Part shown: positions 1 through 64,000 of the stretch, piece after piece | Position numbering within the stretch: position 1 is the first letter of the stretch | Layout: each line of letters begins with the position of its first letter | DNA from: Sphingomonas morindae | Lineage (GTDB): Bacteria > Pseudomonadota > Alphaproteobacteria > Sphingomonadales > Sphingomonadaceae | Direction of reading: 5' to 3' | Length of the DNA stretch: 64,000 nt | NCBI RefSeq assembly: GCF_023822065.1 | Contig: NZ_CP084930.1 | Location: forward strand, 3,178,001-3,242,000 | The notes under the pieces: generated by a model | Told to the model about the DNA's origin: nothing | Seen by the model: only the letters and a program-made list of their open reading frames with translations | Database searches by the model: none | Translations under genes and position numbers: made by a program

Positions 1-297
1 GTCCGAAATGGCGATGTCGAGCCCCGGCACGCGGCGGAGATGCGCCTCGAGCGCATCGGCGAAATGATGGACGTTGACCACCAGCCGGCTCACTCCCGCC
101 GCGCGGACATGGCCGATGGCGTGATCGAGCAGCGTCTGCCCGCCCACCTCGACCAGCGGCTTCGGCCGCGTCGCGGTCAGCGGGCGCATCCGCTTGCCGA
201 GCCCGGCGGCGAGCAGCATCGCCACATCGGGCATGGTGGCATCGGCCGCGCTCCGCGGGTCGGGGCGCAGCGACAGCGGCTTGGCGAAGCGGGTCAT
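1..297 (-). CDS. murU: MurU-like nucleotidyltransferase, N-terminal part
   Basis: Sugar-phosphate nucleotidyltransferase; in the MurU pathway it turns MurNAc-1-phosphate into UDP-MurNAc during peptidoglycan recycling. Only the first 99 residues are visible; the gene runs off the left edge. After about 20 residues comes the signature AAGLGKRMRPLT (nucleotide-binding glycine loop), then RPKPLVEVGG, typical of the family. The ATG overlaps the stop of amgK by 4 bp (ATGA), so it is the last visible gene of the divL-tsaE-amgK-murU operon. The specific MurU assignment rests on the neighbouring AmgK-like kinase; the fold alone would also fit other NDP-sugar pyrophosphorylases. Confidence 0.85.
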   Translation of the reverse strand, partial: MTRFAKPLSLRPDPRSAADATMPDVAMLLAAGLGKRMRPLTATRPKPLVEVGGQTLLDHAIGHVRAAGVSRLVVNVHHFADALEAHLRRVPGLDIAISD

Positions 298-1277
298 GCG
301 GGGGTCGGCTCCCAGGCGGCGGCGCGCGCGGCGGCGGGAACGTGGCGGGCGAACCAATCGGCGACGGGGGCGAGCGCGGGATGCGCGAGGTTGCGCTCCA
401 CATAGCCCCACACGCGCGGCTGGTGGCGCAGATAGCCGGGCTTGCCGTCACGCTTCCACAGGCGCGTGAAAATGCCGAGGATCTTGATGTTGCGCTGCGC
501 GCCCAGCACTTCATAGGCGGCGCGGAAGCCGGGGTCGATCGCGCCGCCGCCATAGCGGGCGAGCATCGCCGCCTCGATTGCCGGGGAGACGGTGCGGCGC
601 GCATCCTGCAGCAGCGAGACGAGATCATAGGCCGCGTGGCCGGCGAGCGCGTCCTGGAAATCGAGCAGGCCGAGCCCCGCCAGCCCGGGCCGGTCGAGCA
701 GCATCAGATTGTCGACATGGAAATCGCGCAGCACCAGCACGGGCGGACGCGGGGCCTCGACCAGGCCGAGCACCGGCTGCCAGGCCGCGCGCCAGCCTGC
801 GCGATCGAAGGTCAGGCCGAGCGCCGGTCCGTACCAGTCGACGAACAGGTCCAGCTCGCGCTCCAGCACGGCGCGGTCATAGGGTGGCAGGCCGGCGGGC
901 AGCGGCGCGGCGGCGAGGCCGCGCAGCAGGTCCACCGCCGCGCCATAGATCTCCGCCTCGGGTGTGGCATCCGCGCGCAGCAGCGGGCCCACCAGCCGAT
1001 CGCCCAGATCCTCGAGCAGCAGCAGCCCGCCCTCGACATCCTCGGCCAGGATGGCGGGCGCCGACAGGCCGAGCCGCGCGAGATGACGGGCGATCGCGAG
1101 GAAGGGCCGCACATCCTCGCCCTTGGCCGGCGGCGCGTCCATCAGCACCGCCACGCGCGCGCCGTCGCGCACCCGGAAATAGCGGCGGAAGGAGGCATCA
1201 CCCGCCAGCGGCGCGATCGTCGCGCCCGCCCAGCCATGGGCGGCCAGAAAGGCGGGGGCGTCGTCGGGCGGAATCAT
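294..1277 (-). CDS. amgK: AmgK-like anomeric MurNAc/GlcNAc kinase
   Basis: Aminoglycoside-phosphotransferase-fold sugar kinase of 327 residues. AmgK phosphorylates the anomeric carbon of MurNAc/GlcNAc so that MurU can make UDP-MurNAc, bypassing de novo precursor synthesis. Visible motifs: GDASFRRYFRV near the N-terminus (nucleotide loop), LRDFHVDNLML (catalytic loop with Asp and Asn) and LLDFQDALAG (metal-binding Asp). The chosen ATG at 1277 overlaps the tsaE stop (ATGA); a second ATG at 1289 would add four residues. Immediate linkage to a nucleotidyltransferase supports AmgK over a true aminoglycoside-resistance kinase. Confidence 0.87.
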   Translation of the reverse strand: MIPPDDAPAFLAAHGWAGATIAPLAGDASFRRYFRVRDGARVAVLMDAPPAKGEDVRPFLAIARHLARLGLSAPAILAEDVEGGLLLLEDLGDRLVGPLLRADATPEAEIYGAAVDLLRGLAAAPLPAGLPPYDRAVLERELDLFVDWYGPALGLTFDRAGWRAAWQPVLGLVEAPRPPVLVLRDFHVDNLMLLDRPGLAGLGLLDFQDALAGHAAYDLVSLLQDARRTVSPAIEAAMLARYGGGAIDPGFRAAYEVLGAQRNIKILGIFTRLWKRDGKPGYLRHQPRVWGYVERNLAHPALAPVADWFARHVPAAARAAAWEPTPA

Positions 1278-1717
1278 CGCGGGGGCCATCGCGCCTCCCA
1301 TGGCGCGGGCGTCTCCCAAGTCAAGCGGCGGCCGGCGCCGAGGGGGGCGAGATGCAGCCGGAGCGCGTCGGACCAGAGCGAGGCGCCAAGACGTTCGGGC
1401 CATTCCACCAGCAGCGCGCCATCGGCGCGATATTCGGCCAGCGCCAGCGCCTCCACCTCGGCGGGATCCTCGATGCGGTAGAGATCGACATGCGCGACCG
1501 GGAGGCGCAGCTCGGGGGGCGCATAGGGCTGGACGATCGCGAAGCTGGGACTCGGCGCCTCGCCCAGAAGGCCGAGCCCGGCCAGCACGCCGCGCGCCAG
1601 CGCGGTCTTGCCCGCGCCGAGATCTCCGAACAGCGCCACCACATCGCCGGCCCGCAGACGCGGCGCCAGCGCGCGGCCGACCGCCTCGGTCGCCGCCGCA
1701 TCCGGCAGATCCATCAT
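1274..1717 (-). CDS. tsaE: tRNA threonylcarbamoyladenosine biosynthesis ATPase TsaE
   Basis: 147-residue P-loop ATPase that works with TsaB and TsaD to make the universal t6A37 modification on ANN-decoding tRNAs. The Walker A motif GDLGAGKTALARG is at about residues 31-43, followed by the SPSFAIVQPY strand and HVDLYRIEDP, all standard for the family, whose usual length is about 150. It overlaps divL upstream and amgK downstream by 4 bp each, so it is translationally coupled in the operon. The sequence gives no sign of damage. Confidence 0.95.
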   Translation of the reverse strand: MMDLPDAAATEAVGRALAPRLRAGDVVALFGDLGAGKTALARGVLAGLGLLGEAPSPSFAIVQPYAPPELRLPVAHVDLYRIEDPAEVEALALAEYRADGALLVEWPERLGASLWSDALRLHLAPLGAGRRLTWETPAPWEARWPPR

Positions 1718-4086
1718 GGCGCCTCGGCGCCGCGCGCGCGAGGCAGCGCGATCGCCACCGTCGTGCCCTGGCCGGGGGCGCTGTCCAGCCGGATCGTGCC
1801 GCCATGCGCCTCGACATAGTGGCGCGCGAGCGGCAGGCCGAGCCCCAGCGAGCCCTCGCTCCGCTGGCCCTCCAGCCCGGCCCGATGGAAGGGATGGAAG
1901 GCGCGTTCGACATCGCTCGGCGTCAGCCCGGGGCCATTATCGGTGACGATCACCTGCGCGTCGCCGGCGGCGCCCTCGGCGCGCACCAGCACGCGGCCGC
2001 CCTCCTGCGTGTAGATCACGGCATTGGCGAGCACATGGCCGATGGCCTGGCGCAGCCGCTGGGCATCGGCGTCGATCGTGCCGGAGGAGCGATCGATGCG
2101 GGCGGTGAGATCGATCCCGCGATGGCGCGCCAGCTCCGCATGATCGGCGACGATCTCGCGCACCAGCCCGGCGAAATCGAGCGGCGCGACATCCAGCTCC
2201 AGCCGGCCCGCCGCCGAGCGGGTGAGATCCAGCACCTCGTCGACCAGCTCGCCCAGCCGCTCGGTCGCGGTGAGGATCGCGCCGACATATTCGCGCGCGC
2301 GCTCGCCCAGCGGCCCGGCAAAGCCGCCGGAGAGCATCTCGGCGAAACCGCCGATCGAGGTGAGCGGCGTGCGCAGCTCGTAGGACATGGCGGCGACGAA
2401 CGCCGATTTGACCCGATCGCCCTCCTCCAGCGCCGCCGCGCGCTCGCGCAGCGCCTGTTCGGCGCGGCGGCTGTCGGTGATGTCGAGCAGCGTGAAAAGC
2501 GCGTTACCATCCGGCAGCGGCACCGCCGCGAAGCGGAAATGGCGCCCGTCCGCAAAGGCGATCCGCCCGGTCCGGCTCTGCCGCTCTGCGGTGGCGAGCC
2601 GCACCAGCTCGCGGATCAGCCCGGCGCGCGCGGGGTTGGCGAGCGCGGGGGCGATGCGGCCGATCAGCGCGTCGACGCGCGGATGCTCGGCCAGATAATC
2701 CTCGTCCAGCGTCCAGATCTCGCGGAAGCGATCATTCCAGAGATGCAGCCGCCCATCGGCCGCGAACACGCCGATCGCCTCGAACAGATTGTTGAAGGTG
2801 GCGGTCCGCACGCGCAACAGCGTGTCGCGCGCGGATTGCAGCTTCACCTGCTCGGTGCGGTCCTCGAAGATCAGCAGCAGCCCGCCATCGGGCAGCGGCT
2901 GGCCGACGACGCGGAGATGGGCGCCGCCCGGCAGCTGCCACGCCTCCTCCACCGGCTGCTCGGCCAGGAACCAGCGCCGGCGCTCCGCTTTCCAGCCGGG
3001 AAAGTCGCGGCTCTCGGGCAGCCGCCCGGCCTCGCGCATCCGCTCGATCACGCGATCGAATTCGGGCCGGTCGGCCAGCCATTCGGGCAGCATCGCGAAG
3101 AGGCGCTGGAAGGCGGTGTTGACGAAGGTGAGGTGACGATCCGCCGAGAATTGCGCCACGCCGGCCGAAAGCCGGTCCAGCATATCGCGCTGCGCCTCGG
3201 TGAAGCGGACGAGATCAGCCCGCGCCTGCTCCACCTCCTCGATATCCATGGCGTAGCCGGCGATGCCGATCGGGCCGAGCGGCACGTCCACCACGCGCAG
3301 CGTGCGCCGCTCGCCGCCAATCGTGGCCGGCACGGTGCGCACCGAAACGGCGCCCTCGTCGCGCGCGGCGGCGGCGGTGGCGAGCGGGCTCTGCGCGCCC
3401 TGCCCCTCCACCAGCTCGAGCCCGCGCCCGATCACATCGGCCGCATCGGCGCCATCCACCGCGCGGACATAGGCCGAATTGACGAGGCTGAGGCGCAGAT
3501 CGGGCGCGCGATGCCACATCGGGATGGGCGCCGCCTCGATCAGCCCCGCCAGCGCGTCCAGCGTCTCGGCAAGCTCCACGCGCTCCTGGTCGAGCCGGGC
3601 GATCTCCTCCTCGCTGTCGGTGGCGTCGAACACCCAGAGCAGGGCGGCGCCCTCGCCCAGCGGATCGCCGCCCGGCCGGCCGCGCACCATCAGCACGCGC
3701 CGCCCGCCGGCGGGGCGCAGCGCGCGCGCGAAGGCGCCGCCGCCCCGGCTGGTGGCGAGAATATCGGATTCGAGCCCCTCGGCGTCGGCCGGATCGAGCG
3801 CGGCGAGCAGATCGGGCAGTTTGCGCGGCACGGCGGAGAGGCCGAACCAGTCGGCGACGCGCTCGTGCGCGCGGACCCGGCCCTCGCCGGTAACGATCAG
3901 CGGCAGCGCCGGGGCGCCGGCCAGCATTGCGCGGAAGCGTTCCAGCTCGATCATGGCGGAGCGCGCGCGGTGATCGCGGCGCGCGCCGAGGATGACGGCG
4001 AGCACGGCGCCGGTCAGCCACAGCGCCAGCACGAGCCCAAGCAGCGTCGCATGGACCGTATCGAGGACGATCACGTCGTCCGGCAC
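1714..4086 (-). CDS. divL: DivL-like PAS pseudo-histidine kinase
   Basis: Membrane-anchored PAS sensor protein of about 790 residues. It has one TM segment near residues 15-36, several PAS-like regions, then a HisKA-like helix and a complete HATPase domain (HVLANAVIYT N-box, VTDNGPGL, GLGLPLARHYVEAHGG). The phospho-acceptor His of the HisKA box is replaced by Tyr: MSYELRTPLTSI, Tyr codon at 2380-2382. Caulobacter DivL has the same His-to-Tyr change and controls CtrA through CckA. In my recollection divL-tsaE-nucleotidyltransferase linkage is common in alphaproteobacteria, so this is inferred to be DivL, a cell-cycle regulator at the inner membrane. The start is uncertain: GTG 4086 has an AGAGG Shine-Dalgarno; a TTG at 4143 would add 19 residues. 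Confidence 0.85.
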   Translation of the reverse strand: MPDDVIVLDTVHATLLGLVLALWLTGAVLAVILGARRDHRARSAMIELERFRAMLAGAPALPLIVTGEGRVRAHERVADWFGLSAVPRKLPDLLAALDPADAEGLESDILATSRGGGAFARALRPAGGRRVLMVRGRPGGDPLGEGAALLWVFDATDSEEEIARLDQERVELAETLDALAGLIEAAPIPMWHRAPDLRLSLVNSAYVRAVDGADAADVIGRGLELVEGQGAQSPLATAAAARDEGAVSVRTVPATIGGERRTLRVVDVPLGPIGIAGYAMDIEEVEQARADLVRFTEAQRDMLDRLSAGVAQFSADRHLTFVNTAFQRLFAMLPEWLADRPEFDRVIERMREAGRLPESRDFPGWKAERRRWFLAEQPVEEAWQLPGGAHLRVVGQPLPDGGLLLIFEDRTEQVKLQSARDTLLRVRTATFNNLFEAIGVFAADGRLHLWNDRFREIWTLDEDYLAEHPRVDALIGRIAPALANPARAGLIRELVRLATAERQSRTGRIAFADGRHFRFAAVPLPDGNALFTLLDITDSRRAEQALRERAAALEEGDRVKSAFVAAMSYELRTPLTSIGGFAEMLSGGFAGPLGERAREYVGAILTATERLGELVDEVLDLTRSAAGRLELDVAPLDFAGLVREIVADHAELARHRGIDLTARIDRSSGTIDADAQRLRQAIGHVLANAVIYTQEGGRVLVRAEGAAGDAQVIVTDNGPGLTPSDVERAFHPFHRAGLEGQRSEGSLGLGLPLARHYVEAHGGTIRLDSAPGQGTTVAIALPRARGAEAP

Positions 4087-4214
4087 CGCTCGCACCTCTG
4101 GGTCACCGGACAAGTCTAGAGCAGGATCGGCGCCGGGAAACAATCGTCGATCGTCCCGGCGCCGATAAATATGCCGCGCGCCCGCACCTCATGGAAGCGG
4201 CCCGCGGCAGGGGC

Positions 4215-5624
4215 TTAGTAGCGGTAATGGTCGGGCTTGAAGGGCCCTTCCGGAGTCACGCCGATATAGGCGGCCTGCTTCTCGGTGAGCTTGGAGAGCT
4301 TCACGCCCAGCTTGTCGAGGTGAAGGCGGGCGACCTTCTCGTCCAGATGCTTCGGCAGCACATAGACCTTGTTCTCATAATCGGCGCCGCGCGTGAACAG
4401 CTCGATCTGGGCCAGCGTCTGGTTGGTGAAGCTGGACGACATCACGAAGCTCGGATGGCCGGTGGCGCAGCCGAGATTCACCAGGCGGCCCTTGGCGAGA
4501 ACGATGATCTTCTTGCCGTCGGCGAACTCGACCTCGTCGACCTGCGGCTTGATCTCGGTCCACTTATAGTTGCTGAGGCCCGCGATCTGGATCTCGCTGT
4601 CGAAATGGCCGATGTTGCAGACGATCGCCATGTTCTTCATCGCGCGCATATGATCGACGGTGATGACGTCGGCATTGCCCGTCGCGGTGACGAAGATGTC
4701 GGCGCGGCTCGCCGCTTCCTCCATCGTCACGACCTCATAGCCTTCCATCGCCGCCTGGAGCGCGCAGATCGGATCGACTTCGGTCACGAGCACGCGCGCG
4801 CCGCCATTGCGGAGCGAGGCGGCCGAGCCCTTGCCGACATCGCCGAAGCCGGCGACGCAGGCAACCTTGCCGGCGAGCATCACGTCGGTGGCGCGACGGA
4901 TCGCGTCGACCAGCGATTCCTTGCAGCCATAGAGATTGTCGAACTTGGACTTGGTGACCGAGTCGTTGACGTTGATCGCCGGGAAGGGCAGCTCGCCGCG
5001 CTTGGCGATCTCGTACAGGCGGTGCACGCCGGTGGTCGTCTCCTCGGACACGCCCTTGATCGCCTCGGCGGTGCGGGTGAGATAGCCCGGCTTGGCGGCG
5101 ATGAACGCCTTGAGCGCGCGCTGGAACTCGACCTCTTCCTCATTGTCCGGCTCGGGCAGGGTGGCGCCCGCTTCCACCTTCGCGCCCCACAGCACGAACA
5201 TGGTGGCGTCGCCGCCATCGTCGAGGATCATGTTGCAGGGCTCGTCTCCCCAATCGAAGATGCGGCCGACATAATCCCAATATTCGGCCAGGCTCTCGCC
5301 CTTGACCGCGAACACCGGCACGCCCGAGGCGGCGATGGCGGCGGCGGCGTGATCCTGGGTGGAGAAGATGTTGCACGACGCCCAGCGGACCTCGGCGCCG
5401 AGCGCGGTGAGCGTCTCGATCAGCACCGCCGTCTGGATGGTCATGTGCAGCGAGCCGGTGATGCGGGCGCCCTTCAGCGGCTGCGAGGCGCCATATTCCT
5501 CGCGCAGCGCCATCAGGCCCGGCATCTCGGTCTCGGCGATCTCGATCTCCTTGCGGCCGAAGGCGGCGAGGCTGAGATCCCTGACGACATAGTCCTTGGT
5601 GTCGGGCGCAAATGCGGTGGCCAC
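4215..5624 (-). CDS. ahcY: adenosylhomocysteinase
   Basis: Cytosolic S-adenosylhomocysteine hydrolase, which removes the SAH produced by methyltransferases and feeds homocysteine back to methionine. The 469-residue protein is full length. Visible are [15 protein letters not shown] (adenosine site), [14 protein letters not shown] (catalytic Lys/Asp/Asn region), [12 protein letters not shown] (NAD Rossmann loop) and the conserved C-terminus FKPDHYRY. The start is GTG at 5624, with CAGGAGA 5-11 bp upstream. It is a single-gene unit; a strong palindrome lies about 90-105 bp upstream and probably binds its regulator. Confidence 0.97.
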
Positions 5625-5710
5625 GAACGGTCTCCTGAAACGAGCCGGGGGCCACGCCTGTCGCGACCCCGGATTTTCCGCGCCTTAGCCGTCCCCGCCG
5701 CCGCGATCAA

Positions 5711-5730
5711 ATATAAAGATGTCTTTATAT
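5711..5730. promoter_or_regulatory. palindromic operator in the ahcY promoter region
   Basis: Two perfect 9-bp arms, ATATAAAGA and TCTTTATAT, are separated by 2 bp in otherwise GC-rich DNA, in the 143-bp gap upstream of ahcY. The shape fits a dimeric winged-helix repressor. The SahR (ArsR-family) regulators of the SAM cycle are the natural candidate by context, but no such regulator is encoded in the window, so the protein is an inference. Confidence 0.55.
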
Positions 5731-5767
5731 GCGGCCGCCGGGCTTCGCCGCCGCCGCGGCGCCCCGG

Positions 5768-6328
5768 TCAGGCGGTGCCTGCGCTGCTGGCGAGCAGGCG
5801 CGGATCGATGCCGGCGGCGGTGAAGCCGCGGCGCCAGCGCTGCTCCACCGGCGCATCGAACAGCAGCGCCGGATCGCCCTCGGCGTTGAACCAGCCATTG
5901 CGGCGGATCTCGTCGTCGAGCTGCCCCTCGCCCCAGCCGGCATAGCCCAGCGCCGCCAGCCAGCGGCTGGGCCCGCGCCCCTCGGCGATGGCGCGCAGCA
6001 CGTCGAGCGTGCTGGTCAGCATCCAGCGGCCAGCGACATCGACGCTGCTCTCGCCGCCCCAGTCGCGGCTGTGCACGACAAAACCGCGATTAGGCTCGAC
6101 CGGACCGCCCACGAAGATCGGGCTGTCGGGCGCGACACCGGGATCGATGCCGAGCTGCGCCATCAGCGTGTGCAGCGTCACCCCGTCCGCGTGGCGGCCG
6201 ATGCCGATTCCCAGCGCGCCATTCTCGTCATGCACGCACAGGGCGATAACGGCGTGATCGAAGCGGGGATCGCCGATTCCCGGCATGGCCAGGAGCAATT
6301 GGCCGGTAAAGAAGCGGGGCGCGTCCAT
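5768..6328 (-). CDS. YqgE/AlgH family protein (UPF0301)
   Basis: 186-residue cytosolic protein of the YqgE/AlgH family, whose biochemical role is unresolved. Typical features are the N-terminus FFTGQLLLAMPGIGDPRF, then HDENGALGIGIGR, FVGGPVEP and the late GYAGWGEGQLDDEI block. The ATG at 6328 is chosen because homology begins there; the frame stays open upstream but that part looks like non-coding shadow. It faces away from the peroxiredoxin gene, sharing a gap of about 100 bp that must hold both promoters. Confidence 0.92.
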   Translation of the reverse strand: MDAPRFFTGQLLLAMPGIGDPRFDHAVIALCVHDENGALGIGIGRHADGVTLHTLMAQLGIDPGVAPDSPIFVGGPVEPNRGFVVHSRDWGGESSVDVAGRWMLTSTLDVLRAIAEGRGPSRWLAALGYAGWGEGQLDDEIRRNGWFNAEGDPALLFDAPVEQRWRRGFTAAGIDPRLLASSAGTA

Positions 6329-6428
6329 TCGCCCGACCTTACGCCCTGGCCGGCGGCGCGTCCATGCACGCACCTCGCCACGGCGGACGCGATCGGCTAG
6401 GCGCCGGGCTTCAGCAGGAGACCGCATC

Positions 6429-6908
6429 ATGTCCATCGAGCCCGGCCAGACTTTGCCCGACGCCAGCTTCGCCACCATGACCGAGCACGGCCCCGAGCCG
6501 GTCGACAGCGGCTTCTTCGCCGGCAAGACGGTGGTGCTGTTCGGCCTGCCCGGCGCCTTCACCCCCACCTGCTCGGCGCGCCACCTGCCCGGCTTTGTCG
6601 AGAAGGCCGATGCGCTGCGTGCCAAGGGCGTCGACGCGATCGCCTGCACCTCGGTCAACGACGTGTTCGTCATGGATGCCTGGGGCAAGGCCAACCAGGC
6701 CGAGGGCAAGGTGATCCTGCTGGCCGACGGCAACGGCGATTTCGCCCGCGCGATCGGCCTCACCATGGATGGCAGCCGCTACGGCATGGGCGAGCGCAGC
6801 CAGCGCTACGCGATGATCGTGAAGGACGGCGTGGTCGACCAGCTCTTCGTCGAGGCGCCCGGCGAGTATCGGGTCAGCGCCGTGGAGCATGTGCTCGAGG
6901 CGCTGTAA
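6429..6908 (+). CDS. Prx5-type peroxiredoxin
   Basis: Thiol peroxidase of 159 residues that reduces hydroperoxides. The peroxidatic cysteine sits in PGAFTPTCSARHLPGF (about residue 48). SVNDVFVMDAW and the C-terminal FVEAPGEYRVSAVEHVLEAL match the atypical 2-Cys/glutaredoxin-dependent Prx5 (AhpC/TSA 'redoxin') family in length and order. The ATG has a CAGGAGA site 9 bp upstream. The next gene begins about 40 bp downstream, so they may be cotranscribed. Confidence 0.93.
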   Translation: MSIEPGQTLPDASFATMTEHGPEPVDSGFFAGKTVVLFGLPGAFTPTCSARHLPGFVEKADALRAKGVDAIACTSVNDVFVMDAWGKANQAEGKVILLADGNGDFARAIGLTMDGSRYGMGERSQRYAMIVKDGVVDQLFVEAPGEYRVSAVEHVLEAL

Positions 6909-6950
6909 CGCGCATTGCCGACGCCGCCGGCTGACGCTAAGGTCAACCAC

Positions 6951-7379
6951 ATGACCGATGCGGAACGGCTGGCGGCGTTGATCGAGCGGGTGGCCGGCTT
7001 CGGCCATAATGCCGCGCTCGGCCTTCGACCCGTGGCGCACGGCGCGGATTGGGCGACGCTGGCGCTCGACTATCGCGCCGAGCTGATCGGCGAGCCGGAG
7101 CGCGCGGTGCTCGCCTCCGGGCCGATCCTGGCGCTGATGGACATGGCGACGAGCTGCGCCACCTGGATCCGGCGCGGCGGCTTCGTGCCCCAGGCGACGC
7201 TGGATTTCCGAATCGACTATCTGCGCGCGGCGCGCCCGGGCCGCACCGTCATCGGCCGCGGCGAATGCACCCGCCTCACCCGGCGCATCGCCTTTGTCCG
7301 CGGCACCGCGCATGATGGCGACGAGGCGGATCCCATCGCGCTGGTGGCGGGCACCTTCATGTCCACCGACGTGCCATGA
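6951..7379 (+). CDS. PaaI-like hotdog thioesterase (first of a tandem pair)
   Basis: 142-residue hotdog-fold protein, probably an acyl-CoA or aryl-CoA thioesterase. The family signature region is LALMDMATSCATW (central helix with Asp) followed by QATLDFRIDYLRAARPGRTV. It starts at ATG 6951, preceded by AAGG; an upstream in-frame start at 6915 would add 12 unconserved residues. It overlaps the next thioesterase gene by 4 bp (ATGA); the two are clearly paralogous in layout and may form a heteromer. The substrate is unknown. Confidence 0.85.
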   Translation: MTDAERLAALIERVAGFGHNAALGLRPVAHGADWATLALDYRAELIGEPERAVLASGPILALMDMATSCATWIRRGGFVPQATLDFRIDYLRAARPGRTVIGRGECTRLTRRIAFVRGTAHDGDEADPIALVAGTFMSTDVP

Positions 7380-7765
7380 TCCCCGATCTGCCCCCCTATG
7401 CCCGCTGGTTGGGCGTGACGCTGGAACGCGCGCCGGATGGCGGGCTCGGCTTCCGCCTGCCCTATGGCGATACGGTGCAGGGCCGGCCCGGCTTCTTCCA
7501 TGGCGGCGCGCTCGCGGGGCTGCTGGAGATCGCGGCGATCGGTACGCTGCGCGACCGGCTCGCGGCGGAGGCGCCCGGGGCGATCGTCAAGCCGATCACC
7601 GTCACCTTCGATTTTCTGCGCGGGGGCCGCGCGCTGCCGGTGCATGCCGATGCCAGCATCACCCGGCTCGGCGCGCGGATCGCCATCCTCTCCGCCCGGG
7701 CCTGGCAGGACGCGGCGGAAACGCCCATCGCCATGGCCCGGATGACCCTCGCGGTGCATCGCTAA
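7376..7765 (+). CDS. PaaI-like hotdog thioesterase (second of a tandem pair)
   Basis: 129-residue hotdog thioesterase. The motif PGFFHGGALAGLLEIAAIG contains the HGG...E active-site helix of the PaaI clan, and IVKPITVTFDFLRGG is the matching strand. Translation is coupled to the preceding paralogue through an ATGA overlap. Tandem thioesterases in this arrangement are common in sphingomonads; the substrate cannot be deduced here. Confidence 0.86.
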   Translation: MIPDLPPYARWLGVTLERAPDGGLGFRLPYGDTVQGRPGFFHGGALAGLLEIAAIGTLRDRLAAEAPGAIVKPITVTFDFLRGGRALPVHADASITRLGARIAILSARAWQDAAETPIAMARMTLAVHR

Positions 7766-7858
7766 AGCCAGGCTTTCCGGAGCCCTGCCTTAAAGCATCT
7801 TGGGTTGCACGCGACGCCGGGGCAAGAGACGCCGCCTCTCCCCATCGCGATCCGGTTC

Positions 7859-8521
7859 ATGGTCCTGCCCCTCTCCTCCCCGCCGCATACCCCGCTCCGC
7901 ACCCAGATCCTCACCGCCGGCGCGGCGCTGCTGGGGATATTGATCACCGCCGCGATCAGCCGCGCCGCGCTGGGCGCGGCGGCGCCGCTCTGGCTGGTGG
8001 CGCCGATCGGCGCCTCGGCGGTGCTGGTCTTCGCCGTGCCCGCCAGCCCGCTCGCCCAGCCCTGGCCGGTGATCGGCGGCAACATGCTCTCGGCGCTGGT
8101 CGGCGTCGCGGCGGCCAAGGCGATCGCCGCGCCGGTGCCGGCGGCGGCCGTGGCGGTGGGCGGCGCCATCCTCGCCATGAGCCTGGCGCGCTGCCTGCAT
8201 CCGCCGGGCGGCGCGGCGGCGCTGACGGCGGTGATCGGCGGCCCCGCCGTCCATGCCGCCGGCTTTGGCTTCGCGCTGCTGCCGGTGGGGCTCAACGCCG
8301 CGCTGCTGGTGCTTGCGGGCATGCTGCTCAACCGCGCCACGGGGCATAGCTATCCGCATCGCGCCCCGCATCCCGCCGCCGGCGCGCCGCATCCCGAGGA
8401 TCTCGACCGCGCGCTCGCCGACCTGGGCGAGACCTTGGACGTGCAGCGCGACGATCTCGATCTGCTCTTCGCCCGCGTCGCCTACCACGCCGCGCGGAGA
8501 CATCGCCGGCCACAGCGATGA
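7859..8521 (+). CDS. HPP family integral membrane protein
   Basis: 220-residue inner-membrane protein with about four TM helices and the LHPPGGAAALTAVIG motif that names the HPP family; some members are linked to nitrite transport. The region after residue 160 is hydrophilic. The ATG 7859 lacks a clear Shine-Dalgarno and a TTG 54 bp upstream is possible, so the N-terminus is uncertain. It lies 93 bp after the thioesterases and may share their transcript. Confidence 0.85.
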   Translation: MVLPLSSPPHTPLRTQILTAGAALLGILITAAISRAALGAAAPLWLVAPIGASAVLVFAVPASPLAQPWPVIGGNMLSALVGVAAAKAIAAPVPAAAVAVGGAILAMSLARCLHPPGGAAALTAVIGGPAVHAAGFGFALLPVGLNAALLVLAGMLLNRATGHSYPHRAPHPAAGAPHPEDLDRALADLGETLDVQRDDLDLLFARVAYHAARRHRRPQR

Positions 8522-8598
8522 TGCGACGCATTCGCTTCGCTATTGCGAGCTACCCGCATTAGCGCTACCGCCCCTCGCAAGCAAAACGAAGGGGTTAG

Positions 8599-10719
8599 AT
8601 GACCATGCAGGTTCTGAGGGGCGCGATGGCGCTGGGCGGGCTCTTGATCGGCGCGCCCGCGCTCGCGGAAGGGGCGGCACCCGAGGATGGCGGGGTCATC
8701 GTCGTCACGGGCCAGCAGGATGCCACCCAGACTTCGGCGGGCACCAAGAGCGCGATGCCGATCGCCGAGGTGCCGCAATCGATCAGCGTCATCGATGCGG
8801 GCACGATCGTCGGGCTCGGGCTCCAGAACCTCAACCAGGCGCTGCGCTTCGTCGCCGGCGTCACGCCCGAGCAGCGCGGCGCCAGCGCCGAGGTCTATGA
8901 CCAGTTCAAACTGCGCGGGTTCGATGCCCTGCAATATCTGGACGGGCTGCGCAGCTTCGACAGCCCCTCGGGCTATGCCGCCGCGCAGGTGGACGTGTCG
9001 CGGCTGGATCGGGTCGAGGTGGTGAAGGGCCCCGCCTCCGCCCTGTACGGCCAGACCGGGCCGGGCGGCCTTGTCGCGCTATCGAGCAAGCTGCCGCTCG
9101 ATCGCGGCTTCTACGGCGCGGTGGGCGCTACCTATGGCACCTATGATCTCTACCGGATCGACGCCGACATGGGCGGACAGGCGGCGCCTTCGGTGCTGTG
9201 GCGCCTCTATGGCAGCGCCAATGGCGCGCACACCCAGCAAAGCCATGGCCGGCGCGCGCGGCAGACCGTGTCGGGCGCCGTCACGCTCGGCCAGACCAGC
9301 CGCACCACGCTGACCCTGCTGGCCACCTATTCGCACGATCCGCGCAACGGCACCTATGGCGTCTTCCCCGCCTCGGGCACCTTCATCGCCAACCCCAATG
9401 GCCGGCTGCCGACGCGCTTCGACGACGGCGAGCCGGGGAATTTCTTCAGCCGCGAGCAGGCCGCCGGCACCTTCATCCTGGCGCATGATTTCGGTGGAGG
9501 CTGGCATTTCCGCTCGGCCGGTCGCTACCAATATGTCGGGTCGCGGCTCGGCATCGTCTATACCAGCGGCAGCCTCGCCGACGATCCGAGCCAGCGCGTC
9601 TTCAACCGCGCCTCCTATGCCACGCGCGAGCGGCTCAACGCCTGGACGTTCGACAATCAGCTCGCGGGCAGCGTGACGACCGGCCCGGTGACGCACGCGC
9701 TTCTCTTCGGCGTCGATCGCCAGGTGCTCCATTCGACCGAGACCTACGCCTTCGGCACGGCCACCCCGATCGACGGCTTCGCACCCGTCTATGGCAGCAT
9801 GACGGTGCCGCGCACGCCGCAGACGGTGCCGGGCGGGGAACCCGGCTATCTCGGCTATCATGTCCGCCAGCAGGGCCTCTACGCGCAGGACGAAATGGCG
9901 GCGGGGGGGCTGCGGCTGACACTGAGCGGCCGCCAGGATTGGGCGCGCGTGGCGCCGGCGGGCGCGCCGGCGGAGCATTCGGACAAATTCACCTATCGCG
10001 CGGGCCTGCTCTACAAGACCGGCTTCGGCCTCGCGCCCTATATCTCCTACGCCACCTCCTTCCAGCCGCAGAGCGGACAGGTGCGCACCAGCGACGGCAG
10101 CCTCGGCAACGCCAAGCCGAGCGCGGGCAAACAGCTGGAGGCGGGGGCGAAATATCTCGTGCCGGGGACGCAGATCCTGCTCACCGCCGCCTGGTTCCGC
10201 ATCCACCAGACCAACTTGCTCACTGCGGTGCCCAACACCAATTATTCGATCCAGAACGCGCGCGTGCGGTCCAAGGGGGTGGAGGTGGAGGCGACCGCGC
10301 CGCTGCCTTATGGCTTCGAGGCGCGGCTCGCCTTCAGCCGCCAGTCGGTGCGCAACAGCGATGGCAGCCGCATCCTCGGCGTGGGGCGCGGCGGGACGAG
10401 CGCCAACCTGGAATGGGCGCCCAAGACCGGCCCCGCCGCCGGCCTGGCGATCGGCGGCGCGGTGCGGCATGTCGATCAGGTCTATGCCGGCACCTATTTC
10501 GACGGCATCACCCGCAACACGCCCGGGGTGACGCTGTTCGACGCGCTCGCCCGCTACGATCTCGGCAAGCTCTCGCCCCGGCTCGATGGGCTGAGCCTCG
10601 CGCTCAACGCCACCAACCTGTTCGACAAGAAGTATCTCACCACCTGCTATCTCGATTATGGCTGGTGCTGGTACGGCAATCGCCGCACCGTGCAGGGCAC
10701 GATCGGCTTCCGCTGGTAA
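8599..10719 (+). CDS. TonB-dependent siderophore receptor
   Basis: Outer-membrane 22-strand receptor of 706 residues with a cleavable signal peptide (cut near ALAEGA). It has a plug domain (EVPQSISVIDAGTI; KLRGFDALQYLDGLR; VEVVKGPASALYGQTGPGGLV) and a barrel ending in the aromatic residue of TIGFRW. The ferrichrome/FhuA-type signature near the C-terminus includes a CYLDYGWCWYG cysteine pair. It presumably imports an Fe(III)-siderophore with TonB-ExbBD energy. The 77-bp upstream gap contains no Fur box that I can recognise. A strong terminator follows. Confidence 0.93.
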   Translation: MTMQVLRGAMALGGLLIGAPALAEGAAPEDGGVIVVTGQQDATQTSAGTKSAMPIAEVPQSISVIDAGTIVGLGLQNLNQALRFVAGVTPEQRGASAEVYDQFKLRGFDALQYLDGLRSFDSPSGYAAAQVDVSRLDRVEVVKGPASALYGQTGPGGLVALSSKLPLDRGFYGAVGATYGTYDLYRIDADMGGQAAPSVLWRLYGSANGAHTQQSHGRRARQTVSGAVTLGQTSRTTLTLLATYSHDPRNGTYGVFPASGTFIANPNGRLPTRFDDGEPGNFFSREQAAGTFILAHDFGGGWHFRSAGRYQYVGSRLGIVYTSGSLADDPSQRVFNRASYATRERLNAWTFDNQLAGSVTTGPVTHALLFGVDRQVLHSTETYAFGTATPIDGFAPVYGSMTVPRTPQTVPGGEPGYLGYHVRQQGLYAQDEMAAGGLRLTLSGRQDWARVAPAGAPAEHSDKFTYRAGLLYKTGFGLAPYISYATSFQPQSGQVRTSDGSLGNAKPSAGKQLEAGAKYLVPGTQILLTAAWFRIHQTNLLTAVPNTNYSIQNARVRSKGVEVEATAPLPYGFEARLAFSRQSVRNSDGSRILGVGRGGTSANLEWAPKTGPAAGLAIGGAVRHVDQVYAGTYFDGITRNTPGVTLFDALARYDLGKLSPRLDGLSLALNATNLFDKKYLTTCYLDYGWCWYGNRRTVQGTIGFRW

Positions 10720-10722
10720 GAA

Positions 10723-10756
10723 AAAGCCCCCGGACGGCGGACCGTCCGGGGGCTTT
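10723..10756. terminator. bidirectional rho-independent terminator
   Basis: A perfect 15-bp stem (AAAGCCCCCGGACGG paired with CCGTCCGGGGGCTTT) with a 4-base loop lies between the convergent receptor gene and typA. A-rich and T-rich flanks on both sides let it work for both transcripts. Confidence 0.9.
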
Positions 10757-10781
10757 CTGCAAGGGCGCGGGCGGCGCCGGC

Positions 10782-12596
10782 TCAGGCAGCGGCGCGCTTG
10801 GCGCGCTTGCGCTCGTGCGGGTCGAGATGGCGCTTGCGCAGGCGGATCGACTTGGGCGTCACCTCCACCAGCTCATCCTCGTCGATATAGGCGATCGCCT
10901 GCTCGAGCGTGGGCTTGCGCGGCGGCGTCAGCCGGATCGCGTCGTCCTTGCCGCCCGAGGCGCGGAAGTTGGTGAGCTGCTTCGCCTTGAGCGGGTTCAC
11001 CTCGAGATCGTCATCCTTGGCATTCTCGCCGATGATCATGCCCTCATAGATGGGATCGCCCGGCGACACCATCAGCACGCCGCGCTCCTCGAGCGAGTTG
11101 AGCGCATAGGCGACCGCCTCGCCGGTGCCGTTGGAGATCAGCGCGCCGTTTTTGCGGCCCTCGATCGCGCCCTTATAGGGGCCGTATTTCTCGAAGAGCC
11201 GGTTCATGATGCCGGTTCCGCGCGTGTCCGACAGGAACTCGCCATGATAGCCGATCAGCCCGCGCGACGGCGCGGAGAAGGTGATGCGCGTCTTGCCGCC
11301 GCCCGACGGACGCATATCCGTCAGCTCGGCCTTGCGGATCGACATCTTCTCGACGACGGTGCCCGAAAACTCGTCGTCCACGTCGATCACGACCGTCTCA
11401 TAGGGCTCGGTGCGTGCGCCATTCTCCTCGCGGAACAGCACGCGCGGGCGGCTGATGCCCAGCTCGAACCCCTCGCGGCGCATCGTCTCGATCAGAACGC
11501 CGAGCTGAAGCTCGCCACGCCCGGCGACCTCGAACGAGTCCTTGTCCGCGCTCTCGGTGACGCGGATCGCGACATTGCTCTCGGCCTCGCGGAACAGCCG
11601 ATCGCGGATCATGCGGCTCGTCACCTTGCTGCCCTCGCGGCCGGCGAAGGGGCTGTCATTGACGAGGAAGCGCATCGACAGGGTGGGCGGATCGATCGGC
11701 TGCGCCGTGATCGGCACATTCACGCTCGGATCGGCGATGGTGTTGGCCACGGTCGCCACGGTGAGGCCGGCCAGGCTGATGATGTCGCCCGCCTGCGCCT
11801 CGTCCACCGGCACGCGCTCGAGGCCGCGGAAGGTCATCAGCTTGGAGGCGCGCCCCGCCTCGATGACATTGCCCTCGCCGTCCAGAGCGTGGATCGGCTG
11901 GTTGACCTTGACCACGCCGCTATTGACCCGGCCGGTGAGGATGCGGCCGAGGAAATTGTCGCGATCGAGCAGCGTCACGAGGAAGCTGAACGGCGCGTCG
12001 AGATCGACCGTCGGCGCCGGAACGTGGCGCACGATCGTCTCGAACAGCGGACGCAGCGTGCCTTCGCGCGCCTCGGCGTCGTTCGAGGCATAGCCGTTGC
12101 GGCCCGAGGCGTAGAGCACCGGGAAATCGAGCTGCTCGTCGGTGGCGTCGAGGCTGACGAAGAGATCGAACACCTCGTCGAGCACTTCCTGCACGCGCGC
12201 GTCCTGGCGATCGATCTTGTTGACCACCACGATCGGCTTCAGCCCGAGCGCCAGCGCCTTGCCGGTGACGAATTTGGTCTGCGGCATCGCGCCTTCGGAC
12301 GAATCGACGAGCAGGATGACGCCATCCACCATCGACAGGATCCGCTCCACCTCGCCGCCGAAATCGGCGTGGCCCGGGGTGTCGACGATGTTGATCCGCG
12401 TTCCCTCCCATTCCACGCTCGTGCACTTGGCGAGAATGGTGATGCCGCGCTCCTTCTCGAGATCGTTCGAGTCCATCGCGCGTTCCTCGACGCGCTGATT
12501 GTCGCGGAAGGTGCCGGACTGGCGGAAAAGCTGATCGACGAGAGTCGTCTTGCCGTGATCGACGTGGGCGATGATCGCCACGTTGCGGAGGCTCAT
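10782..12596 (-). CDS. typA: translational GTPase TypA/BipA
   Basis: Ribosome-associated GTPase of 604 residues, involved in 50S assembly and stress adaptation. G1 is [14 protein letters not shown] (residues 10-23), G3 is [13 protein letters not shown]4 is NKIDR. The C-terminal domain carries [22 protein letters not shown], specific to TypA. The length is normal. It stands alone, facing the terminator it shares with the siderophore receptor. Confidence 0.97.
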
Positions 12597-12661
12597 GAGG
12601 GTCTAATCCTGTCGGGGTGTATCGCGCGGCGCCATAGCCGAAAGCCGCGCGCGCAACAAGC

Positions 12662-13294
12662 TCAGGCTCGGGCGGCGATCAGCGCCGTGCCGAAGGCGAT
12701 GAACAGCGCGCCGGTGGCGCGATCGAAGCCGCGCTGCCGTCCGGGCGCCTTCAGCCAGCCCGCCAGCCGCCGGCCGCCCAGGGCATAAGCGAGATACCAG
12801 CCGCATTCGACGGTGACGAAGGTGGCCACCAACAGGCCGAACTGCGGCGCCCAGGGCGCGTCGCGGCGGATGAATTGCGGGAAGAGCGCGCCCGCGAACA
12901 GGATCAGCTTGGGGTTGGACAGGCCGACGAACAGCCCGTCGCGGAACAGGCGCGGGCCGGAAAGGCGCGGCGGCACGGTGGCGGCGGCCTCGTCCGGCAT
13001 CGCCCCCCGCCCCGCCGCCCACCAGGATTTCACGCCCAGATAGACGAGATAGGCCGCGCCGGCGTAGCGCAGCGCATCGAACAGGCGCGGCATGGCGGCG
13101 AGCAGCGCGCCGACACCGAGCGCCGAGAGCGCGAGCGCCGTGAGCACCGCGGTCAGGCAGCCCGCCATGCTCCACAGGCTGCGCACCACGCCGAAGCGGG
13201 CGGCGCGCGCCATCACGTGCAGCATGTTCGGCCCGGGGGTGCCGCTCACCACCAGCACCGTCAGCAGAAAGGGCCACCAGCGATCGAAGCTCAT
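12662..13294 (-). CDS. LysE/RhtB family amino-acid exporter
   Basis: 210-residue inner-membrane transporter with about six TM helices. The family signature GTPGPNMLHVMARAARFG is at residues 18-35, and GLSNPKLILFAGALFPQFI lies mid-protein. It probably exports an amino acid or homoserine-lactone-like compound; the substrate is not predictable. It is divergent from the PhoD gene over a 74-bp gap. Confidence 0.92.
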   Translation of the reverse strand: MSFDRWWPFLLTVLVVSGTPGPNMLHVMARAARFGVVRSLWSMAGCLTAVLTALALSALGVGALLAAMPRLFDALRYAGAAYLVYLGVKSWWAAGRGAMPDEAAATVPPRLSGPRLFRDGLFVGLSNPKLILFAGALFPQFIRRDAPWAPQFGLLVATFVTVECGWYLAYALGGRRLAGWLKAPGRQRGFDRATGALFIAFGTALIAARA

Positions 13295-13368
13295 TCCGCA
13301 TCCCCCTGTGCCATGCGCGCGCCTTGCTGCAACATTCCCGACATCTCCCCCCGCTACGCGACGGGATC

Positions 13369-14928
13369 ATGATCTACCGTCCCTCGCGTCGCGCCCTGCT
13401 CGGCGGCCTCGTCGCCGCGCCCGTCTTCCTGCCCGGCCTCGCCCGCGCCGCCGAGCTCGGCTTCGCGGACTTTCCCTTCACGCTCGGCGTCAGCGCGGGC
13501 GATGCCCTGCCCGATGGCTTTGTGCTCTGGACGCGGCTGGCGCCCGATCCGCTGGCGCCGCACGGCGGCATGCCGATGGCGCCCGTGCCCGTCAATTGGG
13601 AGGTGGCGGAGGATGACGGCTTCCGCACCATCGTCGCCAAGGGGCAGGAGACCGCCTGGCCCGAACTCGGCCATTCGGTCCATGCCGAGGTCAGCGGGCT
13701 CAAGCCCGGCCGTCCCTATTGGTACCGCTTCCGCTGCGGCGGCGAACTGAGCCTCGCGGGCCGCGCCGCCACCCTGCCCGCGCCCGGCACGACCGTGGAC
13801 CGGGTGCGCTTCGCCGCCGCCGGCTGCCAGCACTTCGAATCGGGCTACTACACCGCCTATCGCCACCTCGCCGAGGAGAACGATCTCGATTTCGTGTTCC
13901 ACTATGGCGACTATATCTACGAATATTCCGCCGGGGTGGCGCTCAACGGCCTGCATCAGCCGATCGATCCGGTGCGCCGCTATCTCGGCCGCGAACCCTA
14001 TAGCCTCGACGATTACCGGCTGCGCTACGCCCAGACCACGCTCGACAGCGACATGCAGGCGGCGCGCGCCGCCCATCCCTGGTTCGTCAGCTATGACGAT
14101 CACGAGGTGCAGAATAACTGGACCGGCGATACCGACAAGGACGATACGCCCGCGGCCCTGTTCCGCCTGCGCCGCGCCGCCGCGCTCCAGGCCTGGTACG
14201 AACATATGCCGGTGCGCCGCAGCGCCATGCCGGACGCGACCGGGCTGGTCGAGTTCCGCCGCCGTTTCGATTACGGCACGCTGCTGCGCGGCCATCTGCT
14301 CAATACGCGGCTCTACCGCTCGGACCAGCCCTGCGGTGACGGCTTCAAGCCGCTGTGCACGCCGATGACGGGCGATGTCCTGGGGCGGCCGCAGGAAGCC
14401 TGGCTCGATCAGGGCCTCGCCACCAGCCGCCAGCGCTGGCAGCTGATCGCGCAGCAGGTGATGGTCGCCGCGCCCGATCGCCGCACCCCCGAGCATGACG
14501 GGCCGCAGCCGACCTTCAACATGGACAGCTGGGCGGGCTATCCGCTCGCGCAGCGGCGCCTGTTCGATCGGTTCGCGGCGCATCGCCCCGGCAATATCGT
14601 GGTGGTGACGGGGGACGAGCACCAGAATTGGGCGAATGATCTGGTGCGCGACGATGGCCGCATCGTCGCCAGCGAGTTCGTCGCCACCTCGATCAGCTCG
14701 GGCGGCGACGGGTACGACACCCGCCCGGGCAATGACGAGATCATGCGCCACAACAGCTTCGTCAAATGGACCAACGACCGGCGCGGCTATCTGCTGACGG
14801 AGGTGACGCCGGACGCCTGGACCGGCGATTTCCGCACCGTCGCCGCGGTTTCCACCGCGGGCGCGCCGGTGCGCACCGCCGCGCGCTGGCAGGTGGCGGC
14901 GGGCCAGGCGGGGTTGCGCGCGGGGTGA
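13369..14928 (+). CDS. phoD: PhoD-family alkaline phosphatase, Tat-exported
   Basis: 519-residue secreted metallophosphoesterase for phosphate scavenging. The N-terminus MIYRPSRRALLGGLVAAP is a twin-arginine signal, cleaved near ARA-AE. A PhoD N-terminal Ig-like domain (FTLGVSAGDALPDGFVLWTR) is followed by the catalytic domain with FHYGDYIYEY, SYDDHEVQNNW and VVVTGDEHQNW metal ligands. ATG 13369 is chosen because the Tat motif starts there; upstream in-frame codons are unlikely. No pho box is recognised upstream. Confidence 0.93.
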   Translation: MIYRPSRRALLGGLVAAPVFLPGLARAAELGFADFPFTLGVSAGDALPDGFVLWTRLAPDPLAPHGGMPMAPVPVNWEVAEDDGFRTIVAKGQETAWPELGHSVHAEVSGLKPGRPYWYRFRCGGELSLAGRAATLPAPGTTVDRVRFAAAGCQHFESGYYTAYRHLAEENDLDFVFHYGDYIYEYSAGVALNGLHQPIDPVRRYLGREPYSLDDYRLRYAQTTLDSDMQAARAAHPWFVSYDDHEVQNNWTGDTDKDDTPAALFRLRRAAALQAWYEHMPVRRSAMPDATGLVEFRRRFDYGTLLRGHLLNTRLYRSDQPCGDGFKPLCTPMTGDVLGRPQEAWLDQGLATSRQRWQLIAQQVMVAAPDRRTPEHDGPQPTFNMDSWAGYPLAQRRLFDRFAAHRPGNIVVVTGDEHQNWANDLVRDDGRIVASEFVATSISSGGDGYDTRPGNDEIMRHNSFVKWTNDRRGYLLTEVTPDAWTGDFRTVAAVSTAGAPVRTAARWQVAAGQAGLRAG

Positions 14929-15010
14929 TCGGCGCGGCGCGGCGCCGTGTCGCTTGAATAGAACACCCGGTGCGGCCTATCTATGCCGGGACACGGCAAG
15001 AAGGACCGCC

Positions 15011-16207
15011 ATGGCCACCGAACCGACCACGCTGGACGCGCCGATCGAGCTGACCCCGCCCGCGCCCGTGCCGGTGCTCCCGCCCGAGCGCGCGGCCGGG
15101 CTGGTGCCGCTTAGCGAGGGCCAGCGGAGCAAGCTCGACCAGCGGGTGGATGGCTTCATCGCGGAGCTGGTGGCGGCCGATTCCCAGTCGCCCGAATTTG
15201 GCCGCAAGGTCGATCAGATCACCAATATGGGCCGCCGCGAGATCCAGGAAGCCGCCGGCCATTCCAACCGCTTCCTCGATCGCCCCGTCAAGGCGATGGA
15301 CAAGGACAGCAGCGTCGGCGCCGATCTCGCCGCGCTGCGCCGCACGATCGAGGATCTCGATCCCGGCCGGCAGGGCAATCTTCTCGCCCCCAAGAAATTG
15401 TTCGGCATGATCCCCTTCGGATCGAAGATGCGGGACTATTTCGACGGCTATAAATCCGCGCAGAGCCACATCGCCACCATCCTCGCCCGGCTGGCGAGCG
15501 GCAAGGACGAGCTGCTCAAGGACAATGCCGCGATCGATGTGGAGCGTCAGTCGCTCTGGCAGGCGATGGGCCGGCTGGAGCAGATGATCCACATCGCCAA
15601 GACGCTGGACGCGCGGCTTGAGGACAAGGCGTCCGAGCTTGACGGCAGCGATCCAGCCAAGGCCAAGGCGATCCGCGAGAGCGCGCTCTTCTATGTGCGG
15701 CAGCGCAGCCAGGATCTGCTCACCCAGATGGCGGTGACGGTGCAGGGCTATCTCGCGCTCGATCTGGTCAAGAAGAACAATGTCGAGCTGATCAAGGGCG
15801 TGGACCGCGCCTCCACCACCACGGTGGCGGCGCTGCGCACGGCAGTGACGGTGGCGCAGGCGCTGACCAGCCAGAAGCTCGTTCTGGAGCAGATCACCGC
15901 GCTCAACACCACCACCGCCAACATCATCGATTCCACCGGCGCGCTGCTCAAATCGCAGACCGCGCAGATCCACCAGCAGGCCGCCGCGAGCACCATTCCA
16001 ATCGATACGCTCAAGCGCGCCTTCCAGAACATCTACCAGACCATGGACGCGATCGACACGTTCAAGCTCCAGGCGCTCGACACGATGAAGCAGACGGTGG
16101 GCAGCCTGACTGACGAGGTCGAGAAGTCGCGCGGCTACATCGCCCGGGCGGAAGGCGCCGCCCAGGCCCAGCTTTCCGCGCGCGACGAAGCCTTCAAGCT
16201 CGACTGA
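15011..16207 (+). CDS. TelA family toxic-anion-resistance protein
   Basis: 398-residue cytosolic, largely helical protein of the TelA/KlaA family (tellurite/toxic-anion resistance, envelope stress). Conserved blocks are FGSKMRDYFDGYKSAQSHI, MAVTVQGYLALDLVKKNN and KLVLEQITALNTTTANIID, and the final third is strongly coiled-coil-like. The first 35 residues are Pro-rich and variable. The ATG has AAGAAGGA 6 bp upstream. The stop overlaps the next start (TGATG), so it is coexpressed with the XpaC-like membrane protein. Confidence 0.9.
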   Translation: MATEPTTLDAPIELTPPAPVPVLPPERAAGLVPLSEGQRSKLDQRVDGFIAELVAADSQSPEFGRKVDQITNMGRREIQEAAGHSNRFLDRPVKAMDKDSSVGADLAALRRTIEDLDPGRQGNLLAPKKLFGMIPFGSKMRDYFDGYKSAQSHIATILARLASGKDELLKDNAAIDVERQSLWQAMGRLEQMIHIAKTLDARLEDKASELDGSDPAKAKAIRESALFYVRQRSQDLLTQMAVTVQGYLALDLVKKNNVELIKGVDRASTTTVAALRTAVTVAQALTSQKLVLEQITALNTTTANIIDSTGALLKSQTAQIHQQAAASTIPIDTLKRAFQNIYQTMDAIDTFKLQALDTMKQTVGSLTDEVEKSRGYIARAEGAAQAQLSARDEAFKLD

Positions 16208-16920
16208 TGGCGAGCAGCGACGATATTCTGAGCCACGCCGCCGAGCTGTTGCGGCGGCTGTCGCCCGAAGGGCGGGCGGCGGCGCTGCGTCGTCGCGAAC
16301 GGCGGATGCGCGCCGCCAAGCGCATGCTGAAGCGCCTGCTGATCGGCACGATGCTGGTCCTGGCGGCGGCGGCGGCGATCGGTTTCGTCGTGCCGATCGG
16401 GATTGGCGGTGTGTTCGCCACGCTGCTCGCGCTGATCCTCGTCTGGACGCTGGTCCTCGGCACGGGCCGCACCGTCGCGCCGCGCGCGGAGCAGCTGGCC
16501 ACCACCGATCTCGCGCGCCTGCCCGCCGATACCGGCGCCTGGCTCGATCGGCAGCGCCTCGCCCTGCCCGCGCCCGCGCAGCGCCAGATCGATCAGCTGG
16601 AGAGCGGCCTCGCCGCGCTGGCGCCGCAGCTGAGCGGGCTCGATCCGCGCCAGCCCGAAGCGCTGGAGGTGCGGCGGCTGATCGCCGACGAGCTGCCCGA
16701 GCTGATCCGTGGCTATCAGCGCGTGCCGCCGACGCTGCGGCGCACGCCGATCGCCGGCGGCACCTCGCCCGACCGCCAGCTCGCCGATGGGCTGGCGACG
16801 ATCGGCGAGGAGCTGGCGCGGATGAACCAGCGGCTCGCCGACAAGGATCTGAAGGCGCTCGCCACGCAGAACCGCTATCTCGAGATCAAATATCGCGGCG
16901 ACGATCAGCCGCCCGCCTGA
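16207..16920 (+). CDS. XpaC-like membrane partner of TelA
   Basis: 237 residues: a basic, Arg-rich N-terminus (residues 1-42), two TM helices (about 44-62 and 66-84), then a soluble helical domain with LPELIRGYQRVPPTLRRTP and DLKALATQNRYLEIKYRG. This plan and the TelA coupling match the XpaC family ('5-bromo-4-chloroindolyl phosphate hydrolysis' proteins), which commonly sit beside TelA. The sequence similarity I can judge by eye is weak, so the name is tentative. The likely location is the inner membrane. Confidence 0.6.
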   Translation: MASSDDILSHAAELLRRLSPEGRAAALRRRERRMRAAKRMLKRLLIGTMLVLAAAAAIGFVVPIGIGGVFATLLALILVWTLVLGTGRTVAPRAEQLATTDLARLPADTGAWLDRQRLALPAPAQRQIDQLESGLAALAPQLSGLDPRQPEALEVRRLIADELPELIRGYQRVPPTLRRTPIAGGTSPDRQLADGLATIGEELARMNQRLADKDLKALATQNRYLEIKYRGDDQPPA

Positions 16921-17091
16921 GCGCGCCTGCCATGGCGCGAGTGATGCACGCGCCCCACACCAGCCGCCAAATCTTTGGGCTGGCTGCGGAAGATAGTGTG
17001 CCCCAAAGGACTCTTCCGTTACATTTTGTTGAAAGCTTCGAGACAGAAGCAGGCGGACGAGGGTGCCGACAAGGCCCAATCAGGGGGCTCC

Positions 17092-19410
17092 ATGGCTATT
17101 CGGCTTTGTGTTTCTCGCGCCACGACGCTCGGCCTCGTCGCCGGCACGGCGCTTCTCTCGACCCTGTGCGCGGCGCCGCTCGCGGCACAGACGATCGGCG
17201 CGGCGCCTGCGGGCAGCGACGCCACCCAGCCCCAGGCGGCGCGTGACAGCCAGGGCGTTGGCCTGGGCGATATCGTCGTCACCGCGTCGCGGCGCGAGGA
17301 GCTGGCGCGCAACGTGCCGGTCGCGGTCAGCGCGATCAGCGGCGAGAAGCTCGACGTGCTCAATTCGAGCGGGCTCGACATCCGCTTCCTCGCCGCGCGC
17401 GTTCCCAGCCTCCAGGTGGAAAGCTCCTTCGGCCGCACCTTCCCGCGCTTCTATATCCGCGGCCTCGGCAACACCGATTTCGATCCCAACGCCGCCCAGC
17501 CCGTGTCGGTGGTGCTGGATGATGTCGCGCTGGAAAGCCCGCTGCTCAAATCCTTCCCGATCTTCGACGTGCAGAATGTCCAGGTGCTGCGCGGGCCGCA
17601 GGGCACGCTGTTCGGCCGCAACACGCCGGCGGGCGTGGTGAAGCTGGATTCGGCCAAGCCGAGCGATACGTTCGGCGGCTATGCCAGCGTCAACGCCGGC
17701 ACCTATGGCACGGTCAATGCCGAGGGCGCGGTCGGCGGCGGGCTCGGCGAGGGGCTGGATTTCCGCCTTTCGGGCCTGCTCCAGCGGCGCGACGACTGGG
17801 TGACCAACACCGACACCGCCGGCCTCGCCAAGCGCAAGCTGGAAGGCTATCGCGATCTCGCCGGCCGCTTCCAGCTGGGCTATAGCAGCGGCGATTTCCA
17901 CGCCCTGTGGAACCTGCATGGCCGCACGCTGGATGGCACGCCGCGCGTCTTCCGCGCCGGCATCTTCCAGAAGGGCAGCAACCACTTCGTCTCCGGCTTC
18001 GACAAGGATACGGTGTCGCTGGACGGCATCACCGACCAGACGATGACGCAATGGGGCACCAACCTCCATCTCGATTATCATTTCGCCGGGCTCGGCACCC
18101 TCTATTCCGTCACCGCCTATGAGCGCGCCAAGGTGGAGAGCATCGGCGATGTCGACGGCGGCAGCTGCTACGCCTTCATCCCGGGCTGCACGCTGGGCCA
18201 GATCAATGTCGGCGCCTTTCCGTCCAACACCGGCGACGTGATCTTCCCGCGCGAGTTCAGCCAGGAGGTGCGCTTCGCCACCGATGATCTGAACGGGCTG
18301 CGGCTGCAGAGCGGCGTCTATTATTTCCGTCAGTGGCTGGATTATACCGAAACCTCCTTCGATGGCGCCGGCACGCTCAACGGCGATATCCGTCACAACA
18401 ACAAGAACGAGAATGTCGGCCTGTTCGGATCGGCCGAATATCGCCTGACCCCGGCGCTGACGCTCCGCGCCGGCGTCCGCTATTCGCATGACGACAAGCG
18501 CGACACCGTCTACCAGCCGCAGGGTTTCGACAACAGCGCGCAGGTCGTGCTCGTCCAGCTGCCGCTCACCAGCCGCGCCAAGGGCAACAACGTGTCGTGG
18601 GACGCGAGCGGCACCTATACGCTGAACCCGCATGTCAGCCTCTATGCGCGCGTCGCCACCGGCTATCTCGGCCCGGCGATCCAGGATCGCGTGACCTTCG
18701 GCAGCGTGCCCTCGATCGCGCGCAAGCAGACCACCCTCTCGGCCGAGGGCGGCATCAAGGGCGAGACGGCGGATCGGCGCTTCAACTTCGCGCTCGACGG
18801 CTATTGGTACCGCACCAAGGATTTCCAGGTGACGGCGGTCGGCGGCGCGAGCAACTCGGCGCGGCTCATCAATGCCGATCATGCGATCGGCTATGGCGTC
18901 GAGGCCGAACTGGGCGCGCGGCCGGTGCCCAATCTCACCCTCACCGCCAGCGGCAGCTGGAACTTCACCCAGCTCCGCGATCCCAATCTGCTCGTCGCGG
19001 CGTGCGGCGGCGGGTGCACGGTGACCGATCCAACCACGGTGATCGGCGGCACCACCTATGCCTATATCAACGGCAACGCCCTGCCCCAGGCACCGCGCTA
19101 CATCGCCAATGCGACCGCGCGCTATGGCGTGCCGCTGCCCAATGGCGATGAGGTGTTCGTCTATACCGACTGGTCTTACCGCAGCAAGATCAACTACTTC
19201 CTCTACGAGGCGTCGGAGTTCCGTGGGCGCGCCCTGGTCGAGGGGGGTGCCAAGCTGGGCTATCGCTTCCACGGCGGCATCGAAGTCGCGGCGTTCGCGC
19301 GCAACATCCTCAACCAGATCCGCGCGATCAGCGCGATCGACTTCAACAATCTCACCGGCATGATCAACGATCCGCGGATCATCGGCGGCGAGGTGCGCGT
19401 CACCTTCTGA
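17092..19410 (+). CDS. TonB-dependent receptor
   Basis: 772-residue outer-membrane receptor with a signal peptide cut after APLAAQ. The TonB box is DIVVTASRREE; the plug contains FPRFYIRGLGNTDFDPNAAQPVSVVLDDV and VQVLRGPQGTLFGRNTPAGVVKL; the last residue is the usual Phe. Its layout is that of the large sphingomonad class used for plant-derived carbohydrates or other organic ligands rather than siderophores; the ligand is unknown. The ATG 17092 is preceded by CAGGGGG; the frame is open further upstream but lacks a signal sequence there. Confidence 0.92.
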   Translation: MAIRLCVSRATTLGLVAGTALLSTLCAAPLAAQTIGAAPAGSDATQPQAARDSQGVGLGDIVVTASRREELARNVPVAVSAISGEKLDVLNSSGLDIRFLAARVPSLQVESSFGRTFPRFYIRGLGNTDFDPNAAQPVSVVLDDVALESPLLKSFPIFDVQNVQVLRGPQGTLFGRNTPAGVVKLDSAKPSDTFGGYASVNAGTYGTVNAEGAVGGGLGEGLDFRLSGLLQRRDDWVTNTDTAGLAKRKLEGYRDLAGRFQLGYSSGDFHALWNLHGRTLDGTPRVFRAGIFQKGSNHFVSGFDKDTVSLDGITDQTMTQWGTNLHLDYHFAGLGTLYSVTAYERAKVESIGDVDGGSCYAFIPGCTLGQINVGAFPSNTGDVIFPREFSQEVRFATDDLNGLRLQSGVYYFRQWLDYTETSFDGAGTLNGDIRHNNKNENVGLFGSAEYRLTPALTLRAGVRYSHDDKRDTVYQPQGFDNSAQVVLVQLPLTSRAKGNNVSWDASGTYTLNPHVSLYARVATGYLGPAIQDRVTFGSVPSIARKQTTLSAEGGIKGETADRRFNFALDGYWYRTKDFQVTAVGGASNSARLINADHAIGYGVEAELGARPVPNLTLTASGSWNFTQLRDPNLLVAACGGGCTVTDPTTVIGGTTYAYINGNALPQAPRYIANATARYGVPLPNGDEVFVYTDWSYRSKINYFLYEASEFRGRALVEGGAKLGYRFHGGIEVAAFARNILNQIRAISAIDFNNLTGMINDPRIIGGEVRVTF

Positions 19411-19515
19411 GGCGGGCGTGGCGGGCGGTGGAACGGCCGCCCGCCATCGCCGCGCCTGGCGGCCCTGCCCGGGCGCGGCTAGAAGGGCTGGCGTTCCACC
19501 ACAGGAGGGCTGCTC

Positions 19516-20028
19516 ATGACCCGCGCCGAAGGCACCCAGGGCTTCGTGCTCAACCAGACGATGCTGCGGGTACGCGATCCCGAGGCCTCGCTCGCCTTCT
19601 ACACCGAGGTGCTGGGCATGACGCTGCTCCAGCGGCTGGACTTCGAACCGATGCGCTTCTCGCTCTTCTTCCTCGCCTATCTGGCGGAGGGCGAGACGGT
19701 GCCCGAGGATCCGGTGGCGCGCGCCCGCTTTCTCTTCGATCGCGAGACGACGCTCGAACTCACCCATAATTGGGGCACCGAGACCGATCCCGATTTCGCC
19801 GGCTATCACAACGGCAACAGCGCGCCGCGCGGATTCGGCCATATCGGCATCGGCGTGCCGGACGTCGCCGCCGCCTGCGCGCGCTTCGAGGCGCTGGGCG
19901 TGCCCTTCGCCAAGCGGCTGGAGGATGGCGCGATGAAGACGATCGCCTTCATCACCGATCCCGACGGCTATTGGATCGAGATCCTGTCCGCCATGGGCAT
20001 GGCGGCGGCGATCGCCGCGCAGGGCTGA
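19516..20028 (+). CDS. gloA: lactoylglutathione lyase (glyoxalase I)
   Basis: 170-residue VOC-fold metalloenzyme that isomerises the methylglyoxal-glutathione hemithioacetal. The eukaryote-like long form is indicated by [57 protein letters not shown] and [10 protein letters not shown], which supply the Gln/Glu/His/Glu metal ligands. The ATG follows a strong AGGAGGG site. It is probably monocistronic; the next start is about 93 bp away. Confidence 0.94.
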
Positions 20029-20121
20029 GCGCGCGCCGCTCGTCCTGCGCCGCGCTCGGGCCGCCCCAGCGCCGGAACGGCGGCCGGCGCCGCCGGTTGG
20101 CTCGCCCAAGGAGAATGGGCG

Positions 20122-21915
20122 ATGACGCAGACGGTAGCGGATTTCTTTTGGCAGCGGCTGCATCAATGGGGCGTGCGGCGGATCTTCGGCTATCCCGGCG
20201 ACGGCATCAACGGTCTGCTCGGCGCGCTGGACCGCGCCGGCGACATGTTCGAGTTCGTCCAGGTCCGGCATGAGGAAATGGCGGCCTTCATGGCCTCCGC
20301 CCATGCCAAGTTCACGGGCGAACTGGGTGTCTGCCTCGCCACCTCCGGTCCCGGCGCGGCGCATCTGCTGACGGGGCTGTACGATGCCCGGCTGGATCAC
20401 ATGCCCGTGCTCGCCATCGCCGGGCAGCAGGCGCGCACCGCGCTGGGCGGCCATTATCAGCAGGAACTGGATCTGCCCGCGCTGTTCAAGGATGTCGCCG
20501 GCGATTTCGTGCAGATGGCGACGGTGCCCGCGCAGGTGCGGCACCTGACCGATCGCGCGGTGCGGATCGCGCTGGGCCGGCGCCGCGTCACCGCGCTCAT
20601 CTTCCCCAATGATCTCCAGGAACTGCCGATGGAGGCGCCGCCGCGCAAACATGGCGCCATCTTCTCGGGCGCGGGCTGGAGCCCACCGGTGGTGGTGCCG
20701 CACCAGGCGGATCTCGCGCGCGCGGCCGCGCTGCTCAACCAGGGGGAGCGGGTCGCCATCCTGGTCGGCGCGGGTGCGCGCGAGGCTGGCGCCGAGGTCG
20801 AGGCGATCGCCGACCGGCTCGGCGCCGGCGTCGCCAAGGCCCTGCTCGGCAAGCAGGTCCTGCCCGACGATCTGCCCTATGTGACGGGCTCGATCGGCCT
20901 GCTCGGCACCCGCCCCAGCTACGACATGATGATGCAGTGCGACACGCTGCTGATGATCGGCTCGGGCTTTCCCTATTCGGAATTCCTGCCGCCCGAGGGC
21001 CAGGCGCGCGGCGTGCAGATCGATCTCGATCCCGGCATGCTGGCGATCCGCTACCCGATGGAGGTCAATCTCGAGGGCGATGCCCGCTCCACCCTGGCCG
21101 CGCTGCTCCCCTTGCTGGCGCAGAAGGCGGACGGCGCGTGGCGCGTGAAGATCGCCGGCTGGAATGCGGATTGGGATAAGGTCGTCCGCGCCCGCGCCGC
21201 CGCCAAGGCCGATCCGGTCAACCCGCAGCGCATCTTCACCGAGCTGAGCGACCGGCTGCCCGATCAAGCTATCATCACTTCGGATTCAGGCTCCTGCGCC
21301 AATTGGTTCGCACGGGATATAAAGATGCGACGGGGGATGATGGCGTCGCTCTCGGGCGGCCTCGCCTCGATGGGCGCGGCGGTGCCCTATGCCATCGCCG
21401 CGAAGTTCGCGCATCCCGCGCGGCCGGTGATCGCCAGCGTCGGCGATGGCGCGATGCAGATGAACAATATGGCGGAGCTGCTGACCGTCGCCAAATATTG
21501 GCGGCGCTGGGCCAATCCCTGTTTCGTCGTGTGCGTGCTCAACAACCAGGATCTCAACCAGGTCACCTGGGAGCAGCGGGTGATGGAAGGCAATCCCAAG
21601 TTCGAGGCGAGCCAGCGCCTGCCCGACATGCCCTATCATCGCTTCGCCGAGATGATCGGCCTCAAGGGCCTGTATTGCGACGATCCCGACCAGCTCGGCG
21701 CCGCCTGGGACGAAGCGCTGGCGGCGCGGATCCCGGTGGTGCTGGAGGTGAAATGCGATCCCGAGGTGCCGCCGCTGCCGCCGCACATCACGCTGGATCA
21801 GGCGCGCGCCTTCATGTCCACGGTGGTGAAGGGCGATCCCGAACAGGGCTCGCTGCTGCGCGATACGGCGCGTCAGGTGCTGAGCAGCCTGCTTCCGGGT
21901 GGCGGCCACCGGTGA
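20122..21915 (+). CDS. ThDP-dependent pyruvate-oxidase-like enzyme
   Basis: 597-residue thiamine-diphosphate enzyme of the POX/acetolactate-synthase fold. The N-terminal Pyr domain has GYPGDGINGLLGAL and the catalytic Glu in VRHEEMAAFMASAHAKFTG. The C-terminal PP domain has VGDGAMQMNNMAELLTV and VLNNQDLNQVTWEQR (GDG...N motif for ThDP/Mg). By length and Pyr-domain sequence it resembles PoxB-type pyruvate oxidases/dehydrogenases, but the substrate could differ. The start has AAGGAGAATGG directly upstream. Confidence 0.85.
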   Translation: MTQTVADFFWQRLHQWGVRRIFGYPGDGINGLLGALDRAGDMFEFVQVRHEEMAAFMASAHAKFTGELGVCLATSGPGAAHLLTGLYDARLDHMPVLAIAGQQARTALGGHYQQELDLPALFKDVAGDFVQMATVPAQVRHLTDRAVRIALGRRRVTALIFPNDLQELPMEAPPRKHGAIFSGAGWSPPVVVPHQADLARAAALLNQGERVAILVGAGAREAGAEVEAIADRLGAGVAKALLGKQVLPDDLPYVTGSIGLLGTRPSYDMMMQCDTLLMIGSGFPYSEFLPPEGQARGVQIDLDPGMLAIRYPMEVNLEGDARSTLAALLPLLAQKADGAWRVKIAGWNADWDKVVRARAAAKADPVNPQRIFTELSDRLPDQAIITSDSGSCANWFARDIKMRRGMMASLSGGLASMGAAVPYAIAAKFAHPARPVIASVGDGAMQMNNMAELLTVAKYWRRWANPCFVVCVLNNQDLNQVTWEQRVMEGNPKFEASQRLPDMPYHRFAEMIGLKGLYCDDPDQLGAAWDEALAARIPVVLEVKCDPEVPPLPPHITLDQARAFMSTVVKGDPEQGSLLRDTARQVLSSLLPGGGHR

Positions 21916-21923
21916 GGCGCCGT

Positions 21924-22343
21924 TCAGCGCCCCTCGCCATGCTGGAGCCGCTTGAGCAGCGGATAGAGGATCGCCCGCTCCTCGGCGATGCGCGCCGCCA
22001 TCATGGCGAGAATGGCGTGCGACGCCTGGCGATAGCTCGGCCAGTCCGCCGCGACCGCCTCCGACGGCCAGCGCGTGACATGGGCCGCGGAGGTGGCGCG
22101 GATCGGCACCATCGCGGCCTGAAGCTGGCGCACCTGATCGGCCTCCTCGCCGGTCAGCCGCGCGAGCAGATAGGGGAAGACGCGCTCGGTGAGATGCCGG
22201 CTGCGCGCGCTGCTGCAGCGGCTCAGCTCCAGCCTGGCGAAGGAGACGCGCTCACGCTGGAGCTGCTCCTCATGGACCAGTCGCCGCATGATCGCCATCC
22301 GCTCGTCCAGCAGATCGTGAAGCGAGGCCAGTTCGGCAAGCAA
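21924..22343 (-). CDS. hemerythrin-like helical protein
   Basis: 139-residue, almost all-helical protein. HDLLDERMAIMRRLVHEEQ, the AHVTRW segment and the tail RIAEERAILYPLLKRL resemble the spaced His/Glu pattern of hemerythrin HHE-type domains, but several canonical His ligands are not evident. The start is TTG, preceded by TAGGGGG at good spacing; an internal ATG would lose the first helix. It is convergent with the ThDP enzyme gene (8-bp gap). Confidence 0.6.
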   Translation of the reverse strand: MLAELASLHDLLDERMAIMRRLVHEEQLQRERVSFARLELSRCSSARSRHLTERVFPYLLARLTGEEADQVRQLQAAMVPIRATSAAHVTRWPSEAVAADWPSYRQASHAILAMMAARIAEERAILYPLLKRLQHGEGR

Positions 22344-22484
22344 CGCAAACCCCCTACCCGCGCGGGTGGCAATCGCTCCGCGCGACGGCCAGCATAAGCC
22401 GGACGCGGTCCGCTTGCAAAAGCCTCACAAGGGGATAGCGGACGAACCGCCCCATTTTCGTTCGATGCGAGGGAACAGCGGATC

Positions 22485-22904
22485 ATGCTACGCCAAGCCA
22501 GCCAGCTGCTGCGGCTCGAGACCCGTGGCAAGGGCCTCTACGAATTCACGCGCGAGGCGAGCCGCTGGGTGGCGGAGACCGGCATGGCCGAGGGCCTTCT
22601 CACGCTGTTCTGCCGCCACAGCTCGGCCTCGCTGCTGATCCAGGAAAATGCAGCGCCCGCGGTGAAGCGTGATCTGGCGCGCTTCTTCGAGGATCTCGTA
22701 CCCGAACAGGCCGGCTATGAGCATGACGATGAGGGGCCGGATGATATGCCCGCGCATATCCGCACGGCGCTGACCGGCGTGTCGCTCCAGATCCCGCTGA
22801 TCGGCGGCGCGCTCATGCTGGGTACGTGGCAGGGGCTCTATCTGTTCGAGCACCGGCGCGCGCCGCATCGGCGCGAGGTGGCGCTGCACCTGATCGGCGC
22901 CTGA
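22485..22904 (+). CDS. YjbQ family protein (UPF0047)
   Basis: 139-residue protein of the YjbQ/UPF0047 family; some members have secondary thiamine-phosphate synthase activity. Signatures are LLTLFCRHSSASLLIQENA (conserved Cys/His), DDEGPDDMPAHIRTALTG and LGTWQGLYLFEHRR. Full length. It is divergent from the hemerythrin-like gene over a gap of about 140 bp in which I see no clear operator. Confidence 0.93.
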   Translation: MLRQASQLLRLETRGKGLYEFTREASRWVAETGMAEGLLTLFCRHSSASLLIQENAAPAVKRDLARFFEDLVPEQAGYEHDDEGPDDMPAHIRTALTGVSLQIPLIGGALMLGTWQGLYLFEHRRAPHRREVALHLIGA

Positions 22905-22920
22905 TCGGCGCCGCACTCGC

Positions 22921-23439
22921 TCAGCCCTGGTAGACGATGTGCGCGCGGAGGGGATGGCCGGGCGCAAAATCGGGATGGTCGAAATCCAGATCGGGCCGGC
23001 GGCGCATGCCCAGCCGGGTCATCAAACCCCAGCTCGCCCGATTGGCTGGCACCGTAATGGCATACACGGGTTCGCCCGGCCGATGCGCCGCCGCCCAGGC
23101 GAGGCTGGCCGTCGCCGCCTCGCGGGCATAGCCCTGCCCCCAGGCATCGGCGCGCAGCCGCCAGCCGATCTCCAGCCGATCCAGGATCGGCCCGACGCGG
23201 CCATATTTGACCCCGCACAGGCCGAGCAGCGCGTCGTCGCTGCGCCGCTCAACCCCCCAGAAGCCATGGCCATGCGCGGCCTGGCTCGCCAGCATCCGCT
23301 CGAACCCCGGATCCGCCTCCGCCGGCGCCTGCGGACCGCCGAGATGCGCCATCACCTCCGGCGCGGCGCAGAGCGCGTGATAGGCGGGGCGATCCGCCTC
23401 CGTCCAGAAACGGAGCCGCAGCCGCGCGGTCTCGATCAC
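22921..23439 (-). CDS. GNAT family N-acetyltransferase (RimJ/RimL type)
   Basis: 172-residue acetyltransferase. It begins IETARLRLRFWTEADRPAY, the RimJ/RimL-like opening; EIGWRLRADAWGQGYAREAA supplies the acetyl-CoA pyrophosphate loop (a Q-x-x-G-x-A variant), and ANRASWGLMTRLGM the later helix. The substrate is unknown. Its ATG overlaps the hemB stop (ATGA), so it is cotranscribed with hemB. Confidence 0.92.
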   Translation of the reverse strand: MIETARLRLRFWTEADRPAYHALCAAPEVMAHLGGPQAPAEADPGFERMLASQAAHGHGFWGVERRSDDALLGLCGVKYGRVGPILDRLEIGWRLRADAWGQGYAREAATASLAWAAAHRPGEPVYAITVPANRASWGLMTRLGMRRRPDLDFDHPDFAPGHPLRAHIVYQG

Positions 23440-24428
23440 GCGCCCAGCAGCCGGGCGGCGAGCGGCGCGAAATAGGTGAGCATGCCCGAACAGCCGGCGC
23501 GCTTCATCGCCGTCAGCGTCTCAAGCGCGAGCGCATCGCGATCGCCCATGCCGGCGGCGGCGGCGGCCTCGATCATCGCGTATTCGCCCGACACTTGATA
23601 CGCGAACACAGGAACTTCGGAGCGTTCCTTCACACGGCGTATGATGTCGAGATAGGGCAGGCCGGGCTTGACGATCACCGTGTCCGCGCCCTCGGCGAGA
23701 TCCAGCGCCACCTCGCGCAACGCCTCCTCGGCATTGGCATGATCCATCTGATAGCCGCGCTTGTCGCCCTTGAGCCGGCCCCGCGAGCCGACCGCGTCGC
23801 GGAACGGTCCGTAGAAGGCGGAGGCATATTTGGCGGCATAGGCCATGATCTGGACGTTGCGGTGGCCGCCCGCCTCGAGCGCGGCGCGGATCGCGGCCAC
23901 GCGGCCGTCCATCATGTCCGATGGCGCGATGATATCGGCGCCAGCCTCGGCCTGCACCAGCGCCTGCTCCACGAGCAGCGCCATAGTCTCGTCGTTGAGC
24001 ACATACCCCGCCTCGTCGACCAGCCCGTCATGGCCATGCTCGGTATAGGGATCGAGCGCGACATCGGTGAGCACGCCGATCTCCGGCGCCGCATCCTTGA
24101 TCGCGCGGATGGCGCGGCAGATGAGATTGTCGGGGTTGAGCGCCTCGCGCCCGTCCGGGCTGCGCAGCGCCTCGGGCGTATTGGGGAAGAGCGCGAGGCA
24201 CGGAATGCCGAGATCGCGCGCCTCGCGCGCGCGGGCGGCGATGCCATCCACCGACCAGCGCGACACGCCCGGCAGGGTGGCGATCGGTTCCTCCACGCCC
24301 TGCCCTTCGGCGATGAAGAGCGGCCAGATCAGATCGGAGGGGCTCAGCACCGTCTCGGCGACGAGGCGGCGGGACCAGGGGGCGACGCGGGTGCGGCGCA
24401 GGCGGAGCGCGGGATAAGCGGCGGTCAT
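23436..24428 (-). CDS. hemB: porphobilinogen synthase (delta-aminolevulinate dehydratase)
   Basis: 330-residue cytosolic enzyme that condenses two 5-aminolevulinate molecules in heme/corrinoid synthesis. Active-site lysines are in IMAYAAKYASAFYGPFRDA and VIVKPGLPYLDI; substrate and metal motifs DVALDPYTEHGHDG and APSDMMDGRV are intact. The DPYTEHGHDG form lacks the cysteine triad of Zn enzymes, suggesting a Mg-dependent type. It is followed by a coupled GNAT gene. Confidence 0.97.
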   Translation of the reverse strand: MTAAYPALRLRRTRVAPWSRRLVAETVLSPSDLIWPLFIAEGQGVEEPIATLPGVSRWSVDGIAARAREARDLGIPCLALFPNTPEALRSPDGREALNPDNLICRAIRAIKDAAPEIGVLTDVALDPYTEHGHDGLVDEAGYVLNDETMALLVEQALVQAEAGADIIAPSDMMDGRVAAIRAALEAGGHRNVQIMAYAAKYASAFYGPFRDAVGSRGRLKGDKRGYQMDHANAEEALREVALDLAEGADTVIVKPGLPYLDIIRRVKERSEVPVFAYQVSGEYAMIEAAAAAGMGDRDALALETLTAMKRAGCSGMLTYFAPLAARLLGA

Positions 24429-24438
24429 GCGCGCAGAC

Positions 24439-25272
24439 CTAATCCTCTCCGTCGACGGCTTCCAGTAGCGCGTCCGGCCGGGCGAGTGCGAAGAGCTGAA
24501 GACCGGCTGCGCGCGCCCGCTCCACCGCTAGGCTGGTCGGCGCGGAGATCGCCGCGATCGCCGGGCAGCCGGCGAGCACCGCCTTCTCGACCAGTTCGTA
24601 GGAGAGGCGCGCCGTGGTCAGCGCGAAGCCGCCGTCCCAACCCGCGCCCGCCCGCGCGAGTGCGCCGACCAGCTTGTCGAAGGCATTGTGGCGGCCGACA
24701 TCCTCGCGGACGCGGACGATCGCGCCGGCCGCATCCACCTGCGCGGCGGCGTGGACGGCGCCGGTGCTGGCCGATAGCGGCTGATGCGCGCGCAGCGCCG
24801 CGAGCGCGCGAAACACCGAAGCGGGCGCGATCGGCGCGGCCTCGGGCAGGCGCGGCAGCGGCCGCAACGCCTGCTCGAGATTCTCGATGCCGCACAGCCC
24901 GCACGAGCTTTCCGACACCCGATGGCGGACGCGGTCCTGCACGCGCGCGGGATCGGCGAGGCCCAGCCGCAGCATCACGCCGCGCGCCACCGGCTGCGCC
25001 TCGATCCAGAGCAGGTCCGCGGCGGTGTCGATCAGCCGTTCGGACAGGCAGAAGCCGGTGGCGAAATCCTCCAGCGCATCGGGCGTGGCCATCATCACCG
25101 CATAGCCGATGCCGTCGATCTCGATCGCCACCGGCGTCTCGATGGCGAGCGGACGCGCGATCGGAGCCGCCGCGCCATCGGCGGCGACGCGGCGGAAGGC
25201 GAAGGCGCGCTGTCCTAGCGGAAGATCAGCCACAGCAGCAGAATGACTGGGATCGGCACGCCCAAAAGCCAC
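24439..25272 (-). CDS. fdhD: formate dehydrogenase accessory sulfurtransferase FdhD
   Basis: 277-residue protein that passes sulfur to the molybdenum cofactor of formate dehydrogenases. The CGLCG motif (two catalytic cysteines) is near residue 125. ETPVAIEIDGIGYAVMMATP, DVGRHNAFDKLVG and AISAPTSLAVERA are family hallmarks. GTG 25272 is chosen because AAGGGA lies 8 bp upstream; a second GTG at 25233 would drop 13 residues. Either start overlaps, out of frame, the 25-codon gene upstream. No formate dehydrogenase structural gene is present in the window. Confidence 0.93.
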   Translation of the reverse strand: MAFGRADPSHSAAVADLPLGQRAFAFRRVAADGAAAPIARPLAIETPVAIEIDGIGYAVMMATPDALEDFATGFCLSERLIDTAADLLWIEAQPVARGVMLRLGLADPARVQDRVRHRVSESSCGLCGIENLEQALRPLPRLPEAAPIAPASVFRALAALRAHQPLSASTGAVHAAAQVDAAGAIVRVREDVGRHNAFDKLVGALARAGAGWDGGFALTTARLSYELVEKAVLAGCPAIAAISAPTSLAVERARAAGLQLFALARPDALLEAVDGED

Positions 25273-25292
25273 AATAACAGTCCCTTACCCAT
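25215..25292 (-). CDS. 25-residue hydrophobic membrane peptide
   Basis: A short ORF reading MGKGLLLWLLGVPIP followed by a hydrophobic stretch and ending LIFR: one TM helix with a GVPIP kink. AAGGAAG lies 6 bp before the ATG. It overlaps the first 58 bases of fdhD in another frame, and its own second to fourth codons form the fdhD Shine-Dalgarno. Similar tiny 'WLLGIPIP' proteins are, in my recollection, widespread in proteobacteria. Function unknown; real translation is not proven. Confidence 0.6.
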   Translation of the reverse strand: MGKGLLLWLLGVPIPVILLLWLIFR

Positions 25293-25397
25293 GGCGGCTT
25301 CCTTTTCTCACAGAGGAGAAAGGAACCCCGCGCGCCCCGCCCCGGTTCCTTGGCACGATCATGCACCCGTAACGGTCGGCGGCGCGTTTGCGAGAGC

Positions 25398-26447
25398 GTG
25401 ACCCATTCCAATCCCCGCGCCGCCCTGATCGTCAACGCCCGCTCGCGCAAGGGTCGGGCCCAGTTCCGTCACGCCTGCACGCTGCTGCGCGCCGCCGGCG
25501 TGGACCTTGCCGAAGCCTATGCCGTCCGCAAGCCGGAGCAATTGCCGGATCGCGTGCGGGCGGCGGTGGCGCGAGGCATCGGCCTCGTCATCGTCGGCGG
25601 GGGCGATGGCACCATGTCGTCCGCGGTGGATCTGCTGGTGGGGCATGAGACGCGGCTCGGCGTGCTCCCGCTCGGCACCGCGAACAGCTTCGCCCGGACG
25701 CTCGGCCTGCCGCTGGATCTGCCCGGCGCGGTGGACGTGATCGCCAGCGGCGTGCCCCGCGCGATCGATCTCGGCATGATCGATGGCGATTATTTCGCCA
25801 ATTGCGCGACGCTCGGCATCGCGCCGCAGATCGCCGAAACGGTGCCGCACGGGCTCAAGGCGTGGCTCGGCCGTCCCGGCTATCTGCTCTGGGCGGCGCG
25901 CCAGCTGGCGCGCTACCAGCCCTTCCGCGTCACCATCGGCGAGGAGACGGTGGATGCGGTGGAGGTTCGGATCGCCAATGGCCGCTTCCATGGCGGAGTG
26001 GATCTGGTGGAGGAGGCGGCGCTCGATTCGGGCCGCATCGTCGTCCAGGCGGTGATCGGCCAGAGCCGCGCCGGGCTGATCGCCAGCTGGGCGGCGAGCG
26101 TGCTGCGCCTGCCCCAGCGCGATCGGCTGGTGCGCAGCTTCGAAGGCACATCGCTGCGCATCGCCACGCCCGAGCCCATGCCCATCTCGATCGATGGCGA
26201 GGTGCTGGCGCACACCCCCGTCACCGCGCGGGTGGCGCGGGCGGCGATCCGCGTGATGGCGCCGCGCGACGGGGCGGCCGTGGCGCACGGGCCGGTGCCG
26301 CCGCCCTCGCGGCGGCGCATGGCGGGCGCGGGCGGCCTGCTGCTCGCCGCCGGCCTGGGCTATGCGCTGTGGCGTCGCCGCCGTCGCGATCAGGACGCGG
26401 CGGCGGGCACCGCCATGCGCGCGCGCCGCCAGCCGCCGAAGCGGTAA
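25398..26447 (+). CDS. diacylglycerol-kinase-fold lipid kinase
   Basis: 349-residue protein of the DAGK/YegS/BmrU family. The N-terminal domain has IVNARSRKGRAQF and the nucleotide loop VIVGGGDGTMSSAVDLL, then GVLPLGTANSFARTLGLP. The C-terminal beta domain ends with MPISIDGEVL. After about residue 300 there is an Arg-rich stretch and one TM-like helix (MAGAGGLLLAAGLGYALW), an unusual membrane-anchoring tail. The GTG start is preferred to an upstream TTG. Its 3' end overlaps the convergent MATE gene by about 58 bp. Confidence 0.88.
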   Translation: MTHSNPRAALIVNARSRKGRAQFRHACTLLRAAGVDLAEAYAVRKPEQLPDRVRAAVARGIGLVIVGGGDGTMSSAVDLLVGHETRLGVLPLGTANSFARTLGLPLDLPGAVDVIASGVPRAIDLGMIDGDYFANCATLGIAPQIAETVPHGLKAWLGRPGYLLWAARQLARYQPFRVTIGEETVDAVEVRIANGRFHGGVDLVEEAALDSGRIVVQAVIGQSRAGLIASWAASVLRLPQRDRLVRSFEGTSLRIATPEPMPISIDGEVLAHTPVTARVARAAIRVMAPRDGAAVAHGPVPPPSRRRMAGAGGLLLAAGLGYALWRRRRRDQDAAAGTAMRARRQPPKR

Positions 26448-27796
26448 TAGCCGATCGCCATCAGCATCGCCGCGAGCGAGCCGAGCGGCATGGTCCACCA
26501 CAGCGCCTCGGTGCCGAAGCGCGGCATCATCGCGAAGGCGACGCTGAGCCGGATCGGGAAGAGCGCGAGGAACAGGATCACCAGCGGCGGCACCACCGCG
26601 CCGGTGGCGCGCACCGTGCCGAAGATCACGATCGTCACCCCGAAGAGCAGGAAGGACCAGCTGCCGACGAGATTGATGTGGCGGGCGATCTCCACCGCCG
26701 GGCTGGTCGCGCCCAGGAACAGCGCGAGCACCGGCCGATCCACCGCGAAGAGCAGCGCGAGCAGCGCGCCGGTGAGCGCCAGATTGGCCAGCACCCCGCC
26801 GCGCGTGATCGCATCCACCCGATCCCAGCGGCCCGCGCCGATATTCTGCGCGGCCATGGCCGAGACGGCGGCGCCGATCGCCAGCGCCGGCATCTGCACA
26901 TAGGTCCAGAGCTGGAGGGCGACGCCATAGGCGGCCGTGACATCCACCCCGGCCCGGTTGACCAGCCCCATCAGCGTCAGCCCGGCGAAGGAGATGACGA
27001 ACATCTGGAGCCCCATCGGCAGGCCCTTGACGAGGATGATGCGCAGCAGCGCGGGATCGGGTCGCAAATAGCGCAGCTCCGCGCCGCGCAACCGGATCGG
27101 CAGATCGCGCGCATAGAGGATGACGATGGTGACGAGCAGCGCCACGCTGTTGGCGAACAGCGTGGCGAGCGCCGAGCCGGCGATGCCCAGCCGCGGCGCC
27201 GGGCCGAGACCGAGGATGAGCACCGGGTTGAGCCCGGCGTCCAGCACCACCGTCAGCACCATCACCAGAAAGGGGGTGAGCGAATCGCCCGTGCCGCGCA
27301 GCCCCATCGACAGCACCACGAGCAGGAAGCTCGCGGGAACGCCCAGGAAGATGACGCGCAGATAGGCGAGCGCGAGCGGCACCGCCTCGGGCGGGGTGGC
27401 GAGCAGCCGCAGCAGCGGCGCGGCGGCGAACCAGCCGATCGCCGCCACCAGCGCGGAGACGATCGCGAAGGTGCCGAAGGCGGTGCCCAGCGCGCGCCGC
27501 GCCGCGTCCACATCGCGCCGCCCCATCGCCTGTCCGACCAGGATGGTGGCCGCCAGGCCGAAGCCGAACACCGCCGCGAAGGCGAGGAAGGTGACGAGAT
27601 TGGCGTTCGACGAGGCGGCGAGCGCCTTTTCGCCCAGCGCCCGGCCGATCCACACGGCATTGATCGAGACGTTGAGCGACTGGAGGATGTTGGATCCGAG
27701 CGTCGGCAGGGCGAAGACGATCAGCGTGCGCAGGATCGGACCGGAGGTCAGATCATGCCCGCCCGGGCGCCGCGCGGGGGCTGATCCGTCCGCCAT
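26390..27796 (-). CDS. MATE family multidrug/cation antiporter
   Basis: 468-residue inner-membrane transporter with about 12 predicted TM helices in two similar halves (each opening with a GSNILQSLNV/ANLALTGALL-type helix). FVISFAGLTLMGLVNRAGVD and the VGQAMGRRD loop are typical of the NorM/DinF superfamily. The substrate is unknown. It begins 3 bp after the valS stop, so it is cotranscribed downstream of valS, an unusual but common synteny accident. Confidence 0.92.
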   Translation of the reverse strand: MADGSAPARRPGGHDLTSGPILRTLIVFALPTLGSNILQSLNVSINAVWIGRALGEKALAASSNANLVTFLAFAAVFGFGLAATILVGQAMGRRDVDAARRALGTAFGTFAIVSALVAAIGWFAAAPLLRLLATPPEAVPLALAYLRVIFLGVPASFLLVVLSMGLRGTGDSLTPFLVMVLTVVLDAGLNPVLILGLGPAPRLGIAGSALATLFANSVALLVTIVILYARDLPIRLRGAELRYLRPDPALLRIILVKGLPMGLQMFVISFAGLTLMGLVNRAGVDVTAAYGVALQLWTYVQMPALAIGAAVSAMAAQNIGAGRWDRVDAITRGGVLANLALTGALLALLFAVDRPVLALFLGATSPAVEIARHINLVGSWSFLLFGVTIVIFGTVRATGAVVPPLVILFLALFPIRLSVAFAMMPRFGTEALWWTMPLGSLAAMLMAIGYYRFGGWRRARMAVPAAAS

Positions 27797-27799
27797 GGC

Positions 27800-30457
27800 T
27801 CAGCCCAGCCGCGCCAGCGCGGCGCCGAGCCGATCGGCCTCGGCGGCCTTGTCGGCATGGTCCGCGCGCGCCTTCTCCACCGCCTCGGGCTTGGCGCGCG
27901 CGACGAAGCTGGGATTGTCGAGCCGCGCCGCCAGCCCGTCCCGCTCCTTGGCGGCGGCGGCGATTGCCTTGCCGAGCCGGGCCTTCTCGGCCTCCAGATC
28001 GATCACGCCCTCGAGCGGGAGGATGAAGGTCGCCTCGTCGATCACCACCTGCGCGGCGCCGCCCGCGGCCTCGCCGGCCGCCGGATCGATGCGCGCCAGA
28101 CGCGCGATCGCCGGCGTTTGGCGCGCAAGCCGGGCCAGCGTGGCGGGCGCCGCATCGCGGACATGCACGGCGAGCCGCGCGCCCGGCGGCACGTTCAGCT
28201 CGGTCCGCGCCGCGCGCACCTCGCTCACCAGTCGGATCAGCCAGTCGATCTCGCGGCGCGCCTCGGGATCGATCGCGCGGGCGTCGGCGATCGGCCAGCG
28301 CGCGACGATCAGATCATGGTCGCGCGTGCCGAGCGCGTGCCACAATTCCTCGGTGATGAAGGGCATGAAGGGGTGGAGCAGGACCAGGATCTGATCCAGC
28401 ACCCAGCCCGCCACCGCGCGCGTCTCCGCCGCCGCAGCGTCGCCCTCACCCTCGTTATCGCCCTGGAGCAGCGGCTTGATCAGCTCCAGATACCAGTCGC
28501 AAAAGCGGCTCCAGGCGAATTGATAGAGCGCGTTGGCGGTGCCGTCGAAGCGATGGTCGGCGAGCGCGAGATCGATCGCCTGCACCGTCTCGATCGTCTC
28601 GGCGATGATCCAGCGGTTCACCGCCAGCGCGGCCGGCGGCGCTTCCAGCCTGTCCGAGCCGCCAATCCCGTTGGCCTGGCAGAAGCGCGCCGCGTTCCAC
28701 AGCTTGGTCGCGAAGTTGCGATAGCCCTCGACGCGCTTCTCATCCATCTTGATGTCGCGGCCCTGGCTTTCCATCGCCGCCATGAAGAAGCGCAGCGCAT
28801 CGGCGCCGTAGCGATCGATCAGGCCGAGCGGATCGACGGTGTTGCCCTTGGACTTGGACATTTTCGCGCCGTCCGCCGCGCGCACCAGCCCGTGCAGATA
28901 CAGGGTGCGGAACGGCACCTCGCCGAGAAAGTGCATGCCCTGCATCATCATCCGCGCGTCCCAGAAGAACAGGATGTCGAAGCCGGAGATCAGCACGTCA
29001 TTGGGGTAGCGGCCGGCCAGGCTCGGATCCGCATCGTCGGGCCAGCCCAGCGTCGCGAAGGGCCAGAGGGCGGAGGAGAACCAGGTGTCCAGCACGTCGC
29101 TGTCGCGGGTCAGCGCCACCCCCGCCCCCGCTTCCGCCTGCGCCTCCGCCTCGCTCTCGGCGACGAAGATGCGGCCGTCCTCGGCATACCAGGCGGGGAT
29201 GCGATGGCCCCACCAGAGCTGGCGCGAGACGCACCAGGGCTGGATATTCTCCATCCAGTTGAAGAAGGTCTTCTCCCAGCTCTTCGGCACGACCGCGATC
29301 CGCCCCGAACGCACCGCCTCGATCGGGCCTTTGGCGAGCGTCGCGGCATCGACATACCATTGATCGGTGAGCCAGGGCTCGATCACCACGCCCGAGCGAT
29401 CGCCATAGGGCGTCTGGATCACGCGATCCTCGACCCGGACCAGCGCGCCATCCTCTTCCAGCATGGCGACGATCCGCTGCCGCGCCTCGAACCGGTCGAG
29501 CCCGATCAGATCCGCCGGGACGCGCCCATCGGCCGTCTGGCAGATGGCGGCGCGCGCATCGAGCATGTTGAGCATGTCCGCCGGGCGGATGCCGGCGCGC
29601 ACCCCCACCTCGAAATCGTTGAAGTCATGCCCGGGCGTGATCTTCACCGCGCCCGAGCCGAGTTCGGGATCGGCATGCGCGTCGGCGACGATCGGGATCA
29701 GCCGGCCGGTGATCGGCAGCTTCACCTGGCGGCCGATGAGCGCGCTGTAGCGCGCGTCCTCAGGGTTCACCGCCACCGCCATATCGGCGAGCATCGTCTC
29801 GGGGCGCGTCGTCGCCACCTCGATCGCGCCGCTGCCGTCGGCGAGGTCGTAGCGCAGGTGCCAGAACTGGCCGTTGCGCTCCTTGGTCTCCACCTCCAGG
29901 TCGCTGATCGCCGTGCCCAGGCCCGGATCCCAGTTCACCAGCCGCTTGTCGCGGTACAAGAGGCCCTGCTTGTAGAGCGTGACGAAGACTTTCAGCACCG
30001 CCCGGCTGAAGCCCTCGTCCATGGTGAAGCGCTCGTTCGCCCAATCCATCGAACAGCCGAGCCGGCGCAGCTGGCGGGTGATCTGCCCGCCGCTCTCGGC
30101 CTTCCACTCCCACACCTTGGCGATGAAATCCTCGCGGCTGAAATCGGTCCGCTTCTGGCCGGCGGCGTTGAGCTGCCGCTCCACGACCATCTGGGTGGCG
30201 ATGCCGGCATGATCGGTGCCGACCACCCATAGCGCGTCCTTGCCCTTCAGCCGGGCATGGCGGACGAGAATGTCCTGAAGCGTATTGTCCAGCGCGTGGC
30301 CGATATGCAGCGAGCCCGTCACATTGGGGGGCGGGTTGACGATGGTGAAGGGCGTGGCGCCCGGCCGCGCGGGGCGGAACAGCCCCTGTGCCTCCCAATG
30401 GCTGTACCAGCGGGCTTCCATGGCGGCGGGATCGAAGGTCTTGGGCAGTTCGGTCAT
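27800..30457 (-). CDS. valS: valyl-tRNA synthetase
   Basis: 885-residue class I aminoacyl-tRNA synthetase. The HIGH motif appears as [14 protein letters not shown] and KMSKS as [12 protein letters not shown]; the CP1 editing domain carries [10 protein letters not shown]. The C-terminal coiled coil ([22 protein letters not shown]) is present. Complete and undamaged. The popZ-like gene lies 57 bp upstream on the same strand. Confidence 0.98.
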
Positions 30458-30514
30458 GATGGACGGCGCCTAGCAGGGCCGGCGCGGGGAATCGAGGGCC
30501 GGCGCGAGGCCGCT

Positions 30515-31225
30515 TCAGCCGCGCCCGCTGACGCGCGCAATCTCGGCCGCGACCAGCCGCTCGACAATGCCCGGCAGCTCGCGATCGAGCCAATCGCGCA
30601 GCATCGGCCGCAGCAGATCGGCGACGAGCGCCTCGAGCGTCAGGCCCGGGCCCGCCTCGGGCCGGATCTGAAGCTGGGACAGGGCGGCGAAGGCGTGGCG
30701 GCTGGCGGCGGCGGCGGCGCCGGACAGGATCGTGGCCTGGTCCGGGCCGGCCGTCTCCGCCGGCGCATCGCCAGCAAGCGCAGGCGCCGCGACCGGATCG
30801 GCCGCCGCGCGGGTCGCCGCCAGCTCGGGCGCATGTTCGGCTGCGGGCACGAGATCCTCCAGCTGGGCGGGCGCGGCCGCATCGGCCTGCTCGGCGGCGG
30901 GTGGCGGCGGCGCGGGTTCGGCGGCGATCGGGCTCGTCAGCTCGAGCACGTCCGCGGACGGCGCCGCCTCGTCCGTCGCGATGGCGGGCCGAAGCTCCGG
31001 CGCGGGCGCGGGTTGCTCGTCGCGCACGATGTCCGGCGCGGCGTCGGCCAGTTCGGGCGCCTCTTCCTCGGCGATGGGCTCCTCGACAAGCGGGGCGTGA
31101 TCCGCCTCCACCGGCCGCGGCTTCAACCGCGCGCCGCGCGCGGGCACCTCGCTGTCCTCGGCGATGATGCGCTTGATGGAGGCGAGAATATCCTCCATCG
31201 ACGGCTCTTGGTTAAGTGGCCCCAT
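30515..31225 (-). CDS. PopZ-like DUF2497 polar organising protein
   Basis: 236 residues: a conserved N-terminal helix (EPSMEDILASIKRIIAED, residues 7-24), a long low-complexity Ala/Pro/Glu linker (about 30-150), and a conserved C-terminal helical domain (LTLEALVADLLRPMLRDWLD ... IVERLVAAEIARVS). This three-part plan is that of PopZ, the pole-organising scaffold of Caulobacter, and valS linkage is shared with popZ there as I recall. Assembly in this organism is inferred. ATG 31225 is chosen over a GTG three codons upstream. Confidence 0.82.
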   Translation of the reverse strand: MGPLNQEPSMEDILASIKRIIAEDSEVPARGARLKPRPVEADHAPLVEEPIAEEEAPELADAAPDIVRDEQPAPAPELRPAIATDEAAPSADVLELTSPIAAEPAPPPPAAEQADAAAPAQLEDLVPAAEHAPELAATRAAADPVAAPALAGDAPAETAGPDQATILSGAAAAASRHAFAALSQLQIRPEAGPGLTLEALVADLLRPMLRDWLDRELPGIVERLVAAEIARVSGRG

Positions 31226-31240
31226 GGCGGGCACTATTCC

Positions 31241-32692
31241 TCAGTTCCCCGGCGGTGTCACCGGGGAATTTTGCTCCGGCACGGCCGGACCGTAAATCGG
31301 CTTGGAGAGTGCCGCCGGGGTCGGCTCCTCCTTGAAATCGCTGATCGTGTGGCGAACGCTCTCATAATGGACATTGGGGTCGTAGAGCGGGCCGCCGTTC
31401 AGGCCGAGCCGCTTGTAATTGACCAGGCCCATGGCGTTCAGTAGCTGGAAGCCGGCGATATAGGCGTCATGCTGGGCGGAGACGAGCGTGACATTGCTCG
31501 AGAGCAGCTCCTGCTCGCCGTTCAGCACGTCCAGCACTTGACGCAGCCCCACCGATTGCTCGGCGCGCAGCCCTTCCAGCGCCAGCGCATTGGCGCGCAC
31601 CTGCTCGCGGCTCGATCGCTCGGTGGCGAGCAGCGCCTGATAATTGGAGAAGGCGGCATGGACATTGGCGACGACCTGCCGCTCGGTCGCGATCTGCTGC
31701 TCCAGCGCCTGGCTCTCGAAAGCCTGGCTCTGCCGCACCTGGGCCGAGGGGCCGCCGCCCTGGTAGAGCGGGATGGTGGCCGTCACGCCGACCACGCCGT
31801 AATCGCCCCGCCGCGGCACCAGCCCGCTCGCGGCGCCGGCATAGTTATAGTAATTCTCGGACGCCGTCGCGGAGACGATCGGCAGGCGCGTGGCGCGCGC
31901 GGCGCCGACATCGTAGCGCGCCGCCTTCACCGCCGCCGCCGCGGCGGCGATGTTCGGGTTCTCCCGCAGGGCGGTGGCCTCGGCCTGGTCGGCGCCCGCC
32001 GGCAGCATCGGCAGATCGGGCGGACTGTCGAGCGTGCCCGCCGACTGGCCGATCACGGCGCGGAAATTCTCCTCGCTGGTGGTCAGCTGCGCCTGGGCGG
32101 CCGAGAGCTGGCTGCGCGCGCCCTCCAGCCGCGCCTCGGACTGGGCGACATCGGTGCGGGTCAGGTCGCCGACCTGGAAGCGGTCGCGCGTGGCGTCCAG
32201 ATTGGTCTGTAGGACGCGGACATTGTTGAGGTTGAGCTTCACGATCGCGCGATCGCGCAGCACATCCATATAGGCCGTGACCGCCTGCACGAAGACATCG
32301 CCCTCGGTAGCGCGCAGCCCCTGCTGGCCGCCGGCGACCCGGGCATCGGCGGCGTTGAGCGCGTTGCGCACGCGCCCGCCCTGCCAGACCGGCACGCTCA
32401 GCTGCGCGCCGACCGAGACGATCCGGTTATAGCCGTTGAGCTGGCTGTAGTTGCGCGCATTCTGGCTGAGCGAGCCCTGGACGCCGAGGCTCGGCAGCCC
32501 CTGCGCGCGGACGATGCCATATTGCGCATCGGTGGCGCGCAGCGCCGCGCGCTGGCCGTTGAGCTGGGGATTATTGCCATAGGCGGCGTCGAGCGTCTCG
32601 CGCAAGGTGAGCGCCGATGCGGCACCCGGCCATGCGACCCCGCACGCCAGCGCCAGCGCCAGCGCCGCCTTTCCCCCAGCCCCCCTCGTCAT
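31241..32692 (-). CDS. tolC: TolC family outer-membrane efflux channel
   Basis: 483-residue channel subunit for type I secretion or RND efflux. A signal peptide is cut after GAASA; the mature protein opens LTLRETLDAAYGNNPQL. Two repeats of the TolC helical hairpin are visible (FQVGDLTRTDVAQSEARL and the matching GLRAEQSVGLRQVLDVLNGEQ). The tail after residue 440 is Pro-rich. It lies between pcm and popZ-like on the same strand; the pcm-tolC order is common in alphaproteobacteria. Confidence 0.94.
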   Translation of the reverse strand: MTRGAGGKAALALALACGVAWPGAASALTLRETLDAAYGNNPQLNGQRAALRATDAQYGIVRAQGLPSLGVQGSLSQNARNYSQLNGYNRIVSVGAQLSVPVWQGGRVRNALNAADARVAGGQQGLRATEGDVFVQAVTAYMDVLRDRAIVKLNLNNVRVLQTNLDATRDRFQVGDLTRTDVAQSEARLEGARSQLSAAQAQLTTSEENFRAVIGQSAGTLDSPPDLPMLPAGADQAEATALRENPNIAAAAAAVKAARYDVGAARATRLPIVSATASENYYNYAGAASGLVPRRGDYGVVGVTATIPLYQGGGPSAQVRQSQAFESQALEQQIATERQVVANVHAAFSNYQALLATERSSREQVRANALALEGLRAEQSVGLRQVLDVLNGEQELLSSNVTLVSAQHDAYIAGFQLLNAMGLVNYKRLGLNGGPLYDPNVHYESVRHTISDFKEEPTPAALSKPIYGPAVPEQNSPVTPPGN

Positions 32693-32709
32693 GTGGTTCG
32701 ATCGCTCCT

Positions 32710-33363
32710 CTAGAAGGTGAAGGCCGGCTCGGGCGCGAAGCCGGGCAGGCGCGCGGTGTCGATGTCGGCGAAGGCGGCGAAGCCGATATGACCGCCCACC
32801 TTCTTGCCGTAGACGAGCTGCGACAGCCGGTTGCGCACCAGGCCGCCGAGCAGCCGTCCGCCCTCGGCGAGCTGGTCGCACAGCGCCTGCGGGATCTGCT
32901 CGACCCCGCCCTCGATGAGGATCAGCGCATAGGGCGCGCCCGCCGACCAGCCGGCGGCGAGCGGCCCCTCGGCGATCGTCACCTTCGGCGTGTCGGCTAG
33001 AGTGTCGCGCAGCCGCGCGAGCAGCGTGGCATCCTCCTCGAGCGCCACCACCTCGGCGCCGATCCGCGCGAGCAGCGCGGTCGAATAGCCGGTCGCCGCG
33101 CCCACCAGCAGGACGCGCTCACCCGGCTGAACCTGCGCGCGATCCAGCAGCCGCGCCGTTACCAGCGGCGCGTTGAGGCCGCGGCCGGGCGCCAGCGGGA
33201 TGATCGCGTCGCGGTAGCAGAGGCGCGCATGGCCATCGCCCACGAAGCGTTCGCGCGGCAGCGCCTCCATCGCCTCCAGCACCGCCACGTCCGTCACCTT
33301 GTTCGGGCGCAGCTGGCTGACGATCATGGCCCGCCGGGCGGTATCGAGATCCTGTCCGCTCAT
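32710..33363 (-). CDS. pcm: protein-L-isoaspartate O-methyltransferase family protein
   Basis: 217-residue SAM-dependent methyltransferase fold. Motif I appears as VLLVGAATGYSTALLARIG (canonical enzymes have GxGSGY), and the entry IVSQLRPNKVTDVAVLEAM...RERFV is the family N-terminus. In tolC-linked alphaproteobacterial homologues the isoaspartyl activity is not always demonstrated, and the altered motif I makes that doubt reasonable here. The ATG follows GAGGACG. It is the last chromosomal protein gene before the prophage. Confidence 0.86.
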   Translation of the reverse strand: MSGQDLDTARRAMIVSQLRPNKVTDVAVLEAMEALPRERFVGDGHARLCYRDAIIPLAPGRGLNAPLVTARLLDRAQVQPGERVLLVGAATGYSTALLARIGAEVVALEEDATLLARLRDTLADTPKVTIAEGPLAAGWSAGAPYALILIEGGVEQIPQALCDQLAEGGRLLGGLVRNRLSQLVYGKKVGGHIGFAAFADIDTARLPGFAPEPAFTF

Positions 33364-33649
33364 GAATATCGTCCTCGCACAACTGTATTAGTTTGACAAC
33401 ACACTTGTTGGCCGAGGAGACTCGTAGGCGAGCCGGCGCCGGACAGCAATGTCCGCCACGCCGCCGGATCCGCTTTCCCACTCGATTGAAGCCGTTGCGC
33501 CCCGCGGATCCAAGGCGCCGGCCGCGCCCGACCGACTCGCGCCGCCTGTCCGTTGCGCGGCGGCGGGTTTCCGTTGACCGACCGCCCCGGCCTGTGGCAC
33601 TGGGCGCTTGGCACGTCGCCCGCTCCTGCGGGGCGGAGGCGCCGGCATC
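33364..33649. other. 286-bp intergenic gap upstream of tRNA-Gly
   Basis: No gene is supported here; the ORFs in it have poor composition and are shadows. A TTGACA hexamer occurs at 33393-33398 (plus strand) but no matching -10 follows at the right distance. It presumably contains the pcm promoter (minus) and the tRNA promoter (plus). Confidence 0.5.
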
Positions 33650-33723
33650 GCGGGTGTAGCTCAATGGTAGAGCAGAAGCTTCCCAAGCTTACGACGAGGG
33701 TTCGATTCCCTTCACCCGCTCCA
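33650..33723 (+). tRNA. tRNA-Gly (anticodon CCC)
   Basis: A 74-nt cloverleaf with 7-bp acceptor stem GCGGGTG/CACCCGC, discriminator T and encoded CCA. The anticodon loop TTCCCAA gives CCC, and the T-loop GGTTCGATTCC is canonical. The sequence closely follows proteobacterial tRNA-Gly(CCC). Its 3' end is the integration site of the prophage: the integrase gene ends 7 bp beyond it. Confidence 0.96.
33699..33723. other. probable prophage attachment site attL (tRNA 3' end)
   Basis: The T-arm and acceptor 3' half of tRNA-Gly directly abut the prophage integrase. Tyrosine integrases of P2-like phages commonly use tRNA 3' ends and restore the tRNA on integration. The second copy (attR) is not in the window, so the exact core cannot be fixed. 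Confidence 0.65.
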
Positions 33724-33729
33724 TGATTT

Positions 33730-34956
33730 TCAAAGCTTTTTCGGCCCGGCCAGCGAGCGGGGCGCGGTAAATGCGCGGTAAGCGGGTGGATCGAAGGCGC
33801 CCGGCGCTAGCCTTTCTATGTCGTCGATGATGCTTTCGGTCGCCGCCAGCGCGAGGCCGAGATTGGCGGGATCCGGCAAGGCGTAGATGTCGGAGACGCT
33901 CGTCTTCACATGGCCCAGCATCATCTCGCCCTGCCGCCACTGCGCCTCTCCGATTCGGCGGCGCGCGATCGTCGCCATGGAGCGCCGGATCAGCTTCTCG
34001 CCCGACTCCCGGCCCGTCGGCAGGCCGAGATGCGCGCGCATCCTCTCCCAAGGCGCGCGGACCAGCGAGACGGGAAGAAAGGCGTCGCCACTGTCGAGAT
34101 AGGGGGCGAACTGACGCGCGATCGGTATCTTGGGCCTGTGCTTCTTGGTCTGCCGCCGGCCCGGCGGATTGAGATCGAGCACGCGCGCGGCGGCGTGCCA
34201 CTGGACGGGCCTGGCGTCGAAGATCGCGTCCGGCCGCGCCCAGGTCGAGACCGCGAAGCGCAAATAGCGGAGCAGGTTCGCGCGCTCGCGCCGCCGCGCG
34301 GCCCGCGCCTTTTCGGTCGGCGCCTCGGGCCGCAGGCAGAAGTCGAACATGCGGGCGAGCATGGGCACGTCCGCGCGATACACGGGCGACGCGGCCACGG
34401 CGGCCGGCTGTTCGGCGCGGAAGGCCGCCTTCTGGCCCGGCGTCGCGTTGATGGCGGCGGCGAGCTGCAGGACGCAGCCCTCGACCGCGCCGAGCGTGCG
34501 ATCGCGGGTCACGGCGCCCCTGGGGCTGACCACGGGCTTGGCGCGCAGCCAGGCGCGAAACCCGTCCACCCAGCGCGCGTCCACGTCGGCGCAGCGCGTG
34601 GCGGGACGATCGGCCAGATAATCGAGGACATGGCCAAGCCGGGATCGGGCGGACTTGGCGCCGGCCTTGTGCTCGCCGAGGATCAGATAATCGGCGATCG
34701 CGTCGGCGAGCAGCGGCGTCTCCCGATGATCCCAGGCGCGGTGACAGGTCGGGCACCGCTTGGCGCCCGTGGACGCCAGGAACAGGCGATCGAGCGCTAG
34801 GCGCGCTTCCCCAAGATCGCGCGTGCCCGCGCTAAGGCTACGCTCGCGTCGTCGCTCGGGGTCGTACCAGATGATCTCGAGGGCGCGTCCGGCTCGGGCG
34901 TAGAGCTTGTAAGCGCCCCGCTGATAGAGCGGCTTCGGGCGCTTCGTTGCTGGCAT
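33730..34956 (-). CDS. int: tyrosine recombinase (prophage integrase)
   Basis: 408-residue site-specific recombinase. The catalytic domain shows the first Arg in RFAVSTWARPDAIFD, box II as EKLIRRSMATIARRR, and MMLGHVKTSVSDIYA with the His and the nucleophilic Tyr. The first His of the HxxR box appears replaced by Lys, which is seen in other family members. An N-terminal region with CPTCHRAWDH (possible zinc knuckle, residues 68-77) precedes the SAM-like domain. The ATG follows AGAGGA. The gene ends 7 bp from tRNA-Gly. About 160 bp of its 5' end overlap the upstream small gene in another frame. Confidence 0.9.
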   Translation of the reverse strand: MPATKRPKPLYQRGAYKLYARAGRALEIIWYDPERRRERSLSAGTRDLGEARLALDRLFLASTGAKRCPTCHRAWDHRETPLLADAIADYLILGEHKAGAKSARSRLGHVLDYLADRPATRCADVDARWVDGFRAWLRAKPVVSPRGAVTRDRTLGAVEGCVLQLAAAINATPGQKAAFRAEQPAAVAASPVYRADVPMLARMFDFCLRPEAPTEKARAARRRERANLLRYLRFAVSTWARPDAIFDARPVQWHAAARVLDLNPPGRRQTKKHRPKIPIARQFAPYLDSGDAFLPVSLVRAPWERMRAHLGLPTGRESGEKLIRRSMATIARRRIGEAQWRQGEMMLGHVKTSVSDIYALPDPANLGLALAATESIIDDIERLAPGAFDPPAYRAFTAPRSLAGPKKL

Positions 34957-35108
34957 TGGTTCCTCTGATAGGCGGCCACGGCGCGACGAAAGGTTTCGAT
35001 AGCACCGGTGCCCACCAGCATGTCCAGATCGTCGGCGCTCAGCTGGATGGCCCTGCCCTGCTCGATCTTTCTCGAGAGGCGACGATCGAGATCGGGCAGA
35101 CTAGCCAT
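34797..35108 (-). CDS. small phage protein of unknown function
   Basis: 103-residue ORF beginning MASLPDLDRRLSRKIEQGR. The first 55 residues (RAIQLSADDLDMLVGTGAIETFRRA) look like a helical domain recurrent in sphingomonad prophages. The remaining part is Ser/Arg/Pro-rich and lies inside the integrase 5' end, so the C-terminal half may be dispensable. It starts within the stop region of the upstream gene (8-bp overlap), in the int-proximal end of the early operon. No function can be assigned. Confidence 0.65.
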   Translation of the reverse strand: MASLPDLDRRLSRKIEQGRAIQLSADDLDMLVGTGAIETFRRAVAAYQRNQCQQRSARSRSISGALTSSTPEPDAPSRSSGTTPSDDASVALARARAILGKRA

Positions 35109-35337
35109 GACGCCCTCCGCTCCACCGGACGAGCCTTCGGGCGAGCATGCGCGGCGACGCCAGCAGCGCGATCGCGACCAGCACGATCCAGATGATCGCC
35201 CGGAAGCCCGTCTCGCGAACGCGGCCGCCCCGCCCCCGCCCCGGCCATCGCGGCAAGGCGCCGCGCGCGGCGGGGGGCGCGCAGCGGCGGCAGCGGCACC
35301 AGCTGGCATGGACCAGGCCGGCGGGTGGGTGTCTCAT
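35101..35337 (-). CDS. small membrane protein with N-terminal cysteine cluster
   Basis: 78 residues. The N-terminus MRHPPAGLVHASWCRCRRCAP contains three closely spaced Cys (CxCxxC), then a Pro/Arg-rich stretch and a single TM helix (FRAIIWIVLVAIALLASP). Similar short 'CRCRRC' proteins occur in other sphingomonad prophages as I recall. The ATG overlaps the stop of the preceding gene (ATGA). Function unknown. Confidence 0.65.
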   Translation of the reverse strand: MRHPPAGLVHASWCRCRRCAPPAARGALPRWPGRGRGGRVRETGFRAIIWIVLVAIALLASPRMLARRLVRWSGGRHG

Positions 35338-35801
35338 GCCGCGCCTCCTCCCGTCGCGCGCGCGGCGCCCGGCGCGCACCGGGTGCAAAGGTCGCCATTC
35401 TCGGCCGACCAGGCGCAGGCGTCGCCCGCATGATCCAGCTGCTCGGCCCATGCGTCCCAGCCGCAGCCCCGGCAGAGCCGCACCGGCTCGCCATCGACGA
35501 GCTGCTGATAGACGGCCGGGTCGAACGCGAAGGCACGCGAAAGGCCGAGCGCGCGCACGTCGCGCAGGAGGACGTCGCAGCGCTCGGCGGCGCGCAGCGT
35601 GCGCTCCGCCAGCGCGCGCTCCTCCGGCCAACGCGCCAGACGCCGCGCCGCCGCCGCGATCGTCAGGCCGGCGCATGCGCGTCGCAGACGAACATAGTCC
35701 CAGGGGCGGATCGCTCCGCCATCGCCCGCGGCCGGACGCCGGCGCGGAGCGGTCGCGACGGGCGCGCCGAGCGCGCGCAGAAATTCCTCGGGCGTGCGCA
35801 T
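35334..35801 (-). CDS. small phage protein with HTH-like and Cys-rich segments
   Basis: 155 residues. It starts MRTPEEFLRALG; a segment YVRLRRACAGLTIAAAARRLA around residues 36-56 looks like a helix-turn-helix. The C-terminal half has two cysteine pairs, CRGCGWDAW and LCTRC, possibly binding zinc. The in-frame extension upstream of ATG 35801 is low quality. It is coupled to the next gene by ATGA and lies downstream of the primase in the early operon. The function may be regulatory, but this is inference. Confidence 0.65.
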   Translation of the reverse strand: MRTPEEFLRALGAPVATAPRRRPAAGDGGAIRPWDYVRLRRACAGLTIAAAARRLARWPEERALAERTLRAAERCDVLLRDVRALGLSRAFAFDPAVYQQLVDGEPVRLCRGCGWDAWAEQLDHAGDACAWSAENGDLCTRCAPGAARATGGGAA

Positions 35802-35905
35802 CACAGGCCCGGGCCCGCGCCGCCGGCCCGGCGACCGGGTCCGGCCATGCCGCGCGTCGACCGCGCCGGCGTTGAAGATCGTGGCTGCATCATCCGCGCT
35901 CCGGA

Positions 35906-38629
35906 TCAGGGATGGGAGGGAACAGACGCCTCGAACACGTAGCAATTGACGGTCTTTTTGGATCTCGAGCACTTGACCGCCTTGTACTCGACGAATTTGC
36001 GGACACGGCCGCCCTTCAGCAGCCTCTTCATCTCGGTCATGCCGCCCTGCCCGGGCAGCCTAAGGCCCGCGTGCGCGAGCCGCTGCTCCATCTGGACCAG
36101 ATTGACCGCGATCAGCGCCGGATTGCCGCTATGGTTGAGCGGCGTCATCGTCTCCGGCGGATCGCTGGCCGCCAGATGATCGAACAATTCCCAAAACTGC
36201 TCGACATGGGGATGATCATGCTCCGCCAGGCGCTGGCGCTCGTCGAGCATGGCGCCGATCAGCGCCTTGGCTTCGTCCACGCTCTCGTCGGGCAGGTTCG
36301 TCACGACCAGGCGCAGCGCGTCGAGCATGGCGGCGAGCTGGGCGTGGTTCTTGGCGAGGCGATCGTTGCGGATCCCCGGCCGCTCCAGAAAGGCGGCGTA
36401 GTGAGCCCGGAAGCGCTCGGCGTAGCGCTCGAGCACCTGCGCCTCGCGCCGGATGGCGTGAACGATGAAGCCCGACACGGCGTCGCGCTCGAAGCGGGTG
36501 ATGCGCTCGGACGCCGCGCGGGTGCGCGGACCCCAGCCCGTCTTGTCGAACCGCACCCCCATGATGCGTTCGCGCATCGCCGGCGATCCATCGACCGGAT
36601 CATTCTGCACGATCATTATCGCCCCCCGAAAGGGTGGCTCGAAGGTCTCCATGCCCGCGTTGGCGATCGCCCGCACGCGCACCGCACGACCATTATAGGC
36701 GGTCTTGAGCTCGTCCCACTCGAAGCGGCGGCCGTGCGGCGTCTCCTGGGCGCGATCGCCCTCGATCAGCACCACCGGCAGATTGCCCACCTGCCCGAGC
36801 GTGCGCGCGACGCCCACCGGCGAGGCCTTGATCGGGTCCAGCCCTTCGTAATTGCCGACGCGGCCGAGCAGCTTCCACAGAAAGGTGATGAGCGTCGTCT
36901 TGCCGGTGCCCGGCGGCCCGGTCACCTCGAGAAAGCCCAGGCTCTCCTGGGTGGCGCGGATCTGCTCGGCGAAGAGCGCGGTGAACCAGAAGGCCAGCAC
37001 CACCAGCCCCGGCGCGCCCCAGGCGTCGATCATCGGACCGACCCATTCGAGGTTCAGCCGATCCGGATCATAGGCGATCCTGAGCAGCCGATCGCTGGTG
37101 CGCAGCTTCACCGCCTGGGCGCCGAAGACGAAATAATCATCCTCGTTGATCTTCGCGACCTTGCCGCCGCTGACGCCGATATCGCCGAGCAGATAGGCTT
37201 TATGCTCGATCGAATAGCCGGTGAACTGGATCGCCTCGACGATGCGGATCGTCGCCCATTGGCGCTGCATCAGCCGGTCCAGCTGCGCGGTCGATCCGGT
37301 CCATTGCGCGCCGGGCGCGACCGAGGAGAGGCGCTTCTTGAACTCGGTTCCGGCGGAGCAGGCCGCGCCCGAGAAGGTGGCCCGGACCGCGTCGCGACGC
37401 GGCCGGCCCCGCTCATGCGGATAATCGACGCGGAAATAATAGGCGCCCTCGTCCATATTGGGATCGCGCTGAAAATAGAGGGTACGGAAGGTGCAGTTGG
37501 CGAGCTCGCTCACCTCGACAGCCTGGCGCGCGGCCAGCTCCCATTGCTGCTCGTGATCGAGGCCTTCAAGCGTCTCGGGGCTGTTCCGCGCGATGCTCTC
37601 GCGGGTCTGCTCGATCCGCTCGACCGAGAAGGAGGCCCAGAGCTGGCGCTGGTTGAACACCAGCGGGAAGGAGGTGGTCTTGAAGCGCTTGTAGATCAGG
37701 AAGGCCTTCTCGTCGGGCGTCCCGGCGATGGTGACATCGCCCGCCCAGAGATACGCCTCGCGGTCCTTGGCGGTGAGGCGGTCGGCGATCGCCAGATCGT
37801 TCCAGTCCTGCTTCTCGCCCTCGCCATCCACGCGCACCTGCGCGGCGCCGGCGATCCAGCCCTCCTCGCGCGCCCTGGCGACGAATTTGCGCGTGAATTC
37901 GACGCCGGCGGCGCCCTGGTCGAAGGCGAAGATCAGCTTGGGCGCCGGGCCCGGCTCGGCGCGCGCGGCGATGGCGGCGCGCAGCGCGGCGAGCGCGGCG
38001 GCGGGATAATTGCCGCACGTCATCGTCGAGACCGCGACGACGCCAGCCTGGCGCAGCGCGATCGCGTCGAAAATGCCTTCCGCTATCCAGATCTCGGACG
38101 CCGCGGCGAGCGTCTCCACCGTGTCGCCGGGATAGGCCCACCAATGGCCGGCGAAGCTTTTGCCAAAGGCGAAGATCGCCTTCTTGTCGCCGAACCGGCC
38201 GGGCTGGTCGATCAGCCGCTGCCACCATCCGCCGCCGGGCAGCGGGAAGCGGACGGCGGCCGACATGATCCCGAGATTGGGATCGCGATACAATTCCTGC
38301 GCATAGGCGCCGGCGAGCGGCTTGGTCTGGAAGCCGCGCGCATATTCCAGATAGGCGTCGGCCGCCGCGTTGGGCCGCTCGGGCGTCACCCGGTAGCGCC
38401 GGGACCAGTCGTCGAAGATCTCGGGATAGAGCGCCTTTGTCGGCTGCTCCCAGGCGCAGCTGTTGAGCCGGCCGCAGCGCAGCAGCCAGGGATGATCGGC
38501 GGGGGTGTAGAGACTGTCCTTCGCTCCGCATTGCGGGCATTTGCCCTTGCGGAGATAGGCGCCTTCCCGCTTCAGCCCATAATCGGCCTTGAGGCGGGCG
38601 GTCACGTCGCGGAGCAGATCGTCGCGCAA
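35906..38629 (-). CDS. phage Toprim primase-helicase
   Basis: 907-residue replication protein. A CHC2-like zinc finger (CPQCGAKDSL ... RCGRLNSCAWEQ, residues 31-60) is followed by a Toprim domain (IWIAEGIFDAIALRQAG near 180; LIFAFDQGAAG near 230) and, after a linker, an AAA-type helicase with Walker A VTGPPGTGKTTLI near 570 and VVLIEGDRAQE downstream. It replaces the gpA initiator of classical P2. The start is TTG 38629; GTG 38605 is an alternative. It is the largest gene of the leftward early operon. Confidence 0.88.
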   Translation of the reverse strand: MRDDLLRDVTARLKADYGLKREGAYLRKGKCPQCGAKDSLYTPADHPWLLRCGRLNSCAWEQPTKALYPEIFDDWSRRYRVTPERPNAAADAYLEYARGFQTKPLAGAYAQELYRDPNLGIMSAAVRFPLPGGGWWQRLIDQPGRFGDKKAIFAFGKSFAGHWWAYPGDTVETLAAASEIWIAEGIFDAIALRQAGVVAVSTMTCGNYPAAALAALRAAIAARAEPGPAPKLIFAFDQGAAGVEFTRKFVARAREEGWIAGAAQVRVDGEGEKQDWNDLAIADRLTAKDREAYLWAGDVTIAGTPDEKAFLIYKRFKTTSFPLVFNQRQLWASFSVERIEQTRESIARNSPETLEGLDHEQQWELAARQAVEVSELANCTFRTLYFQRDPNMDEGAYYFRVDYPHERGRPRRDAVRATFSGAACSAGTEFKKRLSSVAPGAQWTGSTAQLDRLMQRQWATIRIVEAIQFTGYSIEHKAYLLGDIGVSGGKVAKINEDDYFVFGAQAVKLRTSDRLLRIAYDPDRLNLEWVGPMIDAWGAPGLVVLAFWFTALFAEQIRATQESLGFLEVTGPPGTGKTTLITFLWKLLGRVGNYEGLDPIKASPVGVARTLGQVGNLPVVLIEGDRAQETPHGRRFEWDELKTAYNGRAVRVRAIANAGMETFEPPFRGAIMIVQNDPVDGSPAMRERIMGVRFDKTGWGPRTRAASERITRFERDAVSGFIVHAIRREAQVLERYAERFRAHYAAFLERPGIRNDRLAKNHAQLAAMLDALRLVVTNLPDESVDEAKALIGAMLDERQRLAEHDHPHVEQFWELFDHLAASDPPETMTPLNHSGNPALIAVNLVQMEQRLAHAGLRLPGQGGMTEMKRLLKGGRVRKFVEYKAVKCSRSKKTVNCYVFEASVPSHP

Positions 38630-38737
38630 AGTCTCGCTCTTCCGTGGGGCGATCCGCGCCCGATCCCGGAGGCGGGGCCGTGCCGCCGGGTCGGTCGCGT
38701 CGGGTGCGGGGTGAGGCGCTGGGCCGGCCGGGGCCGA

Positions 38738-39073
38738 TCAGCCGCTCATGATCGTCTCGTCGGCGCGCGGCGCCGCGTCGGCGTGATCGTCATTGGCCGG
38801 GCGCAGGGCGTTTTCATTGGCCGGGCGCGGCCGGGCGGCCCGCAGACCGGACGCGCCGAGCGGTAGCCGAACCTCGGGATTGGGCGTGCGACTGGCGACG
38901 ACGCTGTGGATGATGGCGAGCTGCGCGACGAAATGATGCCCGCAGGAATCATTCTCGCACCGGAACCGGATCTCTCGGCACAGGATGGTCATTTGCTCGC
39001 TGGTGCGGATCAGCGCGCGGGTGCCGCAATGCGGACAGGCCATGACGAGCCGGCGATGGATGACGCGCTTCAC
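38738..39073 (-). CDS. ogr: Ogr/Delta-like zinc-finger late transcription activator
   Basis: 111 residues. MACPHCGTRALIRTSEQMT and RFRCENDSCGHHFVAQLAIIHSV reproduce the four-cysteine Ogr/Delta pattern (CPxC ... RTS ... CxNxxCxxxFV). Ogr proteins recruit RNA polymerase to P2-type late promoters through dyad sites upstream of the start. Its likely targets here are the three CTTGT-N13-ACAAG palindromes. The start is GTG 39073, with AAAGGGGG upstream and a GTGA overlap with the previous gene; the ATG at 39043 lacks a Shine-Dalgarno. Placement in the early operon differs from P2, where ogr follows D. Confidence 0.85.
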   Translation of the reverse strand: MKRVIHRRLVMACPHCGTRALIRTSEQMTILCREIRFRCENDSCGHHFVAQLAIIHSVVASRTPNPEVRLPLGASGLRAARPRPANENALRPANDDHADAAPRADETIMSG

Positions 39074-39561
39074 AGGTTGGACCCCCTTTCCGCCCGCCCC
39101 GCGGAAGTGCCGGACAGGAAGCTCTTCAGCCGGCCGAGCAGCCGCGTGGTGGCGCCGCTCGCCTCCTCGGCCTCGGCGATGGCGTGGCGGATCGCGCCCG
39201 CCCCCGCGCCCGGCCGCGTGACGGCGATGCCGGTGGCGATCGCGTCGGCCGTCTCGCGCGCCACCGCCGCGAGATCCTCGGCCAGCCCGGCCGCGCAAGC
39301 GCGCGCCGCGAGGCTCTCGCTGTGCAGCTGGCGCGCATAGCTTTCCAGCATCGGGAAACCCGCGCCGCCGGCGGCGCGCCAGGCGAGATCCATCGCCTTG
39401 GCCTGGCCGAGCGAGGGCGTGGTGCGGCACTCGCTCTCGCTCCAATAGCGCACCGCCCGCTCCGAGCGGCCGACGAGATGGGCGAGGCGGGCATAGCCGA
39501 CGCGCCCCGCGATCAGCGCCACCGCCTGGGCGAAGCTGAGCGGCGCGCGGGGCTTGGTCAT
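39070..39561 (-). CDS. phage HTH protein, possible CII-type regulator
   Basis: 163 residues. The N-terminus has a probable helix-turn-helix, GYARLAHLVGRSERAVRYWSE (residues 21-41), then mostly helical, Ala-rich sequence (SLAARACAAGLAEDLAAVARETAD). It lies between the Cro-like and Ogr-like genes, each joined by a 4-bp overlap, the place where P2-like phages keep a cox- or CII-type function. The precise role is unknown. Confidence 0.7.
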   Translation of the reverse strand: MTKPRAPLSFAQAVALIAGRVGYARLAHLVGRSERAVRYWSESECRTTPSLGQAKAMDLAWRAAGGAGFPMLESYARQLHSESLAARACAAGLAEDLAAVARETADAIATGIAVTRPGAGAGAIRHAIAEAEEASGATTRLLGRLKSFLSGTSAGRAERGSNL

Positions 39562-39863
39562 GGGCGGCGCTGCGAAGGCGCCGCGTCTCCGCAGCGGACG
39601 CGAGCACCAGGGGCCGCTACGGCTTTCTTGGCCGAGCATGCGACGGGCGTGAATATGTCGGGACGGAGATCGTAGCGCGAAACGCCGGTGGCCGCCTCGA
39701 CCTTGAGCACATAGTGCCCCGGCAGCGGCGATCGGCGCTTTTTGAGCTGGGACAGGTTGCCGGGGGTGCATCCGCAGATCGCGGCAAGGCCGGTCCAGCT
39801 TCCCGCCGCCCGCGCGGCGGCCTCGAGCGCCCTAAAGGCCGTTCTCTGCCGATTGATGTCCAT
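39558..39863 (-). CDS. YdaS/Cro-like HTH regulator
   Basis: 101 residues. AARAAGSWTGLAAICGCTPGNLSQLKK is a Cro-type HTH, followed by LPGHYVLKVEAATGVSRYDLRPDIF, the C-terminal hallmark of the YdaS family (prophage Cro analogues, also called YdaS antitoxins). It is the first gene of the leftward early operon, divergent from the CI-like repressor, so it probably represses the immunity promoter. ATG 39863 is used; a TTG one codon upstream is possible. Confidence 0.85.
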   Translation of the reverse strand: MDINRQRTAFRALEAAARAAGSWTGLAAICGCTPGNLSQLKKRRSPLPGHYVLKVEAATGVSRYDLRPDIFTPVACSAKKAVAAPGARVRCGDAAPSQRRP

Positions 39864-39944
39864 CAACTTATTAAAGCAATACCAATGTAGCGTTGCAAGT
39901 GATTTGATATAGCATACTTAAGAATCCTCCTTAACAAGGAGAGC
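39864..39944. promoter_or_regulatory. divergent immunity control region with operator
   Basis: This 81-bp AT-rich gap separates the Cro-like (minus) and CI-like (plus) genes and must hold both early promoters. A dyad TTAAG-N7-CTTAA at 39918-39934 immediately precedes the CI Shine-Dalgarno (AAGGAGAG), well placed for autoregulation or Cro repression. No second perfect copy of the dyad is visible in the gap. Confidence 0.65.
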
Positions 39945-40616
39945 ATGCAGCAAGTTGACATAAGACGCCTTGCCGAAGCCATGGAAGCCGCCGGATTGGA
40001 TCAAACTGGCCTCGCCAAGCGCATTGGCTGCACTCCCAGCGCCATCAACCAAATCTTGCGCGGAAAAACCAAGAGGCCACGTCTTCTTCTGGAGATCGTT
40101 CAGGCTTTAGGCGTGACCTTGAGCTGGGTCCGAGGGCAGTCGGACTCTGGCGGGCCTGGGAGTCATCCAACGGATCATTTTCTAAGTGCGCCGGAGGCTG
40201 ATTTCGATCTGGTCAAAGTGGAGCTTCTTCCCACTTCGGCGGGCGCCGCTCGGGCGCCTCGGGGTTGGCTCGAGTCGCCCCGAGTCGCCATGTCGCGCCA
40301 CCTCATAGAGACGGTGCTCCGCGCCCATCCCTCCGACATGCTGGCCCTCGCGATCGAGGGCGATTCGATGGCGCCGCAATTCCTGCCCGGCGATCAGCTG
40401 CTGGTGGACAAACGCCGCCAGTCGATCTCGCAGCCCGGCGCCTTCTGCCTCTGGGATGGCGACGGACATGTCGTCAAGCTGCTCGAGCGCGTCGCGGGCA
40501 GCGACCCGCCACGGGTGCGCGTGCTCAGCCGCAACCCGATCTACGGCGCGACCGAGCGTTTGGTCGCGGACGTGACGATCCTGGGTCGGGTCGTCTGGTT
40601 CAGCCGGCGCGTGTGA
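39945..40616 (+). CDS. CI/LexA-type S24 phage repressor
   Basis: 223 residues. An N-terminal HTH (LDQTGLAKRIGCTPSAINQILRG, residues 18-40) is joined to an S24 peptidase domain. The catalytic dyad is intact: Ser141 in IEGDSMAPQFLPGD and Lys178 in GHVVKLLERV. An Ala-Gly bond at residues 99-100 (TSAGAARA) is a possible RecA-stimulated autocleavage site. It is thus expected to keep lysogeny and be inactivated during the SOS response. Its stop overlaps the GTG start of a second S24-like gene. Confidence 0.92.
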   Translation: MQQVDIRRLAEAMEAAGLDQTGLAKRIGCTPSAINQILRGKTKRPRLLLEIVQALGVTLSWVRGQSDSGGPGSHPTDHFLSAPEADFDLVKVELLPTSAGAARAPRGWLESPRVAMSRHLIETVLRAHPSDMLALAIEGDSMAPQFLPGDQLLVDKRRQSISQPGAFCLWDGDGHVVKLLERVAGSDPPRVRVLSRNPIYGATERLVADVTILGRVVWFSRRV

Positions 40617-41317
40617 CGACCCGCGGCGCCTCGCCCGGTCCCCCGCCCCAGTGGAGCGGACCGGCGCGTCCTTTCACGATCATCGGCTCTCGCGTCGCGC
40701 AACGGCTCCAAGCCGTTGGCCATACGCAGGCCAGCCTCGCGCGGCGACTATCGATTACCCAACCGACGATCGCCAGGCTTGTCGCCGGCAAGAGCGCCGG
40801 CTCGGCGCATCTGCATCGCATCGCGCGCGAATTGCAGACAACCCCGGCGTACCTGACAGGCGAGACGGATGACCCGTCGCTCAGCGCGCTTCCCTGTCCC
40901 ACGCCAGCGCTGGTCGCCGAGCAGATCGACGCGGTGATGATTCTGGAGATCGCACTCGATCCGGCCGAGCAGCAAGGGGCCGGTACGCCGCGCTTCTGGC
41001 CGCGCGCCTGGCTCGACGCGCTCACCGATGGCGAGGCGGATCAGCTGCGCGCGGTGCGCCAGCGGGGCGACGCCATGGCGCCCGCGCTGGTCGATGGCGA
41101 TCTGGTGCTGATCGATCGCGGCGCGCGCGCCGGCGCGCACCAGGACGCGATCTGGCTGACGATCACGGCGGGGGCCGCCGCGCTGCGCCGGGTCCGCTTT
41201 CTCGATGGCGATCGCCTCGAGCTTCTGGCGGACAACCCCGCCATCCCCGCCCGAGCGCTGGCCGCCGACGCGGTGACGCTGCTCGGCCAGCTCTGCGCGG
41301 TCGTGCGAAGAGGGTAG
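40613..41317 (+). CDS. second HTH-S24 repressor paralogue with dead peptidase site
   Basis: 234 residues. The HTH is HTQASLARRLSITQPTIARLVAGKS, followed by an S24-fold domain. The Ser of the GDSM motif is Ala (RGDAMAPALVDGDLVLIDR, Ala154, codon 41072-41074), and the usual Lys of the dyad falls in RRVRFLDGDR with Arg instead. It therefore should not self-cleave. The GTG start overlaps the CI stop (GTGA), so the two are coexpressed. It may act as a constitutive or heterodimeric repressor insensitive to SOS; this is inference. Confidence 0.8.
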   Translation: MTTRGASPGPPPQWSGPARPFTIIGSRVAQRLQAVGHTQASLARRLSITQPTIARLVAGKSAGSAHLHRIARELQTTPAYLTGETDDPSLSALPCPTPALVAEQIDAVMILEIALDPAEQQGAGTPRFWPRAWLDALTDGEADQLRAVRQRGDAMAPALVDGDLVLIDRGARAGAHQDAIWLTITAGAAALRRVRFLDGDRLELLADNPAIPARALAADAVTLLGQLCAVVRRG

Positions 41318-41344
41318 CCCTTGGAAGCCAATCACGACGAGCGC

Positions 41345-41398
41345 GTGCCCGACACAATGATGATCCCAGGTCGCCCCGTGTGCTTCAGCCGGCGCGTG
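41345..41398 (+). pseudogene. remnant of an S24 repressor 3' end
   Basis: These bases translate as VPDTMMIPGRPVCFSRRV, aligning with the C-terminus VADVTILGRVVWFSRRV of the CI-like repressor. The last 15 bases (41384-41398) are identical to 40599-40613. No start, stop or other domain remains. It looks like the tail of an older or recombined CI gene left at the entry point of the downstream cargo gene. Confidence 0.6.
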
Positions 41399-41409
41399 CA
41401 ATATCGCCC

Positions 41410-42636
41410 ATGAGAAGCTTTACAATTAAGCGGCCATACAGGACAATGGATCAGTCATCACGCGATCGCTATGTTGATAATGTTTTGGAGAGGCTTATCA
41501 TGTCGGATGAAGTCGCATCGCTTCTAAAAAGTCTCAGCTTGGTGACGGTCCCGGACGATGAGGTTAGCCCAGTCGTGCGCAACGTCATAGACGAGTTTAA
41601 GTCCTCAAAGTCATTTCTTTGGCGAATATATGGATCTAAAAAAGGGAGCAGCCCAATATTCCTTGTGGCCGACTCTCCTGCTTTCCAGGCGGCGGCTTCA
41701 TCACTAAAAAAATGTGATGTTATCATCATATTCTCAGGAGTCGAGCCAATACTGGATAGTATATGCAGTGCTCTGCTGTCGAGTAAATCTCTGTTTCCGG
41801 CTATGGGTCCCGTGCCAGACACGGTTTCTGAGTCAATCTATTCACCATCAGACTGTGTCGAAAAGGTTTACTTTCCCAGCGCCCAGCTTTCCGGAGACAG
41901 GAAAGTTCTCAAGGACAAGCTTGTGTTTCTCATTTTGTATTGCATGCTTGCCCACGAAACGACACACATAATGAATGGTCATCTTGACCTGTTTCAGGCG
42001 AGGTCCGGTGAGCGCTGCTTGATGGAGTTTGGTCCTTCGAGCAAAAACGTGACAAGCTTGGAACGGCAAACGCTTGAGTGGGATGCAGATGTCGGCGCAG
42101 CGGAGATGATGCTCCGCTTTGCTCTTGATCCCGAGATTACCACCGTGTCCGGACGATCCAAATGGACCATCAAGCCTCTGGGCCGCTTCGGCGATGCCGA
42201 TACAAGCATCCATATGGCTTTGGCCGCAACCACAATCTTGGCGCTTGTACTAACGATGTCCAAAGGCTCAGAAGAGTCTTATGGTGACGACCATTCTCAC
42301 CCTCATGGCGTACATCGTGGGCATCACGCCCACGTCGCGCTCGAACACTTTCTTAGCTTCAGGACCGGATTCAACCGGCGGGATAGCAGCGACCAAAGAC
42401 TTTTCAATAGCGTCATAGAAGCGTGGTATCAGGTATTCTATCAATATTTGGATGAAAGTTTTTCTCCAGCCTGGTCTGTGGATGGTCTGAGACGCGCAGC
42501 TGGCAGATTCGAAGAGTATAAGAAACAATGGAGCATTCTGCATCCAGATCTCCAAGCTCATAGTCGCGGTGTAACAATAGCGCCCGCCTCTCCGCAGGTT
42601 CATCCTGCGCATCCGCAATCAGGGATACTCGGCTAA
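41410..42636 (+). CDS. HExxH zinc-metallopeptidase-like cargo protein
   Basis: 408 residues, not recognised as a named family. A zincin signature AHETTHIMNGH places HExxH at His182-His186, and LEWDADVGAAEMM offers Glu223 as a third ligand, an M48-like spacing. A hydrophobic stretch (MALAATTILALVLTM, about 260-275) and a His-rich segment (HSHPHGVHRGHHAH) follow. The gene is clearly more AT-rich than its neighbours and uses rarer codons, indicating recent transfer. It converges on gpD (17-bp gap). The start could also be ATG 41446. A role as defence, toxin or host-range cargo is plausible but unproven. Confidence 0.75.
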   Translation: MRSFTIKRPYRTMDQSSRDRYVDNVLERLIMSDEVASLLKSLSLVTVPDDEVSPVVRNVIDEFKSSKSFLWRIYGSKKGSSPIFLVADSPAFQAAASSLKKCDVIIIFSGVEPILDSICSALLSSKSLFPAMGPVPDTVSESIYSPSDCVEKVYFPSAQLSGDRKVLKDKLVFLILYCMLAHETTHIMNGHLDLFQARSGERCLMEFGPSSKNVTSLERQTLEWDADVGAAEMMLRFALDPEITTVSGRSKWTIKPLGRFGDADTSIHMALAATTILALVLTMSKGSEESYGDDHSHPHGVHRGHHAHVALEHFLSFRTGFNRRDSSDQRLFNSVIEAWYQVFYQYLDESFSPAWSVDGLRRAAGRFEEYKKQWSILHPDLQAHSRGVTIAPASPQVHPAHPQSGILG

Positions 42637-42653
42637 AGCCCGCGATCTGTCGC

Positions 42654-43661
42654 CTACGACACCCCCTCCATCTCCAGCGTCGTCAGCAGCGCGCCGCCTT
42701 CCGCCAGCATGTGGACCGCGCGCGTGATGAGCCATGGTCGCGCGTCGATCTCGGGGCGGAAGCCGCGCGGCGTCACCCGCTGTTCGGGCGCGAGCTCGGG
42801 GCGGCCGAGCGCCAGGTCGAAGCGGAGCGTGCGGGTCGCGCGGGCGAGCCGGGCATGCTCGGCCTCGGCGGCGGCGCGGGCCTCGGCCTCGGAGGCGTGA
42901 ACGCGGGCGAGCCGCTTGCGGCGCCCCTCCCCGCCCGCGTGGACGAGATGGCGTCGCGCGGCGCCGAGATCGTGCCAGGCGGCGGTGACGCCGGTCACCG
43001 CCTCCTTCCGCTCGATCGTCAAGCCGTAACGATCGCCATCGCTCCGCCGGATCGTCATCGAAGGCAGCGCCTGGCCGGTGGCGGTGACGCCCGCGCTCGT
43101 GGGCGCCAGGATCAGCGCGCCATGCTTGATCGTCGCGACCGCGTCGTGCGCGCGGCCGAGGCGACGGAGCAGCGCCATGTCGCTCTCGCGCGATTGCGCC
43201 ACGATCGAGACGGGCACGCCGGCGAGCGACGCGGCGCAGCGCGGGGTGAGCCCGTTCCGGCCGGCGATGTCGGCCACCACCTGGCCGAGCGTCGTCGCGC
43301 GCCAGCTCGTCTCGCGCCGGGTGGTCAGCGCGCCGGTCATGTCGGCCGCGCGCGCGCGGACGATCAGCTGGTCGGGCGGCCCGCCATGCTCGAGCGTGTC
43401 GATCACGAAGCGGCCCTTCTCGACCAGGCCGGCGGTGACGCCGCCGCCGCCGCGCGCCCAGCCCAGCTGGAGCGTGATCGTGGCGCCGATCGGCGGCAGC
43501 GCCAGCCCATGGTCGCTGTCGTCGAGCGTGATCTCCAGCGTGTCCGCCTCCTCGCCCCGCGCCTCGGTAAGGCTGAGCGCCGACAGGCGCGGCCGGATCT
43601 TGGGGCTCACATCCTTGCCGTCGATGGTCAGCCGGAAGTCAGGCAGGGGCACGATGCTCAT
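42654..43661 (-). CDS. D: phage late control protein D (tail)
   Basis: 335-residue gpD family protein, the tail hub/baseplate component homologous to T4 gp27-type hubs. It begins IVPLPDFRLTIDGKDVSPKIRPRLSALSLTE, the typical opening, and ends with WLITRAVHMLAEGGALLTTLEME. The ATG overlaps the gpU stop (ATGA). It is the last gene of the V-W-FI-FII-U-D late operon. Confidence 0.92.
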   Translation of the reverse strand: MSIVPLPDFRLTIDGKDVSPKIRPRLSALSLTEARGEEADTLEITLDDSDHGLALPPIGATITLQLGWARGGGGVTAGLVEKGRFVIDTLEHGGPPDQLIVRARAADMTGALTTRRETSWRATTLGQVVADIAGRNGLTPRCAASLAGVPVSIVAQSRESDMALLRRLGRAHDAVATIKHGALILAPTSAGVTATGQALPSMTIRRSDGDRYGLTIERKEAVTGVTAAWHDLGAARRHLVHAGGEGRRKRLARVHASEAEARAAAEAEHARLARATRTLRFDLALGRPELAPEQRVTPRGFRPEIDARPWLITRAVHMLAEGGALLTTLEMEGVS

Positions 43662-44053
43662 CGCGGCGCCCTTCCGTCCGTCACGCGCGCGAGGTCGATC
43701 GAGAAGTCGATGCGGCGCGGCGTGCCATCGGGCCAGAAGTCGGTATGGCGCTCGTCGAGGCGCTCGAGGACGAAGTCGCCATAGACAGTGCCGGCGGCGC
43801 AGACGAGCGGCGCCGCCTCGCCCTGATCGGCCATCGCGCGCAGCGTGTCGAGCGACACGCGGCCATCGGCGATCGCCTGATAGACAGCACCGCTGAGCGT
43901 AATGGTGTCGTCGCCTGGTCCCACGAACTGCACCGCGTCCCGCGCACCGACGCGCGGGGTGCGCGCGAAGCGCCACTCGGAGCGGCGTTGCAGCTCATCA
44001 TAGGCGAGCGTCGCCAGCTCGAAGGCGAACAGGCCGAGCGAGAGCAGCGCCAT
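43658..44053 (-). CDS. U: phage tail protein U
   Basis: 131-residue gpU family tail-terminator/assembly protein. MALLSLGLFAFELATLAYDELQRR, VGPGDDTITLSGAVY and DGTPRRIDFSIDLARV are diagnostic. It overlaps D downstream by 4 bp and the major tail tube gene upstream by 1 bp (TGATG). In P2, genes E and T lie between FII and U; here they are absent. Confidence 0.92.
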   Translation of the reverse strand: MALLSLGLFAFELATLAYDELQRRSEWRFARTPRVGARDAVQFVGPGDDTITLSGAVYQAIADGRVSLDTLRAMADQGEAAPLVCAAGTVYGDFVLERLDERHTDFWPDGTPRRIDFSIDLARVTDGRAPR

Positions 44054-44547
44054 CAGATGCCGAGATTGGCGCGGTGCGCGGCGAGGAGATCGACGCCGTT
44101 GACCGTCAGCACCATGTTGATCGGATCGATCTCGATCACGGGCACGCCGTTCCACTCGAGGCGATAGTAGGAGAGCGTCGTCTTGACCTTGAACGCGCCC
44201 AGCTCGCCGGGCTTGCTCTCGCCGCCGTCGATCTCCTCGTGCAGCCCGCGCGCGTAGACTTCGATGCCGTCCGCCCGGCCGGCCTGCTCGTAGGAGCCGG
44301 CGAAGCGCAGCGTGGCGCTGGTGCCATATTGCCGAAGCACCTGGAGGATGGGGCCCGGATAGCCATGCTCGAGCACGAATTCGTCGCCCATGCCCAGGTC
44401 GATCGGCACCGCGCCGTCCATGCCGGCGCCGCGCCATTTCTCGATCTTGCGGCTGAGCTTGGGCAGCGTGATCGCGCTCGCCTCGCCGATATAGGCGCGG
44501 CCCTCGTTGAACAGCATCATGTGCTTGAGGATGCGGGGATAGGCCAT
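44053..44547 (-). CDS. FII: phage major tail tube protein FII
   Basis: 164-residue inner tube protein of contractile P2-type tails. It opens with AYPRILKHMMLFNEGRAYIGEA, and KLSRKIEKWRGAGMDGAVPIDLGMG is the conserved core. It lies 32 bp after the sheath gene and directly abuts gpU, where E and T would be expected. Confidence 0.94.
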   Translation of the reverse strand: MAYPRILKHMMLFNEGRAYIGEASAITLPKLSRKIEKWRGAGMDGAVPIDLGMGDEFVLEHGYPGPILQVLRQYGTSATLRFAGSYEQAGRADGIEVYARGLHEEIDGGESKPGELGAFKVKTTLSYYRLEWNGVPVIEIDPINMVLTVNGVDLLAAHRANLGI

Positions 44548-44579
44548 GGAGGATCTCCGGTTGGATGGGCGCGGGCGGA

Positions 44580-45740
44580 TCAGCTCAGGCCGGCGGCGAA
44601 ATCGGCGAAATAGCTGTCGGTGATGCGCTGGCTGATGCTCAGCGCCTCGAGCGGCGGCACCGGCGTATAGTCATAATCCAGCACCAGCTTGCCGGCGGAG
44701 AGCGCGGCCACCGGATTCTTGTCCGCGTCGAACCAGCATCGGCCGCCGATCAGCGCGCCCTCGCGCTTCATGTCGCGCAAAAAGCCGTTGATGCTCTCGA
44801 CGATGTCCTTGGCGAGGCTGGGCCGCAGCGGCTTGTCGATGCCCCAGAGCAGGCCCTGGCCGATCGTCTCGAGCAGCACATGCGCGGTGCGCGTCGCGCT
44901 TTCGAAGGCGAAGAGCGGATCGGACGAACAGGTGCGGTTGCCCCAGAAGCGATAGCCCGAGCCGGTATGGACGAGCGCGGTCACATCGGCGGCGTTGAGG
45001 ATGCCGGCCTCGGTCTCGCCGCTGGTCAGATCCCATTGGATCGGCCGGGTCATGCCGGTGACGCCGGTGACATCGACATTGGAGAGCGTCTTGAAGAAGC
45101 CGGCCTCCTGGTCGATCCGCGCGCGCAGGCCGAGCGCCCGCGCCACGGCATGGCTGGTCACCGTCGCGCCTGTGCTGTCGGTCATCAGGAAATCGGGGAA
45201 GAGGAGCATCAGCTCGCGCGCGCCGAACTGGCGGCGATAGGCCGCCGCCGCCGCGACATCGACGCCGACCGCCGACGCATAGGCCATGGCCTTGAGCTTC
45301 TGCGCCACGACGACCAGGGCCGCGACCACCGCCTGCGTGTCGAGGCCGGGCGCGCCGAGGATCTTGGGCTTGACCGTCAGGCGCGCCTGCGCGGCGAGCA
45401 GCGCCTGCATCCCCGTCTTCTGGCCCTGGGCGGTGGTGGCGCCGATCACGTTCGCGCTGGTCTCGGCCGGCGTCGCGCCCTCGGCCACGCGCACCAGCAC
45501 GATCACGGGCCGCGCCTGGTCGGCGATCGCGCGCAGCACGTTCCTGGCGGTGCCGCCCGCGCCGAGCCGGTCGATCGCCGCCTCGGCGTCCGTCACCAGC
45601 ACGGGCGTGTCGAGCGGAAAGGCGGTCTCGTCCGCCCTGGGCGCGGTGACGACGAGGCCGATGATGGCGGTCGAGGCGACGGTGAAGCGGCGCGTGCCGT
45701 CCGAAATCTCGGTGGCCTTGATGCCGTGGAAATCGGCCAT
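44580..45740 (-). CDS. FI: phage contractile tail sheath protein FI
   Basis: 386-residue P2 FI-type sheath protein. DFHGIKATEISDGTRRFTVASTAIIGLV is the N-terminal insertion strand region, and FWGNRTCSSDPLFAFESATRTAHVL lies in the conserved C-terminal half. The length matches P2 FI (about 396). The ATG is followed upstream by GGAAGGAT. It sits between gpW and FII. Confidence 0.95.
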   Translation of the reverse strand: MADFHGIKATEISDGTRRFTVASTAIIGLVVTAPRADETAFPLDTPVLVTDAEAAIDRLGAGGTARNVLRAIADQARPVIVLVRVAEGATPAETSANVIGATTAQGQKTGMQALLAAQARLTVKPKILGAPGLDTQAVVAALVVVAQKLKAMAYASAVGVDVAAAAAYRRQFGARELMLLFPDFLMTDSTGATVTSHAVARALGLRARIDQEAGFFKTLSNVDVTGVTGMTRPIQWDLTSGETEAGILNAADVTALVHTGSGYRFWGNRTCSSDPLFAFESATRTAHVLLETIGQGLLWGIDKPLRPSLAKDIVESINGFLRDMKREGALIGGRCWFDADKNPVAALSAGKLVLDYDYTPVPPLEALSISQRITDSYFADFAAGLS

Positions 45741-45751
45741 GATCCTTCCTT

Positions 45752-46102
45752 TCAGGCGGGGCGGAGCGGAATGGTGAGGCGCGCGGGGGCGGCGGGCCCG
45801 GCCAGATCGCGTCGCCGGCCCTCGATGGTGAGCGCGGTCGCCCCCCGCGCGTCGCTGGCGAGCCGGAAGCCGGTCACCCGCACGCGCGGCTCCCAGCGCG
45901 CGATCGCCACCGCCGAGGCGGCGAACAGCCGCAGCCGGCCGAGATCGTTCATCGGCTGGTCGATCAGATCGGGCAGCAGCGAGCCATAGTCGCGCACGCC
46001 CACGCGGCTGCCGAGCGGGGTGAGCAATATGTCGCCGATCGATTGCGCGAGATGCGCCTCGCCATCGAGCGGCTTGCCAGTGTCGCGCGACATGCCGCGC
46101 AT
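45752..46102 (-). CDS. W: baseplate protein W (gp25 family)
   Basis: 116-residue GPW/gp25 baseplate wedge protein. HLAQSIGDILLTPLGSRVGVRDYGSLLPDLID is the family core. It overlaps gpV by 1 bp (TGATG) and is followed by the sheath gene 11 bp later. In P2 it is followed by J and I, but here J and I lie 13 kb away. Confidence 0.94.
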   Translation of the reverse strand: MRGMSRDTGKPLDGEAHLAQSIGDILLTPLGSRVGVRDYGSLLPDLIDQPMNDLGRLRLFAASAVAIARWEPRVRVTGFRLASDARGATALTIEGRRRDLAGPAAPARLTIPLRPA

Positions 46103-46644
46103 CAGGCCGCCACCGGCGTGCCGGACATGGCGCCGCCCGCCTGCACCTTGTCGTGGACATGGTTCTTCAGGCTGACGCCGGCGGTCTTCACGTCCTCGGT
46201 AGCCGTGACGGTGCCGTTGACGGTGACAGGCCCGTCGATGGTGAGGCCGCCGGGCGCCACGATGTGCGCCGTCGCGTCTGGGACAAGCCGCGCCACCAGC
46301 GCGTGCCCGTCGGCGTCATAGGAGAGGATCGCGCCGTCGCCGAAGCGGAGCAGCATCAGGCCGGCGACGCTGGCCGGCGCGGGGTTGGCGTCCGAGTAGA
46401 TCCCGCACAGCGCGACGCCGGCGGCGATGTCGCCCTCGGGGCAGAGGAGCAGCACCTGCTCGCCCACGCTCGGCGGCGACCAGAGCCGCGCATCGCCGGC
46501 GCGGCCGGCGATCCACGGCACGGCGGCGGTCTCCAGCTCGCCCACCGCCACCGTGCAGCGCGCGGCGGCGAGATCGACCGACGCGATCGTGCCGAAGCGC
46601 ACCACGTCGCCGATCAGCCGCTGGATATCCGGAGTGCCGCTCAT
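46102..46644 (-). CDS. V: baseplate assembly protein V (spike)
   Basis: 180-residue gpV central spike protein. The N-terminal OB-like domain contains VRFGTIASVDLAAARCTVAVGELETAAVPWIAGRAGD; the C-terminal beta-helix ends ASGVSLKNHVHDKVQAGG-like repeats (KNHVHDKVQAGGAMSGTP), with the His-containing apex. It is the first gene of the V-to-D late operon, preceded by a 23-bp palindrome. Confidence 0.92.
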   Translation of the reverse strand: MSGTPDIQRLIGDVVRFGTIASVDLAAARCTVAVGELETAAVPWIAGRAGDARLWSPPSVGEQVLLLCPEGDIAAGVALCGIYSDANPAPASVAGLMLLRFGDGAILSYDADGHALVARLVPDATAHIVAPGGLTIDGPVTVNGTVTATEDVKTAGVSLKNHVHDKVQAGGAMSGTPVAA

Positions 46645-46690
46645 GATGCGGGACCATGGCGGGCGCCGCGCCGGGCCGCGCGGGCGCTGG

Positions 46691-46713
46691 CTTGTGGAGA
46701 CGCGCTCTACAAG
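46691..46713. promoter_or_regulatory. late-operon palindrome 1 (CTTGT-N13-ACAAG)
   Basis: A 23-bp dyad centred at 46702, 58 bp upstream of gpV; the arms extend outward (GCGCTGG / CTAGCGC at 46684-46720). Toward gpV, exactly 31 bp separate it from the octamer CCATGGTC (46652-46659). It is a candidate binding site for the Ogr-like activator at a leftward late promoter. P2 sites are TGT-N12-ACA, one base shorter. Confidence 0.65.
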
Positions 46714-46803
46714 CTAGCGCTTTAAAGCCTTGCACAGCGTCTTTCACGATGCGCCTCCTTTGCCCTTTCGCGAAGGAGAGCAAAGAAGAATGGAGGGGAT
46801 CGC

Positions 46804-47721
46804 GTGGGTCTGCCGCTCATCCGCGTCTGCGCTCTGCTGATGACGATCAGCGTTGGTCCAGCCGCCGCAGCCATATCGCCCGCTCAAGCGCCCGACTTGG
46901 CGTCGCGGACGATAATGGTCGAGAATATGCCGGTCTTCATCCATGTCCCTCCGGCGGCGAGCCGACAGCCTTCCCCATTGGTCCTTCTTTTGCATGGAAG
47001 CCATGGCCGAGGAGCGAGCACTTTTGACGGCAGTAAATTGGGGAGTGTTGCGGATCGCCATGGCTTTATCGTCGCGGCGCCGGATGGCGGGATCGCTTTG
47101 CGGGATGGTTACGCTTGGAACGTGCCGTATGTGCCGACAGCGACCGGCCAAATGCCTTCCGAGAAGGACAGGAACGATGTCGCGTTCTTGATCAAGCTTA
47201 TCGATGTGCTGGTTTCGAAGGGACTGGTCGATCCTGGCCGCGTGTATGTGACAGGCATTTCTGGCGGCGGAAGGATGGCCTCCTGGCTCGGCTGTGTGGA
47301 GGCAGAGCGGTTCGCCGCGATCGCGCCGGTCGTTGGCCTGAGGGCGGGAGCGCCGTCTCCCGGCAATGCGGGTCGGCCGGATCCGAGGACGTGCAATCCA
47401 AAGAGACCTGTCCCCATCATCGCCTTTGCCGGAGATGCGGACACCACGAACCCCATCAACGGCGGCGGGGCTCCTTATTGGCAATATTCGATGAAGCAAA
47501 GTGAGATCCGTTGGGCTCAGCTTGACGGATGCCAAAGGCCCATAAGGCGGCGTTGGATCTCGAAAGACGTTTATGAGGAGGGCTTCGACCACTGCCTTGG
47601 CGAGGCTAAGGTGATCGCTCGGATTACGAGAGGAGGAACGCACAAATGGCTGGCAGACAATGAGGCCATGTGGAACTTCTTCAGCAAATACAGCGCTGCG
47701 CGAGCGCCTTCAGCTCCCTGA
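46804..47721 (+). CDS. secreted alpha/beta-hydrolase esterase (PHB depolymerase/LpqC-like)
   Basis: 305 residues with an N-terminal signal peptide (cut near PAAAA-IS). The catalytic serine is in VYVTGISGGGRMASWL (GxSxG), the oxyanion region is LVLLLHGSHGRGASTFD, the Asp is in IIAFAGDADTTNPING and the His in RITRGGTHKWL. This is the plan of polyhydroxybutyrate depolymerase/feruloyl-esterase-like secreted esterases. GTG start with GGAGGGG 5 bp upstream. It is oriented against all surrounding phage late genes and is probably lysogenic-conversion cargo. Confidence 0.85.
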   Translation: MGLPLIRVCALLMTISVGPAAAAISPAQAPDLASRTIMVENMPVFIHVPPAASRQPSPLVLLLHGSHGRGASTFDGSKLGSVADRHGFIVAAPDGGIALRDGYAWNVPYVPTATGQMPSEKDRNDVAFLIKLIDVLVSKGLVDPGRVYVTGISGGGRMASWLGCVEAERFAAIAPVVGLRAGAPSPGNAGRPDPRTCNPKRPVPIIAFAGDADTTNPINGGGAPYWQYSMKQSEIRWAQLDGCQRPIRRRWISKDVYEEGFDHCLGEAKVIARITRGGTHKWLADNEAMWNFFSKYSAARAPSAP

Positions 47722-48012
47722 TCATCGGGCATACTCATCTGGCGGTTTATCGCGCGGCGCGGGCTCGAGCTTGGTGAGGGACGGCGGCGGCAAGCTCGGC
47801 CCCATGCCGTCGAACGCGACGCGGAACGCCGCGCCTCGCGCGTTGGTCACCTGGACGATCCCGGTTATCAGGGCGTCTTCGGCGGTGCGCTTGATGCGAT
47901 ATCCTGCCGCACGCGCCCTTTTTCCGAGATCTCTCGCTTGGTGTGGGGCGCACCACGAGCGAGCGACCTTGTCAGCGGACCCGGCCGGCGAGATGTCGCC
48001 GGGTCGATTCAA
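47722..48012 (-). CDS. hypothetical small protein downstream of brnA
   Basis: 96-residue ORF starting with TTG directly after the brnA stop and ending flush with the convergent esterase stop. It contains AGYRIKRTAEDALITGIVQVTNARG and a Pro-rich tail. Composition looks coding and the position suggests a third gene on the brnTA transcript, but there is no family match I recognise and the TTG start is weak. It could also be a fragment. Confidence 0.35.
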   Translation of the reverse strand: MNRPGDISPAGSADKVARSWCAPHQARDLGKRARAAGYRIKRTAEDALITGIVQVTNARGAAFRVAFDGMGPSLPPPSLTKLEPAPRDKPPDEYAR

Positions 48013-48013
48013 T

Positions 48014-48280
48014 CTAAAGCCCCACGGCCTTGCGCAGCGCGGCGTTGATGCGCGTCTGCCAGCCTGGGCCCTCCGCGCGAAAGCGCTCGAGCACGTCTTG
48101 GTCGACGCGCAGCGTCACCGACTGTTTGGCCGTGCCCCTGGGCCGCCCGCGCGGCTTGCCGAAGGCCGCGAGCACGGCTTCGGGCAGCACCTCGCTCCCC
48201 GGTCGGGCACGCGCGAAATCCTCCTCGGTCCACTCCGGATTTTCCTCATCGAACACAATGGGCGGCTTCTCAGACCCCAT
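48014..48280 (-). CDS. brnA: BrnA antitoxin
   Basis: 88-residue antitoxin. An acidic N-terminal toxin-binding segment (IVFDEENPEWTEEDFARARP) and a C-terminal ribbon-helix-helix (KQSVTLRVDQDVLERFRAEGPGWQTRINAALRKAVG) are typical of BrnA. It neutralises BrnT and autorepresses the operon. ATG 48280 has AAGGAG upstream and overlaps the brnT stop by 11 bp; an upstream in-frame start is less likely. Confidence 0.92.
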   Translation of the reverse strand: MGSEKPPIVFDEENPEWTEEDFARARPGSEVLPEAVLAAFGKPRGRPRGTAKQSVTLRVDQDVLERFRAEGPGWQTRINAALRKAVGL

Positions 48281-48533
48281 GACGACGCAACTCCTTCTCA
48301 TGCGCGCGCCGAAAGCTGATCGCCCGGATCACCCCGGCGCGCAGGGTGAAGACGAGGCACCGGCCTTCGCCATCGATGCGCCCGAAGGCGCGGAAGCGGA
48401 CTTCGCCATAGTCCGCGCGATCGTCGACCAGAAGGGCCGCCCCGCGCAGATCCAGCTCCTCCGCCTCGGCCAGCGACAGGCCATGCTTGGCTTGGTTGAT
48501 GGCATCCTTGGCCGGATCGAAGACGATGTCCAT
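48270..48533 (-). CDS. brnT: BrnT ribonuclease toxin
   Basis: 87-residue RelE-fold toxin of the BrnT/BrnA type II system, which inhibits growth by mRNA cleavage. FDPAKDAINQAKHGLSLAEAEEL is the family signature, and the C-terminal RAISFRRAHEKELRRHG has the expected basic residues. As usual for BrnTA the toxin gene comes first. It lies between the esterase and the SGNH operon, where it could stabilise the prophage. Confidence 0.93.
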   Translation of the reverse strand: MDIVFDPAKDAINQAKHGLSLAEAEELDLRGAALLVDDRADYGEVRFRAFGRIDGEGRCLVFTLRAGVIRAISFRRAHEKELRRHGV

Positions 48534-48540
48534 GGCTTTC

Positions 48541-48587
48541 TTGTAACTACAGAAAGAGGCGCGGGCGAGCTAGTTTTTGTACCTACG
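48541..48587. promoter_or_regulatory. candidate BrnA operator, paired direct repeats
   Basis: TTGTAACTAC (48541-48550) and TTGTACCTAC (48577-48586) are repeated 36 bp apart immediately upstream of brnT. The placement and the RHH antitoxin make them likely autoregulatory sites; binding is inferred. Confidence 0.5.
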
Positions 48588-48605
48588 TAAAGACACTGGG
48601 ACCGC

Positions 48606-50489
48606 TCACGGCACGCGGTCCGGCGTCAGCACGCGGGCGGCCTCGGCATGGCCGTGGCTGTTGGGGTGGATGCCGTCATTGGTGAAGCCCGAGCTGCTGC
48701 CGTCCGCGATCCATTTGCCGGTCTCGACGCCGGCCTTGCCGAGCGCGCTGGCGTCGCCCTCGACATAGGCGTTGGGATCGATCCACTGGCTGGCGCGCAG
48801 ATCCGCCGGCAGCGCGCGGATCGCGGCGTTGAGCGTCGCGCGCGCGCCGCCGGCGTCGCTCCAGTTGCGGCTGGGGCTCTGGTTGACGGTGGTGGCCCAT
48901 TTGTCGGTGGAGGCGGCGTCGGGCGTGACCAGCGCCTGGGCGATCGGCACCGGCCCCACCGCCGCCTGGATCCGCTGGTTGAGCACCATGTTGGCGGCGA
49001 GCGCGGCGAGGCCGATCCGCGCCTGGGCGGTGGCGGCTCCGGTGCCGGCAACGCGGAGGGTGAGCGTGCCGTCGGTTATGTCGACGCCGGGCGTGGTGAC
49101 GCTGGGCGGGCTCGCGCCCGAGACGCCGCCCGTCGTCACGACATAGAGGGTGCCGCCATAGAGAAGCACCGTGCCCGCCAGATAGGGGCTGGCGTTGGCG
49201 CGGCTGAGATAGGGCGTGCCGCCGGCCAGATCATTATGGCCATATTCGTTGATCACGCCGGTGGGATTGGCGAGCGCGAGCAGTTGCAGCCGATAGCGTA
49301 TCCCCTCGGGCGCGGCGGCGCTGTAATTGGCCTTGTCGGAGCCGCGCGCGACGTTGATCGCCTGGTTGACGCCCGCCACCTCGTACAGGCCGCGCTCGAT
49401 ATAGCCGGCATTGCCCAGCGCCGAGCCCTGGACATCGCCCAGATCGCCCGAGCCCGCCACGCCCTCCCCCACCATATAGGCGATGCTGTCGCCGACCGTG
49501 GCGACGGACCGGGCGAAGGCCGGCCCCTCGATCAGCAGCATGGCCGGGGTGAAGGGGCCGGCCTGGCCGGTCTGCGCCGTCGTCCAGGGCGCCACCGACG
49601 TGGCGGTGGCGGCGGTGGCGGCGTCGATCTGGCTGTCGGTCGCGCTGGCGATCTGGCCCTCGTGGCGGTTGAGGAAGCTGCTGGCGAGCTTGGTGTAGGG
49701 GATCTGTCCCGCCGCCGGCGCGGCGAGTTCGGTGGTGAACCACAGGCCATAAGCCGCGCGCGCGGGCAGGATCGCGCCGATATCCAGCACGTCGGACAGG
49801 ATATAGCCGCGCGACCGGTCCCAGCTGGCGGGATCATAGCTGACCGAGCTGGCGCCGTTGAAGGTGAAGAGCGGCCGCCGCCCCTCCAGGCCCGTCACCG
49901 CGCGCGCGTAGACCGGCTCGAGCGCGGCCTGGAACCGCAGCGGATAGGGATAGAAGCTGTCCGCGATCGGGCCGTTGATCGGGCCGCTGGCGAGCGTCTG
50001 CGCGATGCTCACCTGATAGCTGCCCTCGCGGCCGGCGATGCCCTGGGGATTGGCGTTGGTGAGCTGGGCGAGGATCTGCGTGCCCGGCGCCAGCGCCGAT
50101 CCCGCCGCCCCCGCGAGGATGGCGCCGGGGTTGAAGGCGCCGCTGGTCCAGTCGGTGATGGTGAGCGTGGTGCCGCTGATCGAGCCGGTGCCGCTGGTCT
50201 CGCTGGGGCTGGTGAGCGGGATGACGAGCCGCACGCGGCGGAAGGGCGTGTGGCTATATTGGCGCAGCCGCCAGGTGAGCGCGCGGTAGCGGCCCGGATT
50301 GAAGCCCTGCGCGGCCACGCGCAGCCCCTGGGCGTTGCCGCGCCAGGCGAGCGGATAGTGGAGCGCGCGATCGGCGCGGTTCATGCCGTCGGGCGTCATG
50401 CCCGCGTGCGCGGCGGCCGCGGCCAGCGCCAGCGCGGCCAGCGCCAGCGCGGCGAGCGCCACGCCCAGCGCGCGAAAGAGGCGTCGCAT
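48606..50489 (-). CDS. SGNH/GDSL hydrolase, secreted or virion-associated
   Basis: 627 residues. A strongly hydrophobic N-terminal segment (FRALGVALAALALAALALAAAAAHAG) looks like a signal peptide. The hydrolase domain carries ATVGDSIAYMVGEG (Ser block), YGHNDLAGG (Asn block) and DGIHPNSHGH (Asp/His), the complete SGNH set; a carbohydrate-binding-like insertion lies between. In a tail operon such enzymes can deacetylate surface polysaccharide, but a signal peptide is unusual for a virion protein. GGAGGAGG precedes the ATG. It ends the operon begun at 51.6 kb. Confidence 0.8.
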   Translation of the reverse strand: MRRLFRALGVALAALALAALALAAAAAHAGMTPDGMNRADRALHYPLAWRGNAQGLRVAAQGFNPGRYRALTWRLRQYSHTPFRRVRLVIPLTSPSETSGTGSISGTTLTITDWTSGAFNPGAILAGAAGSALAPGTQILAQLTNANPQGIAGREGSYQVSIAQTLASGPINGPIADSFYPYPLRFQAALEPVYARAVTGLEGRRPLFTFNGASSVSYDPASWDRSRGYILSDVLDIGAILPARAAYGLWFTTELAAPAAGQIPYTKLASSFLNRHEGQIASATDSQIDAATAATATSVAPWTTAQTGQAGPFTPAMLLIEGPAFARSVATVGDSIAYMVGEGVAGSGDLGDVQGSALGNAGYIERGLYEVAGVNQAINVARGSDKANYSAAAPEGIRYRLQLLALANPTGVINEYGHNDLAGGTPYLSRANASPYLAGTVLLYGGTLYVVTTGGVSGASPPSVTTPGVDITDGTLTLRVAGTGAATAQARIGLAALAANMVLNQRIQAAVGPVPIAQALVTPDAASTDKWATTVNQSPSRNWSDAGGARATLNAAIRALPADLRASQWIDPNAYVEGDASALGKAGVETGKWIADGSSSGFTNDGIHPNSHGHAEAARVLTPDRVP

Positions 50490-50511
50490 GCTTTCCTCCT
50501 CCCGCCCTGGC

Positions 50512-51171
50512 CTACCAGCTGCGCGCATAGACGGGCGCGTTGGCGACGGCGCAGAGGATCGACAGCGCGCCGGTGGCGACATGGCTGTCCTTGCTCTCGA
50601 AATAGCTGCCGCCCGCGATCAGCAGGCTGTGCTGATCCTGGGTCGCCGGCCCGGCGGCGTTGAGGTAGCAGGCGCCGCTCGACTGGTTCTGGATGGCGAA
50701 GCCGCGCCGCGCGGGATCGGCGGCCATGAGCGGCGTCGCCGCGCCGGCGGTGGCGACGACCAGGCCCCGATCGGCCGCCGCGCCGGCGACGACGGTGTCG
50801 ACCTTGGCGCCCGCCTGGGGCGACGCGGCCGAGGCGGCGATCAGCGCCGACAGGCGATCGATGATGCCCTTGAGGAGCGCGGTGTGGCTCGCCGCCGTGG
50901 TATCGGTCGCGATCGACTTGGCGTCGCTGGGCGCGCCGAGCGTGGCAAGCTGCTGCTGCTGGAGCGCCTTGGTCGCGGGGTCGATCTTGGCGCCGGCGGT
51001 GTCCACCAGCACGTTGCAATCGGCCTGGGCGCCGTCCGCCTGCGGCACCGAGCATTTGGTGATGAGCGCGGCGTTGCCGTCCTTCACGACGAAATTGGGC
51101 GCGGCGCCGGCGGCGGCCAGCGGGAAGAGGAGCGCCGCGAGCGGGGCGGCACGGAAGATCAGACGGCGCAT
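50512..51171 (-). CDS. hypothetical phage protein with signal peptide
   Basis: 219 residues. The N-terminal signal sequence is cut near AAAGAAP. Two cysteines (CSVPQ, DCNV) lie early, then an Ala/Thr-rich helical middle. The C-terminal domain RRGFAIQNQSSGACYLN ... LLIAGGSYFESKDSHVATGALSIL resembles a small beta domain recurrent at the ends of phage tail-associated proteins, which suggests a structural or adhesion role. Function unknown. It lies between two genes of the same operon. Confidence 0.65.
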   Translation of the reverse strand: MRRLIFRAAPLAALLFPLAAAGAAPNFVVKDGNAALITKCSVPQADGAQADCNVLVDTAGAKIDPATKALQQQQLATLGAPSDAKSIATDTTAASHTALLKGIIDRLSALIAASAASPQAGAKVDTVVAGAAADRGLVVATAGAATPLMAADPARRGFAIQNQSSGACYLNAAGPATQDQHSLLIAGGSYFESKDSHVATGALSILCAVANAPVYARSW

Positions 51172-51185
51172 CACGGAGCCTTTCC

Positions 51186-51599
51186 TCATTGCAGGGCGGA
51201 GTTGGTGGGGTCTGAGAAGTCGAGGATGCCGGCGGCGGACGGCGTCTCGTCCGAGGGCGCGATCAGCAGCTGGTGCTCGAAGTCGGTGTAGTTGCCGACC
51301 GGGTCGACGGCGCGGAGCCGGCAGACGAGCCTGCCGGCCGGCGGCAGCTCGGCTTGGGCCGGGAGCGTCAGCTCGGCGCCGGCGAGCGTGAAATCATCGG
51401 TGTCGGCGCCGGAGCGCATCTCGAAGGTGACGGCGCGATCGGCGGCGAGCGTCACTTTGTAGGGCTTGTGGAGATCGACATGGGCGATCGCCGGCGTGGT
51501 GATGACGGGATCGGAGAAGTCGGCGCCCTGCGCGGGCCACGCGCCCAGTGTCGTGACGCCCGCTTCGACGATGCGGATGCCGTGGACGAAGCCGGCCAT
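51186..51599 (-). CDS. hypothetical phage structural protein
   Basis: 137 residues, beginning MAGFVHGIRIVEAGVTTLG. Mostly beta strands, including a repeat-like VTFEMRSGADTDDFTLAGAELTLP and a C-terminal LRAVDPVGNYTDFEHQLLI. No family is recognised. It is the first gene of the operon leading to the SGNH hydrolase; AAAGGA precedes the ATG and late palindrome 2 lies about 72 bp upstream. Confidence 0.65.
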   Translation of the reverse strand: MAGFVHGIRIVEAGVTTLGAWPAQGADFSDPVITTPAIAHVDLHKPYKVTLAADRAVTFEMRSGADTDDFTLAGAELTLPAQAELPPAGRLVCRLRAVDPVGNYTDFEHQLLIAPSDETPSAAGILDFSDPTNSALQ

Positions 51600-51670
51600 A
51601 TCGTTCCTTTCGCCAGAGCGCAGAGGCCTGCGACCATGGGGAAAGGGTGCGCGGTGCGCGCGGGCGTTGG

Positions 51671-51693
51671 CTTGTAGAGACGTTCTCCACAAG
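51671..51693. promoter_or_regulatory. late-operon palindrome 2 (CTTGT-N13-ACAAG)
   Basis: Nearly identical to palindrome 1 and again followed, 31 bp toward the late gene, by CCATGGTC (51632-51639). Centre at 51682, 83 bp upstream of the operon's first gene. Candidate Ogr-like activator site. Confidence 0.65.
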
Positions 51694-51699
51694 CAAGCG

Positions 51700-52049
51700 C
51701 GCTTGGGTTCAGGTGGGCGGCTTAGGTCAGGTGCTTGGTAGATGCACGCTTGTTGCAAATTGGGACATATCCGTTGGTTCTTACGACAGCGGTGAATGGC
51801 AGCTTACGGCGGTAGCGGCCCTCCGGGCGTTCACTAGCTGCGCGACACAGAATGAGAATGACTGGGACATTAGCGGTCCGGTGACGTGCCTGCCTAAGCG
51901 GGACTCCTTCAGCGTTCAGTCCGATACGTCGTCTGTCGGTGAGCGATAGGCTAAGTGAAAGTCTTAATTTCCAAAACAGACATGCAGCGTTGACGCACCG
52001 ACGCAGATGGGCTTCTATCTTCCAAACGGTTGAGAAAGAGAGCAAAATC
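51700..52049. other. 350-bp non-coding segment upstream of the Gabija genes
   Basis: No supported gene. TGGGACAT occurs twice (51761 and 51863) within imperfect direct repeats of about 17 bp, the second half of which differs. A GAGAAAGAGAG Shine-Dalgarno ends the segment before gajA. It probably contains the gajA promoter and may be a remnant of the donor's intergenic DNA. Confidence 0.45.
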
Positions 52050-53828
52050 GTGAGACTGAGTAGGATTGTCATAAAGAACTTAAGAGCAATCCAAGCGCTC
52101 GATATCCCGATCACCGATGCGGCGACCGTCGTTATCGGCGAAAACAATGCGGGCAAGTCCACACTCCTACACGGCATCCGCCTCTGTCTCGACGTTACCC
52201 TGTCCTCCGCCTTCCGTTCCTTGAGCAAGGAGGATGTACACTGCGCCGTAGACCAGAGCGCGCCATTCCAAGTACTCGTTGCTGTCGAGTTCACAGGATT
52301 TGCCGGCAATGAAAACGAAGAGGCACTGCTACACGGCACGCAAATTGGTACGGATAGAGCGAGGCTCTTCTATCGGTTTCGCCCGAAGCGTCTCGTGCGT
52401 GAACTAATACTCTCCGGTTACCTTGACAGGCCACTTACACTTGACGACTTCGGCTGGGAATTGTTCGGTGGCGGCAACCCAGAGATCGACGTTGCGAGCA
52501 TTCAGTGGGATCACGAGAACGGTGACATAGGCGCCTGCTCCGTCGGTCTTCAAATTCTGCAGTCCTTCCTCGTCGTGTTCCTTCCGGCGCTGCGTGACGT
52601 CGAAGCCGATCTGCAGCATTTTCGGCGTTCACCTTTGATGAAGCTGGTCGAAGCAAGCGAAATGGACCTCGCCGAACAGGCGGCGATCGTCGAGGCGGTC
52701 AAGGCCGTAAACGCTCAAATAGAGACATCTACACCTATCAACGATCTAGCAGGTTATATTGATAGCGCCCTAAAGGAGATCACCGGACCCGCCTTCGCAC
52801 TTGACGTTAAGCTCGGCCTCTCCGCTCCCACCTTCCAATCGATTGTACGCAATCTAATCGTGCTGCTCTCAGGCGCGCTGGCGCAAAACGTCGAACCCCG
52901 CCGTAATGGTCTCGGCCTAAACAACGTTCTCTTCATAGCCATGCTGATCGAGCAGTTCCGCAAGCGTGCCGCTAGCGGCAACGCTGCAGGGGAGCTCATC
53001 CTCATCGAGGAACCAGAGGCCCATCTGCATCCGCAACTGCAGTCGACCCTGATGGACGCGTTGCGGCAGCTCCCCTTCCAAGTCATCGCCACCACCCACA
53101 GCACCCAGGTAACGGCGGGCGCGTCGCTCTCCTCCTTCGCCGTCATGTCCCAGCAGCCGAACGGTATCTCTGTGGCTGCGGTTCCGAGTCGAGCGTCCGG
53201 CCTCACGCCAAATGACCGAAAGGACCTGGAGAGATACCTAGATGCGACCAAGTCGAACCTCTTGTTCGCCCGCCGCGTCATGCTGGTCGAAGGACCGGCT
53301 GAGTTGCTCCTAATCCCACCAATGGTGAAGCAGATCCTAGGCATTGATCTCGAGCGCGAGGGCATATCAGTCGTTGCCATACATGGGACGCACTTCGGGC
53401 CCTTCGCCAGAATGTTTGCCGTGGACTGTCTCCCCAAGCGCTGCGCCATCGTGGCCGACGCGGATCGCGTTCCCGGTATCGGTGATCCTGACGACGATGT
53501 CGTGCCGCCGGAGAACCTCGTCGCTCTTGAGGGAGAATTCGTGAAGGCGTTCGTAGGCGCGACTACCTTCGAGCGAGAGATTACTATGGACGGGAACCTG
53601 ACCATGCTGGCTGCGGTCGCTGGTGATCTAGGCGCACCCAGAATACAAAGTCATCTTGACGATGCGAAGTTTTTAGGCACGACAGAAGAGCTGAAGGAAA
53701 AAGTGCTTCGGACCGCCGTTCGTTTCGGAAAAGCTCGGTTTGCGCAAGCCGCAGCCCGCCACGCCGAGAAGGCCCAAAAGCTCCCTCCCTATATTGAGCA
53801 GGCCGTATATTGGCTGAGACAATGGTAA
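52050..53828 (+). CDS. gajA: GajA-like OLD-family ATPase-nuclease (Gabija)
   Basis: 592-residue two-domain protein. The ABC-type ATPase has Walker A VIGENNAGKSTLL (about residues 28-40) and Walker B/D-loop ILIEEPEAHLHPQLQ plus IATTHSTQV. The C-terminal TOPRIM nuclease has VMLVEGPAELLLIP (Glu near 412) and AIVADADRV (DxD near 469). With the next gene it forms Gabija, in which GajA is the nucleotide-sensing DNA nicking enzyme. GTG 52050 is used, with AAAGAGAG upstream. GC content is lower than the phage genes. The overlap with gajB (7 bp) shows an operon. Confidence 0.87.
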   Translation: MRLSRIVIKNLRAIQALDIPITDAATVVIGENNAGKSTLLHGIRLCLDVTLSSAFRSLSKEDVHCAVDQSAPFQVLVAVEFTGFAGNENEEALLHGTQIGTDRARLFYRFRPKRLVRELILSGYLDRPLTLDDFGWELFGGGNPEIDVASIQWDHENGDIGACSVGLQILQSFLVVFLPALRDVEADLQHFRRSPLMKLVEASEMDLAEQAAIVEAVKAVNAQIETSTPINDLAGYIDSALKEITGPAFALDVKLGLSAPTFQSIVRNLIVLLSGALAQNVEPRRNGLGLNNVLFIAMLIEQFRKRAASGNAAGELILIEEPEAHLHPQLQSTLMDALRQLPFQVIATTHSTQVTAGASLSSFAVMSQQPNGISVAAVPSRASGLTPNDRKDLERYLDATKSNLLFARRVMLVEGPAELLLIPPMVKQILGIDLEREGISVVAIHGTHFGPFARMFAVDCLPKRCAIVADADRVPGIGDPDDDVVPPENLVALEGEFVKAFVGATTFEREITMDGNLTMLAAVAGDLGAPRIQSHLDDAKFLGTTEELKEKVLRTAVRFGKARFAQAAARHAEKAQKLPPYIEQAVYWLRQW

Positions 53829-55588
53829 AACTCCTTACCGACGAACAGCAGGAGGCGGTCGATTGGCAGGAGAGCCTGCTACTCACCGCTTGCCCCGGCA
53901 GCGGCAAAACACGCACACTTATTGCCAAGCTGGTGGCAGAGATCGAATGCGTGCGCGGGACCCCGCGTTCGATCTGCTGCATCACCTACACCAACACTGC
54001 CGTCCAGGAGATTGAGCAACGCGCGAGCGAACAGCTCCAAGCTGGGGACGAACGCTACATCTACGTCTCAACGATTCACTCATTCTGCCTGCACTCGATT
54101 CTACGCCCGTTCGCTTGGCTCCGACCCGACTTGGGTGGCGCTAGGAGGATCCTGACCCGGGACAGTCCAGACTTCGAGGCAATCTGCCAGTACGCCGCCG
54201 CGCAGGTGAACTTGCTTCAGCTAAATCAAGCCGATTACGAGGCATTCGAAAGCCTTAGCGTCGACACCAACGGTCGGATCATTGGGGTCGCGCTGAAGAA
54301 CGACGCGGTGTGCCGTGCCGCCCCTTATTTCTGGGCCCGGTGTGCTCAACTTGGATACATAGATTTCGGAAACATCGTCTATGGTGCCTACCTCCTCCTA
54401 CGCGAACATCCAGGAATCGCCCTGTCACTTTGCGCGCGGCACCCGTGGTTCCTTATCGACGAGTTTCAGGACACGACCGAACTTCAGGTTGAAATGCTGA
54501 AGCTGCTCCACGCCACGCGAAGATCGAAAATTTTCGCCGTGGGAGACCTGTACCAGTCGATCTACGGCTTCACCGGAGCCCGCCCGGAACTCGTTGCACC
54601 CTTCGGCGTCCACATTGGAGCTCGATCCGATCTGAGCCTCTCGCTGAATTTCCGCTCCAGCAGGCGCATCGTAAACCACGCCGAGCGGCTATTCCCGCGC
54701 CTCCCGCCCATGACGGCGGCGGGATCGACGCGCGACTACCCGGTCGACCCCATCCTAATTCGCGGAGGGACGGTATTCGAGGCGATCACCGAACATTTCC
54801 TGCCGGCTCTCGAAGCGCAGCACATCGCGCTTGGTGACGCGACGATCCTGGCCAAGGATTGGTTTTCCTTAATTACCCTAGCGAGGGAACTCAGAGACTT
54901 CGGCACGCCCATCGTGGGACCGGGAGCCAGGCCATACAAGCGCTCGCGCCTTTTCGCACAACTGGCCGAGCAGCTTTGCGGCGCCATTGTCGAGCCGACC
55001 GGCGACACGACCCGACAACTCGAGCGAGCGCTGTTCCACACCGTGCAGGATGCTACCGGTCAAGCCCGGCTCGGACTGTTCGGATTCGCGGGCCGTCAGG
55101 TCCTGGTCCGACTCCAGCGCGAAGCGCTACGTCTAGCAAACCTCGGGCACGGGGCAATCGCCTGGCTGGACGCTATGTCCCAAGCCACTGGAGATATCCT
55201 CCTACGTGCGGAGTATGTCGACCGCATCCAGTCCGGCCTCTTTTATGCCTCGGTGCAGGAGATGAAGGCCGACATGATCCGGCAGAAAGTCGACATCTTC
55301 AATCTCACGATCGAGCACCTTGGCTTGTTTGCAAGTCCGACGCGAGCGCTTAGATTGTCGACCATTCACTATGCAAAAGGGCGCGAATACTCGGCAGTCG
55401 CTGTAATAGGTCTGCGGACGGGGTATTTTCCATTCAAATACAGCGATGACGTGATCGCTGAAAAGCGTCAGTTCTACGTCGCGATTACAAGAGCGGAAAA
55501 ACTGCTGATGTACGTCGCCGAGCGGGACCGATGGGGTAACGCTCCTAGTCCATTTCTAGGACCCACCGGGCTAAACGTCCTTAGATGA
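53822..55588 (+). CDS. gajB: GajB-like UvrD/Rep-family helicase (Gabija)
   Basis: 588-residue SF1A helicase. Motif I is LTACPGSGKTRTLIAK (near residue 20), motif II FLIDEFQDTTEL (near 212), motif III VGDLYQSIYGFTGA, and motifs V/VI LSTIHYAKGREYSAVAVIGL and FYVAITRAEKLLMYVA. In Gabija, GajB is thought to sense DNA ends or help activate GajA. ATG 53822 overlaps the gajA stop. It is longer than the Bacillus GajB (about 490). It converges on the dam gene of the phage. Confidence 0.87.
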   Translation: MVKLLTDEQQEAVDWQESLLLTACPGSGKTRTLIAKLVAEIECVRGTPRSICCITYTNTAVQEIEQRASEQLQAGDERYIYVSTIHSFCLHSILRPFAWLRPDLGGARRILTRDSPDFEAICQYAAAQVNLLQLNQADYEAFESLSVDTNGRIIGVALKNDAVCRAAPYFWARCAQLGYIDFGNIVYGAYLLLREHPGIALSLCARHPWFLIDEFQDTTELQVEMLKLLHATRRSKIFAVGDLYQSIYGFTGARPELVAPFGVHIGARSDLSLSLNFRSSRRIVNHAERLFPRLPPMTAAGSTRDYPVDPILIRGGTVFEAITEHFLPALEAQHIALGDATILAKDWFSLITLARELRDFGTPIVGPGARPYKRSRLFAQLAEQLCGAIVEPTGDTTRQLERALFHTVQDATGQARLGLFGFAGRQVLVRLQREALRLANLGHGAIAWLDAMSQATGDILLRAEYVDRIQSGLFYASVQEMKADMIRQKVDIFNLTIEHLGLFASPTRALRLSTIHYAKGREYSAVAVIGLRTGYFPFKYSDDVIAEKRQFYVAITRAEKLLMYVAERDRWGNAPSPFLGPTGLNVLR

Positions 55589-55782
55589 TCGGCCAGTGAG
55601 TGACCTGACAATAGCTTCCAGTATAAACCTTTCCACACCGACTATCCGAAGCCAGCACGCCTTTCCAATCCCTTGCTTCTATCAAGCCAAGTGCCGGTAG
55701 CCGTCATAGTCGAGCGTCCTTAAAAGCGGAGCCGAACGACCGGCTCTGGTCGGTATCGGCTCGCCGGCTTTGCATCGGCGAT
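55589..55782. other. 194-bp gap between gajB and dam
   Basis: I see no gene and no convincing terminator hairpin in this gap, which separates the convergent gajB and dam genes. Confidence 0.4.
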
Positions 55783-56607
55783 CTATCTGCAGGCGGCGAC
55801 CAGCTCGGGCGGCAGGTTGCTGATGATCAGCTCGGCCGCCTTGGTCGGCGTGCCGCCCACCTGGTAGGTGGTCGCCACCGGTAGCAGCGCGAAGCCGGCG
55901 AAGGTCGTGCGCACCGCGGCATTGTCGTTGATCGAGAGGAGGAAGCGCCCCTTGATCCCGCGCAGCTGCTCGGCGAGCTGGGCGAAGTCGTCGCGGCTGA
56001 AGACGCCCGGCCCATAGTCGGTCTCGCACCCATGATAGGGCGGATCGAGGTAGAAGAGCGCGCCGTTGCGATCGTAGCGACGGAGGAAGTCGGCATAGGG
56101 CAGCCGCTCGATCGTCACGCCCTGGAGGCGCTCATGGACATCGGCGAGCATCGGCTCGAGCTTGCTGACATCGAAGCGCGCCGGGGCGGCGGCGTCGACG
56201 CCATAGGTCCGGCCCGAGACCTTGCCGCCGAAGGCCAAGCGCTGGAGGTAGAGGAAGCGCACCGCGCGCTGGAGATCGGTCAGGCTGTCGGGCGCCTGGG
56301 CGAGCAGCCGGTCGAACTCCGCCCGGCTCGCGACGCGGAAGCGCAGCATGTCGATCAAATAGGGATAATGCTCGGCCAGGCAGCGGAACAGGCCCGCCAC
56401 ATCGCCCGAGATATCGTTGATCGCCTCGGCGCGCGGGCGGCGGCCGCGGCGGAAGAAGATGCCGCCCATGCCGACGAACGGCTCCGCATAGGAGCTGTGC
56501 GGCACCCGGTCGATGATGGCGCAGATTCGGCGCGCGAGGTTGCGCTTGCCGCCGATATAGCCCGCCACCGGGCGGACGGGACGAACGGGACGCAGCGTGT
56601 CGGGCAT
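55783..56607 (-). CDS. D12-class DNA adenine methyltransferase (Dam-like)
   Basis: 274-residue N6-adenine methyltransferase. Motif I is SYAEPFVGMGGIFFRRGRRP and the catalytic DPPY is LFYLDPPYHGCETDYG, with VAGYIGGKRNLARRI as the N-terminal SAM loop. Phage solitary methylases of this class usually protect virion DNA from host restriction. It is the last gene of the J-I-H late operon. Confidence 0.93.
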   Translation of the reverse strand: MPDTLRPVRPVRPVAGYIGGKRNLARRICAIIDRVPHSSYAEPFVGMGGIFFRRGRRPRAEAINDISGDVAGLFRCLAEHYPYLIDMLRFRVASRAEFDRLLAQAPDSLTDLQRAVRFLYLQRLAFGGKVSGRTYGVDAAAPARFDVSKLEPMLADVHERLQGVTIERLPYADFLRRYDRNGALFYLDPPYHGCETDYGPGVFSRDDFAQLAEQLRGIKGRFLLSINDNAAVRTTFAGFALLPVATTYQVGGTPTKAAELIISNLPPELVAACR

Positions 56608-56654
56608 GGCGTGCCTCCGGACGGGGGGCGAAGAGGCTCCGGCGGGGCCCGTGC

Positions 56655-56873
56655 TCAGCGCGCGGGCGTCGCGGCGATCGCGCCGACCGCGATCTTCACC
56701 GCCACGCCGGCCGCGACGGCGGCGACACGCAGCGCGGTCGCCTCCGCGTCATAGGCGCCGGCCTCGGTCATGCAGGCATTGACCGGGCGGACATGCACGA
56801 TCTCGCCCTGGGTGAAGGTGACGGGCACGCTGCGGGTGACGGGATCGAAGCCGCCGATCCGGGTCTTCATCAT
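56655..56873 (-). CDS. small phage tail-associated protein
   Basis: 72 residues (71 if the second ATG is used). MKTRIGGFDPVTRSVPVTFTQGEIVHVRPVNACMTEAGAYD looks like a small beta domain, followed by an Ala/Val-rich hydrophobic tail. The double ATGATG follows GAGGAGAGGG. It lies immediately downstream of the tail fibre gene, where small chaperone or accessory proteins occur. Function unknown. Confidence 0.65.
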   Translation of the reverse strand: MMKTRIGGFDPVTRSVPVTFTQGEIVHVRPVNACMTEAGAYDAEATALRVAAVAAGVAVKIAVGAIAATPAR

Positions 56874-56882
56874 TCCCTCTCC

Positions 56883-58769
56883 TCAATAGCCGATCGCTAG
56901 CCAGATGAAGGCGGTGCCCCGCCACGCGGCCTGGCCGGTCGACATGGCGGAGTAGATCGTGACCTCCTCGCGCGTCTGCCCGCCGGCGCCGTGAAAGGCG
57001 GCGGGCGGGCCGCCGGCGGCGTTCGAGACCAGGACTTGGAAGCAGGCATTGGGAAAGGCGCGCGGGAAGCGGATCCGCCGGGCGCCGCTATCGTCCGAAT
57101 GCCCGGCGCTCCCCCATTGCAGGATCAGCCCGCTCGGCAGCATCTGCCAGCCGTCGGGGCCCAGGCCGGCGGCGAAGGTCTCGCGCAGCGCATAGTCGCC
57201 GCCCTGGCGGCCATCGAGCAGATCGGCGTCGAGCCCCGATCCCGCGCCGTCATTGCCGGCATGCCAGAGGGGCTGGCCGGCATAGCGGAGCGTGTGATCG
57301 TCCGGCGCGCAGCCCAGCGCGTGCGGCGCGGTGCCGAAGGCGACATAGCCCGCGCGCGGATCGCCCTGCGCGCGGATGCCCACCGTCCCCGCCATGTTGA
57401 CGTCGCCGATCCAGGCGTCGTCGCCCACGGCGATGCCCCGGCCATCGCCATTGGCGCGGACGCGCAGCCGGGTGGCGGAGACCTCGCCTTCCTCGTCGAT
57501 CGACACGACATCGGCGGAGGCCCGGTTCTGGAACCGCACCGTGCCCGTGATCCGCGCATAGGTGGCGCCGCCGCGGGCGAAATAGAAGCGCTCGACGCCG
57601 TCGTCGGATCGCACCCAGTCACCGGTGGCGGCGCGCAGGAAATCGCGGGACTGGAAGCCATCGAGCAGATCGGCGTCGAGCCCCGAGCCCGCGCCGTCAT
57701 TGCCGGCATCCCAGACGCGCAAGCCCGCGCGCATCATCTGGCCGGAGACGGCGAGATCGGTCGCGACCGAGGTGAGGCTCGCGGCGATCGCGAGCTTGGT
57801 GGTCCCGCCGCCCACGAAATTGAAGCTGTCGGCCGCGCGATTATAGACGAGCGCGTCGCCGAGATCGAAGAAGATCTGCGGATTGGGGCCGCCCATGTCC
57901 AGGTAGAAATTGGGATCGCGCCGGATCGCGCCGGCGAAGCTGTTGGCCTGGTCGCGGCGCGCGAAGGCCGCGCTGTCGATCCCGTCGAGCAGATCGGCGT
58001 CGAGCCCCGAGCCCGCGCCGTCATTGCCCGAATGCCAGGCGAGCGCGTCGCGGATGGTGAAGCGGTTGCCGGCGAGATCATAGGCCCAGAGCCCGCCCGT
58101 CAGCGAATCATAGGCGCCGATCGCGCGGCCATTGCCGTAGACATAGCTCACCCGCCCGCCCGCGCCCTCGAACTCGAGGCGCTTCTCGTCGAGATCGACG
58201 CGCTCGAAGCGCAGCGAGCCGGCGAGGCTGTCGCCCGCGCGGCGGACGAAGCGGCGCAGATTGGCGGGGGTGACGGCGCGGGTGGCGAGCGCGCGCGCCT
58301 CGGCCTCGGCGTCGGTCGCCAGCGCCACCACCCCGGCGCGCTCGGTGGTGGCGGGCGGATCGAGGAAATTGGTGTCGCCGAAGCGCAGCGCGCGCGCGTC
58401 GATATCGGCGAAGCGCAGGTCGATCGCGATCAGCCCCATCGTGGCGGCCGTCTTCGCCAGGATCGGCTCGGCCTGGCCATACAGGGCGAACAGCGTGCCA
58501 TCGTCGAGATACAGGGCGATGGCGCGCAGCGTATAGGCGTCCGCGCTCTCGTCGCGCGCGATGATGTGGATCGTGTCCGCCGCCACCGCCTCGCCCGCCA
58601 GCGCGGCGCTGCGCTTGAACTCGCCGGCGAGCGCGGTGTCGCTCGGCTTGGGGCTGATCGCGGCGGCGGAATAGCCGATCTGCGCGATCTGGACGGCGGC
58701 GGTGCCGCCCCGGCGCGCGTCGACCAGCGCCGCGCGGCCCTTCTCCGTGACGATGAGGGGGAAGGCCAT
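56883..58769 (-). CDS. H: phage tail fibre protein H-like
   Basis: 628 residues. The N-terminus AFPLIVTEKGRAALVDARRGG is the P2-like tail-collar/fibre attachment domain (DUF3751 type). The shaft contains three copies of GNDGAGSGLDADLLDG (about residues 245, 353 and 505). The tip LPSGLILQWGSAGHSDDSGARRIRFPRAFPN resembles the gp53-like receptor-binding domain, ending FIWLAIGY. It follows gpI by 9 bp. It would determine host specificity. Confidence 0.9.
   Translation of the reverse strand: MAFPLIVTEKGRAALVDARRGGTAAVQIAQIGYSAAAISPKPSDTALAGEFKRSAALAGEAVAADTIHIIARDESADAYTLRAIALYLDDGTLFALYGQAEPILAKTAATMGLIAIDLRFADIDARALRFGDTNFLDPPATTERAGVVALATDAEAEARALATRAVTPANLRRFVRRAGDSLAGSLRFERVDLDEKRLEFEGAGGRVSYVYGNGRAIGAYDSLTGGLWAYDLAGNRFTIRDALAWHSGNDGAGSGLDADLLDGIDSAAFARRDQANSFAGAIRRDPNFYLDMGGPNPQIFFDLGDALVYNRAADSFNFVGGGTTKLAIAASLTSVATDLAVSGQMMRAGLRVWDAGNDGAGSGLDADLLDGFQSRDFLRAATGDWVRSDDGVERFYFARGGATYARITGTVRFQNRASADVVSIDEEGEVSATRLRVRANGDGRGIAVGDDAWIGDVNMAGTVGIRAQGDPRAGYVAFGTAPHALGCAPDDHTLRYAGQPLWHAGNDGAGSGLDADLLDGRQGGDYALRETFAAGLGPDGWQMLPSGLILQWGSAGHSDDSGARRIRFPRAFPNACFQVLVSNAAGGPPAAFHGAGGQTREEVTIYSAMSTGQAAWRGTAFIWLAIGY
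57211..58037. repeat. three 55-bp near-identical direct repeats in the fibre gene
   Basis: Copies at about 57211-57267, 57659-57713 and 57983-58037 encode the GNDGAGSGLDADLLDG repeats of the fibre shaft. They differ by only a few bases, more alike than protein conservation alone would require, and could recombine to shorten or shuffle the fibre. Confidence 0.75.
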
Positions 58770-58778
58770 TCAATCCTC

Positions 58779-59330
58779 TCAGGCCGGGGCGGGCGCGGCG
58801 GCGAGCGCCAACCGCGCGTGGATGACGGGCCGGGCGACGCCGATCAGGCCGAGCGCGCCGGTCGCGGCGGCGGACAGGGTGAAGGTGAAATGCGCGCGCA
58901 GCGGCTTGGCGCGGGCGATATCGTCGATCACCTGGTCCAGCTCGCCGGCGCTCGGCGCCGCCCCCAGCCCGGCCAGGCTCAGCACCAGCGCGAAGGTGTG
59001 CGGCGCGCCCGGCGGCGTCTGCTGCCACCATTCGCGCAGCGCCACCGCGCCGCCATAGCTCGCCACCAGATCGCGGATCGCCTGGATCGTACCCTTGCGG
59101 CGCTGGATGGGAATGGCGCGGCGGATGCGCGCGCGCTTCACCGCCTCGGGCCAATCGGGCGACCAGGCGTCGATCGAGAGCGCATAGGCGAGATAGGGCA
59201 GCAGCGCGGCCGGGCAGCCGTCCGCGTTCCAGAGCGGCTCGATCGGCGTCGGCACGTCCGAAAGCCGCGCCATCGCCGCCTCCAGCGCGCGCTCCAGCGG
59301 CGTGGCGTTGCGCGGCAGCAGCGAGATCAT
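58779..59330 (-). CDS. I: phage tail protein I
   Basis: 183-residue gpI family baseplate wedge protein. LPRNATPLERALEAAMARLSDVPTPIEPLWNADGCPAALLPYLAYALSIDAW shows the conserved 'N-x-x-x-cP...LA...' region of P2 gpI. The ATG overlaps the gpJ stop by 4 bp; gpH follows 9 bp later. Confidence 0.93.
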   Translation of the reverse strand: MISLLPRNATPLERALEAAMARLSDVPTPIEPLWNADGCPAALLPYLAYALSIDAWSPDWPEAVKRARIRRAIPIQRRKGTIQAIRDLVASYGGAVALREWWQQTPPGAPHTFALVLSLAGLGAAPSAGELDQVIDDIARAKPLRAHFTFTLSAAATGALGLIGVARPVIHARLALAAAPAPA

Positions 59331-60226
59331 GCCGCGATCCCGCCATGGCTCAGCGTCACGCCGGTGCAGAAGCCCGCCTGGGTGGCATCCAGCGCCAGAT
59401 CGGCGGCCGGCGCGTCGAGCCGCACATTCTGCACGCCCGGGCCATGCAGCGCCGCGAATAGCGCCGAGCGCGTGAGATCGCGGCCGAGCCGCTGGCCCTC
59501 GGCGAGCAGCGCGTCGAGCCGCGCGCGCGCGGCGGCGAGCACGATCTGGCTGTCCGGCCCGACATAGGTGACGAGGCTGGCGGTGATGGCGAAGGGGATG
59601 ATGGTGGCGCTCCGCACCGTGACATGATCGGTCAGCGGGCGGCGCGTCTCGGCGGTGAGATAGTCCGCCACGCGCGCCACCAGCGCGGGCGCGGCGGCGC
59701 CGTCGCCGCCGCGCGCCAGGATGGTGACGAGCACCTCGCCCGGCGCCGGGCTGGTGGCGCTGGCGTCCAGCACCTCGGGCGCGGCGGTGAGCGCGTGGTA
59801 GATATAGGCCCCGCTCGGCCCCGCCACCGAGAAGCTTTCGGGCGCCAGGATCATCCGTCGCCGCAACGCGTCGTCGCTCTCCAGCACCGCCGGCCGGCCG
59901 CGCGCCGGATCCGCCGGCGCGAGGACCAGCCGCGCGACGCCGAGCAGCGCCGCCAGATTGTCGAGATCGGCGCCGGCGGCATAGGCCGGCATGCAGGCGC
60001 GCGCGGCGTCGTTGACGCGGGCGCGGATGAGCAGCTCGCGATAGGCGCACAGCTCGAGCAGCTTGACGGCGGGATCGCTCTCCACCGTCGCGTCGAAGTC
60101 CGGCACCAGCTCGACCAGGCGCGCGCGCAGCTGCGCGAGGATGGTTTCGAAATCGAGCGGCTCGACGATCGCCGGCGCGGGCAGGCGCGAGAGATCGACG
60201 GCGGTGAAGGTGGCGGTATCGACCAT
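59327..60226 (-). CDS. J: baseplate assembly protein J
   Basis: 299-residue gpJ family wedge protein. It opens FTAVDLSRLPAPAIVEPLDFETILAQLRARLVELVPDFD and has GADLDNLAALLGVARLVLAPADP, both diagnostic. It is the first gene of the J-I-H late operon; AAGGG lies 9 bp before the ATG and late palindrome 3 about 49 bp upstream. Confidence 0.93.
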   Translation of the reverse strand: MVDTATFTAVDLSRLPAPAIVEPLDFETILAQLRARLVELVPDFDATVESDPAVKLLELCAYRELLIRARVNDAARACMPAYAAGADLDNLAALLGVARLVLAPADPARGRPAVLESDDALRRRMILAPESFSVAGPSGAYIYHALTAAPEVLDASATSPAPGEVLVTILARGGDGAAAPALVARVADYLTAETRRPLTDHVTVRSATIIPFAITASLVTYVGPDSQIVLAAARARLDALLAEGQRLGRDLTRSALFAALHGPGVQNVRLDAPAADLALDATQAGFCTGVTLSHGGIAA

Positions 60227-60274
60227 GGCCGCGCCCTTGTCGGGCCGGGCGCTGGGGGCGCGCTAGGGCGCTCG

Positions 60275-60297
60275 CTTGTGGAGACGTTCTCTACAAG
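60275..60297. promoter_or_regulatory. late-operon palindrome 3 (CTTGT-N13-ACAAG)
   Basis: Third copy, centred at 60286, 60 bp upstream of gpJ. The core is nearly the same as copy 2, but the 31-bp-spaced CCATGGTC octamer of copies 1 and 2 is not conserved at that distance. Confidence 0.65.
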
Positions 60298-60340
60298 CTG
60301 CGGTAAAGATGCGTTCGAAACAAACCGAGGGAGCGTGATC

Positions 60341-61096
60341 GTGGGCGGCCAGTCTGTATGGCACGTATGTCTGACATGGACGTGCGCGATCGATACGGCA
60401 GATCAGTGGCAGACGTTGATCAGCGGCATCTTGGCTCTCGTGGCCGCAAGGCTGGCTTTAAGCATATCGCGAGAACAAGTGTCGGTCGCCAGAGCGCAAA
60501 TGACCGAGGATCGGCAACAGAGGCAACGCGATCGCTCGGGCAGGCTAAGGGCTGCAAGGGCCTCTCTGCCAAACAGCTTAAGCGATATATGTTGGTACGC
60601 AAGTAGCTACGCTTCTGGCCTTAATCGTCGTTGGCCGACAGCAGCATCGCTTTACGGAGCGAATGAGACTGCGGAAACGCACGATATCATTTTTTCAGAT
60701 ATGCCGCACTTTCCCTCCCATGCCGCAGCTGTTCTGGAGCGAATACTTGAGCTTGCAGATGATGAGGGCGTTTGCACGCGGATCGAGAGCCTGCTGCGAG
60801 AAGTCCAGGTTCTCACAGTGCGAACTGCGCCTTTACGATCGGGAGAGAGCATATCCCTCCATGCTTTGGCAACATATATTCTTCAGGCGGCTGCCGTATA
60901 TGCGAGAGCGGAGTCTCTCTTTGGTTATGCTCGGAACAGCGTAGCGACGATAAATCCAGATGAAGATCTTTGGCCTGGTGTTCATAGAGCATTGCTAACT
61001 TCAAACGTGCACACAGATTATGTTCGCACGTTGATGAAATCTGAGAGAGACGCTGGTTTTACGCCAGGAGAAGCTGACACGAAGTCTCTTGTGTGA
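60341..61096 (+). CDS. unknown one-TM cargo protein
   Basis: 251 residues, no recognised family. An N-terminal region WQTLISGILALVAARLALS (about 24-42) is a likely TM anchor of the 'WQTLIAG' type, followed by a charged helix REQVSVARAQMTEDRQQRQRDRSGR and a helical cytosolic domain (HAAAVLERILELADDEGVCTRIESLLREVQ). GTG 60341 has GAGGGAG upstream. It is AT-richer than its neighbours, faces the opposite way from the late genes, and converges on gpS (13-bp gap). Probably a moron; its role (exclusion, defence or conversion) is not known. Confidence 0.65.
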   Translation: MGGQSVWHVCLTWTCAIDTADQWQTLISGILALVAARLALSISREQVSVARAQMTEDRQQRQRDRSGRLRAARASLPNSLSDICWYASSYASGLNRRWPTAASLYGANETAETHDIIFSDMPHFPSHAAAVLERILELADDEGVCTRIESLLREVQVLTVRTAPLRSGESISLHALATYILQAAAVYARAESLFGYARNSVATINPDEDLWPGVHRALLTSNVHTDYVRTLMKSERDAGFTPGEADTKSLV

Positions 61097-61109
61097 TCTA
61101 GCTTCCTGA

Positions 61110-61772
61110 TTAGCCAACCAGGTGGCTCAACATCGTGTTTATCATCGTGTCGCGATCAGCTTCAGTGAGCCCCAGCAGCTGCCGCCGCGGATAGCGCACC
61201 GGCTTCGCCTTCGGCGCCGGCCGATCCTCCCCACCCTCCTGATGCACGCGCGCGATCGCCGCCGCCCGGCCGGAGAACCCCACCCACAGCTCCGCGTCGG
61301 TGGCACCGCTCTTGAGGTAGCGGGCCTGGCGGAGCTTGCGGAACATGGCCTGGCGCCGGATGCCGCCGCGCCGGCGGAGCGTGCCGCCGGGCCTGGCGCG
61401 GTCGGCCGGCTCCACCGGCAGCCAGCGCGCCACCTTGTCCCACGCATAGGTCCGCTCGGCGCCCGACTCGATGTCGAAGCCGGTGAAGTGATCACCCTGG
61501 CGGATCCAGTCGCGCATCAGCACCAGGCGCGGGCGCGCGGCGCCTTTCGGATAGAGGAACTTGATCGGATAGCCGCCCTTCTTCGGCGCCGGCTTCGATT
61601 TGCGCGGTGCATAGGGCGAACCGTCGGCGTTCCGCTGCGCGGCAATCCGGGCGGCCTGGGAGCCCTTCAGATCGCGGGCGACGCGGCGGAGCAGCTGGCG
61701 GCGCTCGGCCGGGCCGAGGCGGCCGAGGATCGCGCCGGCGTGCCGCTCCAGCTCGGCCAGATCCGCGCTCAT
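61110..61772 (-). CDS. S: tail completion protein S (virion morphogenesis)
   Basis: 220-residue gpS-type protein. LAELERHAGAILGRLGPAERRQLLRRVARDLKGSQAARIAAQRNADGSPYAPRK is the conserved N-terminal half; WVGFSGRAAAIARVHQEG is the later motif. The ATG overlaps the gpR stop by 4 bp. It ends the holin-to-S operon. Confidence 0.93.
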   Translation of the reverse strand: MSADLAELERHAGAILGRLGPAERRQLLRRVARDLKGSQAARIAAQRNADGSPYAPRKSKPAPKKGGYPIKFLYPKGAARPRLVLMRDWIRQGDHFTGFDIESGAERTYAWDKVARWLPVEPADRARPGGTLRRRGGIRRQAMFRKLRQARYLKSGATDAELWVGFSGRAAAIARVHQEGGEDRPAPKAKPVRYPRRQLLGLTEADRDTMINTMLSHLVG

Positions 61773-62275
61773 GGCCGGAAGGCGGGATCGCTGGTCCGCG
61801 CGACCATATCGGCGCCCATTAGCAGCTGCCAGAGCCTGGCGCCGCACGGCACGTCCGGGAAGCGGTCGAAGCCGTGTCCCGGCCGCTCGGGCACGGCCGC
61901 GACGCCATAGCCGCCGCCCGCGCGCGGGGTGACGATCACGCCTTCGGCCATGCCCTCGATCTTGATCTCGATGTCCGAGGCCTCGCCGTCGAGCAGCTCC
62001 ATGGTGAAGCGGAAGGGCCTGGCCTCGGCCTTTTCGAGCAGCTCGGGCTGTTGCTCGGCGAGCCAGGCCAGCACCGGCACCATCAGGAGGTCGGGATCCC
62101 CGTCATACTCCTCGATCACGGCGGTCAGCGTGTAGCGATATTCGAAGGTCAGATCGGCGCCGCCGCCGCCCGCGATCTGCCCGCCATCGACGAAGACGGC
62201 GAGCCGATCGGGGTTGGCGGTCAGATAGGGCACCGCCGCGGCGAGCAGGCGCCGCAGGCTCTCGGGCTTCTTCAC
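61769..62275 (-). CDS. R: tail completion protein R
   Basis: 168-residue gpR-type tail completion protein. The opening KKPESLRRLLAAAVPYLTANPDRLAVFVDGG and LTFEYRYTLTAVIEEYDGDPDLLMVPVLAWLAEQQPELL are characteristic. GTG start at 62275 overlapping the Rz1 stop (GTGA). The upstream frame is open but not homologous. Confidence 0.9.
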   Translation of the reverse strand: MKKPESLRRLLAAAVPYLTANPDRLAVFVDGGQIAGGGGADLTFEYRYTLTAVIEEYDGDPDLLMVPVLAWLAEQQPELLEKAEARPFRFTMELLDGEASDIEIKIEGMAEGVIVTPRAGGGYGVAAVPERPGHGFDRFPDVPCGARLWQLLMGADMVARTSDPAFRP

Positions 62276-62586
62276 GGCGTCGCGCGCGCCGGCGCCGCGC
62301 ACGCGCCCGGCGCGGTCCAGTCGATCAGCCGGCCGAGCTGGGCGGCGATGGCGGCATAGGCGGTCGCCAGGCCGATCGCGGCGGCGCGCACCGGCGCCGG
62401 CACGGTCGCGGCTTCATCCTCCGGAAAGCCCGGCGGCGGCTCGGGGCAGCGCAGCAGCTCCGCCGGCGGCGTGTTCCGCACCGCGATCGCCACCGGCGGC
62501 GGCGGCGCGGGCTCAGCGGCCGGGTGCGCGCAGCCCGCCGACAGCGTTGAGAGCGCGAAACCAGCCGCCGTCCACGCGGTCGTCAT
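62272..62586 (-). CDS. Rz1-like outer-membrane spanin lipoprotein
   Basis: 104 residues. A lipoprotein signal with lipobox LSAGC, then a Pro-rich PAAEPAPPPPVAIAVRNTPPAELLRCPEPPPG typical of o-spanins. Its 5' end overlaps the 3' end of the Rz gene by 75 bp in another frame, the classic nested Rz/Rz1 arrangement. It would pair with Rz to fuse the inner and outer membranes at lysis. Confidence 0.8.
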   Translation of the reverse strand: MTTAWTAAGFALSTLSAGCAHPAAEPAPPPPVAIAVRNTPPAELLRCPEPPPGFPEDEAATVPAPVRAAAIGLATAYAAIAAQLGRLIDWTAPGACAAPARATP

Positions 62587-63016
62587 CGCCCACCTTCGCA
62601 TTGGCCGTCTCCATGGCTTGGGCCGCGCGCGTCGCGGCGGCGGTCGCCGCGCGCGCGGCCTGGGTGTCGGATCTTGTTTGCGCGTCGCGGCGCGCCAGCT
62701 CGGCCGCGTAGACGCGCGCGCTCTCGGCGGTGACGTCGCGCTGGTAGCGGGCGAGCCGCGCCACCTGCGCGGCGCACAGCTGGCCGCGCGGATGCGCCTT
62801 GCCTTCCGTGTCCTTGGCGGCGGCGAAGCCCTCGCCGGCGCTCGCGCAGACGCGATCCGCCCAGGCGGCGAGCTGGTCGCGCTCCCGCCGCGCGACCGCG
62901 CCCCAGGCATAGAGGCCGGCGGCGGCGACCGCGACGAGGAGCAGCGTCAGATAGCTGCGATGCGCGCCGAACAGCGCGCGCGCGGCGCTCCAGGCGCCGA
63001 GGGGGAAGGCGATCAT
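62513..63016 (-). CDS. Rz-like inner-membrane spanin
   Basis: 167 residues. One N-terminal TM helix (YLTLLLVAVAAAGLYAWG) followed by a long charged helix (ARVYAAELARRDAQTRSDTQAARAAT...), the plan of i-spanins. It overlaps the endolysin stop (ATGA) upstream and contains the Rz1 start near its 3' end. The lysis cassette order holin-endolysin-Rz/Rz1 supports the call. Confidence 0.82.
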   Translation of the reverse strand: MIAFPLGAWSAARALFGAHRSYLTLLLVAVAAAGLYAWGAVARRERDQLAAWADRVCASAGEGFAAAKDTEGKAHPRGQLCAAQVARLARYQRDVTAESARVYAAELARRDAQTRSDTQAARAATAAATRAAQAMETANAKVGDDDRVDGGWFRALNAVGGLRAPGR

Positions 63017-63564
63017 GCGGAAGGGCTCCTGTCCATCACGCGGTTGCGGATCCAGCCGAAGACGAAGGCGCGCTGGGTGGCGTCGGCCTCGACCAGGCGC
63101 ACATAGCGCTCGCCCTGGAGCGCGTTCAGCAGCGCGACCAGCACCGCCTCGCCGCCCTGCCGCGCGCGGGCGGCGAGATAGGCGTCGAGCGTGGCGAGCG
63201 TCGCGCCGCCGGCCAGGATGCGCCCGTCGCGCTTCAGCGCCGCGCCCTGAAAGGCGTTGAGCGCGCGCTGCAGCAGGATCACGGCGGTGGCGACGCCGCA
63301 ATTGACGCCCGTGTCGAACAGCTCGCCGGCGATCGCGGCCGAGCGCTGGGCGACCAGATCGAAGCGCGGCGCGGTCCAATAATCGGCGCGGTAGATCGCG
63401 GCGGCGGTGGCGCGCGGCAGCGCCGCCATGGCGCCCGCATAGCCATGCGCGCGCGCGACCGCCTGGGTGATGCCGTAGCGCGTCGGCCCGCCCCGGTCGC
63501 TCGGCCGGTCCGCATAGCCGCCCTCGCGCGCGATCACGGCGTCGATCCGCTGGTCGATTGTCAC
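63013..63564 (-). CDS. phage endolysin, GH108-type N-acetylmuramidase
   Basis: 183-residue muramidase of glycoside hydrolase family 108. REGGYADRPSDRGGPTRYGITQAV has the catalytic Glu in the EGGY motif; DYWTAPRFDLVAQRSAAIAGELFDTGVNCG and ALNALQGERY are further family blocks. No signal peptide, so it needs the holin. GTG start with GTGA overlap of the holin stop. Confidence 0.92.
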   Translation of the reverse strand: MTIDQRIDAVIAREGGYADRPSDRGGPTRYGITQAVARAHGYAGAMAALPRATAAAIYRADYWTAPRFDLVAQRSAAIAGELFDTGVNCGVATAVILLQRALNAFQGAALKRDGRILAGGATLATLDAYLAARARQGGEAVLVALLNALQGERYVRLVEADATQRAFVFGWIRNRVMDRSPSA

Positions 63565-63917
63565 GCCGCGCCTCCACCGCCCTTGGGGCCGATGCCGAGC
63601 CGGCCGAGGATCGTGGCGGGCGCGTCGCTCAGCAGCCGCGCGAGATTCTCGAGAAAGCGCGGCGTGGCGCGGAAGGCGACCATGGCGAGGATGAAGCTGA
63701 CCGCCTGGCACATGAAGGGATCGAGCCTGAGCCAGGCGCGCGCGCCGAGCGTTACATAATAGGAGACCGAAATGCCGACGCCCCATTGCACCAGGCGCTG
63801 GCTCCAGGTGAGGCCCGTCTCCCAGGCCTGGGCCACGGCGGCGCCGATCGCCGCCGGCAGCAGCGCGCTGGCGAGCGATCGCAGCCCTTCGAGCGTGTCG
63901 TGGAGGAGCTTGTCCAT
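63561..63917 (-). CDS. phage holin-like membrane protein
   Basis: 118 residues with two or three hydrophobic segments (LASALLPAAIGAAVAQAW; GVGISVSYYVTLGARAWL; QAVSFILAMVAFRAT) and a short charged tail. It directly precedes the endolysin with a GTGA overlap, as P2 gpY does. The TTG three codons upstream of ATG 63917 is an alternative start. Confidence 0.78.
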   Translation of the reverse strand: MDKLLHDTLEGLRSLASALLPAAIGAAVAQAWETGLTWSQRLVQWGVGISVSYYVTLGARAWLRLDPFMCQAVSFILAMVAFRATPRFLENLARLLSDAPATILGRLGIGPKGGGGAA

Positions 63918-63922
63918 GGGCT

Positions 63923-64000
63923 TCAATCCCAGAGGTTGACCAGCGGCACGGAACGCGCCGCGGGCGGGGTGTCGGGGAGGATGACGGGGGCGCCGATCGG
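63923..64000 (-). CDS. X: tail protein X, C-terminal end
   Basis: The last 25 residues of a leftward gene, PIGAPVILPDTPPAARSVPL then VNLWD. The Pro-rich end and the terminal 'LWD' match the C-terminus of the P2 gpX (LysM-like tail) family, and gpX precedes the holin in P2. The rest lies outside the window. Confidence 0.6.
   Translation of the reverse strand, partial: PIGAPVILPDTPPAARSVPLVNLWD

What the first reader, a model, noticed from the sequence alone, without database searches (positions are those of the whole stretch)
41410..61096. Cargo genes are inserted at every visible late-operon boundary, facing against the late genes
The late genes form blocks X..S, J..Dam, the 51.6-48.6 kb operon, and V..D. 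At each block boundary there is rightward cargo: the TM protein (60.3-61.1), Gabija (52.0-55.6), the esterase with leftward BrnTA (46.8-48.5) and the metallopeptidase (41.4-42.6). Each cargo unit converges on the end of one late operon and begins just beyond the palindrome of the next. This suggests a modular layout in which operon ends are tolerated insertion ports insulated from late transcription.
Basis: partly seen in the sequence, partly recalled or inferred. Interest (0 to 1): 0.8.

Follow-up and report, generated by a model that had tools for sequence, protein, structure and literature searches.

The report
P2-type cargo slots between late operons
This P2-like prophage carries foreign genes (including the Gabija anti-phage system) in the gaps between its blocks of virion genes; relatives show the same gaps either empty or filled with other genes, an arrangement already present in the classic phage P2.

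Summary
Real, and ordinary in kind. The window holds a 42-kb P2-like prophage (47-bp tRNA-Gly repeats at 33679 and 75720). Cargo lies at the late-operon boundaries as described, but a palindrome adjoins three of the four sites, not the metallopeptidase. The palindrome looks like an Ogr-type late-activator site. Across 98 loci (window included) the S-J gap is 58-200 bp in 26 of 77 and 448-8513 bp in 51 of 77; gaps of 300 bp or more occur at 14 of 689 junctions inside operons. S-J cargo differs between phages (97 clusters of 104 ORFs). So operon ends are variable ports. Two claims fail: cargo does not face against the late genes as a rule (S-J ORFs 54 with, 60 against), and terminator-like sites are at chance level. 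Phage P2's own record shows the layout: orf30 between S and V, fun(Z) between G and FI, both reversed and upstream of the activator site. New here: counts across many hosts, cargo families in different ports, an extra activator site that splits one port, and a displaced E-T tail module.

The parts
33679..33725 (+). attL: 3' end of tRNA-Gly; 47-bp direct repeat, other copy at 75720-75766 (beyond the window)
38738..38995 (-). Ogr/Delta-like late activator, CX2CX22CX4C
   Evidence: PF04606 24.4 bits, just under the cutoff 26.3; motif read
41410..42636 (+). cargo 4: HExxH metallopeptidase-like protein, in the gap after D; no palindrome beside it
   Evidence: ORF and motif; no Pfam, PADLOC or PHROG hit
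42654..46644 (-). late operon V-W-FI-FII-U-D (lacks E and T)
46691..46713 (.). Ogr-type palindrome upstream of V
46804..47721 (+). cargo 3: esterase (PF10503) with a hydrophobic N-terminus, probably exported
48014..48533 (-). cargo 3: BrnA antitoxin and BrnT toxin, same direction as late genes
   Evidence: PF14384, PF04365
48606..51602 (-). extra late-type operon o138-o225-GDSL-like esterase
   Evidence: GDSL Pfam scores below cutoff; PHROG 8480 esterase 64.6 bits; own palindrome
51671..51693 (.). Ogr-type palindrome upstream of the GDSL operon (extra copy)
52050..55588 (+). cargo 2: Gabija GajA and GajB
   Evidence: PADLOC 861 and 760 bits
55783..60226 (-). late operon J-I-H-h72-Dam
60275..60297 (.). 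Ogr-type palindrome upstream of J
60341..61096 (+). cargo 1: 251-aa protein with one hydrophobic segment
   Evidence: hydropathy; no family hit
61110..62302 (-). end of the O..S late operon (R, S)
   Evidence: PF06891, PF05069

Best explanation
A P2-type (Peduoviridae) prophage whose late genes are read in Ogr-activated blocks (O..S, J..Dam, an extra GDSL operon, V..D). The gap between the stop of one block and the activator site of the next is a tolerated insertion port: DNA there interrupts neither an operon nor the promoter next to the first gene. Cargo (Gabija, BrnTA, esterase, peptidase, membrane protein) is gained and lost there and replaced by other genes in relatives, as orf30 and fun(Z) sit in phage P2. 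Shown: port positions, empty and filled states, variety of cargo, the dyad beside J and V whether the slot is filled or not. Inferred: that the dyad binds this phage's Ogr, that cargo is expressed in the lysogen from its own promoters, and that selection against broken operons is what confines cargo to the ports.
For: S-J gap bimodal: 58-200 bp in 26, 448-8513 bp in 51 of 77; filled slots have lower GC than J in 51 of 51. Gap before V (from Dam or h72) 300 bp or more in 15 of 32. Gaps of 300 bp or more inside operons: 14 of 689; Fisher p 7e-53 for 66 of 109 against these. A dyad matching 7 or 8 of 8 arm positions, 58-78 bp before the start codon, lies upstream of J in 54 of 98 and V in 39 of 83, against 23 of 544 at seven internal genes (0-10% each). 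J and V dyads of one genome resemble each other (10.2 of 16 arm bases against 6.2 between genomes; 0 of 2000 permutations; 46 pairs scoring 6 or more). It is found about equally often with a filled (26 of 51) or empty slot (14 of 26), so cargo lies upstream of it. Sample cargo: SIR2, RT-Toprim, RmrA, EcoRII-C nuclease, acyltransferase, sulfotransferase, chemotaxis receptor. P2 has the same layout; 186 and FLC5 have both ports empty, Smp131 the S-J port.
Against: The D-end port has no palindrome. A strong dyad was found for only about half of the J and V starts; it is weak or absent in many Xanthomonas loci, and in P2-order loci the same test found it at V in only 2 of 21 and at J in 5 of 22. 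Operon boundaries are not ports in every lineage: S-V was empty (75-123 bp) in 7 of 7 P2-order loci with both genes, though filled in P2 itself. A few gaps do lie inside operons (14 of 689). Loci share ancestry, so they are not independent and the Fisher value overstates the evidence. Gene calls inside low-GC cargo are rough: the callers missed the window's own TM gene.
Confidence: 0.87

Rival explanations
1. Directional insulation: only cargo facing against the late genes is kept, because opposed transcription and terminators shield it from late transcription.
For: In the window four of five cargo units face right, against the late genes; orf30 and fun(Z) of P2 do so too, next to annotated putative terminators; neaT of a P2-like prophage also (PMC3573123, passages). 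One weak terminator-like site (42598-42583, - strand) lies just past the end of D.
Against: S-J ORFs of relatives: 54 with and 60 against; longest ORF 26 and 23; slot before V 18 with and 12 against. Terminator-like sites in the window are at chance level.
Confidence: 0.08
2. The ports are recombination hot spots made by the repeated activator palindrome (similar short sequences at each operon head), not merely places where insertion is harmless.
For: Dyads within one genome share arms and lie at the window's ports other than the D end; BrnTA and RelE/HigA families occur at different ports in different phages; the J-I-H and V-W blocks are in a different order from P2.
Against: The D-end port has no palindrome; the repeated stretch is only about 21 bp and imperfect; in P2-order loci the S-V port was empty in 7 of 7.
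Confidence: 0.12
3. The cargo consists of independent mobile elements that target these sites.
For: One S-J slot holds an IS-type transposase (L093).
Against: None of the other 19 slot proteins scanned against Pfam matched a transposase or recombinase; S-J ORFs of different loci are mostly unrelated (97 clusters of 104). Flanking repeats were not looked for.
Confidence: 0.03

Closest known systems
Phage P2 orf30 and fun(Z) (NC_001895)
   Same: Cargo between late operons, reversed, ending close to the upstream operon's putative terminator and lying upstream of the next activator site (orf30 begins 15 bp from it); P2's pV activator site is centred 55.5 nt from the V start codon, much as here.
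   Different: Other cargo; fun(Z) begins about 290 bp from the pF site; ports lie at S|J and before V because the J-I-H and V-W blocks are rearranged; one extra activator site here.
Moron positions 1 and 2 of P2-like phages (PMC3573123, passages seen)
   Same: Position 2 (G-FI) is an operon boundary; neaT there is opposed to the tail genes; an acyltransferase of the same Pfam family sits at S-J in L145.
   Different: The passages seen name 'at least two' positions (A-Q and G-FI); S-J and the D end are not among them.
P2 defence hotspot between A and Q (PMC9122126, passages seen)
   Same: Small locus with high turnover of defence genes in P2-like phages.
   Different: It is next to cos, not between late tail operons.
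Smp131 of Stenotrophomonas (PMC3931495, section 8 and passages)
   Same: Order S, J, I, fibre, V, W, FI and putative late promoters PP', PO', PJ', PV'.
   Different: S-J slot empty (86 bp); the parts seen do not discuss cargo ports.

Membership tests
P2-type late-operon morons (Peduoviridae) | P2-like late genes | tested here: met
   R, S, J, I, V, W and sheath families in Pfam
P2-type late-operon morons (Peduoviridae) | Ogr-type activator with CX2CX22CX4C | tested here: met
   motif present; Pfam score just under cutoff
P2-type late-operon morons (Peduoviridae) | Activator site at operon heads, centred about 55 nt from the start of transcription | tested here: inconclusive
   of the strong dyads found 58-78 bp before the start codon, 47 of 54 (J) and 34 of 39 (V) begin at -71 to -65; starts of transcription not mapped here
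P2-type late-operon morons (Peduoviridae) | Cargo variable, empty sites exist | tested here: met
   26 of 77 S-J slots empty, cargo diverse
P2-type late-operon morons (Peduoviridae) | Cargo nonessential for the phage | not testable with these tools
   needs deletion mutants
P2-type late-operon morons (Peduoviridae) | Own promoter and terminator of the cargo | tested here: inconclusive
   consensus scans at chance level
Gabija | GajA (ATPase with TOPRIM) next to GajB (UvrD-like helicase) | tested here: met
Gabija | Anti-phage activity | not testable with these tools
   needs an assay
BrnTA toxin-antitoxin | Adjacent BrnT and BrnA | tested here: met
   PF04365 and PF14384 above cutoff

The most novel reading that the evidence does not exclude
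Ports multiply: a copy of the late-activator site, carried in with a late-expressed cargo operon (GDSL-like esterase), turns one operon boundary into two, each of which then takes in new cargo. The sites of one genome change together, so that each phage lineage has its own late-operator sequence.
Probability: 0.3. Interest if true: 0.5.

Novelty: new member of a known kind. Interest (0 to 1): 0.36.

Why it matters
It gives a countable rule for where temperate P2-like phages of this lineage keep passenger genes: between Ogr-type operons, upstream of the activator site, rarely inside. That helps find new defence and host-modifying genes by position in sphingomonad and xanthomonad prophages, and it suggests that ports follow operon boundaries when tail modules are rearranged.

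Tried and rejected
Terminator insulation: consensus scan at chance. First gene callers missed low-GC cargo; replaced by length-based callers, still rough: the last called no ORF in 2 filled S-J slots and 2 filled V slots. Co-evolution of Ogr and its site: among loci with a D match, an Ogr-like motif was seen in the window and 6 relatives (L070, L072, L090, L095, L096, L098), too few to test. Relatives of the displaced tape-measure gene: whole-genome search failed twice; a viral-contig scan gave 3 distant hits (32-35% identity) that were not analysed. A second P2-order scan gave five further loci (L192-L196), not used in the counts. Gabija elsewhere in the family: GajB-like hits in 2 of 396 other genomes at 42% identity (E up to 1e-60), context not examined.

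Rows left out before counts: of 50 non-own gpJ places listed were fetched; one search kept the best 80 of 276. Of 136 loci (15 viral, 40, 80, window) 16 duplicates were dropped, leaving 120; 22 with P2 order were set apart (21 by gene position; L066, which had no V match, by hand because W directly precedes J). The 98 left are 83 with J before V and 15 without a V match. Twenty-one of the 98 had no S match and were not counted for S-J; only the 32 with V and a Dam or h72 match were counted for the gap before V.
Full report
What is there. The finding lies in a P2-like prophage. A 47-bp repeat of the tRNA-Gly 3' end occurs at 33679 and again at 75720 in window coordinates, about 42 kb apart. Late genes run leftward: R and S, then J-I-H-h72-Dam, then o138-o225-GDSL-like esterase, then V-W-FI-FII-U-D. 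Between them lie units that are mostly low in GC: a 251-aa protein with one hydrophobic segment, Gabija GajA and GajB (861 and 760 bits), BrnTA (not low in GC) and an esterase, and an HExxH metallopeptidase-like protein without family hits.

Palindromes. TTGTRGAG-N5-CTCYACAA occurs three times in the window without mismatch, each just upstream of a late operon (46691, 51671, 60275); shuffles give essentially none. A further site with 2 mismatches lies beyond the window, upstream of O and within the longest reading of the opposed P frame. The metallopeptidase has none nearby. The prophage has an Ogr-like protein with the CX2CX22CX4C motif. In relatives a dyad sits 58-78 bp upstream of J (54 of 98) and V (39 of 83) but rarely at the same distance from seven internal genes (23 of 544; FII highest, 8 of 81). 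In the 22 loci with P2 order the same test finds it at J in 5 of 22 and V in 2 of 21, so it is not sensitive there. The arms vary from genome to genome, yet J and V dyads of one genome agree (10.2 of 16 arm bases against 6.2 between genomes, 46 pairs scoring 6 or more, 0 of 2000 permutations). Scanning loci with their own arms finds mainly J, V and O, with a few others. This is what an Ogr operator should look like; binding itself is inferred.

gpJ was used to fetch relatives: 40 regions from unnamed family and order genomes (of 50 places listed), the best 80 of 276 named loci from Sphingomonas, Novosphingobium, Sphingobium, Xanthomonas, Asticcacaulis and others, and 15 viral contigs. After removal of 16 duplicates and 22 loci with P2 order, 98 remain, the window included. 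The S-J gap is 58-200 bp in 26 and 448-8513 bp in 51 of 77; filled slots have lower GC than J in 51 of 51. The gap before V is 300 bp or more in 15 of 32. Gaps of 300 bp or more inside operons: R-S 1 of 75, J-I 0 of 96, V-W 3 of 82, W-FI 2 of 82, FI-FII 0 of 81, FII-E 1 of 79, E-T 5 of 76, T-U 1 of 62, U-D 1 of 56, together 14 of 689. The 104 S-J ORFs of one caller fall into 97 clusters. Twenty-one longer slot proteins were scanned (19 in both libraries, L117 only in PADLOC, L069's GDSL-like protein only in Pfam): among them SIR2, RT-Toprim, RmrA, EcoRII-C nuclease, acyltransferase, sulfotransferase, amidase, chemotaxis receptor, GGDEF-EAL, subtilase and one transposase; 6 of 20 had no Pfam hit, and 6 of 20 had a PADLOC hit. 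The loci share ancestry, so the p values overstate the evidence.

Same cargo, different ports. BrnA or BrnTA relatives lie after D in L090, L095 and (at the cut end of the stretch) L093, and directly upstream of J in the fragmentary L079, but before V here. RelE/HigA relatives lie at S-J in L071 and after D in L076 but next to Q in this prophage.

What fails. Orientation: S-J ORFs 54 co-directional and 60 opposed (p = 0.64), longest ORF 26 and 23; before V 18 and 12; an earlier caller gave 52 and 52. Insulation: terminator-like sites 13 against 9.6 (sd 3.2) in shuffles, with one weak candidate just past D, and the TM gene and S converge with 13 bp between their stops. In P2-order loci with both genes, S-V was empty in 7 of 7, so a boundary is not always used.

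Known precedent. The P2 record shows S, a putative terminator, orf30 reversed, the pV activator site, V; and G, a putative terminator, fun(Z) reversed, the pF activator site, FI. P2's V start codon is annotated as the start of transcription, 55.5 nt from the activator-site centre. Here 47 of 54 strong J dyads and 34 of 39 strong V dyads begin at -71 to -65, which puts their centres 55-60 nt from the start codon (that range follows from the selection). Shine-Dalgarno-like 4-mers are rare before J (4 of 98) and V (7 of 83) and common before FI (78 of 82) and FII (80 of 81), but they are also rare before I, W and S, whose starts adjoin or overlap the gene before. Leaderless late mRNAs, as annotated for P2 V, are therefore possible but not shown. 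Phages 186 and FLC5 show both ports empty, Smp131 an empty S-J port. Two moron positions in P2-like phages are in print (PMC3573123, passages), a defence hotspot between A and Q (PMC9122126, passages), and Smp131's rearranged operons with PJ' and PV' (PMC3931495, section 8 and passages). In the listings of four searches no title or start of abstract describes this rule for sphingomonad phages; that is a limited look at an open-access library.

What differs here. The window has an activator site before the GDSL operon in addition to those at J and V, and Gabija and BrnTA/esterase lie on either side of that operon. Among the relatives scanned, L069 has a similar extra site (3 mismatches) before a GDSL-like gene (32.2 bits, cutoff 32.9), and a few others (such as L120) have an extra site elsewhere. 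Separately, E and T are missing between FII and U (1 of 76 loci; the other 75 have 2.4-4.0 kb there) and lie instead near the right att site.

Verdict. A confirmed P2-type moron layout with good comparative support; orientation and insulation claims not supported.

Noticed in passing
window 44053-44056 and L027:9862-13010 (own genome, window coordinates about 71862-75010): The E and T (tape measure) tail genes are absent from their usual place between FII and U and lie near attR at the far right end, without a matching activator palindrome; the only such case among 76 loci. By eye the last part of the T frame looks out of register with relatives (not tested).
   Followed up: partly
upstream of 60226 (J) and 46644 (V): J and V start codons lie about 55-60 nt from the dyad centre and lack Shine-Dalgarno-like sequences across relatives, as for P2 gene V, whose start codon is annotated as the start of transcription; leaderless late mRNAs are possible.
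   Followed up: partly
J and V upstream regions of L069-L188: Late-operator arms differ widely between genomes (TTGTRGAG, TTTGGA, CTCGTT, TTGTCAG) but agree within a genome.
   Followed up: partly
L027:8948-9238 (own genome, right of the window): RelE/HigA toxin-antitoxin pair next to Q; relatives of it occur at other ports in L071 and L076.
   Followed up: partly
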